From: a virus
DNA length: 49,717 bases
Reading direction: 5' to 3' (one strand)
Virus record (IMG/VR): IMGVR_UViG_3300042301_003072
Coordinates: 1 to 49,717 of that record
The stretch's first letter is position 1, and each line of letters opens with the position of its first letter. This document shows positions 1 to 49,717 of the stretch, piece by piece. A program made the translations under genes and the position numbers. Under the pieces are notes generated by a model. It made no database searches. It saw nothing but the letters and a program-made list of their open reading frames with translations, and had not been told where the DNA came from.

Positions 1-534
1 AGGATTACGACCAAGACGAGTACCAACACGAAGGTTGTCAAAGGCAGTCATACCTGCTGCGTCAGGTGTCTGTCTCCAAGCAGCTACCTCATCCCCCCAA
101 GCATGAGTAAACTGAGGACCACGAAGTGAGTCAGGCTCATCTGCTGTGAAGCATGTAGCAGTATTTCCATTAGGCCAAGTTAGTCTTCTCTTAGAAGGTT
201 CATACAAAGGTCTCTCACTAGGAGGAGTGACATTCATAATCCCAGACTCTCCTTCAACAATAACATCTCTAACATCTGCTGCTGTTCTAGCAACAAGAGC
301 AAAGCGACGTTGACCTTCAGTTGTGTACTTGGCCTGCTCTCTTACCCATTCAGCTGCTGTCCTAGTCTTGCCTGCTCCACGACCAGCTATGTATGCCCAG
401 ATTGCCCAGTCTCCCTCAGGTGCCTGTTGCTCAGGTCTTCCCCAAACAGACCAGTCCCATAGCAATGTGTCAGGGTCCATCCCATTCAAAGCAAGAGCTT
501 GCTCTTCAGGCGAAAGCAAAGCCAGTTGTTCCAT
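1..534 (-). CDS. terL: Terminase large subunit, N-terminal part (runs off left edge)
   Basis: The large terminase is the ATP-driven motor that packs phage DNA into the prohead. Codons are open from the ATG at 534 to the first base of the window, giving 178 residues. Walker A is GRGAGKT at residues 51-57. An acidic DE pair at 148-149, in a stretch reading THAWGDE, fits Walker B. Both belong to the ATPase domain; the nuclease domain lies outside the window. An in-frame TTG five codons upstream has a GGAG 7 nt before it, so the true start may be at 549. Confidence 0.9.
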   Translation of the reverse strand, partial: MEQLALLSPEEQALALNGMDPDTLLWDWSVWGRPEQQAPEGDWAIWAYIAGRGAGKTRTAAEWVREQAKYTTEGQRRFALVARTAADVRDVIVEGESGIMNVTPPSERPLYEPSKRRLTWPNGNTATCFTADEPDSLRGPQFTHAWGDEVAAWRQTPDAAGMTAFDNLRVGTRLGRNP

Positions 535-815
535 TAAACTTTTAGCCAAAGTTCAACTCCAGTCTTGTATATGTAAGTCTTATCTATCTATTGTACAGGC
601 TTGAGATACAGTCCAACTTTGAGGAATGCTCCCAGAAGAAACAAGCTTTGCTTGTGATTCAGATCTTTTGATCTCAACCATGAGCGTCAACGAAGTTGAC
701 AAAGCCGACAGGCTTTGTAGCGAATGATTGAGGTCAAAAAGTCTGAGTCATAACTAAATAAAAGTTCAACTCCAGTCACGGCCGCGGCGGGCAGCCCTGC
801 GAGTTTGATTTATGG
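535..815. other. Intergenic, hairpins, no gene seen
   Basis: No credible coding frame is present. There are three short inverted repeats: 661-674 (AGATC/GATCT), 687-701 (GTCAAC/GTTGAC) and 699-718 (8-bp stem). A 14-nt stretch around 551-568 containing the likely terL ribosome-binding site (GGAG on the minus strand) recurs near 763-777. That suggests a small duplication of a gene start or the loss of a gene upstream of terL. Confidence 0.5.
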
Positions 816-1187
816 CTAGACTATGGTTGTGACGTTTACGTCGCCATCGAAGATCGCCAAGAAGCTAGCCGCATCAACGATGCCGGTAGATTCGAAGCCT
901 CGATCTTCCTGAAACTTTGCTATTGCCATCTTAGTTAGATCCCCATACCAACCATCTTTGTCATGGCTAGCTTCCGTATAGCCAAGTTCGGCTAGACGTC
1001 TTTGAAGATGATGAATGGTTAGAGACTTTCTTGCATGGATGTTCTTGTAAATGCAAGCATCAAGCCTGACATCATCAGTGCGATTGTTACTAACTACCGC
1101 AGGGCCAGCAGGTTCAGGTAAGTTCTCATAGACCTTAGAGATGTCTACAGGAACAGGGACTCTGTATCTATTTGAATCATTGCTCAT
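816..1187 (-). CDS. Peptidoglycan-binding domain protein
   Basis: 123 residues. The C-terminal two thirds reads like a PG_binding_1 three-helix domain: LQRRLAELGY, then DGWYGDLTKMAIAKFQ, then a GIVD step and a hydrophobic end. This domain anchors cell-wall hydrolases to peptidoglycan. No catalytic domain is fused to it; the N-terminal 50 residues are proline-rich and probably flexible. It is the last gene of a group with three small membrane proteins and an NlpC/P60 lipoprotein, so a role in lysis or wall penetration is likely. That role is an inference. Confidence 0.75.
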   Translation of the reverse strand: MSNDSNRYRVPVPVDISKVYENLPEPAGPAVVSNNRTDDVRLDACIYKNIHARKSLTIHHLQRRLAELGYTEASHDKDGWYGDLTKMAIAKFQEDRGFESTGIVDAASFLAIFDGDVNVTTIV

Positions 1188-1200
1188 GGCTAGAAGGTTC

Positions 1201-1371
1201 CTAAACCCTTTGAGCCAAGATAGCCAAAGCTATAGAAGATAGTCCAAAGGATATGGCTAGAGCCAAGTTACTTGAGTCTACGAGAGTAACTACGATAGCC
1301 AAGACTATACATAGCATAGAAAGAATAGAAGGCCAAACAAGGTTTCTTAGAATTGCTAAGAGTTTAATCAT
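1201..1371 (-). CDS. Small two-helix membrane protein, holin candidate
   Basis: 56 residues, mostly hydrophobic, with two predicted membrane spans (about 3-30 and 36-53) separated by VDSSN. An AAGGA lies 9 nt before the ATG and overlaps the stop of the gene upstream, so the two are translationally linked. Size, topology and position between two cell-wall genes fit a holin or antiholin. No family is recognised. Confidence 0.6.
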   Translation of the reverse strand: MIKLLAILRNLVWPSILSMLCIVLAIVVTLVDSSNLALAISFGLSSIALAILAQRV

Positions 1372-1377
1372 TAGAAG

Positions 1378-1572
1378 TTATCCTTTTGTTTTAGATTGTT
1401 TTGAGGGGGTTTTAGATACAAGGTTTTGTGTACTAGGAAGTACAACGCCAAGTAACGGTGCTTTGAGTTTCTTCTTTAACCGTATACGAGAAAGAAAAGC
1501 TTTAAGGGTTCCAACAAGGATACCAGAAAGTATGGCTAGGGCTAGTAGGTATAAGAACTGATCAGTGGTCAT
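1378..1572 (-). CDS. Small membrane protein
   Basis: 64 residues. One membrane span near residues 5-25 is followed by a basic stretch (SRIRLKKKLK) and a polar, Ser/Lys-rich tail, predicting an N-out, C-in protein. Its start overlaps the end of the 52-residue membrane gene upstream by 11 nt. Together with its two neighbours it makes a set of three tiny membrane proteins, of the kind used as holin, antiholin or spanin-like parts. The exact role cannot be read. Confidence 0.6.
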   Translation of the reverse strand: MTTDQFLYLLALAILSGILVGTLKAFLSRIRLKKKLKAPLLGVVLPSTQNLVSKTPSKQSKTKG

Positions 1573-1720
1573 TGTGCTCGCTATCTAATATGTCGTGCTG
1601 AGAGTTGCTAGTGATATGGCTAAGTAGGGTAAACAATAACCATACTGTGGCTAGACCAATGGCAAGTACCAGTATAGCAAACAATAGCCATCCCGCAAAC
1701 GAAAAGAGTATGTATTCCAT
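1562..1720 (-). CDS. Small single-span membrane protein
   Basis: 52 residues. A long hydrophobic segment spans residues 4-33, followed by a polar, acidic and His-rich tail ending EHNDH. It is the first gene after the terminator that closes the NlpC/P60 gene and overlaps the next membrane gene by 11 nt. No similarity is recognised. It probably belongs to the same lysis-like operon. Confidence 0.6.
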   Translation of the reverse strand: MEYILFSFAGWLLFAILVLAIGLATVWLLFTLLSHITSNSQHDILDSEHNDH

Positions 1721-1742
1721 AGTTGGATACTATCATAAAAAA

Positions 1743-1763
1743 CCCCTAGGTATTAGCTAGGGG
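1743..1763. terminator. Bidirectional intrinsic terminator
   Basis: CCCCTAG/CTAGGGG stem with A-run and T-run flanks on either side. It sits between the NlpC/P60 gene and the small membrane genes. Confidence 0.75.
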
Positions 1764-1796
1764 CTTTTTATGGTTAGAGGGTTGTAGATGGCTACA

Positions 1797-2381
1797 TCAG
1801 TGTAACCAGTTGGCTTGCTCAACTATCCGGACAAACCTAATCTGACTACGTTTGTAGTTAGACAGTGGTTCGATTACGGTTGTCTTGCGTTGCTGGTGAG
1901 CATGAACTATCTTGCCATTTCCGATATAAATAGCGGAGTGGTAGAAGTTGGTGCTACCCGCATAAGCAAATACGACAATGTCTCCAGGTACAGGGCGAGA
2001 TACTCTGCTACCTAGGTGAGCTTGTTTGTTTGCTGAGTGTGGGATGTCTAGTCCGAACTGAGCATAAGCCCATCGAACCATGCCGGAGCAGTCCCAGCCG
2101 TAAGGAGTCGAGCCAGAGAAGACATAGGATGTCTTGCTAACTCGAGTCTTTAGATACTTAACTATTGAAGTCATTCGAGCATGGTTTCTAACTTGCTTAT
2201 CTCTAAAGGCGTTTGCCTTCTTCAACAAAGGGTTAGTAGTGCTCGATGGCTTAGTTTTTGGTACAGGTGTTACTGATGTTGCGTTAGTCATTACATCATC
2301 GGAGGTTGCTTTGCTTATTGAAGCCGAGCATCCAACAACAGTAAGAACTGTTGCTAGCGATATTGTTGTGAACTTTTTCAT
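1797..2381 (-). CDS. NlpC/P60 endopeptidase, lipoprotein
   Basis: 194 residues. The N-terminus is a lipoprotein signal with lipobox VVGC, so the mature protein would be membrane-anchored at Cys18 outside the cell. A Thr/Pro/Ser linker leads to an NlpC/P60 domain. The catalytic Cys lies in WDCSGMVRWAY and the His in HSAIYIGNGK, with VHAH following. Such enzymes cut peptide bonds in peptidoglycan. A phage-encoded, lipid-anchored version is unusual for an endolysin. It could act on the wall from the outside, or change the surface of the infected cell. Confidence 0.85.
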   Translation of the reverse strand: MKKFTTISLATVLTVVGCSASISKATSDDVMTNATSVTPVPKTKPSSTTNPLLKKANAFRDKQVRNHARMTSIVKYLKTRVSKTSYVFSGSTPYGWDCSGMVRWAYAQFGLDIPHSANKQAHLGSRVSRPVPGDIVVFAYAGSTNFYHSAIYIGNGKIVHAHQQRKTTVIEPLSNYKRSQIRFVRIVEQANWLH

Positions 2382-2532
2382 TTGGCGACCTTGCCTTTCA
2401 GTTATCTTTAGTTCTGGGGTCGTTGCTGTTTGGGTTCTCCCGTATGCAAAGCAAAACTCTACATATATCTATTCTAAGGGGTAAAAGTGATGGTTAGGGA
2501 CAAAAATGGCAAAAAAATCTAGGTTTTATTAT

Positions 2533-2754
2533 TTAAATACCTAAAAGAGTGGCCGCAGTCTTCCTAAAACTGAACAATCCAGGGTGTTTTTCGTAATCTA
2601 GGTCTTTTTCGCAGATTCTAAAATTTGCTTCGATTTCTAGCAGTTCGCGCTTGTCTTGGGAGTTTAAATCGTATTTACTGTCGACATAAGCTTGGTACCT
2701 GTCCATAACAAAAGCTATGGCTTGCTTGTCAGATTTATCGGTGCTCTGATCCAT
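2533..2754 (-). CDS. Hypothetical protein, 73 residues
   Basis: Charged, helical-looking small protein with no recognised domain. A likely -10 (TATAGA with an upstream TGG) lies about 30 nt before the start near 2795-2785. It lies just outside the cassette array and has no cassette of its own. Confidence 0.5.
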   Translation of the reverse strand: MDQSTDKSDKQAIAFVMDRYQAYVDSKYDLNSQDKRELLEIEANFRICEKDLDYEKHPGLFSFRKTAATLLGI

Positions 2755-3061
2755 AAAAGTCCATTCTGTAAGATCTGTAGTTCTATTCTATACCATAACC
2801 GAGCATCTAAGCGAGCGAAGCGAGCATAGAAGCAGCGTGAGCGAAGCGAACTATCAGGGAAAGACCGCGGATGCGGGCTTGACCAAAGCGTAGAGCGTAG
2901 CAAAGCGGAGCAGTAGGGCGTAGCGTAGAGCGTAGCGTGCTAGGAAAGGTAATTGTACGCGGCCGAGCGAAGCGAGGTTGCGTTTGTTTTATTTTGTTTT
3001 TATTAATTTTTTTCAAAAACCCGAGCAACCCTAACCTTTCGGCTAGGGCTGTCGGTGCTGA
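2755..3061. repeat. GC-rich direct repeats interrupting a cassette block
   Basis: No gene is seen. The stretch 2811-2977 is built from short GC-rich direct repeats: GAGCGAAGCGAG three times (one copy reading GTGAGCGAAGCGAAC at 2837-2851), and GCGTAGAGCGTAGC-type repeats. It ends abruptly against a partial copy of the A-rich cassette block at about 2983-3014, which lacks its GATTAC box and promoter. A hairpin with a GAAA-type loop at 3026-3052 follows the gene at 3062. The same 15-mer borders the other partial block near 5.55 kb. Confidence 0.6.
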
Positions 3062-3283
3062 CTAATCTCTAAACGCTTTCCAAGTCCAAGCAAAACTACC
3101 AAAGGCTAGGGTAACCAAAACTGCGGCAACGCTAATCCAAGTGGTGTGCTGTTCTAAGTCCTTTACGCTGTCGTAGAAATACCATTGAGCATAGTGTTCC
3201 TTAGCAAGAAACATTGAGATTACAGCGGATAAAACAAGGGAGATAGATAGGGCGAAACGGGTGAAGATAAGTGAATAGTTCAT
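3062..3283 (-). CDS. Small two-span membrane protein
   Basis: 73 residues with membrane spans at about 5-25 and 48-68 and a short polar segment between. A GGAGAG ribosome-binding site lies 6 nt before the ATG. It is the first member of the cassette array counted from the left. It has its own promoter cassette upstream and a 3' hairpin. Function unknown. Confidence 0.65.
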   Translation of the reverse strand: MNYSLIFTRFALSISLVLSAVISMFLAKEHYAQWYFYDSVKDLEQHTTWISVAAVLVTLAFGSFAWTWKAFRD

Positions 3284-3340
3284 TTGAACTCTCCTACTAG
3301 TAGTTAGGTAGTGCTTTGGGTAGATACGCTACCCGAGACA

Positions 3341-3420
3341 AGTCTTTCATAGATACCGAGCAAGGTCAAACTGGTAACTGCGTAATCTTCTAATTGTTTT
3401 ATTTTGTTTTTATTAATTTT
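3341..3420 (-). promoter_or_regulatory. Expression cassette, copy 1
   Basis: Serves the gene at 3062. -35 TTTGAC at 3370-3365, 18-nt spacer, -10 AAGACT at 3346-3341. A stem-loop at 3334-3318 (GGGTAG/CTACCC, 5-nt loop) begins 6 nt after the -10. Confidence 0.85.
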
Positions 3421-3482
3421 TTCAACCGAGCAACCTAACCCTAACCTTTCGGCTAGGGCTAGGGCGGTGGTGTAGGTAAGAC

Positions 3483-3794
3483 CTAACTATTTTCTAAGGC
3501 GATTTCGTTGAGAGTGTCTATGTTTTTCTTATAGACTTCAATTTGCTCGGTCAGCATTTCAGCTGGTAGCCACCTAAGAAGTGTTGCGGCTAGGTCGTAG
3601 TAGAACTCGGGGGTGCCACCTACAAACTCGCCTTGGGGTCCGTATCGGTAGTCCGTGTTTAGGTTCACTTCACCTAGTTTTTCTTGCTTGTCGCCTAAAC
3701 AAGTAATAAAGAACTTGTTTCTCATCTCTACAAACTCGGCTTCTAATAGTCGTCTTGGACTAATAGGGCTACTTTTTTCTTGTGAATTGCTCAC
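3483..3794 (-). CDS. Hypothetical protein, 103 residues
   Basis: Soluble, acidic, helical protein with no recognised domain. It has no cassette immediately upstream. The 70-bp spacer before it contains only a hairpin, so it is probably expressed by read-through from the gene at 3874, driven by cassette copy 2. Confidence 0.6.
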   Translation of the reverse strand: MSNSQEKSSPISPRRLLEAEFVEMRNKFFITCLGDKQEKLGEVNLNTDYRYGPQGEFVGGTPEFYYDLAATLLRWLPAEMLTEQIEVYKKNIDTLNEIALENS

Positions 3795-3864
3795 TTGGTT
3801 CTCCTTGTTGTCGGTGTTGCGTTGGGGGTTGCCTAACCCTACTTATTGCTAAGTAGGGCTAGGC
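3795..3864 (-). repeat. 70-bp spacer repeat, copy A
   Basis: Nearly identical to 4362-4431 (67 of 70 positions by my alignment). Two of the three differences fall in opposite arms of the hairpin CCCTAC/GTAGGG and restore pairing, which favours a function as RNA. Confidence 0.75.
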
Positions 3865-3873
3865 GTTTCGGTG

Positions 3874-4053
3874 CTAGAAACTTATTTCAGTTTCTCCGTT
3901 ATTTGTGTTGTAAGGGTATGTTGCTGTTTCGCAGGTAGGGCAATCGGCAGTTGTCTTTTTGGTTGGCTGTTCGCTTTGTAGTTCGTGGAATTCTCCGTGA
4001 TACTTACAGGCATACCAAGTCTGCCACATAGGGTTAGTTTCTGGGTGTAGCAT
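3874..4053 (-). CDS. Small zinc-ribbon-like protein
   Basis: 59 residues. CKYH near residues 18-21 and CPTC near residues 39-42 form two potential metal-binding pairs. GGAG stands 8 nt before the ATG. It is the first gene after cassette copy 2. No family is recognised; a structural zinc site is likely. Confidence 0.65.
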   Translation of the reverse strand: MLHPETNPMWQTWYACKYHGEFHELQSEQPTKKTTADCPTCETATYPYNTNNGETEISF

Positions 4054-4090
4054 TTTATCATCTCCTAGTAGTTATGTTGCTTACACAACT

Positions 4091-4169
4091 ATTCTTTCAT
4101 AGATACCGAGCAAGAGCAAACTGAATGCTGGTAATCTTCTAATTGTTTATTTTTGTTTTTATTAATTTT
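4091..4169 (-). promoter_or_regulatory. Expression cassette, copy 2
   Basis: Serves 3874 and probably 3483. -35 TTTGCT at 4120-4115, 18-nt spacer, -10 AAGAAT at 4096-4091. The nearest inverted repeat (4091-4069) overlaps the -10, so the +1 hairpin is less clear here than in other copies. Confidence 0.8.
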
Positions 4170-4228
4170 TTGAAAACCTGAGCAACCTAACCCTGCCATC
4201 TCTGGCAGGGCTAGGCTTTGCTCGGTGA

Positions 4229-4360
4229 TTACTTCGAGTTCTTGTATCTGTGTTCGGGCTTGCGTTGCCATTTGCTATCGCTTGATTGGGTTAGTAGATA
4301 CTGAAACCATCTACCTACAAAAAAAGCGGCGATTGCGACTAGTAAAGTTAGTCCGTTCAT
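4229..4360 (-). CDS. Small single-span membrane protein
   Basis: 43 residues. A hydrophobic N-terminal segment (about 3-25) is followed by a basic tail. AAGGAG lies 8 nt before the ATG. The gene sits between the second copy of the 70-bp spacer and cassette copy 2. Like 3483 it lacks its own promoter. Function unknown. Confidence 0.6.
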   Translation of the reverse strand: MNGLTLLVAIAAFFVGRWFQYLLTQSSDSKWQRKPEHRYKNSK

Positions 4361-4361
4361 T

Positions 4362-4431
4362 TTGGTTCTCCTTGTTATCGGTGTTGCGTTGGGGGTTGCC
4401 TAACCCTACCTATTGCTAGGTAGGGCTAGGC
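4362..4431 (-). repeat. 70-bp spacer repeat, copy B
   Basis: Second copy of the spacer at 3795-3864, with compensatory changes in its hairpin stem. It precedes 4229 exactly as copy A precedes 3483. Confidence 0.75.
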
Positions 4432-4439
4432 TCTTGGTG

Positions 4440-4640
4440 CTATCGCATAACGGGTCTAGGGTTAGGCAACTTGTTGAACTTTACTGCTCTATCTCCACAA
4501 GGGACACAGACAAAACATTCAGGGTCGTTAGGGGAACTCCATAAGACGCTAACGGCTGAACTCTCACAACCAATTTTGTCGCATAGGGCAACTTGGTTGC
4601 TTGGGAAACGCATATCTAACTCGGTAATGTATAAGGACAT
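4440..4640 (-). CDS. Small Cys-rich protein, paralogue of the gene at 5675
   Basis: 66 residues from the ATG at 4640. An in-frame GTG three codons earlier is less likely, because AGGTG lies 6 nt before the ATG. Cys pairs suggest a zinc site. The segment SVLWSS..DPE.F.C....G..AVK..KLP is shared with the protein at 5675, and both genes have the same 5' leader hairpin. The pair arose by duplication. Function unknown. Confidence 0.65.
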   Translation of the reverse strand: MSLYITELDMRFPSNQVALCDKIGCESSAVSVLWSSPNDPECFVCVPCGDRAVKFNKLPNPRPVMR

Positions 4641-4678
4641 AGTAATCACCTACTTTCTACGGGCATACCCGTAGTCTA

Positions 4679-4759
4679 AGTTTGCCATAGTTGGCAAGCG
4701 TAGTCAAACAGGAACGCGAGTAATCTTCTAGTTGTTTTCTTTTGTTTTTATTAATTTTT
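4679..4759 (-). promoter_or_regulatory. Expression cassette, copy 3
   Basis: Serves 4440. -35 TTTGAC at 4708-4703, 18-nt spacer, -10 CAAACT at 4684-4679. Leader hairpin 4674-4657 (CTACGGG with its complement), the same as in copy 5. Confidence 0.85.
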
Positions 4760-4802
4760 CAGCTGCGAACAACCCTGCCTTTCGGCAGGGCTGTCGCTTA
4801 GA

Positions 4803-4913
4803 TTACTGAACGGTACAGACACAGTTCGAGCCAAGTCCGTCACAACAAATACAGACTAACTGGTCAAGTTCGGCAATCTCACCTATGCCATCACAGACTG
4901 TGCAGTTGCTCAT
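4803..4913 (-). CDS. Very small Cys-rich protein
   Basis: 36 residues with six cysteines: CTVC near the start, CICC in the middle and CVC near the end. It resembles a zinc finger or knuckle. The ATG overlaps the stop of the gene at 4910 (ATGA), so it is translationally coupled to it. Function unknown. Confidence 0.6.
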   Translation of the reverse strand: MSNCTVCDGIGEIAELDQLVCICCDGLGSNCVCTVQ

Positions 4914-5359
4914 AGGCGTTGCCAATCTTCAATTTCCTCTTCGGTGGCTTTCCTAAAGGTGAAGATGCCTGTGCCTGTAGGCTCATCGTGGCTCCATCGC
5001 TGTGCAGTCATAGTCTTGTCGCCATCGTAGGTGATTTTGAGTGTCCAATCACCATCGAAGGTAAGCATCTTCAAGATACTCTTGAAGTCACCCTTGCTAA
5101 GTGCGTAGCCATCAACATTTCGCCAAGATACTCTGTTTGCACTTACAACAACATAATCGTGGTCGGCAATGTCATTAGCCTCTTGCCAAGGATGAATGAT
5201 GTCATACTCGGTGTTGCTCTGGTCATCTTGCCAGCATCCGTCACAGGACTCAGATGGCACTGGATTACCCTTATCGTCTAGGACTTCACTGTCTGTTTCA
5301 CTGTCATAGACAGTGCAACGGCAGTTGCTAGACAACTCATAAACAATGTCATTTGACAT
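4910..5359 (-). CDS. Hypothetical acidic protein, 149 residues
   Basis: Acidic soluble protein. Cysteines near the N-terminus (NCRC and SCDGCW) could bind zinc, followed by a beta-rich, Trp-containing second half. It is coupled to the 36-residue gene downstream. No family is recognised. Confidence 0.6.
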   Translation of the reverse strand: MSNDIVYELSSNCRCTVYDSETDSEVLDDKGNPVPSESCDGCWQDDQSNTEYDIIHPWQEANDIADHDYVVVSANRVSWRNVDGYALSKGDFKSILKMLTFDGDWTLKITYDGDKTMTAQRWSHDEPTGTGIFTFRKATEEEIEDWQRL

Positions 5360-5416
5360 AATTTACTCCTAGTTTGTAGTTAGGTGGTGCTTTAGACAGA
5401 TACGCTGTCTGCTTCA

Positions 5417-5497
5417 ATTCTTTCACACTTCACCGCATAGTGCAAACGGGGAGCCAGGTAATCTTCTAGTTGTTTTATTTTGTTTTTATTAATTTTG
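5417..5497 (-). promoter_or_regulatory. Expression cassette, copy 4
   Basis: Serves 4910 and 4803. -35 TTTGCA at 5446-5441, 18-nt spacer, -10 AAGAAT at 5422-5417. Hairpin 5410-5394 (AGACAG/CTGTCT) has the same loop as copy 1 but a different, still fully paired stem. Confidence 0.85.
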
Positions 5498-5498
5498 T

Positions 5499-5629
5499 CT
5501 TCCACCGAGCGGATGCTGCAGCGTCTGAAGCGGCGAGGCTGAAAAGTGAGCGAAGCGAACGTTCAGCTATCGAGCCGCGAAGATCGCAGCAGCTGAGCGA
5601 GGTGTTTATTTTGTTTTTATTAATTTTGA
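5499..5629. repeat. GC-rich insert plus partial cassette block
   Basis: Between the intact A-rich block of copy 4 and a second, truncated A-rich block (about 5602-5629) lie some 100 bp of GC-rich sequence with inverted repeats such as GCTGAA/TTCAGC. It contains GTGAGCGAAGCGAAC (5546-5560), also present at 2837-2851. No promoter elements accompany the truncated block. Confidence 0.6.
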
Positions 5630-5674
5630 AAGCACCCTGAACCCTGCCTTTCGGCAGGGCTAGGGACTTCTGTT

Positions 5675-5920
5675 TTAGTCGTTGTCGCCATACATCTCGC
5701 CAACACGGTTGCTACCTTGCGCTTGCGGAAGTTTTGTCCACCTAGTCCAAGTCTCAGGCAACTCTCCTAACTTCACTGCTGTTTCACCGTGTTCTAGACA
5801 AGTGAACATCTCAGGGTCAGTTAGCGAACTCCATAAGACGCTGTCGGCTGACTTGCCGCAAGACAAGACATCGCAACTGTGTCTGGACACCGCTTTTAGT
5901 TCTGTTGTAAATAACTCCAT
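5675..5920 (-). CDS. Small Cys-containing protein, paralogue of the gene at 4440
   Basis: 81 residues from the ATG at 5920, chosen because GAGGTG stands 6 nt before it. It shares SVLWSSLTDPE and the AVKLGELPE region with the 4440 protein and adds a polar C-terminal extension. Cysteines around residues 18-22 and 43 could form a metal site. Function unknown. Confidence 0.65.
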   Translation of the reverse strand: MELFTTELKAVSRHSCDVLSCGKSADSVLWSSLTDPEMFTCLEHGETAVKLGELPETWTRWTKLPQAQGSNRVGEMYGDND

Positions 5921-5958
5921 AGTAATCACCTCGTTTCTACGGGCGTACCCGTAGTCCT

Positions 5959-6039
5959 AGTCTTTCACAATTCACCGCATAGAGCAAACGGTGGCGTGAG
6001 TAATCTTCTAATTGTTTAATTTTGTTTTTATTAATTTTT
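5959..6039 (-). promoter_or_regulatory. Expression cassette, copy 5
   Basis: Serves 5675. -35 TTTGCT at 5988-5983, 18-nt spacer, -10 AAGACT at 5964-5959. Leader hairpin 5954-5937 (CTACGGG stem), matching copy 3. Confidence 0.85.
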
Positions 6040-6085
6040 TCAAAAAGCCAAGAACCCTGCCTTTCGGCAGGGCTCTCGGTGTTTG

Positions 6086-6316
6086 CTAGTTCCACTCTCC
6101 TAGAACTCTCATCAACTCGTTTGGAGTGGTCTTGAGTTCTCGGCACAAGGTCGCCATCATACCCGATGGGATTTGGCGCTCTTGGTGGAAATAACGGCTA
6201 AGGCTGGACTTCTGTAAACCTGTCGCAATAGCGAACTGGTTTAGGGACTTGTAGCCTAGTTTGGTGTATCTTGCGATAAACCAAGACCAAGCATCCATAG
6301 TTTGAGTTTTACTCAC
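6086..6316 (-). CDS. XRE-type helix-turn-helix regulator
   Basis: 76 residues from a GTG at 6316, with CTAGGAG 6 nt before it. The region YKSLNQFAIATGLQKSSLSR, then YFHQERQIPSG and later TTPNEL, is a typical Cro/CI-like HTH. It would bind DNA as a dimer. Lying inside the cassette array and driven by one of the cassettes, it is a plausible regulator of the other copies. That is inference; no operator can be assigned. Confidence 0.75.
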   Translation of the reverse strand: MSKTQTMDAWSWFIARYTKLGYKSLNQFAIATGLQKSSLSRYFHQERQIPSGMMATLCRELKTTPNELMRVLGEWN

Positions 6317-6440
6317 TTTGGCTCCTAGTTGGTAGGCGTAGAGTGAGCCATAATCAACGGCTAGCACTTGTTTTTCCTGCTCACTCTACTAAGGCTTATA
6401 ACTCTACCTAAGACCTTCTTAGGACTTCACCTCTGGTTCA

Positions 6441-6520
6441 ATTGTTTCATAGATACGGCACTTAGTCAAACTGGGAAACGGGTAATCTTCTAGTTGTTTA
6501 ATTTTGTTTTTATTAATTTT
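6441..6520 (-). promoter_or_regulatory. Expression cassette, copy 6
   Basis: Serves the HTH gene at 6086. -35 TTTGAC at 6470-6465, 18-nt spacer, -10 AACAAT at 6446-6441. Hairpin 6423-6407 (CCTAAGA/TCTTAGG) begins 17 nt after the -10. Identical to copy 8 over 83 nt. Confidence 0.85.
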
Positions 6521-6579
6521 TTGAAACCCCCAAACGCCAGAAAGCCCCATCATTTCTGATGAGGCTTTCGGCACTTGGA

Positions 6580-6834
6580 CTATAGGGCTTTGATAGCCTC
6601 GCCAAGAGTTGCGAACTCTTGGAACTCACTCAACTCGGTGAGGGTCGTTTTGTCAGCGTATCGGATTGTGTAGCGTGAGGCACTTCGGTTGTAGTTGTCC
6701 TCGCTGGTGATAAACTTCCAACCCTGTCCGTGTTCGGTCAGCGTGTCCCAGTAGATTTCAGAGTTCCAGAACTCAAGGGTAGCAGTGCTAAACCATTGTG
6801 GATGGCTTGATGTGATGATTTCTTTAGGTGTCAT
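6580..6834 (-). CDS. Hypothetical protein, 84 residues
   Basis: Aromatic-rich soluble protein (several Trp and Tyr) with no recognised domain. A poor purine-rich ribosome-binding site (AAAGAAAGAT) precedes the ATG. It has its own cassette. Confidence 0.6.
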   Translation of the reverse strand: MTPKEIITSSHPQWFSTATLEFWNSEIYWDTLTEHGQGWKFITSEDNYNRSASRYTIRYADKTTLTELSEFQEFATLGEAIKAL

Positions 6835-6947
6835 TTTTTATCTTTCTTTGATTGGTTGTTTGCTGACCACAGGAGTTTGTGGGCAACATTGAATAGAACT
6901 CCACTCACATTACGGAGCGTTTTTGCGTATAGTTTTCTCATACTCTC

Positions 6948-7027
6948 AGACTACACTCACCGTATCTGATTGTCAAACTAGGTGTCGAGTAATCTTCTAG
7001 TTGTTTCATTTTGTTTTTATTAATTTT
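6948..7027 (-). promoter_or_regulatory. Expression cassette, copy 7
   Basis: Serves 6580. -35 TTTGAC at 6977-6972, 18-nt spacer, -10 TAGTCT at 6953-6948. The leader has only a distant inverted repeat (GGAGTT/AACTCC, about 6870-6903), so it departs from the +1 hairpin pattern. Confidence 0.8.
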
Positions 7028-7071
7028 GAAAGCACCCTGAACCCTGCCTTTCGGCAGGGCTAGGGCGGGAT

Positions 7072-7248
7072 TTAGTCGGTGATTTTCCAGATGGCTAGTC
7101 TAGCCTTTGGATTATCTTTTTCCATTTTCTTGAGTATAGCCTTTGCCATTAGCAAAGTTCTAAACAAGGCTGGTTTAGGGTTTTCATCTGAGCCTGTGAC
7201 ACAGATTTGGACTTTCCCTTTTTCACTCAGGGCGACTATTGAATACAT
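7072..7248 (-). CDS. Small basic hypothetical protein
   Basis: 58 residues, lysine-rich, with a beta start (MYSIVALSEKGKVQI) and a helical second half. GAGGAGG lies within the end of the gene upstream and the ATG is 2 nt after that stop, so the pair is translationally coupled. Function unknown. Confidence 0.6.
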   Translation of the reverse strand: MYSIVALSEKGKVQICVTGSDENPKPALFRTLLMAKAILKKMEKDNPKARLAIWKITD

Positions 7249-7250
7249 TG

Positions 7251-7433
7251 CTATACCTCCTCATCAAACTCGGTGTGCCAAAGTTCGTCTGGGATAGACC
7301 AAACAGTTTCCAACTCCGTAAGTCTTGTCCGTAGTAGCGACAGGACTTTCTCTTTTGGCTTTGGTAGCCAAGTGTCATCAGCAAGGACATCTGCGATAAC
7401 TGTCTTGTATGACTTGATTACTTCTTCTAGCAT
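7251..7433 (-). CDS. Hypothetical protein, 60 residues
   Basis: Small acidic helical protein with no recognised domain. First gene of a two-gene unit behind cassette copy 8. Confidence 0.6.
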   Translation of the reverse strand: MLEEVIKSYKTVIADVLADDTWLPKPKEKVLSLLRTRLTELETVWSIPDELWHTEFDEEV

Positions 7434-7512
7434 TTTTCTCCTAGTTGATTGATGGCACGAACCACCCTGTACAGGCAGGGTACAGGGCAGTTCGCTATTC
7501 AGTTATGTCTTA

Positions 7513-7592
7513 ATTGTTTCATAGATACGGCACTTAGTCAAACTGGGAAACGGGTAATCTTCTAGTTGTTTAATTTTGTTTTTATTAATTTT
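7513..7592 (-). promoter_or_regulatory. Expression cassette, copy 8
   Basis: Serves 7251 and 7072. -35 TTTGAC at 7542-7537, 18-nt spacer, -10 AACAAT at 7518-7513. A long leader stem (7494-7458, CGAAC plus CCCTGTA arms) begins 18 nt after the -10. Identical to copy 6 across 83 nt, including the normally variable spacers. Confidence 0.85.
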
Positions 7593-7646
7593 TTAAACCA
7601 GCACCAAGAACCTAACCCTTTCGGGCTAGGCTCTCGGCACTATGGT

Positions 7647-7994
7647 TTAGAACTGCTTAGCCATTTCAGCCATAATTTCTATGGCTCTGGCGTAGTTGTC
7701 GTCAAGGGACAAAGTTTCTCCCCTTGCGTTTGTTCCACCTGTGAACACTGCGTCACCAACGATTGGGCTAGATGCTCCCAACATTTCGTAGAAACGGGTT
7801 GCCACCTTGTTTAGTGGTAGGGATTTGAGTAACCCTTCATCATCAACCCAGAAATCTAGGTGTGGCTGAATAGTTACGTGGGTAAACCAGCCACCTACGG
7901 CTGACTTGATAGCGTTTGAGATTTCCGTTTCTGGAACTTCAATTCGCTCGGTGGTGTTGTCCGTACGGACAACTAAAGCGTGAATAGTGTTCAC
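7647..7994 (-). CDS. DUF3846-like protein
   Basis: 115 residues. The order of segments (AIKSAVGGWFTHV, then a VDDEGLLKSLPLNKVAT segment, then SSPIVGDAVFTGG) matches the DUF3846 family, common in phages and plasmids and of unknown function. Soluble, with no catalytic motif. Single gene behind cassette copy 9. Confidence 0.7.
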   Translation of the reverse strand: MNTIHALVVRTDNTTERIEVPETEISNAIKSAVGGWFTHVTIQPHLDFWVDDEGLLKSLPLNKVATRFYEMLGASSPIVGDAVFTGGTNARGETLSLDDNYARAIEIMAEMAKQF

Positions 7995-8054
7995 GGCAGT
8001 TTCCTAACTGTTAGGGTTTGGGTGGTGCTTTGGGTAGATACGCTACCCGAGACA

Positions 8055-8134
8055 AGTCTTTCATACTTTCTCAAATAGGTCAAATGAGGAGCTCGGTAAT
8101 CTTCTAGTTGTTTTCTTTTGTTTTTATTAATTTT
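8055..8134 (-). promoter_or_regulatory. Expression cassette, copy 9
   Basis: Serves 7647. -35 TTTGAC at 8084-8079, 18-nt spacer, -10 AAGACT at 8060-8055. Hairpin 8048-8032 (GGGTAG/CTACCC), the same sequence as copy 1. Confidence 0.85.
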
Positions 8135-8185
8135 TTGAAAGCCACCAACCCTGCTCACCTTTTCAGGTGGCAGGGCTGGCAGTGC

Positions 8186-8668
8186 TTACCAAGCAGCCAT
8201 AGCAGGAACTACAACGCTAGTTCCAACAATTAGGGTAGAGAGAATAACCCAAGGTCCTAGTGGAATTGAGTATATTTGTTGTTTCATAATAACTCGGTAG
8301 GTAATCTCAATAAGAGCAAACCCTAGTGCTATTGGAATAATTAGTAAAGAAGCAACAGGGGAGTAAAGGCTAACTGCCAACATAACTCCAAGTAGCAACT
8401 TTATATCGCCCATTCCAATATAACCATAGTAGTTTAGGAACATTCCAAGAATGAACACTGCCAAAGGTATTCCAACTGCCAGCAGTAGATTTAGCCAACT
8501 TTGGTTAGCAATATTTACAACTAGAACGGATAGGAATGATGTAGCAACAAACGGCAGAACTATTTTGTTTGGTAAGCGGTGCTGTTCGTAGTCAATGACT
8601 ACAAGGGGTAGCGTGATAACCGCAAGATACGCAAGCGGTAAGAGAGAAATAATATCTATAATAGACAT
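8186..8668 (-). CDS. Prepilin peptidase, A24 family
   Basis: 160 residues and strongly hydrophobic, with about five membrane spans. It has both catalytic aspartates of the aspartyl prepilin peptidases: Asp26 in VIDYEQHRLPNK and Asp88 in GMGDIKLL. The length fits the short form that lacks the N-methyltransferase domain (TadV/CpaA/FlaK-like). In bacteria it cleaves type IV or Flp prepilins at the inner membrane. A complete copy in a phage, as a single gene behind a standard cassette, is unusual. It might mature or interfere with host pili. Confidence 0.85.
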   Translation of the reverse strand: MSIIDIISLLPLAYLAVITLPLVVIDYEQHRLPNKIVLPFVATSFLSVLVVNIANQSWLNLLLAVGIPLAVFILGMFLNYYGYIGMGDIKLLLGVMLAVSLYSPVASLLIIPIALGFALIEITYRVIMKQQIYSIPLGPWVILSTLIVGTSVVVPAMAAW

Positions 8669-8715
8669 TATGTTCCTTTCTGGTTGGTTTGGTGTAGAGA
8701 GTTCTCTACGCTAGT

Positions 8716-8795
8716 AGTCTTTCACATCTCGCCGCATAAGTCAAACGGGCGACCGGGTAATCTTCTAGTTGTTTTCTTTTGTTTTTATTAATTTT
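8716..8795 (-). promoter_or_regulatory. Expression cassette, copy 10
   Basis: Serves the prepilin peptidase at 8186. -35 TTTGAC at 8745-8740, 18-nt spacer, -10 AAGACT at 8721-8716. Hairpin 8709-8694 (7-bp GTAGAGA stem, 2-nt loop as drawn) begins 6 nt after the -10. Confidence 0.85.
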
Positions 8796-8841
8796 TTAAA
8801 CCCCAGCCAGACCCTACCTTTCGGTAGGGCTGACTTTTTGG

Positions 8842-9150
8842 TTAGTTGTGGAGCAACTCAGCCAAGTTTTTTGGTGTCCAATGTAAATCTCTCTCAATTT
8901 TGAGACCCATTGGACCAACAACGCCTTCCAGCTCTGCTAGCGAGAAGTAGCCAAGTTCTTTCTCAAATCCGTCAACAAGACCGAAGAAAGTGTCTGTTCC
9001 GTCAAATTCTGCGGCATACCAAGTCCAGTTGGACCAAGGGCAGAAGAACTTGACTGTTGCCATAACCTCAGATAAGTTGCTATCTTCGGTTTCTCGCCAT
9101 TTAGCGAGTTTTGCTTTTTCAGATTCAGGTAGTAGTTCCACCTTTATCAT
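8842..9150 (-). CDS. DUF2958 protein
   Basis: 102 residues. The core CPWSNWTWYAAEFDG, then DTFFGLVDGFEKELGYFSL, then IERDLHW matches DUF2958, a small family found on plasmids, integrative elements and phages. Biochemical role unknown. Single gene behind cassette copy 11. Confidence 0.8.
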   Translation of the reverse strand: MIKVELLPESEKAKLAKWRETEDSNLSEVMATVKFFCPWSNWTWYAAEFDGTDTFFGLVDGFEKELGYFSLAELEGVVGPMGLKIERDLHWTPKNLAELLHN

Positions 9151-9192
9151 CTCCTAGTTGTAGGGTGTTGCCTGCGGACCATCCGCATAACA

Positions 9193-9272
9193 ATTCTTTC
9201 ACACTTAGCCGCATAACGCAAACTGGGTCGGCGGTGATCTTCTAATTGTTTAATTTTGTTTTTATTAATTTT
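9193..9272 (-). promoter_or_regulatory. Expression cassette, copy 11
   Basis: Serves 8842. -35 TTTGCG at 9222-9217, 18-nt spacer, -10 AAGAAT at 9198-9193. The GATTAC box reads GATCAC here. Hairpin 9187-9173 (TGCGGA/TCCGCA). Confidence 0.8.
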
Positions 9273-9322
9273 TAAATGCGAGAAACCTAGCCTGCCCTTT
9301 CGGGCAGACTAGGCTTTGGGAA

Positions 9323-9583
9323 CTACTTCTTCAACTCTCGGTTGGGTGCGTAGTTGCGACCTTCCCATTCGTCATCAAGAATTTCTTCTGTGATGTCAAA
9401 CTGAATGCCACGCTGGCGAAGTTCTACTAGGAAGTCGTTGGCTTCAACATCTTCTTCCAAGTAAATAAAGTCGCCATTCTTGAAGCCAAACCCTGTTGCT
9501 GAACGCTGGGCAAACGGGAACTCTTTGAGATTGACTTCCAACCAGCCGTGTCCTGGGTCGCTAATGAACTTGAACATTTTCAC
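9323..9583 (-). CDS. Conserved phage hypothetical, 86 residues
   Basis: Starts FKFISDPGHGWLEV, a sequence I associate with small phage proteins of unknown role, and ends in a basic tail. The GTG at 9583 is preferred because GGAGG lies 5 nt before it; an ATG two codons later is the alternative. Single gene behind cassette copy 12. Confidence 0.65.
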   Translation of the reverse strand: MKMFKFISDPGHGWLEVNLKEFPFAQRSATGFGFKNGDFIYLEEDVEANDFLVELRQRGIQFDITEEILDDEWEGRNYAPNRELKK

Positions 9584-9659
9584 TCTGTCCTCCTCTCGGT
9601 TGAACTAAGTGGCAGTTTAGCAAGTCTGCGTCTTGTTGTAGAGGGCTCTCTACACTACT

Positions 9660-9739
9660 AGTATTTCACACTTACGGCATTTAGTCAAACTGGCTCAGCG
9701 GTAATCTTCTAGTTGTTTTCTTTTGTTTTTATTAATTTT
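9660..9739 (-). promoter_or_regulatory. Expression cassette, copy 12
   Basis: Serves 9323. -35 TTTGAC at 9689-9684, 18-nt spacer, -10 AATACT at 9665-9660. Hairpin 9653-9638 (GTAGAG/CTCTAC core). Confidence 0.85.
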
Positions 9740-9784
9740 TATAAAAAGCAAAGAACCCCTGCCCTTTCGGGCAGAGGTCTTTTA

Positions 9785-9985
9785 CTAACTTACGCTAACC
9801 CACTTGATGGCGGTTTGTAGCAAGTGGTCGTAATCACCGCTGGTGCTTTCTGCGTAGTATTCGTCAATCTCTTCTTTGCTAACTCCTGCCTCTTTTAGGG
9901 CAGCTGAAACTCTACCCATAATTGAGTAGGCGTTTCCGTCAAGTCCTACTAACTGGACTTTGATTTCTGGGTACTTGATTTCCAT
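9785..9985 (-). CDS. Conserved phage hypothetical, 66 residues
   Basis: The pattern KVQLVGLDGNAYSIMGRVSAAL, interrupted only by ordinary residues, then AGVSKEEIDEYYAE and YDHLLQTAIKWV, belongs to a family of small proteins common in actinophages and plasmids. It has a beta-alpha-alpha fold by appearance and unknown function. Single gene with an unusually long leader (about 190 nt). Confidence 0.7.
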   Translation of the reverse strand: MEIKYPEIKVQLVGLDGNAYSIMGRVSAALKEAGVSKEEIDEYYAESTSGDYDHLLQTAIKWVSVS

Positions 9986-10175
9986 TTGTTTCTCCTAGTT
10001 GTTGATTTGTGAAAGTTAGAGGGGCAGACTATCCTACCCCTCTAACTCCGCCTTCTCGCTGTTGCCAGCCAAGCGACTTGTTGATACTTCATACCGCATA
10101 ACGGGTTACGTATTCTCGTAGCCAACCAACTACGCCAACTAAGCAGGGTCTAGATACTTAGTCAGTCTTACTTCA

Positions 10176-10257
10176 ATTGTTTCACACTCTACCGACTAAG
10201 GCAAGTTGGCTCGGCGGTAATCTTCTAGTTGTTTTTTTTTTGTTTTTATTAATTTTT
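10176..10257 (-). promoter_or_regulatory. Expression cassette, copy 13
   Basis: Serves 9785. -35 CTTGCC at 10205-10200, the weakest match; 18-nt spacer, -10 AACAAT at 10181-10176. The leader is long, with a strong stem at 10046-10015 (GTTAGAGGGG paired to its complement) far from the promoter. It may hold additional control. Confidence 0.75.
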
Positions 10258-10301
10258 TGAACTACGCCACCAACCTACCCTTTCGGGTAGGCTGGCTAGG
10301 T

Positions 10302-10520
10302 CTAGTCCTTGTTTATCAACATCTCAACCTGATTGCTGGCTTTCATAATCGCAATTCTGGTATCTACAATGAGATTTCTAACTGCGATTTGGTTTTCAGT
10401 GTGTGTTGGAAGTGTGATAACTAACCCTAGTTCTTGGTTAGTCCATAGGTCGTTGATTAGGCTGAATGCCCTTTCTAGTTCCTTTTGAGCAATTGCTAGG
10501 CGTTCTTCTGGTGCTCTCAT
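10302..10520 (-). CDS. Hypothetical helical protein, 72 residues
   Basis: Alpha-helical, moderately charged, with no recognised domain. The start overlaps the stop of the gene at 10517 (ATGA), indicating coupled translation. Confidence 0.6.
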   Translation of the reverse strand: MRAPEERLAIAQKELERAFSLINDLWTNQELGLVITLPTHTENQIAVRNLIVDTRIAIMKASNQVEMLINKD

Positions 10521-10648
10521 TCGGTTTCCTCTTCTCCGTTGATTACAAGTTCTAGTTCGTTTATTGCTTGCTCTGGTGTGATTACGCCAGCGTGGTATTG
10601 GTTGTAAATGAGTTTGATACGCTCTGCCTCTTGGTTTGTTAGTTCCAT
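10517..10648 (-). CDS. Small hypothetical protein, 43 residues
   Basis: Charged helical peptide beginning MELTNQEAERIKLIYNQYHA, with a short helix-turn-helix-like second part (GVITPEQAINELE). First gene of a coupled pair with 10302. Function unknown. Confidence 0.6.
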   Translation of the reverse strand: MELTNQEAERIKLIYNQYHAGVITPEQAINELELVINGEEETE

Positions 10649-10740
10649 TTGTATCTCCTAGTTGATTGATGGATAGGTGAGAGGGTAGGTTAGCAGTGAA
10701 AGGTATGAACGGACCTTGTTCTTCCTACCCTCTCGGTTCT

Positions 10741-10820
10741 AGTTTGCCATAGTTTGCCGCATAGGTCAAATGAGGTCGGGAGTAATCTTCTAGTTGTTTT
10801 CTTTTGTTTTTATTAATTTT
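10741..10820 (-). promoter_or_regulatory. Expression cassette, copy 14
   Basis: Serves 10517 and 10302. -35 TTTGAC at 10770-10765, 18-nt spacer, -10 CAAACT at 10746-10741. Long hairpin 10734-10679 with an 11-bp GAGAGGGTAGG stem. Confidence 0.85.
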
Positions 10821-10867
10821 TTGAAACGCCGAACAACCTACCCTTTCGGGTAGGCTGTCGGTTAGGA

Positions 10868-11362
10868 TTACCAACTGGCTTGGTAGGCAATAGAGCAATT
10901 GTGTTCTTCTTCTAACTTAATTGCTTTGTCAAGTATTTGTAAGGTACGTTTTAGGTCGTGCCAGTAATACTCGTCTATCTCGGTACTGCCGAAGAAGAAC
11001 CCTGATTGAGTAGGTAGCAATTTCTCAATCTCGTCTCCTGCTGTTGGAAGGTCTTTGATGTCTAACAAGAACTCAATGATTACTTTTAGTTCCCGTAGTT
11101 TGCCATCTCTAACAGGAATTCTTTGGCACTCATCTACTCCGTCGGCACACTCTCTAACAAACCAAGCGTGTATCTGGTTGGCTTTACGCCAATAACCTAT
11201 GGTTAGGTCTATGGTTGCGCCTGTGCTTTCACCAAACTCATCTGCTCCTGCTGGAAACAGGCTGGCTATGGTTTGGTAATTTGGTAGAACATCTTCGCTG
11301 TCTGTTCTAAAGTCCATTTTAGAGAAATACTTGCGAGCCTCTAAATACATGTCTAGTCCCAT
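10868..11362 (-). CDS. Conserved hypothetical, MGLDMYL-type family
   Basis: 164 residues from the ATG at 11362, placed 5 nt after CTAGGAG. It begins MGLDMYLEARKY and contains IGYWRKANQIHAWFV, then GVDEC, then SGFFFGSTEIDEYYW. This motif order is found in a widespread phage and bacterial family of unknown function. The conserved Trp, His, Cys and Tyr residues suggest a ligand or metal site, but no activity is established. Single gene behind cassette copy 15. Confidence 0.75.
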   Translation of the reverse strand: MGLDMYLEARKYFSKMDFRTDSEDVLPNYQTIASLFPAGADEFGESTGATIDLTIGYWRKANQIHAWFVRECADGVDECQRIPVRDGKLRELKVIIEFLLDIKDLPTAGDEIEKLLPTQSGFFFGSTEIDEYYWHDLKRTLQILDKAIKLEEEHNCSIAYQASW

Positions 11363-11409
11363 TTTTACTCCTAGTTGGGTTGGTGCTTGTGGATACTTTC
11401 CACAGGACA

Positions 11410-11489
11410 ATTGTTTCACATTTGCTTTTAGAACGCAAACGTGGCGGCTGGTAATCTTCTTGTTGTTTTATTTTGTTTTTATTAATTTT
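11410..11489 (-). promoter_or_regulatory. Expression cassette, copy 15
   Basis: Serves 10868. -35 TTTGCG at 11439-11434, 18-nt spacer, -10 AACAAT at 11415-11410. Hairpin 11403-11389 (GTGGA/TCCAC, loop TACTT in + sense). Confidence 0.85.
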
Positions 11490-11538
11490 TATAAACCCCC
11501 AGAACCCTACCTATTGCTAGGTAGGGCTTGGGTGTGAT

Positions 11539-11670
11539 TTATTGGTCGTGGTCGCAGAAGACTCTGCCACATTCTGGACACATTTGATTGTCGCAGTCGT
11601 GGCACATCTCCCACTGAGCAAGAGCCTCTTTTGAAGTTTCCTCATCACACTCTGGACAATAGACACTCAT
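11539..11670 (-). CDS. Very small zinc-finger-like protein
   Basis: 43 residues with paired cysteines in CPEC, CHDC, CPEC and a final CDHD. It is probably a two-site zinc ribbon. The ATG follows directly after the stop of 11671, whose last codons (GAGGAA) serve as ribosome-binding site. Partner or target unknown. Confidence 0.65.
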   Translation of the reverse strand: MSVYCPECDEETSKEALAQWEMCHDCDNQMCPECGRVFCDHDQ

Positions 11671-11982
11671 TTATTCCTCGGTTTCTAAGACGAAATAGCG
11701 GTGAACAAAATCCCAGACATCAAGAGGTCGGGTTGCGTATTCCTGTAAGGCATCAGCAAGGTAAGACATCTCTACCGCACCAGTGCGAGAGATTTCGGTT
11801 TTCTCAATGCCAAGCACATCATCAAAGTAGCCGATTAGTGCCAAGAAAGGCATCAGAGGGTTTCCTGCGTTTCCTGCGTCATAGTTGTGCGACCAGTGAA
11901 TTAAGCCAGCCGTATTTGTTGCGAACTCTGGGGCGTTTTCCAACAGTTCCCATTTGTCTTTTATTTCTCTCCAGTTTTCCAC
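11671..11982 (-). CDS. Hypothetical protein, 103 residues
   Basis: Soluble, aromatic, acidic protein with no recognised domain. GTG start at 11982 preceded by GAGG. Coupled to the small zinc-finger-like gene downstream. Confidence 0.6.
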   Translation of the reverse strand: MENWREIKDKWELLENAPEFATNTAGLIHWSHNYDAGNAGNPLMPFLALIGYFDDVLGIEKTEISRTGAVEMSYLADALQEYATRPLDVWDFVHRYFVLETEE

Positions 11983-12018
11983 TTTTACCTCGTTTTTCTG
12001 CGGTCTATCCGCATAACC

Positions 12019-12099
12019 AGTTTTTCACATTTTGCTGCGTAAGTCAAACTTGTCGGCTGGTAATCTTCTTGTTGTTTTATTTTGTTTTTATTAATTTTT
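12019..12099 (-). promoter_or_regulatory. Expression cassette, copy 16
   Basis: Serves 11671 and 11539. -35 TTTGAC at 12048-12043, 18-nt spacer, -10 AAAACT at 12024-12019. Hairpin 12013-11999 (TGCGG/CCGCA). Confidence 0.85.
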
Positions 12100-12139
12100 T
12101 AGAAATGCCGAGAACTTGCCCTTTCGGGCAAGTCTGGGT

Positions 12140-12451
12140 TTAGTTGCTACTCCAACTTTTTGCTATGGATAGTAGCGATTTTGCTAGTTCGGGGTCTGCT
12201 GAAACTAACCTGACTAGTTCCATAGTTGCTTTTGGTCTGTTCGGTGCTCTGCGTTCTTTGTATGGTCTTACAGGCTGGTCTAGTGGTGTGCCGTGCTTTT
12301 TTCTGCTGACCAATAAAGATTTTTTCTGTTGGCAAATTTTACAAATGCTAAACGCTTTGCCTTTGTAAGATACTTTGTAAATGTCTGCCACGCTTTTTAT
12401 GTCGTGTCCATTTACACAAATACCTCTCTCTAATAATGTTTTTTTAGTCAT
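12140..12451 (-). CDS. Zinc-binding hypothetical protein
   Basis: 103 residues. CVNGH near residue 12 and CKICQQKK near residue 37 make a CxxGH...CxxC metal site of the kind seen in small HNH-like or recombination-endonuclease-like phage proteins. The catalytic histidines of an HNH nuclease are not seen. It lacks its own cassette and probably shares the transcript of 12506. Confidence 0.6.
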   Translation of the reverse strand: MTKKTLLERGICVNGHDIKSVADIYKVSYKGKAFSICKICQQKKSLLVSRKKHGTPLDQPVRPYKERRAPNRPKATMELVRLVSADPELAKSLLSIAKSWSSN

Positions 12452-12505
12452 TTTTCTCCTCGGTTAGTTGTGTAAGCCTTTTAGACACTTGCTTAGGTGT
12501 TGGAA

Positions 12506-12895
12506 CTAGATGTCTCCGTAGTGGTCTCCGTCTGCGGCACAATCAGCGTGGAAACCCTGAACAATGTCATCTTCGTTGTCCTCGTCTCCGTCAAAGTTCT
12601 CTTTACAGATTGAGCAAGGTCGGTCAAGATACATTTCCCATTGAAGTTGGTATTCCTCTTGCCTATCTCGGATAGCCTCGTAATCAGGTGCCTCATTGTT
12701 GTCGTTGCGATAGTAGTCCTTGTCGCAAGAACAACAAGGTCTGTCCTCACACTGACAAACACTAGACACAGGCTCAACCTCTGCTGTGAAGTTTTCTAGA
12801 ACTCTCGCCCATCTAGATTTCATTTCTGGACTAGCCTTTATTCCAGCGTAAGATAGTGCCCATTTTATTTGACTTATGTCGAATTCAGATAGCAT
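12506..12895 (-). CDS. Cys-rich zinc-binding hypothetical protein
   Basis: 129 residues. The N-terminal helix region is followed by CQCEDRPCCSCD and then CSIC...HADC near the end, giving at least two probable metal sites. Acidic overall. No family is recognised. First gene of a unit with 12140, behind cassette copy 17. Confidence 0.65.
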   Translation of the reverse strand: MLSEFDISQIKWALSYAGIKASPEMKSRWARVLENFTAEVEPVSSVCQCEDRPCCSCDKDYYRNDNNEAPDYEAIRDRQEEYQLQWEMYLDRPCSICKENFDGDEDNEDDIVQGFHADCAADGDHYGDI

Positions 12896-12936
12896 TTTTA
12901 CTCCTAGTTGTAAAAGTGGATACTTTCCACATCACC

Positions 12937-13017
12937 AGTCTTTCACAAGTTTATCGGTTAGTCAAATGGGCGGAGCTGTAATCTTCTTGTTGTTTTATTT
13001 TGTTTTTATTAATTTTT
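12937..13017 (-). promoter_or_regulatory. Expression cassette, copy 17
   Basis: Serves 12506 and 12140. -35 TTTGAC at 12966-12961, 18-nt spacer, -10 AAGACT at 12942-12937. Hairpin 12930-12916, identical to that of copies 15 and 18. Confidence 0.85.
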
Positions 13018-13061
13018 TTAAAAAGCCAAATGCCCCCAACCTTTCGGTCAGGGGCTTTGGT

Positions 13062-13178
13062 TTACTCGTCGTCGTGAGTGAAGTATTTGTTAGAACACTC
13101 AATACACATACCAAGTTCTTCTGCGTGTATGTCTGCGTCTACTGGGTCGCCACAATCATTACAAGGTAGCGTTGCCAT
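13062..13178 (-). CDS. Very small zinc-ribbon-like protein
   Basis: 38 residues with CNDCGD near the N-terminus and CIECSN near residue 27, a classic CxxC...CxxC ribbon, ending in an acidic tail. Its ATG overlaps the TAA of 13178 by one base. Function unknown. Confidence 0.65.
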   Translation of the reverse strand: MATLPCNDCGDPVDADIHAEELGMCIECSNKYFTHDDE

Positions 13179-13351
13179 TAGTCCTCTACCTCAACTTCGT
13201 AAGGTCTTGCGTGGCTTTCCCAATCGTGAGTGTCGTCATTTATCCACTCTTGAGCCTCGGCTTTTGTATCAAAAGTCGGTGCCCACATTACAGGCACATA
13301 GCCGTAGCCAGACCCGTAATCTATTTCTACTTTCCAAACTGAACTGCTCAT
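13178..13351 (-). CDS. Hypothetical protein, 57 residues
   Basis: Start chosen at 13351 because AGGA stands 6 nt before that ATG. Beta-rich N-terminus (SSVWKVEIDYGSGYGYV), then AEAQEWI, reminiscent of small proteins with a double-stranded-RNA-binding-like or SPOR-like fold. No family assignment is safe. Confidence 0.6.
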   Translation of the reverse strand: MSSSVWKVEIDYGSGYGYVPVMWAPTFDTKAEAQEWINDDTHDWESHARPYEVEVED

Positions 13352-13390
13352 AACTTTTCCTCGGTTTCTGTGGATACTTTCCACACTCTA

Positions 13391-13470
13391 ATTCTTTCAC
13401 AACTTACCCGTTTAGTCAAACTTGTTGGCTGGTAATCTTCTTGTTGTTTTATTTTGTTTTTATTAATTTT
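13391..13470 (-). promoter_or_regulatory. Expression cassette, copy 18
   Basis: Serves 13178 and 13062. -35 TTTGAC at 13420-13415, 18-nt spacer, -10 AAGAAT at 13396-13391. Hairpin 13384-13370. Confidence 0.85.
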
Positions 13471-13524
13471 TTGAAAAAACCCAAACCCTCCACCATTTCT
13501 GGTAGAGGGCTCGGTTGGTAGCGG

Positions 13525-13926
13525 TTAGACTACTGCTGGCTCTTTTGGTTCAGCAAGGCTTTCCTCAAACTGCTTTTGTAGGCGTTCAGCTTCTCTGCCA
13601 AGAACTTTCTTGGACCAAGTGCCAAGTGCCTCGTTAGAAACATTGGTTCCGTAGCCGACCATACTTTTTACAAACTCAAAGTTGTAGGCAGATTTGTTTG
13701 ACCAAGTGCCGTCCTCTAACTGCTTGTTTTCGTAGTGTAGAGGTCCGTTGAGGCTTTCCCACATTTTGATACGAGCATAGACATCACCTAAGTTTTTCTT
13801 AGATACTGACCCGATACCAATAGCCATAAGTGCGAAAGCGAAGTAAGCAATAGCGTTAGCGTCGGCCTCGTCCTCTAATCTAGCGTCAATGTTTGCCACG
13901 CTTTGTGCGTTCCAATTTAGCGACAT
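13525..13926 (-). CDS. Hypothetical protein, 133 residues
   Basis: Alpha-helical soluble protein of a type I associate with actinophages (IAYFAFALMAIGIGSV, then VYARIKMWESLNGP). It ends KEPAVV, which weakly resembles the acidic-hydrophobic tails discussed for 20200 and 38204. Single gene behind cassette copy 19. Confidence 0.6.
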   Translation of the reverse strand: MSLNWNAQSVANIDARLEDEADANAIAYFAFALMAIGIGSVSKKNLGDVYARIKMWESLNGPLHYENKQLEDGTWSNKSAYNFEFVKSMVGYGTNVSNEALGTWSKKVLGREAERLQKQFEESLAEPKEPAVV

Positions 13927-13968
13927 TTTGTCTCCTCGGTTTTTGTAAGCCTTGTTGCTTACATCTTT

Positions 13969-14049
13969 ATTCTTTCAGTTTTACTGCGAATAGTCAAATG
14001 GCCGTGCTGGTAATCTTTTCGTTGTTTAATTTTGTTTTTATTAATTTTT
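13969..14049 (-). promoter_or_regulatory. Expression cassette, copy 19
   Basis: Serves 13525. -35 TTTGAC at 13998-13993, 18-nt spacer, -10 AAGAAT at 13974-13969. Hairpin 13962-13945 (GTAAGC/GCTTAC). The GATTAC flank differs slightly (CGAAAAGATTAC). Confidence 0.85.
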
Positions 14050-14098
14050 TAGAAATGCCGAAACCCCTCGCTTTTCAGCAAGGGGCTCGGTTGGAAGT

Positions 14099-14422
14099 TT
14101 ACTCGTCTCGGGGCGAGCAGGTCAGACAAACTTCGGTGTCCTCAAACTCATCTCGGACATCTTCTGGGATAAATGCCTCGCAATGATTACAAAGGTAAAG
14201 TTCATCGTCAGTGAAGTAAGACGCGGTGAAGTAGTCTTTTGCTCCGTTTGGATAATCCTCTTTACACTCTCGGCACAGCCAGAAATACATAAGTTCTTTC
14301 ATCTTGGCTGGGTCGTGAATGCCCTTTGGAATGTTCGGTGTTCTTGCCAGAATACCAATTGGGTCGCCATCGTAGTAGCCACCACAGCTGTCGCAACTAA
14401 TGTCGTAATGTGCGTCTATCAT
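14099..14422 (-). CDS. Zinc-ribbon hypothetical protein
   Basis: 107 residues with CDSCGG, CREC, CNHC and CLTC motifs, so probably two treble-clef or ribbon sites. Start overlaps the stop of 14419 (ATGA). Function unknown. Confidence 0.65.
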   Translation of the reverse strand: MIDAHYDISCDSCGGYYDGDPIGILARTPNIPKGIHDPAKMKELMYFWLCRECKEDYPNGAKDYFTASYFTDDELYLCNHCEAFIPEDVRDEFEDTEVCLTCSPRDE

Positions 14423-14556
14423 AGGGTATCGATATCCTCAACTTGCCATTCGTCTAGAACACCGTTTAGCACTTTATCTAACTCACGCACAATGTCTTTG
14501 AGACCTTCTGCTTGAATAGTGATAGTGCCTGAAATACTCACTTCAAATGTTTCCAT
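14419..14556 (-). CDS. Small hypothetical protein, 45 residues
   Basis: Begins METFEVSISGTITIQAEG. The VSISGT segment recurs in the larger protein at 14743 (VSVSISGTMTVKAP), so the two seem to share a beta-rich motif. First gene of a pair with 14099, behind cassette copy 20. Function unknown. Confidence 0.6.
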   Translation of the reverse strand: METFEVSISGTITIQAEGLKDIVRELDKVLNGVLDEWQVEDIDTL

Positions 14557-14597
14557 TTATTCCTCCTCGGATTTGAATAGGGAGTTTCCCTATAATC

Positions 14598-14678
14598 AGT
14601 TTGCCAGATTTTTACGCTTAGGTCAAACTGTGTAAACGGTAATCTTCTTGTTGTTTTATTTTGTTTTTATTAATTTTT
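14598..14678 (-). promoter_or_regulatory. Expression cassette, copy 20
   Basis: Serves 14419 and 14099. -35 TTTGAC at 14627-14622, 18-nt spacer, -10 CAAACT at 14603-14598. Hairpin 14593-14577 (7-bp ATAGGGA stem, 3-nt loop). Confidence 0.85.
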
Positions 14679-14742
14679 TTGAAACGCCAGAAACCCTACC
14701 CAGAGAGAGAGGGCTCTGGATAGGGTGGTCTGGTGTTAGAGG

Positions 14743-15174
14743 TTAGTCCTCAACGGTGGTGTCATTGACTTCTAGGTCATAACTTTCAATGCTGAAACTT
14801 TCTGACCAATTGGTTTCAATGCTGACTTCAAAGGAAGAATATGAAAGGTCGTCCCAATCGTAGCCTCGTGGTGCTTTGACGGTCATAGTGCCAGAGATAG
14901 AGACGCTTACTTCTTTCTCTACTTCGGTGTCAATGCCCATAATCTCGGCAACTCGTTCTGCCTCAATGCTGTCCCACTCGTCATCAAGGTATTCCTCTAA
15001 CTGTTCCACCTTGCTTTCTAGTTCGGTCAGCGTGGCAGTGGTGCGAGTTCGCCAGAAGTTAGCAGTTTCTAACTGCTTGGTTAGTGTTTCGTTTTCAGCA
15101 GTTAGTTCCTCAATGGACTTTGGCTGTGGTTCGGTTGGTTCGGTTGGTTCTGGTGTTTCGTTGATTTCAGACAT
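14743..15174 (-). CDS. Coiled-coil protein with C-terminal beta motif
   Basis: 143 residues. Acidic Pro/Glu/Thr-rich N-terminus, a heptad-like coiled coil at about 20-68, then the VSVSISGTMTV segment shared with 14419 and an acidic C-terminus. It probably forms oligomers. Similar small proteins occur in other actinophages; role unknown. Confidence 0.65.
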   Translation of the reverse strand: MSEINETPEPTEPTEPQPKSIEELTAENETLTKQLETANFWRTRTTATLTELESKVEQLEEYLDDEWDSIEAERVAEIMGIDTEVEKEVSVSISGTMTVKAPRGYDWDDLSYSSFEVSIETNWSESFSIESYDLEVNDTTVED

Positions 15175-15251
15175 TTTGTCTCCTCGGATATTGGTTGAGT
15201 GTGGGGGTAGATAGGAACAACTAGGAAGACCTGCCTACCCCTCACATCTCA

Positions 15252-15332
15252 ATTCTTACATTTATTTAGAGGTAAGTCAAATCGGGGTGGGCGGTAATCT
15301 TCTAATTGTTTTATTTTGTTTTTATTAATTTT
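15252..15332 (-). promoter_or_regulatory. Expression cassette, copy 21
   Basis: Serves 14743. -35 TTTGAC at 15281-15276, 18-nt spacer, -10 AAGAAT at 15257-15252. Long leader hairpin ending at 15245, with GTGGGGGTAG at 15201-15210 pairing to CTACCCCTCAC at 15235-15245. Confidence 0.85.
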
Positions 15333-15389
15333 TTGAAACGCAGGTTTGTTGAGCAGTTTATACACTTGCTCAGGTGTCCGAGGTGGCTT

Positions 15390-15611
15390 TTAGTAAAGTG
15401 GGGTTTCGCAACCGAAACAGAAGTGCTCGGTTTCTTCTGTTAGTTGGTGGAATACATCTTCGCTGACATAAATACTTAGGGTGTCATTTGAATAGTTTTT
15501 TCCGTATTCAAAGTCGGTTATGCCTAAATCTTTTAGCCAAGCGAATACGCAATCTACGCACCCGACCCAAGCGTCGTCATTAGTTCCGACTTCCCACAGG
15601 TCTTTACTCAT
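15390..15611 (-). CDS. Hypothetical protein with CxxC pairs
   Basis: 73 residues from the ATG at 15611, which overlaps the last codons of 15604. CVDC near residue 18 and CFGC near the C-terminus give a possible split zinc site. Last gene of a three-gene overlapping operon. Function unknown. Confidence 0.6.
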   Translation of the reverse strand: MSKDLWEVGTNDDAWVGCVDCVFAWLKDLGITDFEYGKNYSNDTLSIYVSEDVFHQLTEETEHFCFGCETPLY

Positions 15612-15885
15612 CTTCTTCGCTCCACTCTTTTTCCACTTCGTCAATTGCCTCTTGTAGTTTTTCGGCTGCGTCGTGGACAAAGTTGTAGAACTCTAAGATG
15701 TGGTCTAGTTCTTCTTGGATATCGTTAGCAATTCTGCTCCACGCCTCCGTTAGAACATCTGGGTCATCTGGCATCTTGTCCAGAAACTTAGCAGTATGCT
15801 TTTTGTCAAACCAAGTGATAATAAGAGCATCTTCACTTGGGTAGTAGTCGTAGTTCAGCATACGCAAGATGTCTTCTATTTTCAT
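15604..15885 (-). CDS. Hypothetical acidic helical protein
   Basis: 93 residues with a long acidic helical second half. The ATG overlaps the stop of 15882 (ATGA), with GGAGG upstream inside that gene. Function unknown. Confidence 0.6.
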   Translation of the reverse strand: MKIEDILRMLNYDYYPSEDALIITWFDKKHTAKFLDKMPDDPDVLTEAWSRIANDIQEELDHILEFYNFVHDAAEKLQEAIDEVEKEWSEEDE

Positions 15886-16136
15886 AGCACTACCTCCTTG
15901 CTTAGTGTTGCGTCTCCCATTATTTTTGCCTCTACTTCGGCAATAACATAGTTCATTTGGATTAGCAAAGACTTAGCGTCTGCTAGGGTTAGGTGCTGGG
16001 TTATGCTAGACAGAATATTACAATCTGCTAGGTGTGTGCTGATGTTCATAGAAATCATTGTGTTATCTGCCATATAATCTGACCCAACTCTTTCATAGAC
16101 ACTGATGTTTAGTGATGTTGCTTGTCTTTCTAACAT
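15882..16136 (-). CDS. Hypothetical protein, 84 residues
   Basis: First gene of a three-gene overlapping operon. Beta-rich N-terminus, then a helix. No recognised domain. Confidence 0.6.
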   Translation of the reverse strand: MLERQATSLNISVYERVGSDYMADNTMISMNISTHLADCNILSSITQHLTLADAKSLLIQMNYVIAEVEAKIMGDATLSKEVVL

Positions 16137-16174
16137 TTTTACTCCTCGGTTATTTGTGGTAGTTCCACACTACA

Positions 16175-16254
16175 ATTCTTATACGAACTTTACACGAAGT
16201 CAAATTGAGGAAATCGTAATCTTCTAATTGTTTCTTTTTGTTTTTATTAATTTT
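16175..16254 (-). promoter_or_regulatory. Expression cassette, copy 22
   Basis: Serves the operon 15882-15604-15390. -35 TTTGAC at 16204-16199, 18-nt spacer, -10 AAGAAT at 16180-16175. Hairpin 16168-16156 (GTGG/CCAC). Confidence 0.85.
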
Positions 16255-16299
16255 TTGAAACGGCAGAAAGCAGTAGCCATTTCTGACTACTGCCTTTTG

Positions 16300-16656
16300 T
16301 TATCCGTAGAGAACCTCACCGAAGAAAGCAAGTTGTAGCAATCCGTCTGACACGCAAGCGTCAGGGTCTTCCAAGTCCCACGCTGAACCACAATGTTCGT
16401 AGCCCTCGGTTAGAGCAATGCTGTAAGCCTTAGCCAAGTCTTCAATGGTTATGGTCTTGCTTACTTCATTACAGCCTACTTCGTCTGGGTCTTGGAAAGT
16501 TAGAACGAACTTGCCCTCGCCAATGATGTTCCAATCTGCTCCGTCAGGATATTCCAACCTTGTCCACCAAGGCATATATTCCCAACCTCCTCCGAGAGTT
16601 GCCTCCCAGAGTTCTTGCCTATCAACTGAAACATTGATGTTGATTTTGTCTTCCAT
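16300..16656 (-). CDS. Conserved phage hypothetical, 118 residues
   Basis: Start at 16656, overlapping the TAA of 16656-16961. It begins INVSVDRQELWEATLGGGW, then WNIIGEGKFVLTFQDPDE and later SDGLLQLAFFGEVLYG, a pattern I recognise from many phages of different hosts. The C-terminal FGEV(L/I)YG is characteristic. Function unknown. Confidence 0.7.
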   Translation of the reverse strand: MEDKININVSVDRQELWEATLGGGWEYMPWWTRLEYPDGADWNIIGEGKFVLTFQDPDEVGCNEVSKTITIEDLAKAYSIALTEGYEHCGSAWDLEDPDACVSDGLLQLAFFGEVLYG

Positions 16657-16961
16657 TATTCCTCTTCTTCGCTTTCGCATAGAGCGCCACATTCGTAGCA
16701 GTGGTAAGCCCCAAACAAAGACCAATAGCCAGCGTGTTTTCCTGCGATTGCTAGGCTACCAACTTTGTAGGTTTTTTCATCCTCGTCATACCAGACAAGT
16801 TCTTTGGAGCAGTTGCCACAGATTTCCCAAGAGAAGATTTCGTGGCAACCATTCCAACCTTGATACTTGTCGTCGGTTTGAGCGCAGGTGTCGGAGCAGT
16901 AGTAGTTTCTATCTACTACCTGCCCGTCTTTGTCGTCAATGTCTATTAGATGTGCTGACAT
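16656..16961 (-). CDS. Cys-rich zinc-binding hypothetical protein
   Basis: 101 residues with CSDTC, CGNCSKE and CYECGALC motifs, so multiple zinc sites are likely. Acidic C-terminus ESEEEE, whose codons act as the ribosome-binding site for 16300. Function unknown. Confidence 0.65.
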   Translation of the reverse strand: MSAHLIDIDDKDGQVVDRNYYCSDTCAQTDDKYQGWNGCHEIFSWEICGNCSKELVWYDEDEKTYKVGSLAIAGKHAGYWSLFGAYHCYECGALCESEEEE

Positions 16962-17125
16962 TATTTATCTTTCCAATACTCGTCAATGGCAATCATACTT
17001 TCTAGGTCGCTAATGCGCCCCTCTATCAAAGCCCAGATAGACATTGAGAACTTGTGCTCACAGGTTTCTAGGATTTCATAATCCTTTTGTAGTTGAGCGA
17101 GTTCTGCTTTGTGTTCTTCCAACAT
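16961..17125 (-). CDS. Small helical protein, 54 residues
   Basis: Predicted to be one long amphipathic helix or a helical hairpin. TAATG overlap with 16656. First gene of a three-gene operon behind cassette copy 23. Function unknown. Confidence 0.6.
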   Translation of the reverse strand: MLEEHKAELAQLQKDYEILETCEHKFSMSIWALIEGRISDLESMIAIDEYWKDK

Positions 17126-17165
17126 TTTTACTCCTCGTTATTTTTTGTGGTGTTTCCACATTACC

Positions 17166-17247
17166 AACTTTACACGAACTTTACACGAAGTCAAGTTGAT
17201 TGTCGTGGTAATCTTCTTGTTGTTGTTTTTTGTTTTTATTAATTTTT
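17166..17247 (-). promoter_or_regulatory. Expression cassette, copy 23
   Basis: Serves 16961-16656-16300. -35 CTTGAC at 17195-17190, 18-nt spacer, -10 AAAGTT at 17171-17166. Hairpin 17159-17147 (GTGG/CCAC). The gap between GATTAC and -35 is 12 nt here instead of 11. Confidence 0.8.
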
Positions 17248-17317
17248 ACAGCAACAACAAAGCCCCCAATCCAAACTCTCGGTCTGGTTTATTGGGGGCT
17301 GTGTTGTTTAGAGATAA

Positions 17318-17638
17318 CTATGCTGTGCGAATATAGTCATACTCGGTGGTTCGCAAGGTTTCTGCGTATGCGTCTGGAAACTTCTCTTTTAGCAAGTCTC
17401 GGTCAAACGAAGTGTTGGTGCTGGCGATAAGAGTGTAGGCTTTGATTTTGCCAAAGAACCCTTTTGTCTTACCTGCTGGTAGAGCAGAACGAAGAATTGC
17501 CTCGGCTTGTGCCTTGCGTTCCTTAGCGTCTTTCTCGTCAGCCTTAGCCTGAATAAAGTCAGCGTGGGCTTTCTTTACCTTGGCACTTGTGATGATAACT
17601 GCGTCATCTGGCAGTTCTGATGCGTTGTCGTTAGACAT
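17318..17638 (-). CDS. Hypothetical coiled-coil protein, 106 residues
   Basis: Alanine/lysine-rich helix at about 20-50, then a glycine-containing turn and an FDRDLLKEKFPDAYAE segment near the C-terminus. Similar C-termini occur in small phage proteins, but no function is known. Single gene behind cassette copy 24. Confidence 0.6.
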   Translation of the reverse strand: MSNDNASELPDDAVIITSAKVKKAHADFIQAKADEKDAKERKAQAEAILRSALPAGKTKGFFGKIKAYTLIASTNTSFDRDLLKEKFPDAYAETLRTTEYDYIRTA

Positions 17639-17680
17639 AGTGTTTCTCCTTGTAGGATTGTTGAGTTGCCCTACAAGACA

Positions 17681-17760
17681 AATCTATATCATATAGATAG
17701 ATAAGTCAAGTTCGGAAAGAGGTAATCTTCTAATTGTTTATTTTTGTTTTTATTAATTTT
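17681..17760 (-). promoter_or_regulatory. Expression cassette, copy 24
   Basis: Serves 17318 and is the rightmost copy. -35 CTTGAC at 17710-17705, 18-nt spacer, -10 TAGATT at 17686-17681. This is the best match to the usual sigma-70 -10 and fixes the register of the others. Hairpin 17677-17649 (CTTGTAGG stem). Confidence 0.85.
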
Positions 17761-17778
17761 TTGAAACTGACAAAGAGA

Positions 17779-17886
17779 GAGCCCCCACCGAGCAACCAAT
17801 AACTCGGTGAGGGCTGGCAGAGTGGGAAACGAGGGAAAGGGAAACCACTCTGCGTTGGTGGTAAGTGGAAAGTGTCCTTACCTACC
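17779..17886 (-). terminator. Three consecutive hairpins after ssb
   Basis: Stem 17779-17814 (CACCGAG/CTCGGTG core), stem 17816-17854 (GCAGAGTGG with its complement) and stem 17858-17886 (GGTGGTAAG side) follow the ssb stop within 110 nt. None is followed by a good T-run on the minus strand, so they may protect the 3' end as much as terminate. Confidence 0.65.
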
Positions 17887-17890
17887 AAGT

Positions 17891-18319
17891 CTAAACTATT
17901 GCTGGTTCTTCGGTTGGAACGCTTACAGGTCTGATTACAGGCTTAGGCTCTACTAGCGTAGTTCTGGTGAAAGTAGATTGACCCCAGAATAAATCGTGTC
18001 CAAGTGTATTAGCCTCAATCTCAACAGAAGTGCCTGACCTTTCGCCATTATCCCAATCACGAACTCGTAGCGTTCCTGAAACGATAATCCTATCGCCTTT
18101 GCTGATTGAGGAAACAGCGTTTATCGCAAGAGTGCCGAAAGAGGTGATTGTGAACCAATTTGTATCAGCCTCAATCCACTCCATTTTCTTTGGGTCAAAT
18201 TTTTTGCTGGCACTTGCTAAACGGAAACTTGTGATGTCTATTCCGTCTGCTGTTTTTAGGTAGCGTGGTGTTGTAGCCACTAAGCCTGTTGTTGTGTAGG
18301 TTTGTCCTGCGTTGGTCAT
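17891..18319 (-). CDS. ssb: Single-stranded DNA-binding protein
   Basis: 142 residues with an OB-fold of the SSB type: an early TGLVATTPRYLKT strand, FRLAS, then ISKGDRIIVSGTLRVRDWDN and SVEIEANTLGHDL. It binds single-stranded DNA in replication and recombination. The C-terminus ends PTEEPAIV, an acidic-hydrophobic tip in place of the usual DDDIPF-type tail; such tips recruit partner proteins. It is the last gene of an eight-gene leftward operon. Confidence 0.85.
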   Translation of the reverse strand: MTNAGQTYTTTGLVATTPRYLKTADGIDITSFRLASASKKFDPKKMEWIEADTNWFTITSFGTLAINAVSSISKGDRIIVSGTLRVRDWDNGERSGTSVEIEANTLGHDLFWGQSTFTRTTLVEPKPVIRPVSVPTEEPAIV

Positions 18320-18519
18320 TTTAGTCCTTTTCGTCTGATTTGATTGAGGTCTATCGCTTGTTGTAGCGTTAGCGTTTGTAGTTCGGTGTCGGTTAGGCTG
18401 TGTGCTAACAACATTGTTGCTGTTTTGAGAACATTGTAGTAAGTGTCTGTTGCTACTGCTCCGTTAGATGTAATTAGATACAACTTGTCGTTTTTGTCGT
18501 AGAGTGCGTATTTCGCCAT
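18316..18519 (-). CDS. Hypothetical protein, 67 residues
   Basis: Small soluble protein; its stop overlaps the ssb start (ATGA), and GAAAGGAAA precedes its ATG. No recognised domain. Coupling to ssb suggests a DNA-metabolism role, but that is only context. Confidence 0.6.
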   Translation of the reverse strand: MAKYALYDKNDKLYLITSNGAVATDTYYNVLKTATMLLAHSLTDTELQTLTLQQAIDLNQIRRKGLK

Positions 18520-18545
18520 TGGTTTCCTTTCGTGCTATGTCCAGA

Positions 18546-18827
18546 CTACCCTACAAGTTCTAGTTCGTCAAATTCAAAGTCGCTGACATCAAGGGGTTCG
18601 TGAAATCTTATTCTAATTGTTGTTTTTTCTATTAATTTACTAACAGAGATGCCGAGCCCTACCGAGATACACTCCAAGATTTCAGAGGAGGCTTCTTTAC
18701 GACCTCGTTCTATCTCTGACAAGTAGCCGAGAGCCATACAGCCTTTTTCAGCAACCTCTCGCATACTAACTCCGAGTTCTTGCCTGGTCTCTCTAATAAC
18801 TTCGCCTAGTGCTGTTCTGAACTTCAT
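18546..18827 (-). CDS. ClgR-like HTH regulator
   Basis: 93 residues from the ATG at 18827. LGEVIRETRQELGVSMREVA, then ALGYLSEIERGRKEASSEIL and VGLGISVSKLIE, match the XRE domain of ClgR, the actinobacterial regulator of clp protease and stress genes. The phage protein keeps the DNA-binding region and has a short acidic C-terminal tail. It could regulate phage genes or the host ClgR regulon. The 3' half of the gene contains an A-rich stretch resembling the cassette block. Confidence 0.8.
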   Translation of the reverse strand: MKFRTALGEVIRETRQELGVSMREVAEKGCMALGYLSEIERGRKEASSEILECISVGLGISVSKLIEKTTIRIRFHEPLDVSDFEFDELELVG

Positions 18828-18829
18828 TT

Positions 18830-19090
18830 TTACTCGTTTCCGTAGATTAGGTCGGGCTCTTGCCCTGCTGGTTTGATTATTGGTGCTTTCCAAGTTCTAC
18901 TTGCCTCTGTTAGAACTTCGTAGAGCGCTCCGTCTAGGTCTCTTTCGCCTTCAACTGCCTCGTCGTCAGCCCAACGCCACTCTTGCGCCTCGCTATCCCA
19001 GATGTCCCCGTCCCCTACATCATAGGTTTCTACACGCCAACTGCTACTATCCTCGTCAAATACGAGGACATAGTGAAATTGTCTGCCCAT
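18830..19090 (-). CDS. Hypothetical acidic protein with EPDLIY tail
   Basis: 86 residues, Asp/Glu/Trp-rich. Near the C-terminus it reads QEPDLIYGNE, one of nine small proteins in this window with an EP(D/N)-hydrophobic-Tyr ending. No recognised domain. Confidence 0.6.
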   Translation of the reverse strand: MGRQFHYVLVFDEDSSSWRVETYDVGDGDIWDSEAQEWRWADDEAVEGERDLDGALYEVLTEASRTWKAPIIKPAGQEPDLIYGNE

Positions 19091-19473
19091 TATTTAGCAC
19101 TCCCATACACGACATCTTGCTCTGGCTCGGTTGCCTTAGGCGTAGGTTTTGAGTAATCCACTCCGTCGCAGGTATAGTCGCCTGTATCGGCATTGAGATA
19201 GACAGTTGGGCTATCTACCCAGCCCTCGTCAAATGTTTCGGCTCTATCTGCCCACATACCAAATGAACCTGAACCTGTGCCACCATAGCCACCGAGCACT
19301 ACCGAGAACTCGTGGAATATTTCGGCAACGATATAGTTGTCGCCAATCCTGCCTGTTTTTTCTATGACATTGTGGACAGCCTGTAAGTTGTCGCCACCTG
19401 ACCAATGCCCATACATCACTAGTAGATTTGTGTCTGTGTTGTTAGTAATAACAATAAGAGACCTGTCGCCCAT
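19090..19473 (-). CDS. Hypothetical protein with EQDVVY tail
   Basis: 127 residues. MGDRSLIVITNN with a central GGYGGTGSGSFGMWAD glycine-rich loop suggests a beta-rich enzyme-like fold, but no family is recognised. The C-terminus PEQDVVYGSAK carries the shared tail; the last codons hold the GGGAG that serves as ribosome-binding site for 18830. Confidence 0.6.
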   Translation of the reverse strand: MGDRSLIVITNNTDTNLLVMYGHWSGGDNLQAVHNVIEKTGRIGDNYIVAEIFHEFSVVLGGYGGTGSGSFGMWADRAETFDEGWVDSPTVYLNADTGDYTCDGVDYSKPTPKATEPEQDVVYGSAK

Positions 19474-19505
19474 TTTGATTTCCTTTCGTTAGGGTTAGTT
19501 AGAGT

Positions 19506-19877
19506 TTAGTCTGATTTGGTTGGTGGGTCAAGTAGGTCTCGTTCTTCACCACAGCCAGCACACTTTTTTTCGTAAGGCTCGCCTTGTACTTTGTAGTCAT
19601 ACTCGTAGCACTCATCACAACGCAGGTGTCCTAGTTCTGAGCTGGTAGCGTCAGCAAACGCCTCCCATATCTGCTCTAAGGCGTGGTTATCGCAAATCCT
19701 TTCAAACTCGGAAATGAGGTTATCCCACTCCCCTTTTCCTATGCTTTTATCTGGCTCGGGGCTGTTATAGACCTCAACATCTTCTTTGGTGTAGCAGTAA
19801 ATCCAAATCTTTTGGTCAGGGTCAGCCTCGGCAATCTTGGCTATCACTTCTGCCCACTCTTTCGCAGTTCTAATCAT
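19506..19877 (-). CDS. Hypothetical protein with C-terminal zinc ribbon
   Basis: 123 residues. N-terminal alpha/beta part, then CDECYEYDY and CAGCGEERDLL forming a CxxC...CxxC ribbon. It is paralogous to 19870, with the same layout and a similar CGEE(R/E)DLL end. Function unknown. Confidence 0.65.
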   Translation of the reverse strand: MIRTAKEWAEVIAKIAEADPDQKIWIYCYTKEDVEVYNSPEPDKSIGKGEWDNLISEFERICDNHALEQIWEAFADATSSELGHLRCDECYEYDYKVQGEPYEKKCAGCGEERDLLDPPTKSD

Positions 19878-20199
19878 TTAGTAAATCCTCCTCCTCGCCA
19901 CAATAACGACAAATAGTTTCTTGCTCATCTTCGTTAGTGTAGCACTCGTAGTCGTAAAGAGAGCAATGGTCGCAATAGACATTTTTCTTGTTGCCCTCAC
20001 TCATTACATCTGAAAGGTGGTCAGCAATATAGTCCCAATCGCCACCAAAGGTGTCAATGAAATATTCCCAATCTGTATCGTTTATTTCACAATCCTCAAC
20101 GAAATAGTCTGCGAGTTCGTCTTTGGTTGCCCAATGAGCCCAGACCCGACTTGTAGGGTCTAGTTTTTGTAAGACCTCAATGAAATCTTTGACCAACAT
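19870..20199 (-). CDS. Hypothetical protein with C-terminal zinc ribbon
   Basis: 109 residues. LQKLDPTSRVWAHWATKDEL followed by DTDWEYFI is a pattern known from phage proteins of unknown role. CDHC and CRYCGEEEDLL form the ribbon. Paralogue of 19506; the start immediately follows the stop of 20200. Confidence 0.65.
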   Translation of the reverse strand: MLVKDFIEVLQKLDPTSRVWAHWATKDELADYFVEDCEINDTDWEYFIDTFGGDWDYIADHLSDVMSEGNKKNVYCDHCSLYDYECYTNEDEQETICRYCGEEEDLLND

Positions 20200-20832
20200 C
20201 TAATACACCACATCTGGTTCAGGCTGGTCATTTTCCCGAGGGCAATCGTCATAGAACTCGTCAGGGTCGCCATTTACACAGCCCCAGCACTCTTTATCCT
20301 GTGCCTCGTAGTCAGCGTGGCTGTCTGGAATATCCCACTCTTTCGTGATTACCAACTCACCACCAGAGCCAGAGAGTTCAGCACCGAACCCTTGTTCTTC
20401 TTCCCAATGGATATCAAAGTTTAGGTCGGGGAACTGCTCTACCATAGCCTCAAATACAGGAGTGGCTGGCGACCACGCTGTCTCAAATGAGTAGCAGAGG
20501 TTAGTCTCTTCGTCTGTGAATATTGAGGAATTACAACTATCCCATTTTGTATCCCAATTTTCGTTGTTCCAATTATACCAATTGACAGGAGTGTCGCCTT
20601 TTTTCTCGCCACCTACCCAGCCACTCGTTCCGAAGTATTCGCCACTCTCTACTGCCTCTTGTGGTGGTGCTATGAAGTTCCAGAAAGAGAATACATCTTC
20701 ACTAGAATACTGAACCTTACCCTCTGCCTCGTCAAAACTTTCTGGGTGAGGCTTGCCAGCCTGTTCTTTGAATTGTGCGATTTGCTCTTTTGAGCCAGAG
20801 ATATTTACCGAAGTATAAACCCAATTTGGCAT
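20200..20832 (-). CDS. YubB/Api92-like (DUF1281) protein with EPDVVY tail
   Basis: 210 residues. MPNWVYTSVNISGS at the start, FWNFIAPP, WYNWNNENWDTKWD and FETAWSPATPVFEAM in order match the ferredoxin-like api92/YubB family of phages and plasmids, function unknown. A cysteine-containing C-terminal extension (CWGCVNG...DDCP) ends in PEPDVVY, the shared tail. First gene of the operon leading to ssb. Upstream TTGACA-N17-AAACTT may be its promoter. Confidence 0.75.
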   Translation of the reverse strand: MPNWVYTSVNISGSKEQIAQFKEQAGKPHPESFDEAEGKVQYSSEDVFSFWNFIAPPQEAVESGEYFGTSGWVGGEKKGDTPVNWYNWNNENWDTKWDSCNSSIFTDEETNLCYSFETAWSPATPVFEAMVEQFPDLNFDIHWEEEQGFGAELSGSGGELVITKEWDIPDSHADYEAQDKECWGCVNGDPDEFYDDCPRENDQPEPDVVY

Positions 20833-20886
20833 TTGATTTCCTTTCGTAGCCTATGTATCAAGTTTAGTGATTTGTGGGTTGGTGTC

Positions 20887-20939
20887 AAGTAGCCCGAGGC
20901 AAGAACAAGAAAGGTGAAATCTCGTCTCGGGCTACTTAG
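20887..20939. terminator. Hairpin terminator after the VWA gene
   Basis: About 12-bp stem (AAGTAGCCCGAG with its complement) between the VWA gene and the 20200 operon. Part of the following promoter (TTGACA) abuts it on the minus strand. Confidence 0.7.
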
Positions 20940-20943
20940 GTTG

Positions 20944-22740
20944 TTAGGCGTTTCGCCTACCAATTGTGCCAATGATGTCAGCACAAGTTTTTCCAATCAG
21001 CAACGCTGATTGTTCTGGCGTAGAGCCAGCCAACGATACAGCCTTGCCAGAAGTGCCAGCAAGGTAAGTATCTGGCGTGTGAGTGTTCTTATCAAAGGTC
21101 AGCCAGAGAACAGCCACGCCTTTTTTGTCGCACTCTTTCAGCCACTCTTTCGCCTTAGCAGGTTGAGTTCCTGCGTAATGTCCGTCAGATACAACTACGA
21201 GCAATCTCGCACCTCTGCTGTCCAGCAGGTTCAAATGTCCGTCAAGAGCCATAAATGCCTCATTGAACTTTTCAGTTCCGTCTGGTGCTGAATAAACCTT
21301 GACATCATCTAATCTCTGACCAACTCGTAGGGTCGGGAACACTCCCTCACCATAATAGACCATAGCAGTTCTAGCCTGAACTCTGCGACCTGCCTCTGCC
21401 AGAACCCACGCTGTCGTAGCCATAGGGTTCATAGCGTCTGACATAGAGCCAGAGATATCCACCATTACCCCGATAGAGAGTGTAGGCTCGTCAGTTTGTT
21501 TGCGAGTTTTGTGTTCCCACATCTCAACAGGCACTCTAACGCCAACTGCCTCATACGCCTTTTTCTGAACCATTGACCGAGTTCTTAGACGACCTTGTGG
21601 TAGAACCGAAGTTGTGAGTGAAACATCTCTCTCACGATACTTAGCCTTTTCTAACATCTGACCAACCTTGACCGAGGCAACTCTTTCAGGCGAAGTAGGC
21701 TTGCGAGTTTCTACCAACTTAGAGCCAGACTTGCCATAGGCGATTTCACCAGAGTTCTTGGCGAACACTTTGCTCTCTGCCTCTTTACTGCTCTCTCGTC
21801 TCTTGCTCTCGCCTTGGCGTTCTTTGACTTCTTCTTTACGCTGTTCCTCTAACTCTTGGTCGCCCAAGTTGATTGAGGCTGTCCAAGCACTCTCGCCAGC
21901 AGAAGTTTCCAGAGCCTCTTTGATTTCCTCTAACAACTCACTAGGGATAGGGTAAGAGCAACCACCCTCGCCACTTTCACTCTCGCCATTTTCTTTTGCC
22001 TTTTCAGACACTAGGCGTTCCCACTCAATCGCCAATGGATAGAGGTTGTCAGCGTTGTCGTGTTTGTTGTGGTATTGAGCCTTACGCCATAGGTCTCTAA
22101 GTTGGTCGTAGAGTTCCTGCCCTAGACCAGCAATAACAATGTCTAGGATAGGTCTGACATCTGGAAACGCCAGAACGCCACAATCCACTCTCGCACCAAC
22201 CAGCCCTGCGATTTTCGCCAAAGCCCTAGTGCCAGACATCTTTGCCAATGCCTCGTCAGTAAGGTCGCCAATGACGATTTCCATAGCCGAGGCTCGTAGG
22301 AAGTCAGCGTTCTCTGGAAAGTAAATAAGCCCTAAGCCCTCAATGCGACTTTCCTCTAACAAGTGAAGTGCCTCGTTCTCTTTTGGTTTGAGGTCTTTAC
22401 TTGACTTGACTAAATCCCAACGAGTAAATCTAGCGTGTAGAGCCTCGTGGAGTATCGCACCTGTCGCCTTTGGAAACTCATACATCATTGACCTATCATT
22501 TAGGTCGCCAACGATTTCAGGGTCAGCAATGCCGAAAGCGTCTTTGGCATTGACCTCAATCTCGGCAGTAGCAGGGTCAAATAGAGCAGATACAGGGGCA
22601 GACATATCAGCACCCACATAAACAACTAGGTCGTTTCTCTCTGCCCACTTATTTACAAGTCTGCCAATTTCAGAGCCGACTTTGAGCCACTCTTTCGGGG
22701 TCTCTTTTACTCCCGAGGTGTTTTTTCCGAAGTGTGTCAT
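20944..22740 (-). CDS. VWA-domain protein with HExxH motif (MoxR partner)
   Basis: 598 residues. The C-terminal third is a von Willebrand A domain with an intact MIDAS (DISGSMS), a later SDGHY and an LTFD strand. The N-terminal part has HEALH at residues 98-102 followed by EESRIEG, as in gluzincin-type zinc peptidases; a charged linker joins the two. VWA proteins of this type work with the MoxR/CobS-like AAA+ ATPase encoded just upstream (compare CobS-CobT, NorQ-NorD) to remodel or metallate a target. The target here is unknown. Confidence 0.8.
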   Translation of the reverse strand: MTHFGKNTSGVKETPKEWLKVGSEIGRLVNKWAERNDLVVYVGADMSAPVSALFDPATAEIEVNAKDAFGIADPEIVGDLNDRSMMYEFPKATGAILHEALHARFTRWDLVKSSKDLKPKENEALHLLEESRIEGLGLIYFPENADFLRASAMEIVIGDLTDEALAKMSGTRALAKIAGLVGARVDCGVLAFPDVRPILDIVIAGLGQELYDQLRDLWRKAQYHNKHDNADNLYPLAIEWERLVSEKAKENGESESGEGGCSYPIPSELLEEIKEALETSAGESAWTASINLGDQELEEQRKEEVKERQGESKRRESSKEAESKVFAKNSGEIAYGKSGSKLVETRKPTSPERVASVKVGQMLEKAKYRERDVSLTTSVLPQGRLRTRSMVQKKAYEAVGVRVPVEMWEHKTRKQTDEPTLSIGVMVDISGSMSDAMNPMATTAWVLAEAGRRVQARTAMVYYGEGVFPTLRVGQRLDDVKVYSAPDGTEKFNEAFMALDGHLNLLDSRGARLLVVVSDGHYAGTQPAKAKEWLKECDKKGVAVLWLTFDKNTHTPDTYLAGTSGKAVSLAGSTPEQSALLIGKTCADIIGTIGRRNA

Positions 22741-22857
22741 TTTCTACCTTTCTTGTAGTTAGGACAATTATCGTGGATTGGTGTCTTGGTGTCAAATCGG
22801 GGAAGTAGGAAATCCACATAACCTACTCCCCCGAGCCAAATCTAGATGAAAGGAAAT
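22741..22857 (-). promoter_or_regulatory. Terminator plus promoter between AAA+ and VWA genes
   Basis: A GGGGAGTAGG stem (about 22798-22833) ends the AAA+ transcript. It is followed by TTTGAC, an 18-nt spacer and GATAAT. The spacing equals that of the cassette promoters, but the A-rich and GATTAC blocks are absent. Confidence 0.7.
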
Positions 22858-23892
22858 CTAGATTTTGGCAGGTCGGCACTCCTCGCCAAATACCCGAGTT
22901 AGAACCTCAACAACAACAGGTCTATCGTTTTCAGGTGAGCAAGCAATCAAGTTCTCAATGGCGAACTTAGTGCCGAAGATGTCATTAGCCTTTTGGAACG
23001 CTAGGAGTTCTCGCATTTGAGGCGACCAAGAAACTTCACCAGAGGCTCGTTTCTTTGCTAGGTTCTGCGAGGCAGTAATGATTAGTGGAGTGATACCCAT
23101 TTTGGTCTTAGCCATACCAAAGTCAGTAGTCATTTCCACTTGGATAGTGAAACGAGATAGCAGAGCCTCTGATAGACGAACTCCAACAGCGTTAGGGTTG
23201 GTCGCACCAACGACATAGAAACCCTCTGCCGACTTGACAGGCTCTCTCTCTGGATTTTGAGTAATGATAAGTTCATCACGCCCATCCATTACGCCATACA
23301 GGGCTGATAGAACCTTAGGGTCAATCAGACCAACCTCGTCAATAAGCAGGACTTTACCCTCTGCCATAGCCTTTACCAAAGGTCCGTCAATCCACTCAAA
23401 GTTGCCACTCGGGGTCTGAACATAACCACCAATGAAGTCAGAGAGTTCAGTATCACCAGAGCCGAGCAAGGTGTAAAGTTCGTCAGGGAAACTAGCCTCA
23501 ACGAGAGCAGTTTTGCCACAACCAGCCTCACCATAAAGCAAGACATACTGCTTGTTGGCACGACAGGTTCGCATAACCTCAACATCATCATTGTCAGTTG
23601 AACCCCACTTGCGAGTGAAGTAAGCCGAGCCATTTGGTCGTAGGTAAGAACCAGAGCCGACCAAAGCGTCTTTCTCAACAATGCTAGGTGCTGTGCTACC
23701 CTCGCCAACAGAGGCTCTGGTAGTTAGTTTGCTGGCAGGTGTGGAGTGAGTATCTAGGTAGGCGTGATTTGCTAGGTCAGGATGTAAGTGCTGACCAGCA
23801 GTAGCCATTAGCAGTTCGCCCAAGCCCGAGTAGAGCCTGTCTGCTAGTTCTACTGCCTGTAAAGGTGTAGTGATTTCTGTGATTGTAGTCAT
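22858..23892 (-). CDS. MoxR/CobS-like AAA+ ATPase
   Basis: 344 residues. Walker A GEAGCGKT at 121-128, Walker B VLLIDE at 181-186, then a sensor-1 region (VVGATNPN) and a SRFTIQVEM segment. The family forms hexameric rings that act with a VWA protein; that partner is the next gene. The N-terminal 90 residues have no recognised domain and may bind the substrate. The ribosome-binding site AGGAAAA overlaps the end of 23904. Confidence 0.85.
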   Translation of the reverse strand: MTTITEITTPLQAVELADRLYSGLGELLMATAGQHLHPDLANHAYLDTHSTPASKLTTRASVGEGSTAPSIVEKDALVGSGSYLRPNGSAYFTRKWGSTDNDDVEVMRTCRANKQYVLLYGEAGCGKTALVEASFPDELYTLLGSGDTELSDFIGGYVQTPSGNFEWIDGPLVKAMAEGKVLLIDEVGLIDPKVLSALYGVMDGRDELIITQNPEREPVKSAEGFYVVGATNPNAVGVRLSEALLSRFTIQVEMTTDFGMAKTKMGITPLIITASQNLAKKRASGEVSWSPQMRELLAFQKANDIFGTKFAIENLIACSPENDRPVVVEVLTRVFGEECRPAKI

Positions 23893-23903
23893 TGTGGATT
23901 TTC

Positions 23904-24389
23904 CTATTCTGCTGGTTGGTCAAGGATTTCCTCTGGAAATCCAAGTTCTTTTCTTGCTCTAAGTATTCTACGCACAAGAGCCGAGGGAGTTTGCTGATTT
24001 TTGGTATCGTCTAAATCCTCTTGTGAGAACTCTAACACGATAGGGGCTTTGAATAAAGTCCATTCGTTAGCGTGAAGTTGGTCTAGCACCTTAGCCAAGT
24101 CATTTAGCATTTCTGCTGAAACTTCTTTTGCCACTTCTAGTGTTGGCGACATTGCTAGTGCCTTAGTTTCCATAGCGTTTGTCTTACGAACAGCCATATC
24201 GCCATTGCTATATACACGCCAAGGTTTCTTAGGCGACCAAGCCGAGATTTGCCTACGCCAAGATGAACTTGGAACGAACTCGCCCTCTGCTGTAAAGCCC
24301 TCTGGCGTGATGATGATTTGAGCAGTATTTACTAATTTGCGAAACTCCATATAAAGAGCCTTGCCAACTATCGTTGATTGTTTTGTCAT
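23904..24389 (-). CDS. Hypothetical protein of the AAA+/VWA operon
   Basis: 161 residues, soluble, mixed alpha/beta, with no recognised motif. First gene of the unit leading to the AAA+ ATPase, so it may be a third component or a substrate. That is context only. Confidence 0.6.
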   Translation of the reverse strand: MTKQSTIVGKALYMEFRKLVNTAQIIITPEGFTAEGEFVPSSSWRRQISAWSPKKPWRVYSNGDMAVRKTNAMETKALAMSPTLEVAKEVSAEMLNDLAKVLDQLHANEWTLFKAPIVLEFSQEDLDDTKNQQTPSALVRRILRARKELGFPEEILDQPAE

Positions 24390-24600
24390 TTTGGATTTTT
24401 CCTTTCAGTTATGACAACAACTATTCTTCGGGATTTATTCCCACTTGTCAAATTAAGTTTTCACGAAATCCGAAAGTTTTTTCTTTTTTAGTTGCTTTTG
24501 AACTTTACACGAAAGGGAGTTTGTTAGCAAATCGGCAGCATCAGGGAACTTCTAACGAGTTTTTCGTTGGAAGTTGTTTATACCTATTAATTTACTCTTG
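24390..24600. other. Intergenic region with one hairpin
   Basis: No gene is seen. A stem at about 24548-24573 (CTTCTAACGA with TCGTTGGAAG) probably ends the gene at 24601. Two ACTTTACACGA-like stretches near 24505 resemble spacers of cassette copies 22 and 23. Confidence 0.5.
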
Positions 24601-24843
24601 CTAGTCCGAGAGACTTTTCGTTGGGTGGACCACTGCCCAATAACACTCGTAGCAGATGAGCCAGTCCTCGTCAGAGGAGTTCAGAACAATGGCGAAAGGG
24701 TAGAAGTGCTCCTCGTAGTGCCCGACGACCTCTTGACAGGCCCTGCACTCGAACTCGTCGTCTGGGCTCTCCAGGAGGTCGAGGTTCACTGCTAGGTCGA
24801 TGTCAGATGGGCGTAGCACCAGATGCATTTCAATATGTTCCAT
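24601..24843 (-). CDS. Small zinc-ribbon hypothetical protein
   Basis: 80 residues, with CRAC near residue 34 and CYEC near residue 64 giving a CxxC...CxxC site. The start at 24843 is favoured because TATGAT lies exactly 6 nt before this ATG, as in other likely leaderless genes here; a GTG six codons earlier has no ribosome-binding site. Third-position G/C is clearly higher than in genes to the left, marking the start of a compositionally distinct segment. Confidence 0.6.
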   Translation of the reverse strand: MEHIEMHLVLRPSDIDLAVNLDLLESPDDEFECRACQEVVGHYEEHFYPFAIVLNSSDEDWLICYECYWAVVHPTKSLSD

Positions 24844-24938
24844 ACGAATATCATAAAGCACAGCGGTTGAGGTGATTTGGGCCCTATAGACAGGCCTGAG
24901 GCTAGCGGTTGACCTCGCCGACGTCCCTAGCAGGCCGA

Positions 24939-25167
24939 CGTTAAAAGTTTGCCTGGATGGGCTCAGCTCGCGAGCTTCGAACGAGCCTCCGTTAAAAGTT
25001 TGGAGGATGCCGCCTCGCCTTCAGGCGCATCAGGCGAGAGTCCGTTAAAAGTTTGAGAGGTATCCGGATGAGCGGGCCTGACTTCAAACCAAGCCCCGTT
25101 AAAAGTTTGCCTGGCTTCCGGATCTGCAGCTGGCCAACTTCGCACGGACGTGTCCGTTCAAAGTTTG
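24939..25167. repeat. Five spaced 13-bp direct repeats (iteron-like)
   Basis: CGTTAAAAGTTTG occurs at 24939, 24990, 25043 and 25097, with a one-mismatch copy at 25155, all on the same strand and 51-58 bp apart. Intervening sequence is GC-rich, unique and often palindromic. No gene fits. Further copies of CGTTAAAAG or CTTTTAACG lie in the genes to the right. Confidence 0.75.
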
Positions 25168-25217
25168 CCTGGATGGCAGGCCGTTTTGAATTTATTCCCG
25201 AATTTGTAAAAAAGTTT

Positions 25218-26006
25218 TTAAAGTCTGAAGAGGCCGGTTCTCGTTGCTAGCTCGTTCAAACTTTTAGCGTCAGGGATGCCGTTTGCTTCCACTGGGGTGT
25301 AACCAATCCTCCGTTGAAAGTTTGCGAAGGCTGCCTGGGATCTGGAGTCCCACTCGCCTCGAGGCACGCCCGTTAAATCATTTACTGTAGACAAAGCAAA
25401 CTGGACGGTCGCAACGTCTGGGTGCTTTATGCCTGGCCGCCAGATAAAACTTTTAACGAGCGGTTTCATTATATCTTTTTCTAGATCCGGAGCTGCAGCT
25501 TCAGCTGAGTCGGTTATAGCTCGTGCAAAGTTGGGACGGGCGAAGGCGATGACCTCGTACTTGTAACGTGTACGTTTGAACACACCGTTGGGTATTTTAT
25601 CCCCTCTAGGCAGGCCGCTGTCGGTTTGTGCCTCCACGCATTGGAACATGCCGAACTTCTCCCAGTTCGAGACGTCGGTTACTATTCCTACACGCGGGCC
25701 GACGTCCGTTGGAATCTCGAAGTACGCAATGTCGCCTGGAAGCGGACGGTTGTGTATCCGGTAGCTTTTAACGAACGTTCCTAACGAGCTGGCCGTTGAA
25801 ATGTGTGATGGGATTTCTCGCCCCAGGCCCGCCTTCACTGCGCAATAATCAACGAAGACTCCGTTCCAAGTTGTACCGGATCTTCCGATCGCTTGCGTGA
25901 ACGGAACGGCTTCCAGGTTGGCAACGGTCAGGCCGACAAAACTTTCAGCGGTTGATATAAATAAATCCCTAGCAGCATCGCCGCTTCTAACTTTAAACAG
26001 CTTCAT
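25218..26006 (-). CDS. CHAP-like domain plus peptidoglycan-binding domain
   Basis: 262 residues. The first 160 follow the CHAP/NlpC-P60 order: a TTWNGVFVDYCAVKAGL helix, LPGDIAYFE, then VGIVTDV. In active CHAP enzymes the residue after that Trp is the catalytic Cys; here it is Asn (WN). A Cys seven residues on is not in the usual place. The C-terminal 80 residues are a PG_binding_1-like domain (VATVQFALSTV, then WDSRSQAAFANFQRRIG). It is probably a wall-binding structural or inactive lysin-like protein, unless the later Cys substitutes. Confidence 0.7.
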   Translation of the reverse strand: MKLFKVRSGDAARDLFISTAESFVGLTVANLEAVPFTQAIGRSGTTWNGVFVDYCAVKAGLGREIPSHISTASSLGTFVKSYRIHNRPLPGDIAYFEIPTDVGPRVGIVTDVSNWEKFGMFQCVEAQTDSGLPRGDKIPNGVFKRTRYKYEVIAFARPNFARAITDSAEAAAPDLEKDIMKPLVKSFIWRPGIKHPDVATVQFALSTVNDLTGVPRGEWDSRSQAAFANFQRRIGYTPVEANGIPDAKSLNELATRTGLFRL

Positions 26007-26157
26007 TCGTTAAAAGTTCTTCTAGGATCTTAACCAGTCCCCAGGCTTCGTTTGCACGAGCCGTCATCCGGATATGGTCTACTCTCGTCGACGCCTGTTC
26101 AATGTCGGCTTCCAGCTGCTGAGCTAGCTCCATGGCCTTCGTTAAAAGCTCGTTCAT
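25993..26157 (-). CDS. Small helical protein, 54 residues
   Basis: Predicted all-helical. The ATG overlaps the stop of 26154 (ATGA), and its end overlaps the start of 25218 by 14 nt. It contains ELLT twice, encoded both times by CTTTTAACG, the reverse of the repeat core nearby. Function unknown. Confidence 0.6.
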   Translation of the reverse strand: MNELLTKAMELAQQLEADIEQASTRVDHIRMTARANEAWGLVKILEELLTNEAV

Positions 26158-27098
26158 TCTTTTTCCCCCTCAACAACCTCGGCGTCTATTATATCTTTAT
26201 CTGCCTGGACAGTGATGCCGGCTTCGGCTAGCTTCGCCGCTGCATCGTTTGCGTTGATGGCAAGTCTGTTCAATCTTTCAGCGATGACGGAAGCTGCAGG
26301 CCGGACGTCGATATTGACGTTCGTGTCAAGTTCGACACCGCCGCGGATCCCGGCCCTGTCCAAAATCTCCGTTGCAGCTTTAAGCTTCACGGGCTCGGAC
26401 TCTGCGTTGGTCATCATGTCTTCGAGGACGTCGACGGCGTAAGGAGCTGCCTGGGTCAACTTCGCACGAGCTCGTTCAATGTCGTCGCCTGGACGATGCT
26501 TGATGCTTCTCAGGTGAATACGACATAGGCCGTCATCTTGTAGACGTCCAGAAGTCCAAAGTTGGCATCGGATTCCGTCATCCTTAACTGCTTGACATCT
26601 GTGAGGTAATGTGGCAGGCTTCCGCTTCGAACTTTTAACGGGTTCCGTTTGTTCTTTAATCCAGGCGCGGGTAGCTCCAACAACCCAAGGTGGAACGAGG
26701 TAGTCAGCGGCTTCCTCAGCGATGAGGTCATAGCCAGTTATATAATCAGAGTTCTTGTTTGTCGGTTCAACTAGCAGGGGCTTCTTTTCCGCAAGAGACA
26801 TGATTCTCTTCTCGGTTGCCATCTCTTGGCTAATTGCTTGAATGAGTCCTGTTGGCACGCCGTTGACTGCGTAAACGGGAATCCAGTTTAAACGAGCTCG
26901 ACGTAAGATGGCACGGTTTTCATATGAGTCCTCACACACGCCGCGGTCGGTTTCCTCGATGCCCAATTCTGAGAGGTCAGGCCGGATGTTGAGAGGGGCG
27001 TTGATTTCTATAATAGCTTTCTCTTCTTCAGGCCTGCTGAAGATGTCATCAACTTCGTTAGAAGTTGAGGAGCTATCCGGATCTTTCTGGTCTATCAC
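26154..27098 (-). CDS. Terminase small subunit-like protein
   Basis: 314 residues. The C-terminal third (VLEDMMTNAESEPVKLKAAT, EILDRAGIRGG, then a VIAERLNRL segment) resembles small terminase subunits of actinophages. A central RCQAVKDDGIRCQLW...GLCRIHL segment is a C-C-C-H zinc site. The N-terminus is acidic. The GTG start at 27098 has no good ribosome-binding site. If correct, it recognises DNA for packaging with the terminase at the left edge, although 26 kb separate them here. Confidence 0.55.
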   Translation of the reverse strand: MIDQKDPDSSSTSNEVDDIFSRPEEEKAIIEINAPLNIRPDLSELGIEETDRGVCEDSYENRAILRRARLNWIPVYAVNGVPTGLIQAISQEMATEKRIMSLAEKKPLLVEPTNKNSDYITGYDLIAEEAADYLVPPWVVGATRAWIKEQTEPVKSSKRKPATLPHRCQAVKDDGIRCQLWTSGRLQDDGLCRIHLRSIKHRPGDDIERARAKLTQAAPYAVDVLEDMMTNAESEPVKLKAATEILDRAGIRGGVELDTNVNIDVRPAASVIAERLNRLAINANDAAAKLAEAGITVQADKDIIDAEVVEGEKE

Positions 27099-27381
27099 TT
27101 TTAATCAACGTCCGTTCAATGTTTAGGAGAGGCGGATCGGTAAAACCGGGGAGAGACTGTTTACCGACCCGTCTCCAACGTTTGCTTTTTTATAGCAGTT
27201 TGAGATGTCTCGCCCAACGAACTTCGTTTCAAGGGAAGTTCGATAGTTACATTTTGCCATGAGTTTGAAAAAGTTTTTTTGGGAATTGAGAGACACAGCA
27301 GCATTTTTCTATTTACAAACAAAAGAAAAACCCTGTAAAATCAAGGGTTTTGATTTTTACAGGGTCTTCTAAAAAAATGCT
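27099..27381. other. Intergenic region with inverted repeat and terminator
   Basis: No gene is seen. An inverted repeat CGGTAAA/TTTACCG spans about 27139-27165 upstream of the 26154 gene. It could be an operator or a leader stem. A terminator follows at 27330-27365. Confidence 0.5.
27330..27365. terminator. Intrinsic terminator
   Basis: Long stem ACCCTGTAAAA with its complement, flanked by A and T runs, just after the stop of the gene at 27382. Confidence 0.75.
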
Positions 27382-27822
27382 TTAGGATTTGGCGAATTTG
27401 CCACCACTACGATTCTGTAGTTTTGCCTTTTTACTTAGCAATGGTTTCCTTGAATCATTTCGTTCTTGCATCAAACTAATCTGGGCAATGACTTCATCTC
27501 GGTCCACTAGATAGTGATACTTGTTTCCGAGGACGTAATATCTTTTCAGATATCCCATCCGAACATAATATCCAATGGAGCCTTTTGATGTCCAAATCAG
27601 TTGGGCTGCTTCTTCTCTTGTAATCAAGTTGGGTGGGGCATCTGCTTTCATACCTTCCATCCCTTCGGAAGCCTTTTTGATTTCATCCAAATCAACCAAG
27701 TACCGCCAAGTGCTGTCCAAGACGTAGTGCTTTTTTACACGTCCTTTTCTTATCCAGTAGGCAATCATACCTAAAGTAACATAAGAGGCTTTCGCAGCTT
27801 CTTTGGGGGTGACTAGGTTCAT
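27382..27822 (-). CDS. Tandem winged-helix DNA-binding protein
   Basis: 146 residues built from two similar domains. LVTPKEAAKASYVTLGMIAY, then W-IRKGRVKKHYVL, and LITREEAAQLIWTSKGSIGY, then YVRMGYLKRYYVL, align directly, each ending YLVD.DE. Each resembles an excisionase/MerR-type helix-turn-helix with a wing. A basic C-terminal tail follows. It probably binds a two-part DNA site as a regulator; target unknown. Confidence 0.7.
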   Translation of the reverse strand: MNLVTPKEAAKASYVTLGMIAYWIRKGRVKKHYVLDSTWRYLVDLDEIKKASEGMEGMKADAPPNLITREEAAQLIWTSKGSIGYYVRMGYLKRYYVLGNKYHYLVDRDEVIAQISLMQERNDSRKPLLSKKAKLQNRSGGKFAKS

Positions 27823-28077
27823 TTACTTCTTCTTTGGTACTGGCTTTTTAGCAGTTGGGGTCTTTGTTGTTTTGTTCACGGTTACGGTTACATTCTTAAC
27901 TGGGACCTTTTTTGCAGCAGGCTTTTGAGCAGGCTTTTGAGCAGCTTTCTTTGCTAGGGCGATATCGTGCTCTAGTCTCTTCTGTCTCAGAATCCTGTCT
28001 AGTTCGATGTAAGAATCGTCAATTGCTTTCTGCTTCTTCTTCTTGCTGGTGAATAGGTTCTTGAATAACTTCTTCAT
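27823..28077 (-). CDS. Lysine-rich basic protein
   Basis: 84 residues, about a third of them lysine, with AQKPAQKPAAKK and PTAKKPVPKKK repeats. It resembles disordered histone-like or DNA-condensing proteins. The start overlaps 28019 by 59 nt in another frame, which is long; the internal start may be later. Nucleic-acid binding is inferred from charge. Confidence 0.55.
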   Translation of the reverse strand: MKKLFKNLFTSKKKKQKAIDDSYIELDRILRQKRLEHDIALAKKAAQKPAQKPAAKKVPVKNVTVTVNKTTKTPTAKKPVPKKK

Positions 28078-28219
28078 TTGTATTTGTCTCTACTTTCTCT
28101 TGCTCTTGGCAAGTTTTACAGTTGCAGTACCACACTTTGTCGTACCACGTTATTTTTGGTCTGCACATATCGTGATTATTCGTATGGCAGTATCCGCAAA
28201 TTCTATCTAGTTCGTCCAT
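28019..28219 (-). CDS. Small zinc-binding protein
   Basis: 66 residues: CGYCHTNNHDMC and CNCKTC give a Cys/His-rich site, followed by an acidic Glu/Gln tail. I associate this motif with small actinophage proteins. Start overlaps the stop of 28219 by one base. Function unknown. Confidence 0.65.
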   Translation of the reverse strand: MDELDRICGYCHTNNHDMCRPKITWYDKVWYCNCKTCQEQEKVETNTNEEVIQEPIHQQEEEAESN

Positions 28220-28887
28220 CAGGAAGGTCTCAATTCGTAGATAATCTCTTTGTGATGTTTCACTCTAACTGTTGGGTCCAGCATAACACGGAAACCATTG
28301 TTTCGGGCATTCATACACCACGAGTAGTCCTCACCAATATTGCACTCGAAATCTAAGCCATCCCATTGAACGCCTCTAATCCGAAACCAAGGTCTGTCCA
28401 TATTCTCAAAGACACCAGACTTCATGGCGATAAATCCAAAGCCAATCCCAAAGACTTCGACAGGTTCATCTTGCATGAAGAAATCAGATTCTTTGACTAG
28501 GGTGGGTCTACCCTTGCTGTCAAAGTTTGCACAGGCAACCTGACCATTCGGGTTCGTCTGGTAGAGACCACCCAAGATATCTAAATCAGACTCTAGGACT
28601 TTTTGGAACATCTCGACATCCCAAGAGATATCAGAATCAATCCAGAAGATTTTGCCATAGGTATATTTACCCGCACCAACTTCTCTGGTATCCCAATCAT
28701 TTTCGTATTGGTCTAAAGCGGTTAGCTCTCTGCCACTTGGGATGAATGAACTTTGCTTAGTTAGGAACTTATAGGTTTTCCCATTGGACTCCAACCACCG
28801 GATAGTGTCAACTAAACTTTCCACATACTGAGGGTGGAAGTTTGGAGCAGGGGTCGCAATCAAAACATCATAATGCGGTTTAGTCAT
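28219..28887 (-). CDS. GT-A glycosyltransferase-like protein
   Basis: 222 residues. A Rossmann-like start, then IFWIDSDISW, whose DSD fits the metal-binding DxD of GT-A enzymes, ILGGLYQTN, and IGEDYSWCMNARNNG as the acceptor-side acidic motif. It would transfer a sugar from a nucleotide donor, perhaps to phage DNA, virion or host envelope. No second domain. Overlaps 28880. Confidence 0.75.
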   Translation of the reverse strand: MTKPHYDVLIATPAPNFHPQYVESLVDTIRWLESNGKTYKFLTKQSSFIPSGRELTALDQYENDWDTREVGAGKYTYGKIFWIDSDISWDVEMFQKVLESDLDILGGLYQTNPNGQVACANFDSKGRPTLVKESDFFMQDEPVEVFGIGFGFIAMKSGVFENMDRPWFRIRGVQWDGLDFECNIGEDYSWCMNARNNGFRVMLDPTVRVKHHKEIIYELRPS

Positions 28888-29368
28888 TTAAGAGACTTTC
28901 GTAAGTGATGATTTTTTCTCCACCACAGTTGGTGCATTGTGTTCTGCTTGAATCTTTTGTACAAGCATTGCACCACACTCCATCAGGGTAGTCTAGGTCG
29001 ATATCACCAAAGGCATAGACAAACTTGTTTCGGAAAGTTTCGTTTAGTTGATTCTCGATGGACTTGATGTTTTTCATATTCCAAGTGCCAGATAAATCTT
29101 CATCGAATAGAACGACTGTGTATTTAGTCATAGGCCTTCCCTCTGGGGAATACTCTTTGAGGTTGTCTTCACCCATGACCCACTCAACATAGAAGTTTGA
29201 GGTTGGGTAGTTTTCGGCAATGACTTCGTACATGATTTCAGTTGCATCACTCAACAGGTCTCTGTCCATACTGGCATTCCACAGGGTGGTTTCTTTTCCG
29301 TCTATTTCCGTAATCGTCTTTTTGTATGCATTTGACTCTAAGCCAAATACAAGTGTTGCTTTAATCAT
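28880..29368 (-). CDS. Hypothetical protein with C-terminal zinc ribbon
   Basis: 162 residues. Alpha/beta N-terminal part with no known motif, then CNACTKDSSRTQCTNCGG near the end as a four-cysteine ribbon. Overlaps both neighbours by 8 nt. Function unknown. Confidence 0.6.
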   Translation of the reverse strand: MIKATLVFGLESNAYKKTITEIDGKETTLWNASMDRDLLSDATEIMYEVIAENYPTSNFYVEWVMGEDNLKEYSPEGRPMTKYTVVLFDEDLSGTWNMKNIKSIENQLNETFRNKFVYAFGDIDLDYPDGVWCNACTKDSSRTQCTNCGGEKIITYESLLND

Positions 29369-29546
29369 CTAGGTTTTCGACCCATCCTTCTCCATCGCAA
29401 GGATTACATAAAAAGAAATCCTTTGCATCATCGCAGTCGCAATCATATCTAAACGCACAGTCGTGGTTTGGGTCGTAGCTCATGTTCTCTACTTGTCCTG
29501 CACCTTCGCAGACTTCACACTCTACCCACTGCTCTTCGTTTTCCAA
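29361..29546 (-). CDS. DnaJ-type zinc-finger small protein
   Basis: 61 residues from a TTG at 29546, chosen because GGAGGAG lies 7 nt before it. CEVCEGAGQV and CNPCDGEGWV are CxxCxGxG repeats as in the central zinc domain of DnaJ, with CDCDC between. There is no J domain, so it is not a co-chaperone by itself. Function unknown. Confidence 0.65.
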   Translation of the reverse strand: MENEEQWVECEVCEGAGQVENMSYDPNHDCAFRYDCDCDDAKDFFLCNPCDGEGWVENLDD

Positions 29547-29550
29547 GGTC

Positions 29551-29868
29551 CTACTCCTCCTTTGAGTCTGAATCACTACCAGCCATCCATTGTTGGATAA
29601 TCCTATTTATCTTTTTAACTGGCAATGAGGATATCCTATCCCAATCGGTTGGGTCTACTAGGCATATTTGAAGAAAATCGAACATGTGTGTCATGCGCTG
29701 TTCCCCCGGAGAGGTCATAAACTTCTTCATCTGTTGCATTGGCATTTCGTCTAGTGAGATTAATCCAATTGGACCGAACTCTGTCTCGACATAGACTTTA
29801 TCGACTTCTTGAAAAGCCTTGTCAATCATTTCTTTTTGTTTCTTTGTTAGCTCTTTTCGCTTAGCCAT
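29551..29868 (-). CDS. Hypothetical protein, 105 residues
   Basis: The ATG at 29868 follows GGAGGAG. Basic, helical N-terminus (MAKRKELTKKQKEMIDKAFQ), a short beta segment and a helical C-terminus. No recognised domain. Confidence 0.6.
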   Translation of the reverse strand: MAKRKELTKKQKEMIDKAFQEVDKVYVETEFGPIGLISLDEMPMQQMKKFMTSPGEQRMTHMFDFLQICLVDPTDWDRISSLPVKKINRIIQQWMAGSDSDSKEE

Positions 29869-29869
29869 T

Positions 29870-30094
29870 TTAATACTCCTCCGTTGGGTCAAATAAATCT
29901 TCTGGGTCTTGGTCCCAGCATATACCCTCACCTTGACAACTGTCAACATTCAGGTAGCACTCTCCACAAATCTGTCCTTCACCTACGCAGGTTTGGCAAT
30001 CTATGGTGTAGTCCTTTAGGTGTGGGTCCCATTCAGAACCCTCCCCATGACATCCTGGGCATGTTATTAATCTTTCGTATTTGCCTTTACTCAA
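29870..30094 (-). CDS. DnaJ-type zinc-finger small protein
   Basis: 74 residues from a TTG at 30094 with GAGG just upstream. CPGCHGEG and CQTCVGEG repeats plus CGEC give a DnaJ-like zinc domain; acidic C-terminus. Related in design to 29361. Function unknown. Confidence 0.65.
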   Translation of the reverse strand: MSKGKYERLITCPGCHGEGSEWDPHLKDYTIDCQTCVGEGQICGECYLNVDSCQGEGICWDQDPEDLFDPTEEY

Positions 30095-30558
30095 AGTCCT
30101 CTACACTTCCTACACAACAAAGCGTCGTACCCTGTTGCCTTAAACTCGACAGACCTAGATGATGTAACTGGTACTGGACTTAGTTGGGAATGCTCCCCAC
30201 AGAAATCACAAACCATCTCGACTAGCCACTCTACATCAGATCCAGATTCTATTGAAGCTAGGATACCACGAGCAAGAGCATGTTCAGGTCCGGGACCTTC
30301 TGTCTTTCTCAGGAACTTTCTGGCATCTCCAGCCAACAAAACTGCTCTGTGACTTTCAAACCTACAAGGGCATTCCATCTTCGATGGCTTACATAATGTT
30401 TTTCCGTGTTCGGTCCAATGTCTAGCCATTGGATGTCCACATGCGCAGATTCTCTTATCTCGGTCGCTTCGACCTTGACTTGCAATCTTTTCTTCAGCTG
30501 CTTTTGAATCTTCAATTCCGAAGTCCAAAAACTCGTAAGGGTTAGTTATATTTTCCAT
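30091..30558 (-). CDS. Zinc-binding actinophage protein
   Basis: 155 residues from the ATG at 30558, favoured because TAGAGT stands exactly 6 nt before it with an upstream TGC, as in other likely leaderless genes. CACGHPMARHW, CKPSKMECPC and two CxxC pairs near the C-terminus (CDFC, CRKC) indicate two or three zinc sites. First gene of the leftward block. Function unknown. Confidence 0.65.
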   Translation of the reverse strand: MENITNPYEFLDFGIEDSKAAEEKIASQGRSDRDKRICACGHPMARHWTEHGKTLCKPSKMECPCRFESHRAVLLAGDARKFLRKTEGPGPEHALARGILASIESGSDVEWLVEMVCDFCGEHSQLSPVPVTSSRSVEFKATGYDALLCRKCRGL

Positions 30559-30859
30559 ATCCACACTCTAGCACACTTTTTCGTATTTCAACTAATATTT
30601 ATGAATGTCAACTTTTGGATGAATGTCGACTTAATTTTCGGGACCCCTATACACACGCGCACACGCGTATAGGAAAATAAGTTGACATTCATATATAAGT
30701 TGACATAGGTTGTACATACTATCTCGTTTTGGGTAAATATTTTTCCTATTTCTGTATAGTATCTCCAAATTACCATTTTCCGGATACTATCTCGTTTTAG
30801 GTTTTTATTTTTCCTATTTTGTGCTAGTATTGCACTAACAGTTATAAAAGGAGTTTTAC
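30559..30859. promoter_or_regulatory. Divergent control region with duplicated promoter
   Basis: No gene is seen. Features: an inverted repeat with arms TGAATGTCAACTT (about 30603) and AAGTTGACATTCA (about 30680); a hairpin CCTATAC/GTATAGG at about 30649-30676; and two direct repeats starting ATACTATCTCGTTTT at 30717 and 30783. Each repeat is followed by TTTTTCCTATTT and a TAGTAT-type -10. The repeats point toward the rightward genes. Confidence 0.65.
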
Positions 30860-31099
30860 GTGTCTTTAGAGTTTTTGTCCATTTTTCTGATAATTCTGTC
30901 CTTAGCGACGTCCCCGATACTAACAAAAGCGTTCCAAGCGGGAGCATGTCCATCATTTATTTACATCCATCTACCTCTCTACGGAATCGCTTGGTGCTAT
31001 GACCACACCTTCTTTTTAGGTGGATTAGTTTTTGCAATTGGTATTCTTGTGTTCACTCTTGGAGCCACAATCTACGTCCGGCTCAACGATCTGTGGTAA
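30860..31099 (+). CDS. Small membrane protein, two spans
   Basis: 79 residues from a GTG at 30860, with AAGGAG 6 nt before it. Hydrophobic segments at about 3-24 and 52-72; a polar Cys-containing loop between. First rightward gene of the module with the 899-residue exported protein. Function unknown. Confidence 0.65.
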   Translation: MSLEFLSIFLIILSLATSPILTKAFQAGACPSFIYIHLPLYGIAWCYDHTFFLGGLVFAIGILVFTLGATIYVRLNDLW

Positions 31100-31100
31100 A
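31095..31100 (+). promoter_or_regulatory. Likely -10 for the 899-residue gene
   Basis: TAAAAT preceded by TGG (extended -10), about 40 nt before the GTG at 31141. Similar GTAAAAT boxes stand before 34269 and 48457. Confidence 0.5.
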
Positions 31101-31140
31101 ATAGATGTAGAACCGAACATCTAGCCAAAGGATTTCTACC

Positions 31141-33840
<2,700 letters not shown>

Positions 33841-33841
33841 T

Positions 33842-34033
33842 ATGAAGAAGTTCTTAGTAGGACTAGTAAAAGACATCATTGAGCAAGCATGGACACTCCT
33901 TGGAATGGCTGTTGCTTGGCTTGTACTAGAGGGCTCAGCTAAGGAGTTGACAGGGAATCTCATCGTCATCACTCTTGCTATCTGGGTCATCACATACCCT
34001 CTACGTCGAGACAAAGACGAGGACAAAGAATAA
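33842..34033 (+). CDS. Holin-like membrane protein
   Basis: 63 residues. Two hydrophobic segments (about 14-32 and 38-54), a short polar turn and a highly charged C-terminus RRDKDEDKE, the usual layout of class II holins. It lies two genes before an M23 endopeptidase. It would make the membrane lesion that releases the lysin. Confidence 0.65.
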   Translation: MKKFLVGLVKDIIEQAWTLLGMAVAWLVLEGSAKELTGNLIVITLAIWVITYPLRRDKDEDKE

Positions 34034-34227
34034 TGTTCTCATATCTAAAGCACTATTACTCCCTAAAGCAAAAGGACATTACGCCCCTTGCTTTAGAAAG
34101 CTGGAGAGAGTATATCAAGGGACGTCCACGCATTTACAATATGGACATCTGCACCAGTTACCAGCGTAGATATACCCATGCGTACCGAGACGCCTACGCT
34201 AAGTCTCAACTCGCAAACAGCAAATAG
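34033..34227 (+). CDS. Small basic hypothetical protein
   Basis: 64 residues, rich in Tyr, Arg and Lys. The ATG overlaps the stop of the holin-like gene (TAATG). No recognised domain. Position between holin and lysin suggests a lysis-linked role. Confidence 0.6.
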   Translation: MFSYLKHYYSLKQKDITPLALESWREYIKGRPRIYNMDICTSYQRRYTHAYRDAYAKSQLANSK

Positions 34228-34268
34228 CTGTAAAATTGATTGTAACTTAAACTTATAAGGAGACCTAA

Positions 34269-34802
34269 GTGTCAAAAGAAATTCAGTACTTCGAACCATT
34301 CCCACCAAAGACTCGTGGCGACGAGCTTGGTAATCTAGCACCATACCGCAACGGACGTCCACACAGAGGACAAGACTGGGCACCAAAAGAGAACTCACCA
34401 ATCAAGGCAATCTGCGATGGAACTGTAGGAAAGGTGTTCTGGACTGACGTTCTAGGTCACTGCATCGTACACTCATCAGCAGATGGCAAGTATTGGATTC
34501 TATACGCACACCTAGCAAAGGAGTCAACCCTAAAGAAGGGTGACAAGGTTGTTGGAGGACAGACTGTTCTAGGTCTTGTTGGTGGCGGAAGAAACACACC
34601 AAGCGGCAGCGCGTCAACCGGGGCCCACCTCCACATGACTGTTGCACAGATGGGACCTAAGTTCTCAGGTGTAGATGCTCACCTAGCACCATTTGAGAAG
34701 CTTGTTGACCCACTACCATTGTTCTCAGCAGCTCCTAAGAAGTCTGTTGCAGCCAAGGTTGCCACAGCAGTAAAGAAAGTTGTGCCTACCAAGAAGGCGT
34801 AA
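34269..34802 (+). CDS. M23-family endopeptidase (likely endolysin)
   Basis: 177 residues from a GTG at 34269, 7 nt after AAGGAG. LytM-type motifs are HRGQDW (first His and Asp) and TGAHLHM (HxH), zinc ligands of M23 glycyl-glycine or D,D-endopeptidases. The C-terminus is a Lys/Ala/Val-rich basic tail that could bind the wall. No signal peptide, so release would depend on the nearby holin-like protein. Confidence 0.85.
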   Translation: MSKEIQYFEPFPPKTRGDELGNLAPYRNGRPHRGQDWAPKENSPIKAICDGTVGKVFWTDVLGHCIVHSSADGKYWILYAHLAKESTLKKGDKVVGGQTVLGLVGGGRNTPSGSASTGAHLHMTVAQMGPKFSGVDAHLAPFEKLVDPLPLFSAAPKKSVAAKVATAVKKVVPTKKA

Positions 34803-34865
34803 TAAGCTAGCCCGGAGATAAAGGTGTCCATTATACACACATAATAAACCTGACCGGCAGAGAAA

Positions 34866-34892
34866 AACCCCCCACCAATGCGGTAGGGGGGT
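34866..34892. terminator. Bidirectional intrinsic terminator
   Basis: AACCCCCCAC/GTAGGGGGGTT-type stem with A and T runs, between the converging M23 gene and the gene at 34903. Confidence 0.8.
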
Positions 34893-34902
34893 TCTTCTTT
34901 AT

Positions 34903-35379
34903 TTAGGCAATGTGCGTTACCCAAAAGTAGTTGCACTTCTCGCAACAAGGTTTGTTGTCTGGGTCCTCCAATGATTCAAAGAACTGGAAGTAATAAACTG
35001 GATCTTTTTTGTAAAGGTTTGCTTTGTGTGTAGCCATGACTCTAAAACTCTTCTCGTGGTCATGGAACCAGTTAGGTAGCCCATCACCCCATGATTCGAC
35101 TTTAGCGTTGAACAGAGCTTTGATGTTGGCAACATTGTTCTCTGTCTTTATGCCACGTTTGTTTGCCTCATCAACGCAAGCCATCACGTAAGACAGGAGA
35201 GCTTTTTCGTGACCCCTCCACATCTTTACTGCAGGGTGATTGCGCCATCCGGCTTTAGGGTCGTCGTTACTAAGGACGTTGAGGATTTGGTATCCCTCAA
35301 GGATTTGCTTGTTGAGGCGCTTATTATCTAGAACCTCAGCTGACTTCTCGAAGTCTTTGTACGGTAGAAATGTTTGCAT
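34903..35379 (-). CDS. Pyrimidine dimer DNA glycosylase
   Basis: 158 residues. MQTFLPYKDFEKSAEVLDNK, then LNKQILEGYQIL, WRNHPAVKMWRGHE and a later KRGI, match the Micrococcus luteus/T4 endonuclease V-type excision family (Pyr_excise). It removes UV-induced dimers. The C-terminus adds CCEKC, a possible small zinc site. Start at 35379 rather than the ATG two codons earlier: TTGACA-N17-TAAGGT ends 6 nt before it. Confidence 0.85.
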   Translation of the reverse strand: MQTFLPYKDFEKSAEVLDNKRLNKQILEGYQILNVLSNDDPKAGWRNHPAVKMWRGHEKALLSYVMACVDEANKRGIKTENNVANIKALFNAKVESWGDGLPNWFHDHEKSFRVMATHKANLYKKDPVYYFQFFESLEDPDNKPCCEKCNYFWVTHIA

Positions 35380-35385
35380 ACTCAT

Positions 35386-35414
35386 ACCTTACTGACGTCG
35401 ACCACTCTTGTCAA
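35386..35414 (-). promoter_or_regulatory. Leaderless-type promoter for the glycosylase gene
   Basis: TTGACA, 17 nt, TAAGGT, then 6 nt to the ATG at 35379. The spacer holds CGACGTCAG, shared with the promoter of 38752. Confidence 0.7.
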
Positions 35415-35431
35415 ATTGAGTCACCAAATTG

Positions 35432-36145
35432 TTATAAGCCCAAACCCCGATGTACCATGTTCTCAGCTATTACACTGCGTATTTCCTCAGCCCCAACTTC
35501 TAAGGCATCATAGTAAGTCTCATACCTGCGCATGTTGTTACTGAACTCCACAATGTCCCTTGTTAGATGGTACAACCTATAACAGTTTCCCGGAGCTCGT
35601 AGCATTGAACTACCATGTAGAATCTCGTATGCTTTATTGAAAGCTGTATCTTCAAACCCCCAGCCCTTAAAGTTCTCATCCCACCCATTCATCTTCCAAA
35701 ACATCTCACTACTCATAGCCCACCCACTACCAATATGCCCCAACGTTGAACTCACATGCTCCCCCATATCCTCCAACCCTATCTCCCCTTTATCCAACCA
35801 CTCACACACAACCAGATTAGGTTCCATAGAGTTTGTGTACACATATGAGATAACGTCCTTCTCTGCTATAACCTTAAGGACGTCGACGATAGAGCTTCGC
35901 TCAAAGATGGTGTCAGCGTCTAAGACAATCAATAGCCTAAACCCGTCCTCAATCGCCTGAATACACCCACGGTTCCGAGCCTCAGACACATTGAATCTTT
36001 CCCCAACACTATCCGAAAAGTAGATCTTGAAGTCAGCAAAAGTGACGCTATTAAATCTCCAAGCAAGTTCAAACGAATGTTCACGCTCAGGCGTACTCCG
36101 CCATGGGACGACAATAGCAACGTCTGTGCGGAAACCTTTAATCAT
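35432..36145 (-). CDS. GT-A glycosyltransferase, paralogue of 37196
   Basis: 237 residues from the ATG at 36145, where TATTAT ends 6 nt upstream and the alignment with the paralogue begins (VAIVVPWR). ERFNVSEARNRGC, VLDADT (DxD) and MNGWDENFKGWGFEDTAF are the donor and acceptor motifs of the galactosyltransferase-7-like GT-A group. It probably glycosylates a phage or host surface structure or modified DNA base. Confidence 0.8.
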   Translation of the reverse strand: MIKGFRTDVAIVVPWRSTPEREHSFELAWRFNSVTFADFKIYFSDSVGERFNVSEARNRGCIQAIEDGFRLLIVLDADTIFERSSIVDVLKVIAEKDVISYVYTNSMEPNLVVCEWLDKGEIGLEDMGEHVSSTLGHIGSGWAMSSEMFWKMNGWDENFKGWGFEDTAFNKAYEILHGSSMLRAPGNCYRLYHLTRDIVEFSNNMRRYETYYDALEVGAEEIRSVIAENMVHRGLGL

Positions 36146-36162
36146 ATAGTCATAATAACAGA

Positions 36163-36190
36163 AAACCCCCGGACCGAAGCCCGAGGGTTT
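36163..36190. terminator. Hairpin terminator
   Basis: CCCTCGG with CCGGGGG-type stem followed on the minus strand by GTTTTC, immediately before the -10 of the glycosyltransferase gene. Confidence 0.6.
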
Positions 36191-36260
36191 CCCAGCGAAA
36201 GGAGTCAACATAACTATGTCTAGTGCCATGCAGCACACTTGAAGTATAACATAGTTTTAG

Positions 36261-36283
36261 AAAACTCCCACCGGAGCTTTCAC
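36261..36283. terminator. Intrinsic terminator
   Basis: AAAGCTCC/GGAGTTTT stem with a short loop after the stop of 36286. Confidence 0.65.
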
Positions 36284-36285
36284 TT

Positions 36286-36465
36286 TCAGTTATCTTTTGT
36301 TTGACTACCAGCAGTAAGGGCAAACATAAACCCAGCAATCACAACAGCCACCGGCTGTAAGTACCACCAGTTCCAACTAAGCCACAGCGATGCAACGGTA
36401 ACCATTACTTCACTATAACCTAACCAAAACAATAGCCCAACTAGGGCATCCTTATTAAATCTCAT
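36286..36465 (-). CDS. Small membrane protein, 59 residues
   Basis: Starts at 36465, overlapping the stop of 36462 (ATGA). Two hydrophobic segments (about 8-30 and 34-53) rich in Trp; polar end. Last gene of a four-gene run of small proteins. Function unknown. Confidence 0.6.
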   Translation of the reverse strand: MRFNKDALVGLLFWLGYSEVMVTVASLWLSWNWWYLQPVAVVIAGFMFALTAGSQTKDN

Positions 36466-36617
36466 TTTTCCCATTCGCATACTCTTTCTGAGTGAGCTCC
36501 ACTCAAGTTCTGATATTCAACTGTCTCGCAGTTCTGCGAATCAATAGCATTCACAAATAGAAGCACCAACGCAAGAGCTGCGATAGATATTAGCAACATC
36601 TTCAACTCTTTATTCAT
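36462..36617 (-). CDS. Small membrane-anchored protein, 51 residues
   Basis: Lysine start, one hydrophobic segment (about 5-23), then a polar domain with two cysteines (QNCET...VCEWEK) that could form a disulphide outside the cell. The ATG overlaps the end of 36610 by 8 nt. Function unknown. Confidence 0.6.
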   Translation of the reverse strand: MNKELKMLLISIAALALVLLFVNAIDSQNCETVEYQNLSGAHSERVCEWEK

Positions 36618-36816
36618 TGCCCTCTCCATCACAGATTTCCATTACCTTTTCACCAAGGTACGTGTCTTTGTATTTGTCCCAACAACTTAGGGACGTCGGC
36701 TCAGCAGGCATCTTACCTACACCCACTACAAAGAACCCATAAACCAGAGACCCGAGCATTGCAACAACAATACCAGCAAAGACTAGAAGCTCTTTCTTAC
36801 TCATCTTGTCATTCAT
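36610..36816 (-). CDS. Small membrane-anchored protein, 68 residues
   Basis: Start at 36816, 6 nt after AGGA. One span (about 9-32), then a polar domain with CWDKYKDTYLGEK and EICDGEG, again two cysteines. Its design resembles 36462, so the pair may be related or interact. Function unknown. Confidence 0.6.
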   Translation of the reverse strand: MNDKMSKKELLVFAGIVVAMLGSLVYGFFVVGVGKMPAEPTSLSCWDKYKDTYLGEKVMEICDGEGNE

Positions 36817-37006
36817 TAGGCTTCCTCTTGATAAGAGCAATTGCTTCATCCACATTAATCATTGCTGCTTCGCCATATTCAAGAGTCATTTTTTCTGACC
36901 AAAACTCCTTGAGTTCCTCTAGAAGTTTGATAATGCGTTCTTGCTCACGCTCAACAGCACGAGCTCTACCCTTTAGGGAGTCTTCAACAGTAATCCACTT
37001 ACTCAT
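36809..37006 (-). CDS. Hypothetical coiled-coil protein, 65 residues
   Basis: Charged helical segment (EREQERIIKLLEELKEFW) similar in style to 37006. TAATG overlap with the gene upstream. No recognised domain. Confidence 0.6.
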   Translation of the reverse strand: MSKWITVEDSLKGRARAVEREQERIIKLLEELKEFWSEKMTLEYGEAAMINVDEAIALIKRKPNE

Positions 37007-37203
37007 TACGTCATTCTTTCTATTAGTTCGATATGCTCACGAACAGCTCTGCAACTCGCATGGGTTCGCATTACTTTCGCACCTCTACAGTATGCATTAT
37101 TACATGCAAGTTTGTCAAGTTCCTCAATGATTCTTTTTCTTTCCTGACGTCGACCATATTCCTCCCCAGCCAACCAAACAACTCTGGACTCTTCATCACT
37201 CAT
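37006..37203 (-). CDS. Hypothetical protein, 65 residues
   Basis: Start at 37203, overlapping the stop of 37196. Helical, with GRRQERKRIIEELDKLACNN and two further cysteines. Its arrangement resembles 36809 and small phage proteins of unknown role. Confidence 0.6.
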   Translation of the reverse strand: MSDEESRVVWLAGEEYGRRQERKRIIEELDKLACNNAYCRGAKVMRTHASCRAVREHIELIERMT

Positions 37204-37870
37204 TGTTCCCACTTACAAGCTCAAGCATCTCAGCCTTTGACTTCTGTGTGTATTCATAAAAACGTTGACGATTACCCTCTATGTTATCTTGGTCCCTGTC
37301 CTCGTGGTCAAACGTAATCGCATGACCAGCAGACCTGTGGAATCCTCGATCCAACAAAACCTTGTGAGCAGCCTCAAACGCATTGTCCTCAAACCCCCAC
37401 CCTACAAATCGTTCGTCCCATCCGTTTAACCTTAGGAACGTCGACGCTGTCAAGACATAAGCTCCCCCAATATGAACCCGACTTATAGTTCCAAAACTAC
37501 CTTTACGGAGGTCTTCTGCAAGCAGTTCTTTATTTAATAGGGACGTCGACAATTCTGTATCAAGACTGTTCCACACCACATAAGGAAGACTTACTATATC
37601 TAACTCATAGGCAACTCGAATAGAGTTCTCTACGGCTTCTTTTTCTAGCAGGGTGTCTGCATCTAGAACTAGCATGATGTCACAGCCATCCTTGATTGCA
37701 AACCTACACCCACGGTTCCGGCTAGCAGATAGGTTGAATCGCTCTGAGTCAGTGTCAGAGAAGTAGATGCTTGCATCCGGAAAGTCGTTAGAGATTTCTT
37801 CAACTGTTCTATGGAATGCAGCTATTCTAGATGGCTGTTGACGCCAAGGGATTACGATACCGAGTTTCAT
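37196..37870 (-). CDS. GT-A glycosyltransferase, paralogue of 35432
   Basis: 224 residues. LGIVIPWRQQP, ERFNLSASRNRGC, VLDADT (DxD) and LNGWDERFVGWGFEDNAFEA align with 35432. Both are probably inverting galactosyltransferase-like enzymes with different acceptors. The ATG at 37870 lies 6 nt after TATACT, a leaderless arrangement. Heads an operon of small proteins to the left. Confidence 0.8.
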   Translation of the reverse strand: MKLGIVIPWRQQPSRIAAFHRTVEEISNDFPDASIYFSDTDSERFNLSASRNRGCRFAIKDGCDIMLVLDADTLLEKEAVENSIRVAYELDIVSLPYVVWNSLDTELSTSLLNKELLAEDLRKGSFGTISRVHIGGAYVLTASTFLRLNGWDERFVGWGFEDNAFEAAHKVLLDRGFHRSAGHAITFDHEDRDQDNIEGNRQRFYEYTQKSKAEMLELVSGNNE

Positions 37871-37874
37871 ACAT

Positions 37875-38078
37875 TCAGTATACTAGGTTTGGCTCTTCGA
37901 CCATACCATGACGCTTTCTAGCAGCATCACAGCCCTCCGGCCAAACGTGTCTAGCATACTGACCATTGACCCCACCACTCCAAAGCTCGATGTTTACAGC
38001 TCCACCACTGGTTATTGCAAGGGGTTTTTCAGGAACCTTAAGACCGCAGGTTGCACAGATGTAGTTCTCAGTAGACAA
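37875..38078 (-). CDS. Small zinc-ribbon protein with EPNLVY tail
   Basis: 67 residues from a TTG at 38078 that overlaps the end of 38068. CATCG near the start and a later Cys suggest a zinc site; C-terminus VEEPNLVY. No recognised family. Here the tail codons (CTA GTA TAC) do not overlap the next start. Confidence 0.6.
   Translation of the reverse strand: MSTENYICATCGLKVPEKPLAITSGGAVNIELWSGGVNGQYARHVWPEGCDAARKRHGMVEEPNLVY
37877..37882 (-). promoter_or_regulatory. -10 of the 37196 gene (leaderless type)
   Basis: TATACT followed by 6 nt and the ATG. The box overlaps the tail codons of the gene at 37875. Confidence 0.6.
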
Positions 38079-38214
38079 TTACGCGCTCCTGCCCCGGGTA
38101 TAAACACTTGTATCTATGGTAAGCCTGTCCATCATCAGTAAATGACCACCCATACCCATAATCTTTTTTCTTAAGCGTAGCGTTACACTTGATGCAACGT
38201 TCCTTAGTAGACAA
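38068..38214 (-). CDS. Very small Cys protein with ERVIVY tail
   Basis: 48 residues from a TTG at 38214 inside the tail codons of 38204. CIKCN and a later Cys are potential metal ligands; C-terminus QERVIVY. Each gene in this run begins at a TTG nested in the previous tail. Confidence 0.6.
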   Translation of the reverse strand: MSTKERCIKCNATLKKKDYGYGWSFTDDGQAYHRYKCLYPGQERVIVY

Positions 38215-38497
38215 CGTCTGGCTCTTCTCTAGGTGCTAATCCAGACTTTTTAACCCAACGCTCAGCAAGGTCCCACTGAACCCCATGAGTCAAAGTTAAG
38301 TAGTCAGTCTGACCATACTGGTCAAGGATGTTGTTATTAAAAAGGTGAATAAGTATCCTAGAAGTTCCATGAGGGTCTCTAGGACTATCCTTATTGCTCT
38401 CCCACAGGTCCCTATCATAGCTAGGAATACTGTAGTAGTTCTTGAGTCTATACTTAAAGACTCCTGAGTGTGAAACTTCTACTTCATCAATAGACAA
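38204..38497 (-). CDS. Hypothetical protein with EEPDVVY tail
   Basis: 97 residues from a TTG at 38497. The region YYSIPSYDRDLWE, ILIHLFNNNI, then LTHGVQWDLAERWVKKSGL is similar to 38487, so the two are paralogues. The C-terminus REEPDVVY is encoded by codons that also contain the ribosome-binding site (GAGGAAGAG) and TTG start of 38068. Confidence 0.65.
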   Translation of the reverse strand: MSIDEVEVSHSGVFKYRLKNYYSIPSYDRDLWESNKDSPRDPHGTSRILIHLFNNNILDQYGQTDYLTLTHGVQWDLAERWVKKSGLAPREEPDVVY

Positions 38498-38762
38498 TGT
38501 TGTCCTCCTCCTTATTCAAGACTATCAGTTCTGACCGCTTATACCAAACACCAGATAACTCTAGCTTTTCGAACCCACTAAGGGTATCAAATCTCATCTG
38601 GTCCATACCAAATAGTGAAGATCTAAATAGGTGTACCAAGAGTATCATTTTTTCATCGCCCTTGGAGTTCTGGTATCTATCTTGATCAGTGGCACTAAGA
38701 CTAAAGAAGTTAGTGCAGTCAAGAGTCTCACCCTTGTACTTCATTTTCACTCTAGTAAACAA
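38487..38762 (-). CDS. Hypothetical protein with EEDNIVY tail
   Basis: 91 residues from a TTG at 38762 inside the tail codons of 38752; an in-frame ATG six codons later is the alternative. Paralogous to 38204 (FFSLSATDQDRYQ, ILLVHLFRSSLFG, FEKLELSGVWYKRSEL). Ends KEEDNIVY. Function unknown. Confidence 0.65.
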   Translation of the reverse strand: MFTRVKMKYKGETLDCTNFFSLSATDQDRYQNSKGDEKMILLVHLFRSSLFGMDQMRFDTLSGFEKLELSGVWYKRSELIVLNKEEDNIVY

Positions 38763-38934
38763 TATCTGGCTCCTCACCTTCCCAAAGACTAGGTCTTATC
38801 CCAGCCTTCTTAACTTCGTCCATAAACGTATTCAAATGATCTAGGCTGCAAAAGTCCCCCCAATGTGTAGTTGGGTACTTAGGCATATTACTGGCGATAG
38901 TTTCGCCACATTCATTGCAAAAAGGTTCTTTCAT
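38752..38934 (-). CDS. Small zinc-finger protein with EEPDIVY tail
   Basis: 60 residues. CNECGE near the start and CSLDH near residue 29 form a C-C-C-H site, in the style of small FCS/TRASH-like fingers. C-terminus GEEPDIVY. The ATG at 38934 stands 6 nt after TAAGGT with TTGACA 17 nt upstream of that. Confidence 0.65.
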   Translation of the reverse strand: MKEPFCNECGETIASNMPKYPTTHWGDFCSLDHLNTFMDEVKKAGIRPSLWEGEEPDIVY

Positions 38935-38940
38935 GCTCTA

Positions 38941-38969
38941 ACCTTACTGACGTCGATGACATTTGTCAA
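38941..38969 (-). promoter_or_regulatory. Leaderless-type promoter for the tail-protein cluster
   Basis: TTGACA, 17 nt, TAAGGT, 6 nt, ATG at 38934. The spacer contains CGACGTCAG, as in the promoter at 35386. Confidence 0.7.
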
Positions 38970-38971
38970 GT

Positions 38972-39166
38972 CTAATAAACAATATCTTCTTCTTCGGCGT
39001 TTATGTATAAAAGGCTACAATCATCTGAGCAGAACAGAACGACGTCGAATGGGTAGTTATCCCACTCCCCATCTTTAATCCACCTCATGCACGTCGCGCA
39101 TCGGAGCTTTTTAATCTCCCAGCCCTCACGCTTACTAGAGAAGCTTTGTCTTTTTCTCGGGTGCAT
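38972..39166 (-). CDS. Small zinc-finger protein with EEEDIVY tail
   Basis: 64 residues. Basic N-terminus; CATCMRW and FCSDDCS make a four-cysteine site like that of 38752. C-terminus AEEEDIVY. The start lies inside 39135 by 32 nt in another frame. A TTG embedded in its tail opens only a 12-codon frame, so no nested gene follows. Confidence 0.6.
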   Translation of the reverse strand: MHPRKRQSFSSKREGWEIKKLRCATCMRWIKDGEWDNYPFDVVLFCSDDCSLLYINAEEEDIVY

Positions 39167-39275
39167 TCTTTTGCTTTCTGTCGGCTCGCTTAGCTTGCTC
39201 GTACAAACGTTTCCTTTGCATCTGGCGGTCGTACCTAATCTTTCTTAGGACTTCCTCAATCTCTTTGTCTTGCAC
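39135..39275 (-). CDS. Small basic helical protein, 46 residues
   Basis: GTG start with GAGGG 8 nt upstream. One long Arg/Lys/Glu helix; may bind nucleic acid. Overlaps 38972. Confidence is limited by size and by the overlap. Confidence 0.5.
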   Translation of the reverse strand: MQDKEIEEVLRKIRYDRQMQRKRLYEQAKRADRKQKNAPEKKTKLL

Positions 39276-39368
39276 AGTAGCTACCCTCTAGACGTCGCTT
39301 TATTATATAATGTATCATTTTGTACAGATAAAGGGCTGTAAAAGGGGTGTCTAAACTTAAACCTAAGT

Positions 39369-39515
39369 TTATACAAGGTCTTGTCTCATACGCTCTAAGC
39401 GCGCTGATAGTTCGTCTAGGTGAGTTCTAATTACTTGCAGGGTAAGGATTTGAATATCGATTCTTTCCTCTATTTCTTCTACCTTTGCTAGTAGCTCTGC
39501 TTGCTCATTTTTCAT
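39369..39515 (-). CDS. Small coiled-coil protein, 48 residues
   Basis: Heptad-patterned helix over nearly the full length (ELLAKVEEIEERIDIQILTL). Start overlaps the end of 39505 by 11 nt. Likely a dimer or partner of a neighbour; function unknown. Confidence 0.6.
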   Translation of the reverse strand: MKNEQAELLAKVEEIEERIDIQILTLQVIRTHLDELSARLERMRQDLV

Positions 39516-39855
39516 CGTCAAATATCCAATTCTTTAGTTTAGGGTTGTCTCTCAGTACTTGAATCAGATTAGCTTCCCACATACTTATAAAGTAGTGCTC
39601 GACGTCCTCAAACTCATCTTCTTTTTTAGGCTTAATTGGAGAGTCATTTATAAGCCTAATGGCGTGCATAATCTCGTGGATAACAGTCACCTTCTTCTTG
39701 GACACATGAATATCTGCGTCTATGACGATTAGGTTTTCTGTTTCAAGGGTGTAGCCATAAGCTCCATCATTGAGCATTCCGTCTTCTTTTTTAGAACGCT
39801 GAGCGATGGTGAACTCTTGGGCACCGATCTTTATAGTTTCTGGTAGTTTTGGCAT
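39505..39855 (-). CDS. HExxH zinc peptidase-like protein (ImmA/IrrE-like)
   Basis: 116 residues. VIHEIMHAIR gives the HExxH motif, with downstream acidic residues (EFEDVEHYF) that could supply the third ligand. Size and motif fit short ImmA/IrrE or SprT-like phage peptidases, which cleave regulators or act on DNA-protein adducts. Substrate unknown. The ATG at 39855 is 6 nt after TAGAGT (extended by TGG), with a possible TTGCGT -35. Confidence 0.7.
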   Translation of the reverse strand: MPKLPETIKIGAQEFTIAQRSKKEDGMLNDGAYGYTLETENLIVIDADIHVSKKKVTVIHEIMHAIRLINDSPIKPKKEDEFEDVEHYFISMWEANLIQVLRDNPKLKNWIFDDEK

Positions 39856-39898
39856 AGCTACACTCTACCAGATGTTTGTGCGTTTACGCAACCTGAGT

Positions 39899-40453
39899 CT
39901 AAACTTCGTTTCCCCAGACGTCCCAGCCATCCATCGGACGCCTAGCAAACATCTCTAACTTAGTCATTTCAGGATAGAGACGTTCAATCCTTCGGTGGAT
40001 TTCGTCTGGCTTCCTGGAGTGCTCCATTACTGCAGCAAGAACCACATGGGGAACACCCTCGTCCGCAAGGGGTAGGGGTCGGCCCTTCGTAACGTTTGAA
40101 GCAACAATAACAAACTCCGTTGTCGGTTTTACGATGCTCGGGCGGACGCCTTTTGCGCCCATTGGTGTTAGATTGTCTTTCTTTGTCTTCACCCATGTAA
40201 ACGCAACTCCTCTGTATGTAAGTCCCCATGCTCGAAGAAGATCGATAGCAAAGTCTAAGCGAGGCGATGTCACCCACATAAACACAACAGCACGCTTGTT
40301 TAAAATACCCTGTATATCCATCGCCATTAAATCTTCGTCAGGCATGGTTGGGTAGAACTTTGCAGCCGCACCCATCTTGTCTTGGGCACCATGGTAAGAC
40401 CATGGAGGGTCCATCAAAACAACATCGTACTTCTTATTAGGAAGCTCAGTCAT
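39899..40453 (-). CDS. MT-A70 family adenine methyltransferase
   Basis: 184 residues. DPPW at 15-18 is the catalytic motif of N6-adenine methyltransferases of the MT-A70 type; FMWVTSPRL and GRPLPLADEG, then HSRKPDEIHRRIERLYP, are family-typical. It would methylate adenine in DNA, for example against host restriction. Recognition sequence cannot be told. Starts 1 nt after the stop of 40455. Confidence 0.85.
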   Translation of the reverse strand: MTELPNKKYDVVLMDPPWSYHGAQDKMGAAAKFYPTMPDEDLMAMDIQGILNKRAVVFMWVTSPRLDFAIDLLRAWGLTYRGVAFTWVKTKKDNLTPMGAKGVRPSIVKPTTEFVIVASNVTKGRPLPLADEGVPHVVLAAVMEHSRKPDEIHRRIERLYPEMTKLEMFARRPMDGWDVWGNEV

Positions 40454-40454
40454 T

Positions 40455-40814
40455 TTACTTTTTGTTTAGTACCACATCTAGGCCGTTGTCTGGGTGGTAA
40501 GACCAAGAAACGTCGATGCCATCAAAGGTGTCTGACTGTCTGCCCATTAGAGAGTTTGTAGTCTCCATGTTGCTAAGAATGTATGTAGGGGTCCCAACTG
40601 CACTCAGTACACAGGCGGTGTCATAGATGGTGGCACCATAACTGTCTTCTCCCTGACCATTGATAATGAGGGTTTTTCCTCCATCGGATACGGTAATTCC
40701 AGTTGGAGTAAGGCAGGTGTCGTAGGCTTTTTGAAATGCATCAAACTGACCTACACATCCAGTTAGGCTTACTGCAAGCAGGGCAGCTCCTGTTAGTGCT
40801 AGTATTTTTTTCAT
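40455..40814 (-). CDS. Lipoprotein of unknown function
   Basis: 119 residues. Signal peptide with lipobox LTGC at 17-20; the mature part is small, beta-rich, with two more cysteines (DTCL, TACVL) that could pair. GGAGA precedes the ATG. Phage lipoproteins at the cell surface often block superinfection; here that is only a possibility. Confidence 0.75.
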   Translation of the reverse strand: MKKILALTGAALLAVSLTGCVGQFDAFQKAYDTCLTPTGITVSDGGKTLIINGQGEDSYGATIYDTACVLSAVGTPTYILSNMETTNSLMGRQSDTFDGIDVSWSYHPDNGLDVVLNKK

Positions 40815-40942
40815 TCTGTCTCCATATTTTAAAGAATAGGGACAGTCTACACTAGCTTTTTTGCCCCTATTTATATAGATAATCCAGAACTGTGAGAAAA
40901 TAGTATAAAGTGAACTTTAGCAACTAACCATTGGAGCACCTC

Positions 40943-41554
40943 GTGGCGTCTAACTCAACAACAGAGTATAAAATAGTAACAGACAGAATCGTCTCACCAG
41001 ATGAAGATATCATTGTAACCGTTGCTGGTGCAATGTATAAGGACTCCATCACCGAGCCTAATCGCTATGCCACTATTTCTGACATCGGAGATGCTGGAGA
41101 AATATCTACAGCAGTTAGATTCTCCCCAATCTTCCAAGCAACAGGTCTTACCTTTACAGGCACAGGATTGACCTACCCTACCTACAACTCATACTATGTA
41201 AAGTACGGACAGATGGTAACTTTCAATATCATAGTAAATCTGACTACAGTTACTAACTTTGGTACAGGACAGTTTAAGGTAGACCTACCTTTTGCACCAC
41301 TTGCTTCGACTGCTAATCACTTCTCCGCTTGGTCTTGGGTCGACCCATCTCAACCACCAGACGAACTGAACGGCCACGTTCAGATGGTTGCTGACCATTT
41401 ACCAGATTCTCAAACTATGGACCTTCACTGGCTGAAAGAAACAACAGCCAATCCAAAGCCACTTATTGAAAGTCTTCTTGTTCAAGGCACTCCAGTAACA
41501 TTTACTACTGCTAGCAGAATGTACATCAACGGAACTTATATAACCGCCCCATAA
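40943..41554 (+). CDS. Structural protein, probably tail/fibre
   Basis: 203 residues from a GTG at 40943, with GGAG 6 nt upstream. Beta-rich, Thr/Ser-rich sequence with no signal peptide; VSPDEDIIVTVAGAMYKDSI and the YVKYGQMVTFNI...FKVDLPFAP pattern resemble C-terminal domains of phage tail fibres or appendages. Isolated from the other fibre genes at 48-49 kb. Confidence 0.55.
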   Translation: MASNSTTEYKIVTDRIVSPDEDIIVTVAGAMYKDSITEPNRYATISDIGDAGEISTAVRFSPIFQATGLTFTGTGLTYPTYNSYYVKYGQMVTFNIIVNLTTVTNFGTGQFKVDLPFAPLASTANHFSAWSWVDPSQPPDELNGHVQMVADHLPDSQTMDLHWLKETTANPKPLIESLLVQGTPVTFTTASRMYINGTYITAP

Positions 41555-41901
41555 GTTTGGCAGACCTAGTACTGACTTCCACCAAGTTTGGACCTTGGCT
41601 TCAGAGGTTCCCACTCTTACGAGTCGTCTCAAGCTTACGCTCTGCTGGTTGGTTTTGTGGACTCAGCAGTAAAGAGCCTTTTGTGGACTGTGTAGATTTG
41701 CACTACCGACTACTACTTCTGCGTCGACTCGTAGCACCTTGGCTACGCCAGTCCTTAGAGATTCCGTTGCCTAGGACGGGCAGACCGCTTTACGCTCTTT
41801 TGTCTACAAGCGTGGACTGCGAGGAATTGCACCTCGGAAACTCTCTACGGAGTACCTCTCGCTACTATATTCACAATGGTCAAGTAGCACAGTCCTAAAG
41901 T
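41555..41901. ncRNA. Two cloverleaf-like structured repeats
   Basis: Element 41685-41754: closing stem GGACTG/CAGTCC; arms GTAG/CTAC (7-nt loop), CGAC/GTCG (12-nt loop) and CGTAGC/GCTACG (6-nt loop). Element 41814-41895: same closing stem; arms GAGG/CCTC (7-nt loop), ACTC/GAGT (6-nt loop) and GCTACT/AGTAGC (16-nt loop). Stems differ between copies yet pair fully. Read on the minus strand, arm order and the TGCAA(A/T)T loop before the 3' strand recall a tRNA, but canonical D-loop and anticodon-loop features are missing. Strand and function are undecided. An open frame crosses the + strand but looks accidental. Confidence 0.5.
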
Positions 41902-42147
41902 TTATTTAGTCTTTCTCTTAGAGATGGCAATACCTAAATCAAAAAGACCTAGAGTAATAGCAATCGGCAAAAGTGGCAAACTATAAGCAGCAACAAACAT
42001 CATAACCTTCGCAGCATCATTCACTGCTGCGTGAGAGTTGACATTGAAACCTGCTAAAACATAGACTGTGCTAATTGCTACTAGTGGAATTAGTCCTAAA
42101 ACAATTCCAGTCCTGCGTATTACTTTTTGTAACTTATCTGTATTCAT
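41902..42147 (-). CDS. Small membrane protein, 81 residues
   Basis: Two spans (about 13-34 and 45-70) and a basic C-terminus SKRKTK. TAGGAG precedes the ATG. Lies between the cloverleaf-like elements and the tmRNA. Function unknown. Confidence 0.65.
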   Translation of the reverse strand: MNTDKLQKVIRRTGIVLGLIPLVAISTVYVLAGFNVNSHAAVNDAAKVMMFVAAYSLPLLPIAITLGLFDLGIAISKRKTK

Positions 42148-42358
42148 TTATTTCTCCTATTTTTATTTGATTCCAAGGCTTTCTATTCCCCGAAAATTTA
42201 TCAGTATACTGAGTCTGTTACCAGAGCCACAAGTTCGTGATAAGTAGACTCTGAGATGTAGTTCCTTGTACCATAGTCATGTAGCACAGTCCTGCAACTA
42301 CTCCCGATGACGAAACAACGGGCGGAGTTATCCACGGCTAGTTGCCATACCGTGGCAG
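42148..42358. other. Intergenic region downstream of tmRNA
   Basis: No gene is seen. GTAGCACAGTCCT at 42281-42293 repeats the end of the cloverleaf-like element at 41883-41895. A hairpin CCACGG/CCGTGG at about 42332-42355 follows the tmRNA 3' end on the minus strand. A palindrome CAGTATACTG lies near 42203-42212. Confidence 0.5.
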
Positions 42359-42700
42359 TGGAGATGGGGGGAGTCGAACCCCCGTCCTAACAGGTTTATA
42401 TATTCTTCTACAAGCTTAGGTAGTTTATCTATGACTGACGTATGACCTACCAGACCGTCAGACTGCTCCCTATTCCAGGCTAGAGAACTTGGCCCTGTTG
42501 CTAAGTTGTTCTATTTATTTAAAACCTGACTGCCCACCTAGAACTAGTGCTTTGTCAGGGGCCTAAGCGTTGTGATTAAATCACGCGGCTAGAGCGTATG
42601 CAGATGTATTAGCATTTATTGTTTTAACAGATTCAAGAGGCACTGTCATCTCTGCTTGCTTCACTATATTAAAGTCTGCCAGTCGAAACCGGGCATCCCC
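42359..42700 (-). ncRNA. ssrA: Transfer-messenger RNA
   Basis: The 5' end GGGGATG pairs with CATCTCC at the 3' end (one G-U), followed by discriminator A; CCA is not encoded. The T-arm is GGGGG-TTCGACT-CCCCC, and the 5' part has the GGTTTCGACTGG signature. The tag frame at 42613-42581 reads ANTSAYALAA then TGA, in a small hairpin (GTGATTTAATCAC). It rescues stalled ribosomes and tags products for proteolysis. Actinobacterial tags often end ALAA, so host proteases should recognise it. Confidence 0.95.
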
Positions 42701-42723
42701 TTGGTGTTGCTATTTAGTTATAT

Positions 42724-43119
42724 CTAGATTGTATCAGATTTATTGGAGTCACGCCAACTAAACACGTGCTCTTCTCGACATTCAAAACAACGGCAACCGA
42801 ACTCAAACTTTTCAGGAGTACCGCAGGCAATAATAGCCGCTTCACCAGTCTTGCTGTTTTGTAGGGCTGTCTTCTTTTCGTGACAGGATTCGCACATAAC
42901 TTGACAGTTCTTTAGCTCACGCTTGCGAACTTCTTCGCTACGAGACCAGATGTCACGAGGGTTGAATGTTTTATTGTCTTGATCCTTGTGATCAACTTCT
43001 AGGCTACTAGTAGACCCACACTTGACGCACTTACCGCCCTTAGACTTAATCCACTCAGCCTTACGCTTAGTGACAAAAGCGAGCTGGTAGTCGCGTTTCT
43101 TTTTACCTGTATATCCCAT
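42724..43119 (-). CDS. HNH endonuclease
   Basis: 131 residues. CVKCGS, LEVDHKDQD and LKNCQVMCESCHEKKT form the ββα-metal HNH site with its structural zinc. A second Cys set near the end (CRCFEC) may bind another metal. It might be a homing endonuclease next to the tmRNA, or a packaging-type nuclease. The ATG is 6 nt after TACCAT (extended by TGG), so leaderless. Confidence 0.8.
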   Translation of the reverse strand: MGYTGKKKRDYQLAFVTKRKAEWIKSKGGKCVKCGSTSSLEVDHKDQDNKTFNPRDIWSRSEEVRKRELKNCQVMCESCHEKKTALQNSKTGEAAIIACGTPEKFEFGCRCFECREEHVFSWRDSNKSDTI

Positions 43120-43152
43120 AGATATATGGTACCAGAATATTAGAGCTGCCGA

Positions 43153-43296
43153 TTAGCCCTTATTAGGCTCACCAGCGACCAAACGACGCTTAATAGGGTC
43201 CCAGACCTTAGGGTGCTTTTTCCAAGCCTTACCGTTCTGTCTGCCGGAGCTTTTTACTTCTGGAGCTGGCTTTGCGCCACCTTTACCTTTTGCCAT
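43153..43296 (-). CDS. Very small basic protein, 47 residues
   Basis: MAKGKGGAKPAPEVKSSGRQ start, then KAWKKHPKVWDP; strongly basic. No recognised domain. It could bind nucleic acid or the ribosome. A short A-rich region upstream lacks a clear ribosome-binding site. Confidence 0.55.
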   Translation of the reverse strand: MAKGKGGAKPAPEVKSSGRQNGKAWKKHPKVWDPIKRRLVAGEPNKG

Positions 43297-43410
43297 TATA
43301 ATCCTTATCTGTCTGTATTCAAAAGTTTAGCACAAAAAAAATTTTTAAGTGATTTTTGAAAAACACGCATAATTAATTATATACTTGGTATAATCAAGAC
43401 AAGGAGAACT

Positions 43411-43884
43411 ATGAAAGACGAATTACTTAATGAATACGCCGAGCTACTTAGGCCACTACTTCCATTAGCCAAACGTGCTTATGGATCAAGGGCTACTAGC
43501 TCACCACAGCACGACGCCAGCCGAGAATACACAAGACTACTAGTCGAGTTTTACTCAAAGGGCGGAAGCTTGCTACAACTAGCGAGCAACTTGGGTGTTA
43601 CCTATGCTGGTATACGAAGAAGAATAATCACTGCAGAAATACCAGCTCAACCTAAGGGAAAGAGTAGTAAGGCTACAGACTCTATGATTGTTCGTAGAGC
43701 AGAGACCCTAAAATCTATTCAAGCCACAGGAGATACAGAAAGATACCATGAGGCAATCTACCACATGTATGCAGTAGAAAACATCTCTCTGGCTAAGATT
43801 GCAAAAGCCATGGGGCTAAGCTCAGCTAACCCTCTGTACTACGCAGTGGCAAAAATAAAAATATTAAAAAATCAAGACGTTTAA
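43411..43884 (+). CDS. Helix-turn-helix protein, 157 residues
   Basis: Two probable HTH regions: LLQLASNLGVTYAGIRRRII (about 52-72) and ISLAKIAKAMGLSSANPLYY (about 129-149). AAGGAG lies 6 nt before the ATG and TATAAT is nearby. A lone rightward gene flanked by leftward ones; it could be a DNA-binding regulator. Target unknown. Confidence 0.65.
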   Translation: MKDELLNEYAELLRPLLPLAKRAYGSRATSSPQHDASREYTRLLVEFYSKGGSLLQLASNLGVTYAGIRRRIITAEIPAQPKGKSSKATDSMIVRRAETLKSIQATGDTERYHEAIYHMYAVENISLAKIAKAMGLSSANPLYYAVAKIKILKNQDV

Positions 43885-43893
43885 AAAAAAAAT

Positions 43894-43913
43894 CCCCTCG
43901 GTTTCCCGAGGGG
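43894..43913. terminator. Bidirectional intrinsic terminator
   Basis: CCCCTCGG/CCGAGGGG stem with A-run on one side and T-run on the other, between converging genes. Confidence 0.85.
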
Positions 43914-43928
43914 TTTTTTATTTAGTTA

Positions 43929-44195
43929 TTACTCTTTAACTTGCTTCTTGCTTTCAGCCAAAGCTGCCTCAGCAGAGCTAGCAAAAGCAATGTTGATTTC
44001 GTCGTGGTCTAGTTTGCCATCAACTACGTAAGCACGAGCCAAAGACTCAGCAACTTCCATAATTCCAACAAACGCAGCAATCAGTGCTGACTGCCAGATT
44101 TCAACGCCACCAATGGTACCAGCTGCCAAAACGGCACTGACCTTTAGAATAACAAGAGCAATAGTTCTTTTAAGAATTACTAGAGCAGTTTTCAT
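43929..44195 (-). CDS. Small membrane protein, holin-like
   Basis: 88 residues. Two hydrophobic segments (about 13-30 and 34-52) then a charged helical tail; resembles phage holins of the family with a C-terminal KKQVKE-type end. GGGAG is 4-5 nt before the ATG; TATAAT lies about 60 nt upstream. Not next to a lysin, so its role is open. Confidence 0.6.
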   Translation of the reverse strand: MKTALVILKRTIALVILKVSAVLAAGTIGGVEIWQSALIAAFVGIMEVAESLARAYVVDGKLDHDEINIAFASSAEAALAESKKQVKE

Positions 44196-44251
44196 ATATC
44201 TCCCGTGGGTGAGTAGGGTTAATTAGCCTCTCTCCCAAGAGCATATCTCTA

Positions 44252-44587
44252 TTATACCTTAGGACGGGTTCTGCTATTTGAGTTCAACTTTATAGCAGTC
44301 ATAATCCTTCTTCTGTCACGCTCTGTGGTGCCACCCCAAATACCCTGCTCAGAGTGCTTCAAGGCGTACTCCAGACAACGAACTTTATAAGGGCACTCAG
44401 CACAAATGGCTTTAGCCTCTTTTTCGTGGTCGTACCTAGCCCAAGTCTGGACGATAGTCCTGCCATCTCTATAGATGTTTGATTCGCTTTTCTCTTCCGT
44501 GAAAAACGCATCAGGGAAAGTTTCGGCGCAAGGCGGGGTTCCAAACTCTTCAAAGTCTGGGTAGTCTTCTATATTAAGTTGAATCAT
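44252..44587 (-). CDS. whiB: WhiB-family regulator
   Basis: 111 residues with Cys20, Cys62, Cys65 and Cys71 (C...CxxCxxxxxC) as [4Fe-4S] ligands and the GIWGGTTERDRRR turn and basic tail typical of Wbl proteins. These bind the RNA polymerase sigma factor and redirect transcription; they are confined to Actinobacteria and their phages. It could redirect host polymerase to phage promoters. Follows the FmdB-like gene. Confidence 0.9.
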   Translation of the reverse strand: MIQLNIEDYPDFEEFGTPPCAETFPDAFFTEEKSESNIYRDGRTIVQTWARYDHEKEAKAICAECPYKVRCLEYALKHSEQGIWGGTTERDRRRIMTAIKLNSNSRTRPKV

Positions 44588-44604
44588 TTCGTCTTTCTAC
44601 TTGG

Positions 44605-44808
44605 CTAACGCCAAGCTTTGTTAGTGCTAAATCCCATCCCCTTAAACTGGATCGGAGGTGCAGTGAATATACGTTCGAGTTTACCACCACACCCCTCTAT
44701 TTTGCAAATCGGGTTTTCTGGGGAAGGGTCGGACATATTCCTCTCCTCAGAGTAGATGTGTTCTTTATCCTCGGGCTGTTCCGAGCATTTGTATTCATAA
44801 GTAGGCAT
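44605..44808 (-). CDS. FmdB-like zinc ribbon protein
   Basis: 67 residues: MPTYEYKCSE at the start and CKIEGCGGKLERIF with a PPIQFKGMGF end match the FmdB/CxxC_CxxC_SSSS family. Likely a small zinc-binding regulator. TAGAAT ends 6 nt before the ATG, so it is probably leaderless. Confidence 0.8.
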   Translation of the reverse strand: MPTYEYKCSEQPEDKEHIYSEERNMSDPSPENPICKIEGCGGKLERIFTAPPIQFKGMGFSTNKAWR

Positions 44809-44835
44809 AGTCTAATTCTACAGGATAATAGAAAA

Positions 44836-44853
44836 CCCCTCTCGAAAGAGGGG
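44836..44853. terminator. Intrinsic terminator after nrdH
   Basis: CCCCTCT/AGAGGGG with a 4-nt loop; TTTTC follows on the minus strand. Confidence 0.75.
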
Positions 44854-44873
44854 CTTTCAGGGGTCTAGTACTG

Positions 44874-45092
44874 TTAAATCAAGGTACTTAGCTTATCGAG
44901 GCGGAAGCCAGACCAGCTGTCCTCCCCCACCACAACGATGGGGGCTGACGCATAGCCCTTTTCTTCGATAAGAGTGAAGACTTCAGGACTGTCTGAAATC
45001 ATCTTAGACTCAAACGGAATACCTTTTACAGTAAGAAATCGTTTGGTCTGCTCACACGCAGTGCAGTTTGGGTTGCTGTATACGGTTACCAT
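44874..45092 (-). CDS. nrdH: NrdH-like redoxin
   Basis: 72 residues of glutaredoxin-like fold with the CTAC redox motif at 11-14. SAPIVVVG and WSGFRLDKL follow as in NrdH. It would reduce the ribonucleotide reductase encoded directly upstream. The ATG overlaps the nrdJ stop (TAATG). Confidence 0.85.
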   Translation of the reverse strand: MVTVYSNPNCTACEQTKRFLTVKGIPFESKMISDSPEVFTLIEEKGYASAPIVVVGEDSWSGFRLDKLSTLI

Positions 45093-47125
45093 TACTTCTG
45101 GTTCTCCACAATCAACTTAATCTCACATGCGTCCGTCGTACAATAGGCGTCGCCAATAGCATCAATACCAAGACCCTGATAGATACCATCAAGAGAAATA
45201 GGGAACAACTTAGACACTGCCTCGTTGTACTCTTCCTCGGTAATCTGTGTGTACGGCATCTGAGGATAGGTCATGTTGCCTGAAGGCAAGAATGACACAG
45301 TCTTCAACTGACCGTCGTACATGTGCAATACAGACTCAACATGCTGAGCTTCTGTCTCAGGGTCGAATGAGATTGTTACAGATACAGAGTTGTCTGACCA
45401 GTAACGCTGAGCAGTCGCAGCAAGTGCCATCTTCTCAAAGATAGTTACATCACGTTCTGCACGTTCAGCCATTGACTTGATTGGGAAGTAGACAACTGTT
45501 GTGTGGTCTGGGTTAGATACGTCTGGCTCAACTGTGTAGTTAGCCATCTTAAACAGAGTCAACATCGGGTCATCGTTTCCAAAACGAATCGCACGGTTGA
45601 AGAACTTACCACCTGGAGTCCAGTGAACGCCCGGAGATTCTCCAGCCAAGATAGATACAGTACCTGATGGCTTGACAGTTGTGGTCTTGATTGACTCACG
45701 AATACCTAACCACTCAGAGTAAGTAACGTCATACTTCTTCACTACTGCGTAGCCCTCGTCCATCCAAGTACGTAGCTCTGGCAGACCCTTGCGGTCAGCG
45801 AAGTTAGCGATACCAGACATTGAGGTTCCGATACGACGGTTTCTCTGCATGATTGCGTTGGTCTCTTCCCAGTGGGTAGGCAGAAGAGTTACAGTCTTAG
45901 CGTATAGGTAGGCAAACTTCAAAGTACGAAGGTAGTCTTCCTTGGTCTCGTGACGGTTTAGATAAGTCTCAACAAGAGTACACATTTCGTAGCTTTCAAG
46001 GCTCTGCTCTGCACAAGGGTTATAGCCCATGATTCGGTGGTCCTTGTTGTTGATTGGGTCACCTAGACGGCCGTAAGCCTTAGATACGTCCTCCCAGATA
46101 ACTCCTGGCTCACCGTTGCGGATGATTCCATCAACAATCTTAGAGAAGTCAGTTCCAACGTTTACCATGACTGAGTTGTTTGACATCCAACCCCAACCTG
46201 GATTCTCAGCATCGTAAGAGTTACGAGCAGGGAACTTCTCAACGTTCTTAAGGTTTAGGAAGTTGTCATCCTCAATGCGACCGATTAGTAGCTCAGCAGA
46301 ACGACGAACGTTTCCTGAAACTACACAGCGACCGATTAGGTTACCAATGTCAGCGATATCAACTGTAGTCAAAAGCTGACCAGCACGACCATTGAAGATT
46401 TCACGAATCTTGTCGTGTAAAGCAATCAGCGGGTCTGGACCTGAAGCAGTTCCACCAAAGGTTGCAATAGGTGCACCGTATGGACGAATCTCGCTGTAGT
46501 CAAACTCTAGGCTTGCTTGCTCTGGTTTTAGGTAGGAGTTAATTAAGGCAACCGTTGCTTCCTGCCAACCCTCACGAGTGTCTGGAATAACGTATGTCTG
46601 AATAGCACTCGGAGTGTAGATTTCAAAGTTCTTGTCCGCACCCTTGTCATCAAAGCCAACACCGACACCAAGCATAGATGCCTCCATAAGGAATGCAAAA
46701 GGCTTACCCGGGTTTGACTTAGTCATTTCCAAAGTAGACACAAAAGCGCAGTTCTGCAGAGCAGCTGAGTTCTTCTGAACGTTTACGATGTTAGTTCCCA
46801 TAACCCAGAGTCCACGACCTGGAGGAGACCACTTTAGATTGAATAGAGAGTCAAAAAACTCTTTCGCTGAGGCAGCAGCCTTAGCATCTGACCATGGCAA
46901 GCGATTCTGCTTTGCGTGATCTTTTTGAATCGAGTATGTGCCGTTGGTTACACGTTCACACACTTCGGCCCAAGTTTCCTTTGAGCCATCTTCTTTTTTG
47001 CGTGAGTACGTGCGCAAGAATGTAATCTCGCCTACAGAGTTGCCAGCGGCATCTTTGTATCCGAAAGGTGATTCCTTTTGCTTGTACTCCGCTACGAACT
47101 CTTCATTTAGTTTAAATGAGAACAT
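45092..47125 (-). CDS. nrdJ: Class II (B12-dependent) ribonucleoside-triphosphate reductase
   Basis: 677 residues, like the monomeric Lactobacillus-type RTPR. LQNCAFVS carries the first active-site Cys (about residue 126), NPCAEQSLESYEMC the catalytic pair and radical Cys, and the C-terminus CTTDAC the shuttle pair. It makes dNTPs for phage replication using adenosylcobalamin. Works with the NrdH next to it. An upstream GAAGG ribosome-binding site fits the ATG at 47125. Confidence 0.92.
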   Translation of the reverse strand: MFSFKLNEEFVAEYKQKESPFGYKDAAGNSVGEITFLRTYSRKKEDGSKETWAEVCERVTNGTYSIQKDHAKQNRLPWSDAKAAASAKEFFDSLFNLKWSPPGRGLWVMGTNIVNVQKNSAALQNCAFVSTLEMTKSNPGKPFAFLMEASMLGVGVGFDDKGADKNFEIYTPSAIQTYVIPDTREGWQEATVALINSYLKPEQASLEFDYSEIRPYGAPIATFGGTASGPDPLIALHDKIREIFNGRAGQLLTTVDIADIGNLIGRCVVSGNVRRSAELLIGRIEDDNFLNLKNVEKFPARNSYDAENPGWGWMSNNSVMVNVGTDFSKIVDGIIRNGEPGVIWEDVSKAYGRLGDPINNKDHRIMGYNPCAEQSLESYEMCTLVETYLNRHETKEDYLRTLKFAYLYAKTVTLLPTHWEETNAIMQRNRRIGTSMSGIANFADRKGLPELRTWMDEGYAVVKKYDVTYSEWLGIRESIKTTTVKPSGTVSILAGESPGVHWTPGGKFFNRAIRFGNDDPMLTLFKMANYTVEPDVSNPDHTTVVYFPIKSMAERAERDVTIFEKMALAATAQRYWSDNSVSVTISFDPETEAQHVESVLHMYDGQLKTVSFLPSGNMTYPQMPYTQITEEEYNEAVSKLFPISLDGIYQGLGIDAIGDAYCTTDACEIKLIVENQK

Positions 47126-47198
47126 ATGTAGTTATACCTTCTTCTAGGGGGAGTATTTGATGTTTTACTAGTATACCCCAAAAAAAGAATTGGGAGTA

Positions 47199-47426
47199 TT
47201 ACTCGCGATTTAAATATAGTGCGTCAGCGATTTCTTTGCAAATCGGACAAATCCTTAGTTTTAAAGGGTCTCTAGAGGGTATAAATACTTTACCGCACAG
47301 AGCTACTACAGGCGTTCCCATAATGTACCCCTCTGTTACCTTGGCAGATTCCGCGTAATGTGCAAAATCCTCTGAATCATCTGCGTCAGTTGCGTCGGGT
47401 CTTTCAAGTAAATCTGTACTAGACAT
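47199..47426 (-). CDS. DUF3039 protein
   Basis: 75 residues. FAHYAESAKVTEGYIMGTPV, then ALCGKVFIPSRDPLKLRICP and CKE, match DUF3039, an actinobacterial family with a C-CxxC zinc site. Start overlaps the end of 47419. Function unknown. Confidence 0.8.
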   Translation of the reverse strand: MSSTDLLERPDATDADDSEDFAHYAESAKVTEGYIMGTPVVALCGKVFIPSRDPLKLRICPICKEIADALYLNRE

Positions 47427-48372
47427 CTTTAATCATCTCCAAAACTTTAGATAGTTTTATTTTAGCTAGATAAGAGGCAACATCTTTTTTACCGTAAGAA
47501 ACAATAACATCAGAGTCTTTTACAACTAGCCCTGAAGCGTATTCTATACCACCCTCGTCAAAAATAAATTCTTCAGATAGTCCGACTAAAACTCCATCAG
47601 AGTTATATTTAGCAAAGCAATGAACGTAGCTTCTAACTTTTACAGTCTCAACGCCAAACAGTCTTGGATTGTATCTAGTAACTAAAGTTGTCTTACATTT
47701 GTGGACTATTGTTAGGTAGTCGCCAGAATCTAGCTCCCATAGAGACCCACCACCACGAATATCTGAGATTTCTGGAGAAGTCTCTCTAACTTTTATAGGG
47801 CCTACTCCTATTTTGTAGACTGCATTCGGGCCATAAATAAAATCAAACTTAGGATTTATTTTGTATGTAGGCATCCAGTTCTTTTCAACTTTTTGAAGTT
47901 CACCGTCATTTAGTAGAGCTTTAAAAGTTCCAACATTTTCTTCTAACTTAAAAGTATTTATCCTAAATACGGCTAGCCTAGGTTTCATTTCTGAAATCTC
48001 TTCAATTAGTCCAGCACTAAACTCCCAGCCCCCATCTCTCCAATAAAGTCGAGCATCCTCAACCCCACGCTTAAATTCTATTTCAGGATCGGGAAACGTT
48101 ATCTCTCGCATAGTGCTTTCTATTACTTGAAAATCATCAGAAAGATTTGCAATCCAAAGTCTGTTTTTAATCCTAGAATCTATGGTTGGAACAGCATTCC
48201 CCATCTTTGGGTCCAAAAAATAGTTGCTTGAGCGGAACATAACAACATAGCCATCAACTGGAGAGTAGGCTATCGAGGGGTTAAATGCAGACCAACGCTT
48301 ATCCGACTCGTCCGCAAACCTACGAATACGCCAAATTTCGCCCCCAAAATCAGAAAAAGAAGGTGTATTCAT
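47419..48372 (-). CDS. Five-bladed beta-propeller protein, GH43/GH130-like
   Basis: 317 residues from the ATG at 48372, which lies 6 nt after TATACT (extended by TGG). FNPSIAYSPVDGYVVMFRSS, VEDARLYWRDGGW, EKNWMPTY, GGSLWELDSGDYLTIVHKC and YASGLVV show repeated blade motifs as in mannoside phosphorylase/GH130-like proteins. It may act on or bind a glycan. Catalytic residues cannot be assigned safely. Confidence 0.65.
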   Translation of the reverse strand: MNTPSFSDFGGEIWRIRRFADESDKRWSAFNPSIAYSPVDGYVVMFRSSNYFLDPKMGNAVPTIDSRIKNRLWIANLSDDFQVIESTMREITFPDPEIEFKRGVEDARLYWRDGGWEFSAGLIEEISEMKPRLAVFRINTFKLEENVGTFKALLNDGELQKVEKNWMPTYKINPKFDFIYGPNAVYKIGVGPIKVRETSPEISDIRGGGSLWELDSGDYLTIVHKCKTTLVTRYNPRLFGVETVKVRSYVHCFAKYNSDGVLVGLSEEFIFDEGGIEYASGLVVKDSDVIVSYGKKDVASYLAKIKLSKVLEMIKDV

Positions 48373-48378
48373 ACCTAA

Positions 48379-48384
48379 AGTATA
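48379..48384 (-). promoter_or_regulatory. -10 of the 47419 gene (leaderless type)
   Basis: TATACT preceded by TGG and followed by 6 nt and the ATG. Confidence 0.6.
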
Positions 48385-48456
48385 CCAAAATGAAAAACTT
48401 AGACTTGTATAAATGAGGTAAAATTGGAGATACATATAATAATCATAAGGACCCCT

Positions 48457-48816
48457 ATGAGCTGTGCAATCTCTGGACTTTATAACATCACCTGCGACCA
48501 AGGTGCGACATTTAAGCGCACTATCACTTGGACTAATCAGGCTAGAGTTGCGTACAACCTTACCGGATACACAGCCAGAATGCAGGTAAGAGAAACAACA
48601 GATGCTAGCGGCATTCTGCTAGAACTAACTACAGCAAACAGTAGAATAACTCTTGGTGGAGCAGCAGGAACAGTCAATCTTCTAGTTGCCGCCAACGTAA
48701 CTGCCGCCTTGACCCCAGGACTCTATGTCTATGATTTAGAACTAGTTTCTGGCGGTGGTGAGGTAACCCGTCTTATTGAAGGCAACTTTAAGGTTAGAGC
48801 AGAGGTAACTCGCTAA
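48457..48816 (+). CDS. BppU-like tail/baseplate protein
   Basis: 119 residues. Core YNLTGYTARMQVRETTDASG, then RITLGGAAGTVNLLVAANVT and LVSGGGEVTRLIEGNFKV is a beta-sandwich common in phage upper baseplate or appendage proteins (BppU-N-like). AAGGA is 5 nt before the ATG. Followed at once by fibre genes. Confidence 0.7.
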   Translation: MSCAISGLYNITCDQGATFKRTITWTNQARVAYNLTGYTARMQVRETTDASGILLELTTANSRITLGGAAGTVNLLVAANVTAALTPGLYVYDLELVSGGGEVTRLIEGNFKVRAEVTR

Positions 48817-49469
48817 TGGCCGTAGAATTTCAAGATAAATCAAATAAAGTTATTGTAGATCCAAAAGACGTAACTAAAGTCATCGTACAAGAAGAAGTAA
48901 ACAAAGTTGACGTTAGTTTTGGTGGCCCGCAAGGAATTCCAGGGCCAACCGGACCTACCGGTGCGACCGGCCCGACTGGTCCTACTGGTGAAACTGGTGA
49001 AGCAGGTGCACAGGGTGCACAGGGACAGGGATTTGATTTTCGAGGTCCATACACTCCAGGAGCAATTTACAACGAGTACTTTGTAGTAACTTACAATGGT
49101 TCCACCTATGTCTGCCGCGAAAATGGTGTTGTTAATGTTGTACCAGGCTCTAGCGCAGCGTGGGATTTATTTGCAGAAAAAGGTGCCACAGGAGCAACTG
49201 GTGCTACAGGTGCTACAGGTGCAACTGGTGCAACGGGGCCTCAGGGAGCTCAAGGACCAGCTGGTGAGACCCAAGTAATCGCTTATACCCATACTCAAAA
49301 TGCGGTATCATATATATGGAGTATAACGCATAATTTGAGTTTTCGTCCAAATGTAACTACAACCGACGCATCTGGGTTCACTATAGAAGGAACTATAGAG
49401 TACGTAAATGCGACAACTATAACTGTAACTTTTGATTTCCAAACCACAGGCTTTGCTTACTTATCATAG
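48816..49469 (+). CDS. Collagen-like tail fibre protein
   Basis: 217 residues. Two Gly-X-Y blocks (GPTGPTGATGPTGPTGETG-type near residues 37-65 and GATGATGATG-type near 124-148) flank a CBM5/12-like segment (YNEYFVVTYNGSTYVC). The C-terminal beta domain probably makes the trimeric tip. It would form a fibrous appendage that binds the host. The ATG overlaps the previous stop (TAATG). Confidence 0.8.
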   Translation: MAVEFQDKSNKVIVDPKDVTKVIVQEEVNKVDVSFGGPQGIPGPTGPTGATGPTGPTGETGEAGAQGAQGQGFDFRGPYTPGAIYNEYFVVTYNGSTYVCRENGVVNVVPGSSAAWDLFAEKGATGATGATGATGATGATGPQGAQGPAGETQVIAYTHTQNAVSYIWSITHNLSFRPNVTTTDASGFTIEGTIEYVNATTITVTFDFQTTGFAYLS

Positions 49470-49480
49470 GAAAATAAATA

Positions 49481-49717
49481 ATGGCTCGTAATTTTCTCAC
49501 CCCCATTAATCTAAATGGTCTTGAACTTCAAGATGCATCGATTCAAGGTAAAACTACCTCTGCAATTAACGCAATTACGCCTGCCAGCGGTGGTCGAATC
49601 TACTTTGATAGTCAAACTAATGCACTAAAGCTCTACAACGGTAGCGCTTGGCAATCTATAGCTACAGGTGGTAGCACATTTACTCTTGGTAGCACCTCGA
49701 TTTCTATCGGTGGAACT
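49481..49717 (+). CDS. Tail fibre protein, N-terminal part (runs off right edge)
   Basis: 79 residues before the window ends. MARNFLTPINLNGLELQDAS and GGRIYFDSQTNALKLYNGSAW are typical of phage fibre proteins with short beta repeats. AGGAAAA precedes the ATG. Confidence 0.7.
   Translation, partial: MARNFLTPINLNGLELQDASIQGKTTSAINAITPASGGRIYFDSQTNALKLYNGSAWQSIATGGSTFTLGSTSISIGGT

Follow-up and report, generated by a model that had tools for sequence, protein, structure and literature searches.

A minus-strand array of 24 predicted promoter cassettes with a uniform A-rich upstream block in a phage genome, and related arrays in other phages

Anatomy and gene content of the cassette array

The window, the whole 49,717-nucleotide stretch of viral DNA analyzed here, contains a cluster of small genes with promoter patterns and strong predicted ribosome-binding sites. 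A 17-bp A-rich core (AATTAATAAAAACAAAA) occurs in 26 mismatch-free copies, all on the minus strand between 2992 and 17758, whereas only 0.55 copies would be expected even at ≤3 mismatches; these perfect copies present a sequence-specific site upstream of the -35 box, repeated in the manner of a regulon. In 24 of the 26 copies the core is followed by GATTAC, a TTTGAC-like -35 box, exactly 18 nt, and a -10 box, while the copies at 2992–3008 and 5609–5625 are promoterless. A script matched the full pattern in 24/24 cassettes (3341–17758, minus strand), so that the original prediction of a 24-copy array stands for the cassettes but not for the core itself. In total, 37 ORFs were called across the 26 inter-block intervals. 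Each cassette listed below comprises the A-block, the second box (GATTAC), the -35 box, 18 nt, and the -10 box, as matched by the script; the units are putative.

17681–17758, minus: cassette 1, unit 17318–17638
17166–17244, minus: cassette 2, three-gene unit 16300–17125
16175–16252, minus: cassette 3, unit 15390–16136
15252–15330, minus: cassette 4, unit 14743–15174
14598–14675, minus: cassette 5, unit 14099–14556
13969–14046, minus: cassette 6, unit 13525–13926
13391–13468, minus: cassette 7, unit 13062–13351
13344–13390, minus: example leader, 5' hairpin (TGTGGAAAGTATCCACA) and ribosome-binding site
12937–13014, minus: cassette 8, unit 12140–12895
12019–12096, minus: cassette 9, unit 11671–11982 with a small ORF behind
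11410–11487, minus: cassette 10, unit 10868–11362
10741–10818, minus: cassette 11, unit 10302–10648
10176–10254, minus: cassette 12, unit 9785–9985
9660–9737, minus: cassette 13, unit 9323–9583
9193–9270, minus: cassette 14 (GATCAC), unit 8842–9141
8716–8793, minus: cassette 15, unit 8186–8668 (A24 prepilin-peptidase-like)
8055–8132, minus: cassette 16, unit 7647–7994
7513–7590, minus: cassette 17, unit 7072–7433
6948–7025, minus: cassette 18, unit 6580–6834
6441–6518, minus: cassette 19, unit 6086–6316 (HTH_26)
6048–6079, minus: example terminator hairpin ahead of a block, stem of 14, GAAA loop, T run
5959–6036, minus: cassette 20, unit 5675–5920
5609–5625, minus: promoterless A-block, then a GC-rich insert, then the block of cassette 21
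5417–5494, minus: cassette 21, unit 4910–5359
4679–4756, minus: cassette 22, unit 4229–4640
4091–4167, minus: cassette 23, unit 3483–4053
3341–3418, minus: cassette 24, unit 3062–3283
2992–3008, minus: terminal promoterless A-block behind the last terminator hairpin, broken by GC-rich CGCTTCGCTC-type sequence

GATTAC, predicted for every cassette, was exact in 23/24, the cassette at 9270 reading GATCAC; it lay 14 nt from the core in 23/24 cassettes and 15 nt in one. Its distance to the -35 box was less regular than the predicted 11 nt with a single 12: we counted 11 nt in 21 cassettes, 12 nt in two (17244 and 15330), and 10 nt in one (4167). The remaining geometry agreed with the prediction, since all 24 cassettes showed a -10 box of the form (A/C/T)A-N3-T at 18 nt from the -35 box, preceded by TGn in 21, and the -10 boxes depart from TATAAT. 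Spacers of constant length indeed differ in sequence (mean ungapped identity over the initial 9 nt of 11-nt spacers, 0.37 vs 0.33 expected from composition), in line with the prediction that promoter geometry is fixed and spacer sequence free. A search of the rest of the window, on both strands, yielded no further match to the promoter pattern. A consensus promoter scan showed no excess over shuffles (19 against 19.3), because that scan requires -10 boxes resembling TATAAT; the evidence for the array is the recurrence of its geometry rather than agreement with a consensus.

Beyond the original prediction, a terminator-type hairpin was located 5' of 24/26 blocks, and 21/24 units contained a 5' leader hairpin, compared with 6.5 expected from dinucleotide shuffles; leader hairpins were present in three phages. 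The A-block lies at about -84 to -68, and the 11 nt adjoining the -35 box on its upstream side are 64% G+C. The block-to--35 distance was tight (47–49 nt) whereas the terminator-to-block distance was loose (5–60 nt): the position of the block is tied to the promoter rather than to the terminator.

The sequence belongs to a virus of actinobacteria from a lake, and the array phage is of the large freshwater actinophage type. Its closest annotated record is Actinomycetia phage DSL-LC01, its RNR has relatives in Mycobacterium and Streptomyces phages, and its genome is not that of a T4-like myovirus. Megablast of window positions 1–25000 and 3300–18000 against the phage collection gave zero matches, and a scan of bacterial genomes with the block pattern returned just two single, chance-like matches in Bacteroidales/Prevotella assemblies. 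The tmRNA was the sole match in the Rfam scan.

Replacement of the block among close relatives

A search of related phages, proposed along with the original prediction, revealed the same architecture in two genomes, G003 and G004, upstream of genes orthologous to window genes, each with its own block. The three phages have most genes in common but not the block, which is uniform inside each phage. Block identity was 0.92–1.00 inside one phage and 0.75–0.80 between phages, alike for orthologous and non-orthologous units, whereas leader identity was 0.71–0.83 between orthologs and 0.58–0.59 for other pairs. Since the block is uniform per phage and the leaders track the gene, these comparisons identify the block as a shared cis-element evidently under concerted evolution. 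The block starts 46–48 nt from the -35 box in G004, near the window position, and 56–62 nt in G003, a looser range exceeding half a helical turn; G003 also contains a tandem triple of blocks, and the final block is promoterless in all three arrays. G004 reads AAAGAGA at the place of GATTAC, so that the predicted role of GATTAC as a separate conserved activator site is not supported; the motif instead forms an end of a composite box that differs from phage to phage.

Helical phasing in a sister lineage and candidate activators

The genomes of a sister lineage, G011 and G015, carry 40 and 26 copies, respectively, of another block, TGTATTCGTTTTTT, with an identical 14-bp core in all 66 copies, and their shared proteins are mostly about 35–89% identical. 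Their block-to--35 distances cluster at 29–31, 40–41, and 51. The distances were phased at 10.5 bp (Rayleigh R=0.55, n=38, p about 1e-5), with a loosely fixed period (9.5–11.5 bp all score) and a pattern that had been noticed in the data before testing. The phasing was significant in each phage taken singly, and the phase was unchanged for distances >34 only (n=21, R=0.41, p=0.03); the control, terminator-to--35 distances, gave R=0.01. Inverted blocks, which occur at orthologous genes, lie at 35–38, 47, and 58 from the -35 box, and block orientation is free in both phages. Promoter distance in this lineage thus depends on the helical face, as at a class I-type activator site, and phased block-to--35 distances, unphased terminator-to-promoter distances, and an invertible block together argue for a DNA-bound activator on the face of RNA polymerase. 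The predicted action of an activator from the upstream block thereby gains independent support, from phasing measured in G011 and G015 only, whose block differs, the window distance being constant.

A third lineage with GCAAAAAGTAAAAA was dropped as support; its sites lie behind stop codons or abut start codons and offer no usable promoter phasing. Examination of G010 and G013 found no block array of comparable strength.

Comparison of four DNA-binding candidates showed that three fail to follow block sharing and none is linked to the block. Divergence is fast in the ClgR-like HTH protein (70% and 54%), yet G011 and G015, despite having the same block, also differ in its recognition region; the tandem HTH_17 protein diverges in both same-block and different-block phages. 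Both had been suggested as binders and are weak candidates. The recognition stretch of HTH_26 is unchanged among the window phage, G003, and G004 despite their different blocks, and no HTH_26 match was found in G015. WhiB, likewise suggested as a binder, was found in neither the G015 fragment nor G004.

A putative activator regulon and its alternatives

The window array is probably a modular regulon of about 24 self-contained small-gene units under one common, most likely phage-encoded activator. This proposal builds on features read from the sequences themselves: anatomy, copy number, spacing, concerted evolution, reordering, leader hairpins, and sister-lineage phasing. At each joint, the terminator hairpin that ends the previous unit would be followed by an A-rich operator (spanning about -84 to -48), a promoter, a leader with a 5' hairpin, and a ribosome-binding site. 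The promoter would be an active one of host type (TTTGAC, 18 nt, TGn-extended weak -10), and the operator the putative site of one sequence-specific factor that, from the same DNA face as RNA polymerase, would activate rather than repress, raising transcription of all units together, presumably early. Since each unit has its own start and stop, units could be gained, lost, and reordered by recombination with expression intact. More tentatively, the arrays may represent a phage-wide type of activator regulon, with 24–40 single-gene units whose one activator site is swapped almost everywhere together when the activator changes. In one lineage the site would hold its helical phase while distance and orientation vary, in another the distance would be strict, and the joints would double as unit-exchange points.

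The original prediction knew of no phage with so many near-identical copies. This does not hold in general: early promoters are numerous in T4 and its middle promoters number nearly 60 (PMC2988021), 20–30 stoperators occur in cluster A phages (PMC6550527), and T4-type PeSLs are composite terminator-promoter repeats (PMC4503421, citing Arbiol et al. 2010 and Comeau et al. 2014). As in T4-type PeSLs, a terminator stem-loop adjoins a predicted sigma70-type promoter (hairpin at 24/26 blocks, promoter pattern at 24), and the cassettes separate small variable genes that are shuffled as modules from one relative to another. Unlike them, the window array belongs to an unrelated, actinophage-type genome and has 5' leader hairpins and an additional upstream block, specific to and uniform in each phage and, in the sister lineage, phased to the promoter. 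Regions with PeSLs, which reportedly intersperse small variable genes, are said to differ among relatives in the genes present and their order while the rest is collinear, and recombination between PeSL cassettes is said to release excised circles.

Comparisons of array gene order over 24, 21, and 30 shared genes gave 14, 8, and 5 breakpoints, respectively, mostly whole-unit moves; sequence outside the arrays is collinear, with breakpoints only inside. Such reordering, and the position of blocks exactly at joints, including promoterless copies and the tandem triple, would also fit a block that serves chiefly as a recombination linker, the same short sequence at each joint allowing unit exchange and being kept homogeneous by recombination. 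We consider this unlikely, since it leaves unexplained the fixed -35 spacing in the window, the helical phasing to the promoter in G011 and G015, and the inverted blocks at orthologous genes, and homologous exchange gives no reason for a 17-bp core to stay perfect in preference to the promoter beside it.

Somewhat less likely still is an UP element or curved A-tract touched directly by the alpha subunits of host RNA polymerase, with no separate activator, as at the early promoters of T4. The block is A/T-rich, upstream of the -35 box, phased, and usable in either orientation, and T4 early promoters, likewise numerous and host-type, combine UP, -35, TGn, and -10 elements (PMC2988021). However, UP elements lie at -40 to -60 (PMC2988021), where the window cassettes lack an A/T-rich element: the A-block starts at about -84, further upstream than the A-rich part of T4 early promoters and behind the G+C-rich spacer. 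Base-perfect identity in 26 window and 66 sister-lineage copies, including the TGTATTCG part, exceeds what A/T-richness needs. Also unlike T4 early promoters, the window array has weak -10 boxes and a block sequence that switches among close relatives.

A stoperator or insulator, at which a bound repressor either stops read-through out of the preceding unit or silences the block's own unit, is very improbable: many asymmetric sites in a single orientation with transcription (26/26 in the window), adjoining terminators, with promoterless terminal blocks behind a terminator and phage-specific sequences varying among relatives, recall cluster A mycobacteriophages, but stoperators there are repressor sites, genome-wide and mostly away from promoters (PMC6550527), whereas all window sites fall within 2992–17758 and 24/26 are promoter-tied, the terminator distance is loose and the -35 distance tight or phased, and orientation is free in G011 and G015.

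Read as activator regulons, the array phages would form a natural series on how site sequence can change in a regulon that has dozens of sites, rewiring many genes together, with contrasting sets: common genes without a common block (window, G003, G004) and a common block with diverged proteins (G011, G015). If the activator is found, factor-site co-evolution would be directly readable. The modularity of terminator-promoter cassettes known in T4-type phages would also reach large freshwater actinophages, and 24 predicted promoters of constant geometry with free spacers may allow the needs of actinobacterial RNA polymerase to be measured.

Small-gene clusters with promoters and strong ribosome-binding sites also occur in the SPO1 host-takeover module (24–26 mostly small genes in about 12 kb); in the accessible portions of these accounts, unlike in the window array, an identical upstream element per unit is not described (PMC6873191, PMC10531801). 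Cluster O mycobacteriophages similarly contain many near-identical, often intergenic 17-bp repeats (>30 copies), and recombination between copies explains some indels; unlike the window blocks, these repeats are palindromic, partly intragenic, and not promoter-tied (PMC4351075).

Cassette geometry of the window array

The A-rich block AATTAATAAAAACAAAA was present in the window in 26 mismatch-free copies, all on the minus strand between 2992 and 17758, against a chance expectation of 0.55 matches even at ≤3 mismatches. In 24 copies, the block was followed after 14 nt (15 nt once) by a GATTAC box (GATCAC in one cassette), then after 11 nt (12 nt twice, 10 nt once) by a TTTGAC-like hexamer; a second hexamer, of the form (A/C/T)A-N3-T, came exactly 18 nt further on, and TGn preceded it in 21 of the 24. 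The cassette geometry of the original prediction held overall, including the 18-nt gap in 24/24, and required correction only in small counts: there are 26 blocks, not 24, and the 12-nt spacer between GATTAC and -35 occurs twice, not once. Its claim that spacers differ in sequence while keeping their length was borne out, as identity between copies of the 11-nt spacer was 0.37 compared with 0.33 predicted from composition; as these spacers are near composition-random, recent whole-cassette copying does not account for their constant length.

Terminator-type hairpins, whose stems reach 20 pairs and which often have a GAAA loop, were located 5–21 nt ahead of almost every block, and a leader hairpin of at least 5 pairs began just past the -10 in 21/24 units versus 6.5 expected. 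Small ORFs, most of them without known function, number from one to three or four per unit; one single-gene unit is:

8186-8668, minus strand, A24 (type IV prepilin) peptidase-like membrane protein (PF01478)

Blocks, leaders and gene order in related phages

Two related phages, G003 (95 kb) and G004 (33 kb), which have the AAA ATPase in common with the window (94–96% identity), carry arrays at the same genome position as the window array, likewise with leader hairpins. Their blocks read CAATTAATAAAA-N-CAGAATTA-N-CAATTRAAAA and AATTAATAAATARACC-NN-ACAATTARAAAGAGA, respectively. Block similarity was 0.92–1.00 within a phage and 0.75–0.80 between phages, equal for orthologous and unrelated units; leaders behaved in the opposite way, with between-phage similarity of 0.71–0.83 for orthologs and 0.58–0.59 otherwise. 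This uniformity within each phage, irrespective of orthology, indicates on sequence comparison that one cis-element evolves in concert across the regulon, the expected product of a shared trans-acting factor.

The three genomes are collinear outside the array, and shared array genes showed 14 (window–G003), 8 (window–G004) and 5 (G003–G004) order breakpoints, with 5–18 array genes per pair occurring in only one of the two phages. Array genes move mostly as whole units, except the gene at 16656-16961, which lies in an operon in the window and has its own promoter pattern in G003. The last block of all three arrays is promoterless and broken up by GC-rich CGCTTCGCTC-type sequence, found in the window within the terminal block (about 2800-2990) and between two A-rich blocks (5495-5608); the terminal blocks may have decayed.

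Block–promoter phasing and possible mechanisms

A second lineage carries a different block, TGTATTCGTTTTTT, in 40 copies in G011 (126 kb) and 26 in G015 (54 kb), mostly between the terminator and promoter of small-gene units. Since its distance to the -35 varies, face-dependence is testable in this lineage. Distances concentrated at 29–31, 40–41 and 51, with others at 61 and 71, and the Rayleigh test at 10.5 bp gave R=0.55 (p about 1e-5; 38 promoters), although the phasing was noticed in the data before testing and the period is not sharp. Each phage showed it separately (G011, R=0.44, p 0.006; G015, R=0.76, p 2e-5), and exclusion of the first peak left the phase unchanged (n=21, R=0.41, p=0.03), while for these promoters the distance from terminator to -35 gave R=0.01. 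The eight usable inverted copies clustered at 35–38, 47 and 58. Block orientation can flip at orthologous genes between G011 and G015, an observation that speaks against the block acting at the RNA level in these phages.

In the window, the block lies at about -84 to -48, where a bound sequence-specific activator would touch RNA polymerase. We favour such an activator because the block lies upstream, keeps a constant or phased spacing from the promoter but a loose one from the terminator, is extremely constant in sequence and is followed by weak -10 boxes. However, this reading leaves unexplained the looser block to -35 spacing in G003 (56–62) and the promoterless terminal blocks. Activation rather than repression by this factor, its phage or host origin and the timing of expression are what we infer. 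Of four candidate DNA-binding proteins compared, none was linked to the block: three did not follow block sharing among the compared phages, and the fourth, WhiB, was not found in the G015 fragment. Among other readings, pure A-tract curvature would make the fixed TGTATTCG needless, a linker serving recombination only would leave the phasing unexplained, and stoperators are mostly not promoter-associated (PMC6550527), in contrast to the block. The array does not fit a canonical UP element, as the 11 nt adjoining the -35 are 64% G+C.

The array is organised in the manner of T4-type PeSL cassettes (cited in PMC4503421) and of the SPO1 host-takeover module (PMC6873191). The array was nevertheless assigned to neither, because its genome is not T4-like and an early, host-directed function of its genes is putative. 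The new element is the uniform, phage-specific, promoter-phased block.

Virus, likely host and other repeated elements

The 49.7-kb virus record encodes a cobalamin-type ribonucleotide reductase, SSB, endolysin, WhiB, tmRNA and a tail-fibre gene; features outside the array include:

34903-35385, pyrimidine-dimer glycosylase relative
42358-42700, minus strand, phage-borne tmRNA, tag ANTSAYALAA
42724-43119, HNH endonuclease relative
44252-44587, WhiB relative

The closest annotated relative is Actinomycetia phage DSL-LC01 (reductase 77%, AAA ATPase 66%), whose record was assembled from a lake metagenome (PMC10611076); this relationship makes an actinobacterial host likely. The stretch between leftward genes and an 899-aa rightward gene carries ~33-nt imperfect inverted repeats that contain AAGTTGACAT motifs (repeats at 30596-30706), possibly a divergent control region.

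The records L022 and L026 and the genomes G006 and G009 contain a different short element, (TA)GCAAAAAGTAAAAA, after stop codons or abutting start codons, for which no promoter phasing was seen. The records L024 and L025 have GGGGTAAAAA repeats after genes, some serving as a ribosome-binding site plus start and some following terminators. In DSL-LC01, small genes at about 22600-43300 are preceded by ~17 copies of TTCTAAAGATGTTATAAT, an extended -10 motif, and of ACGACGAAAGGACA, which makes this another predicted repeated-promoter region.
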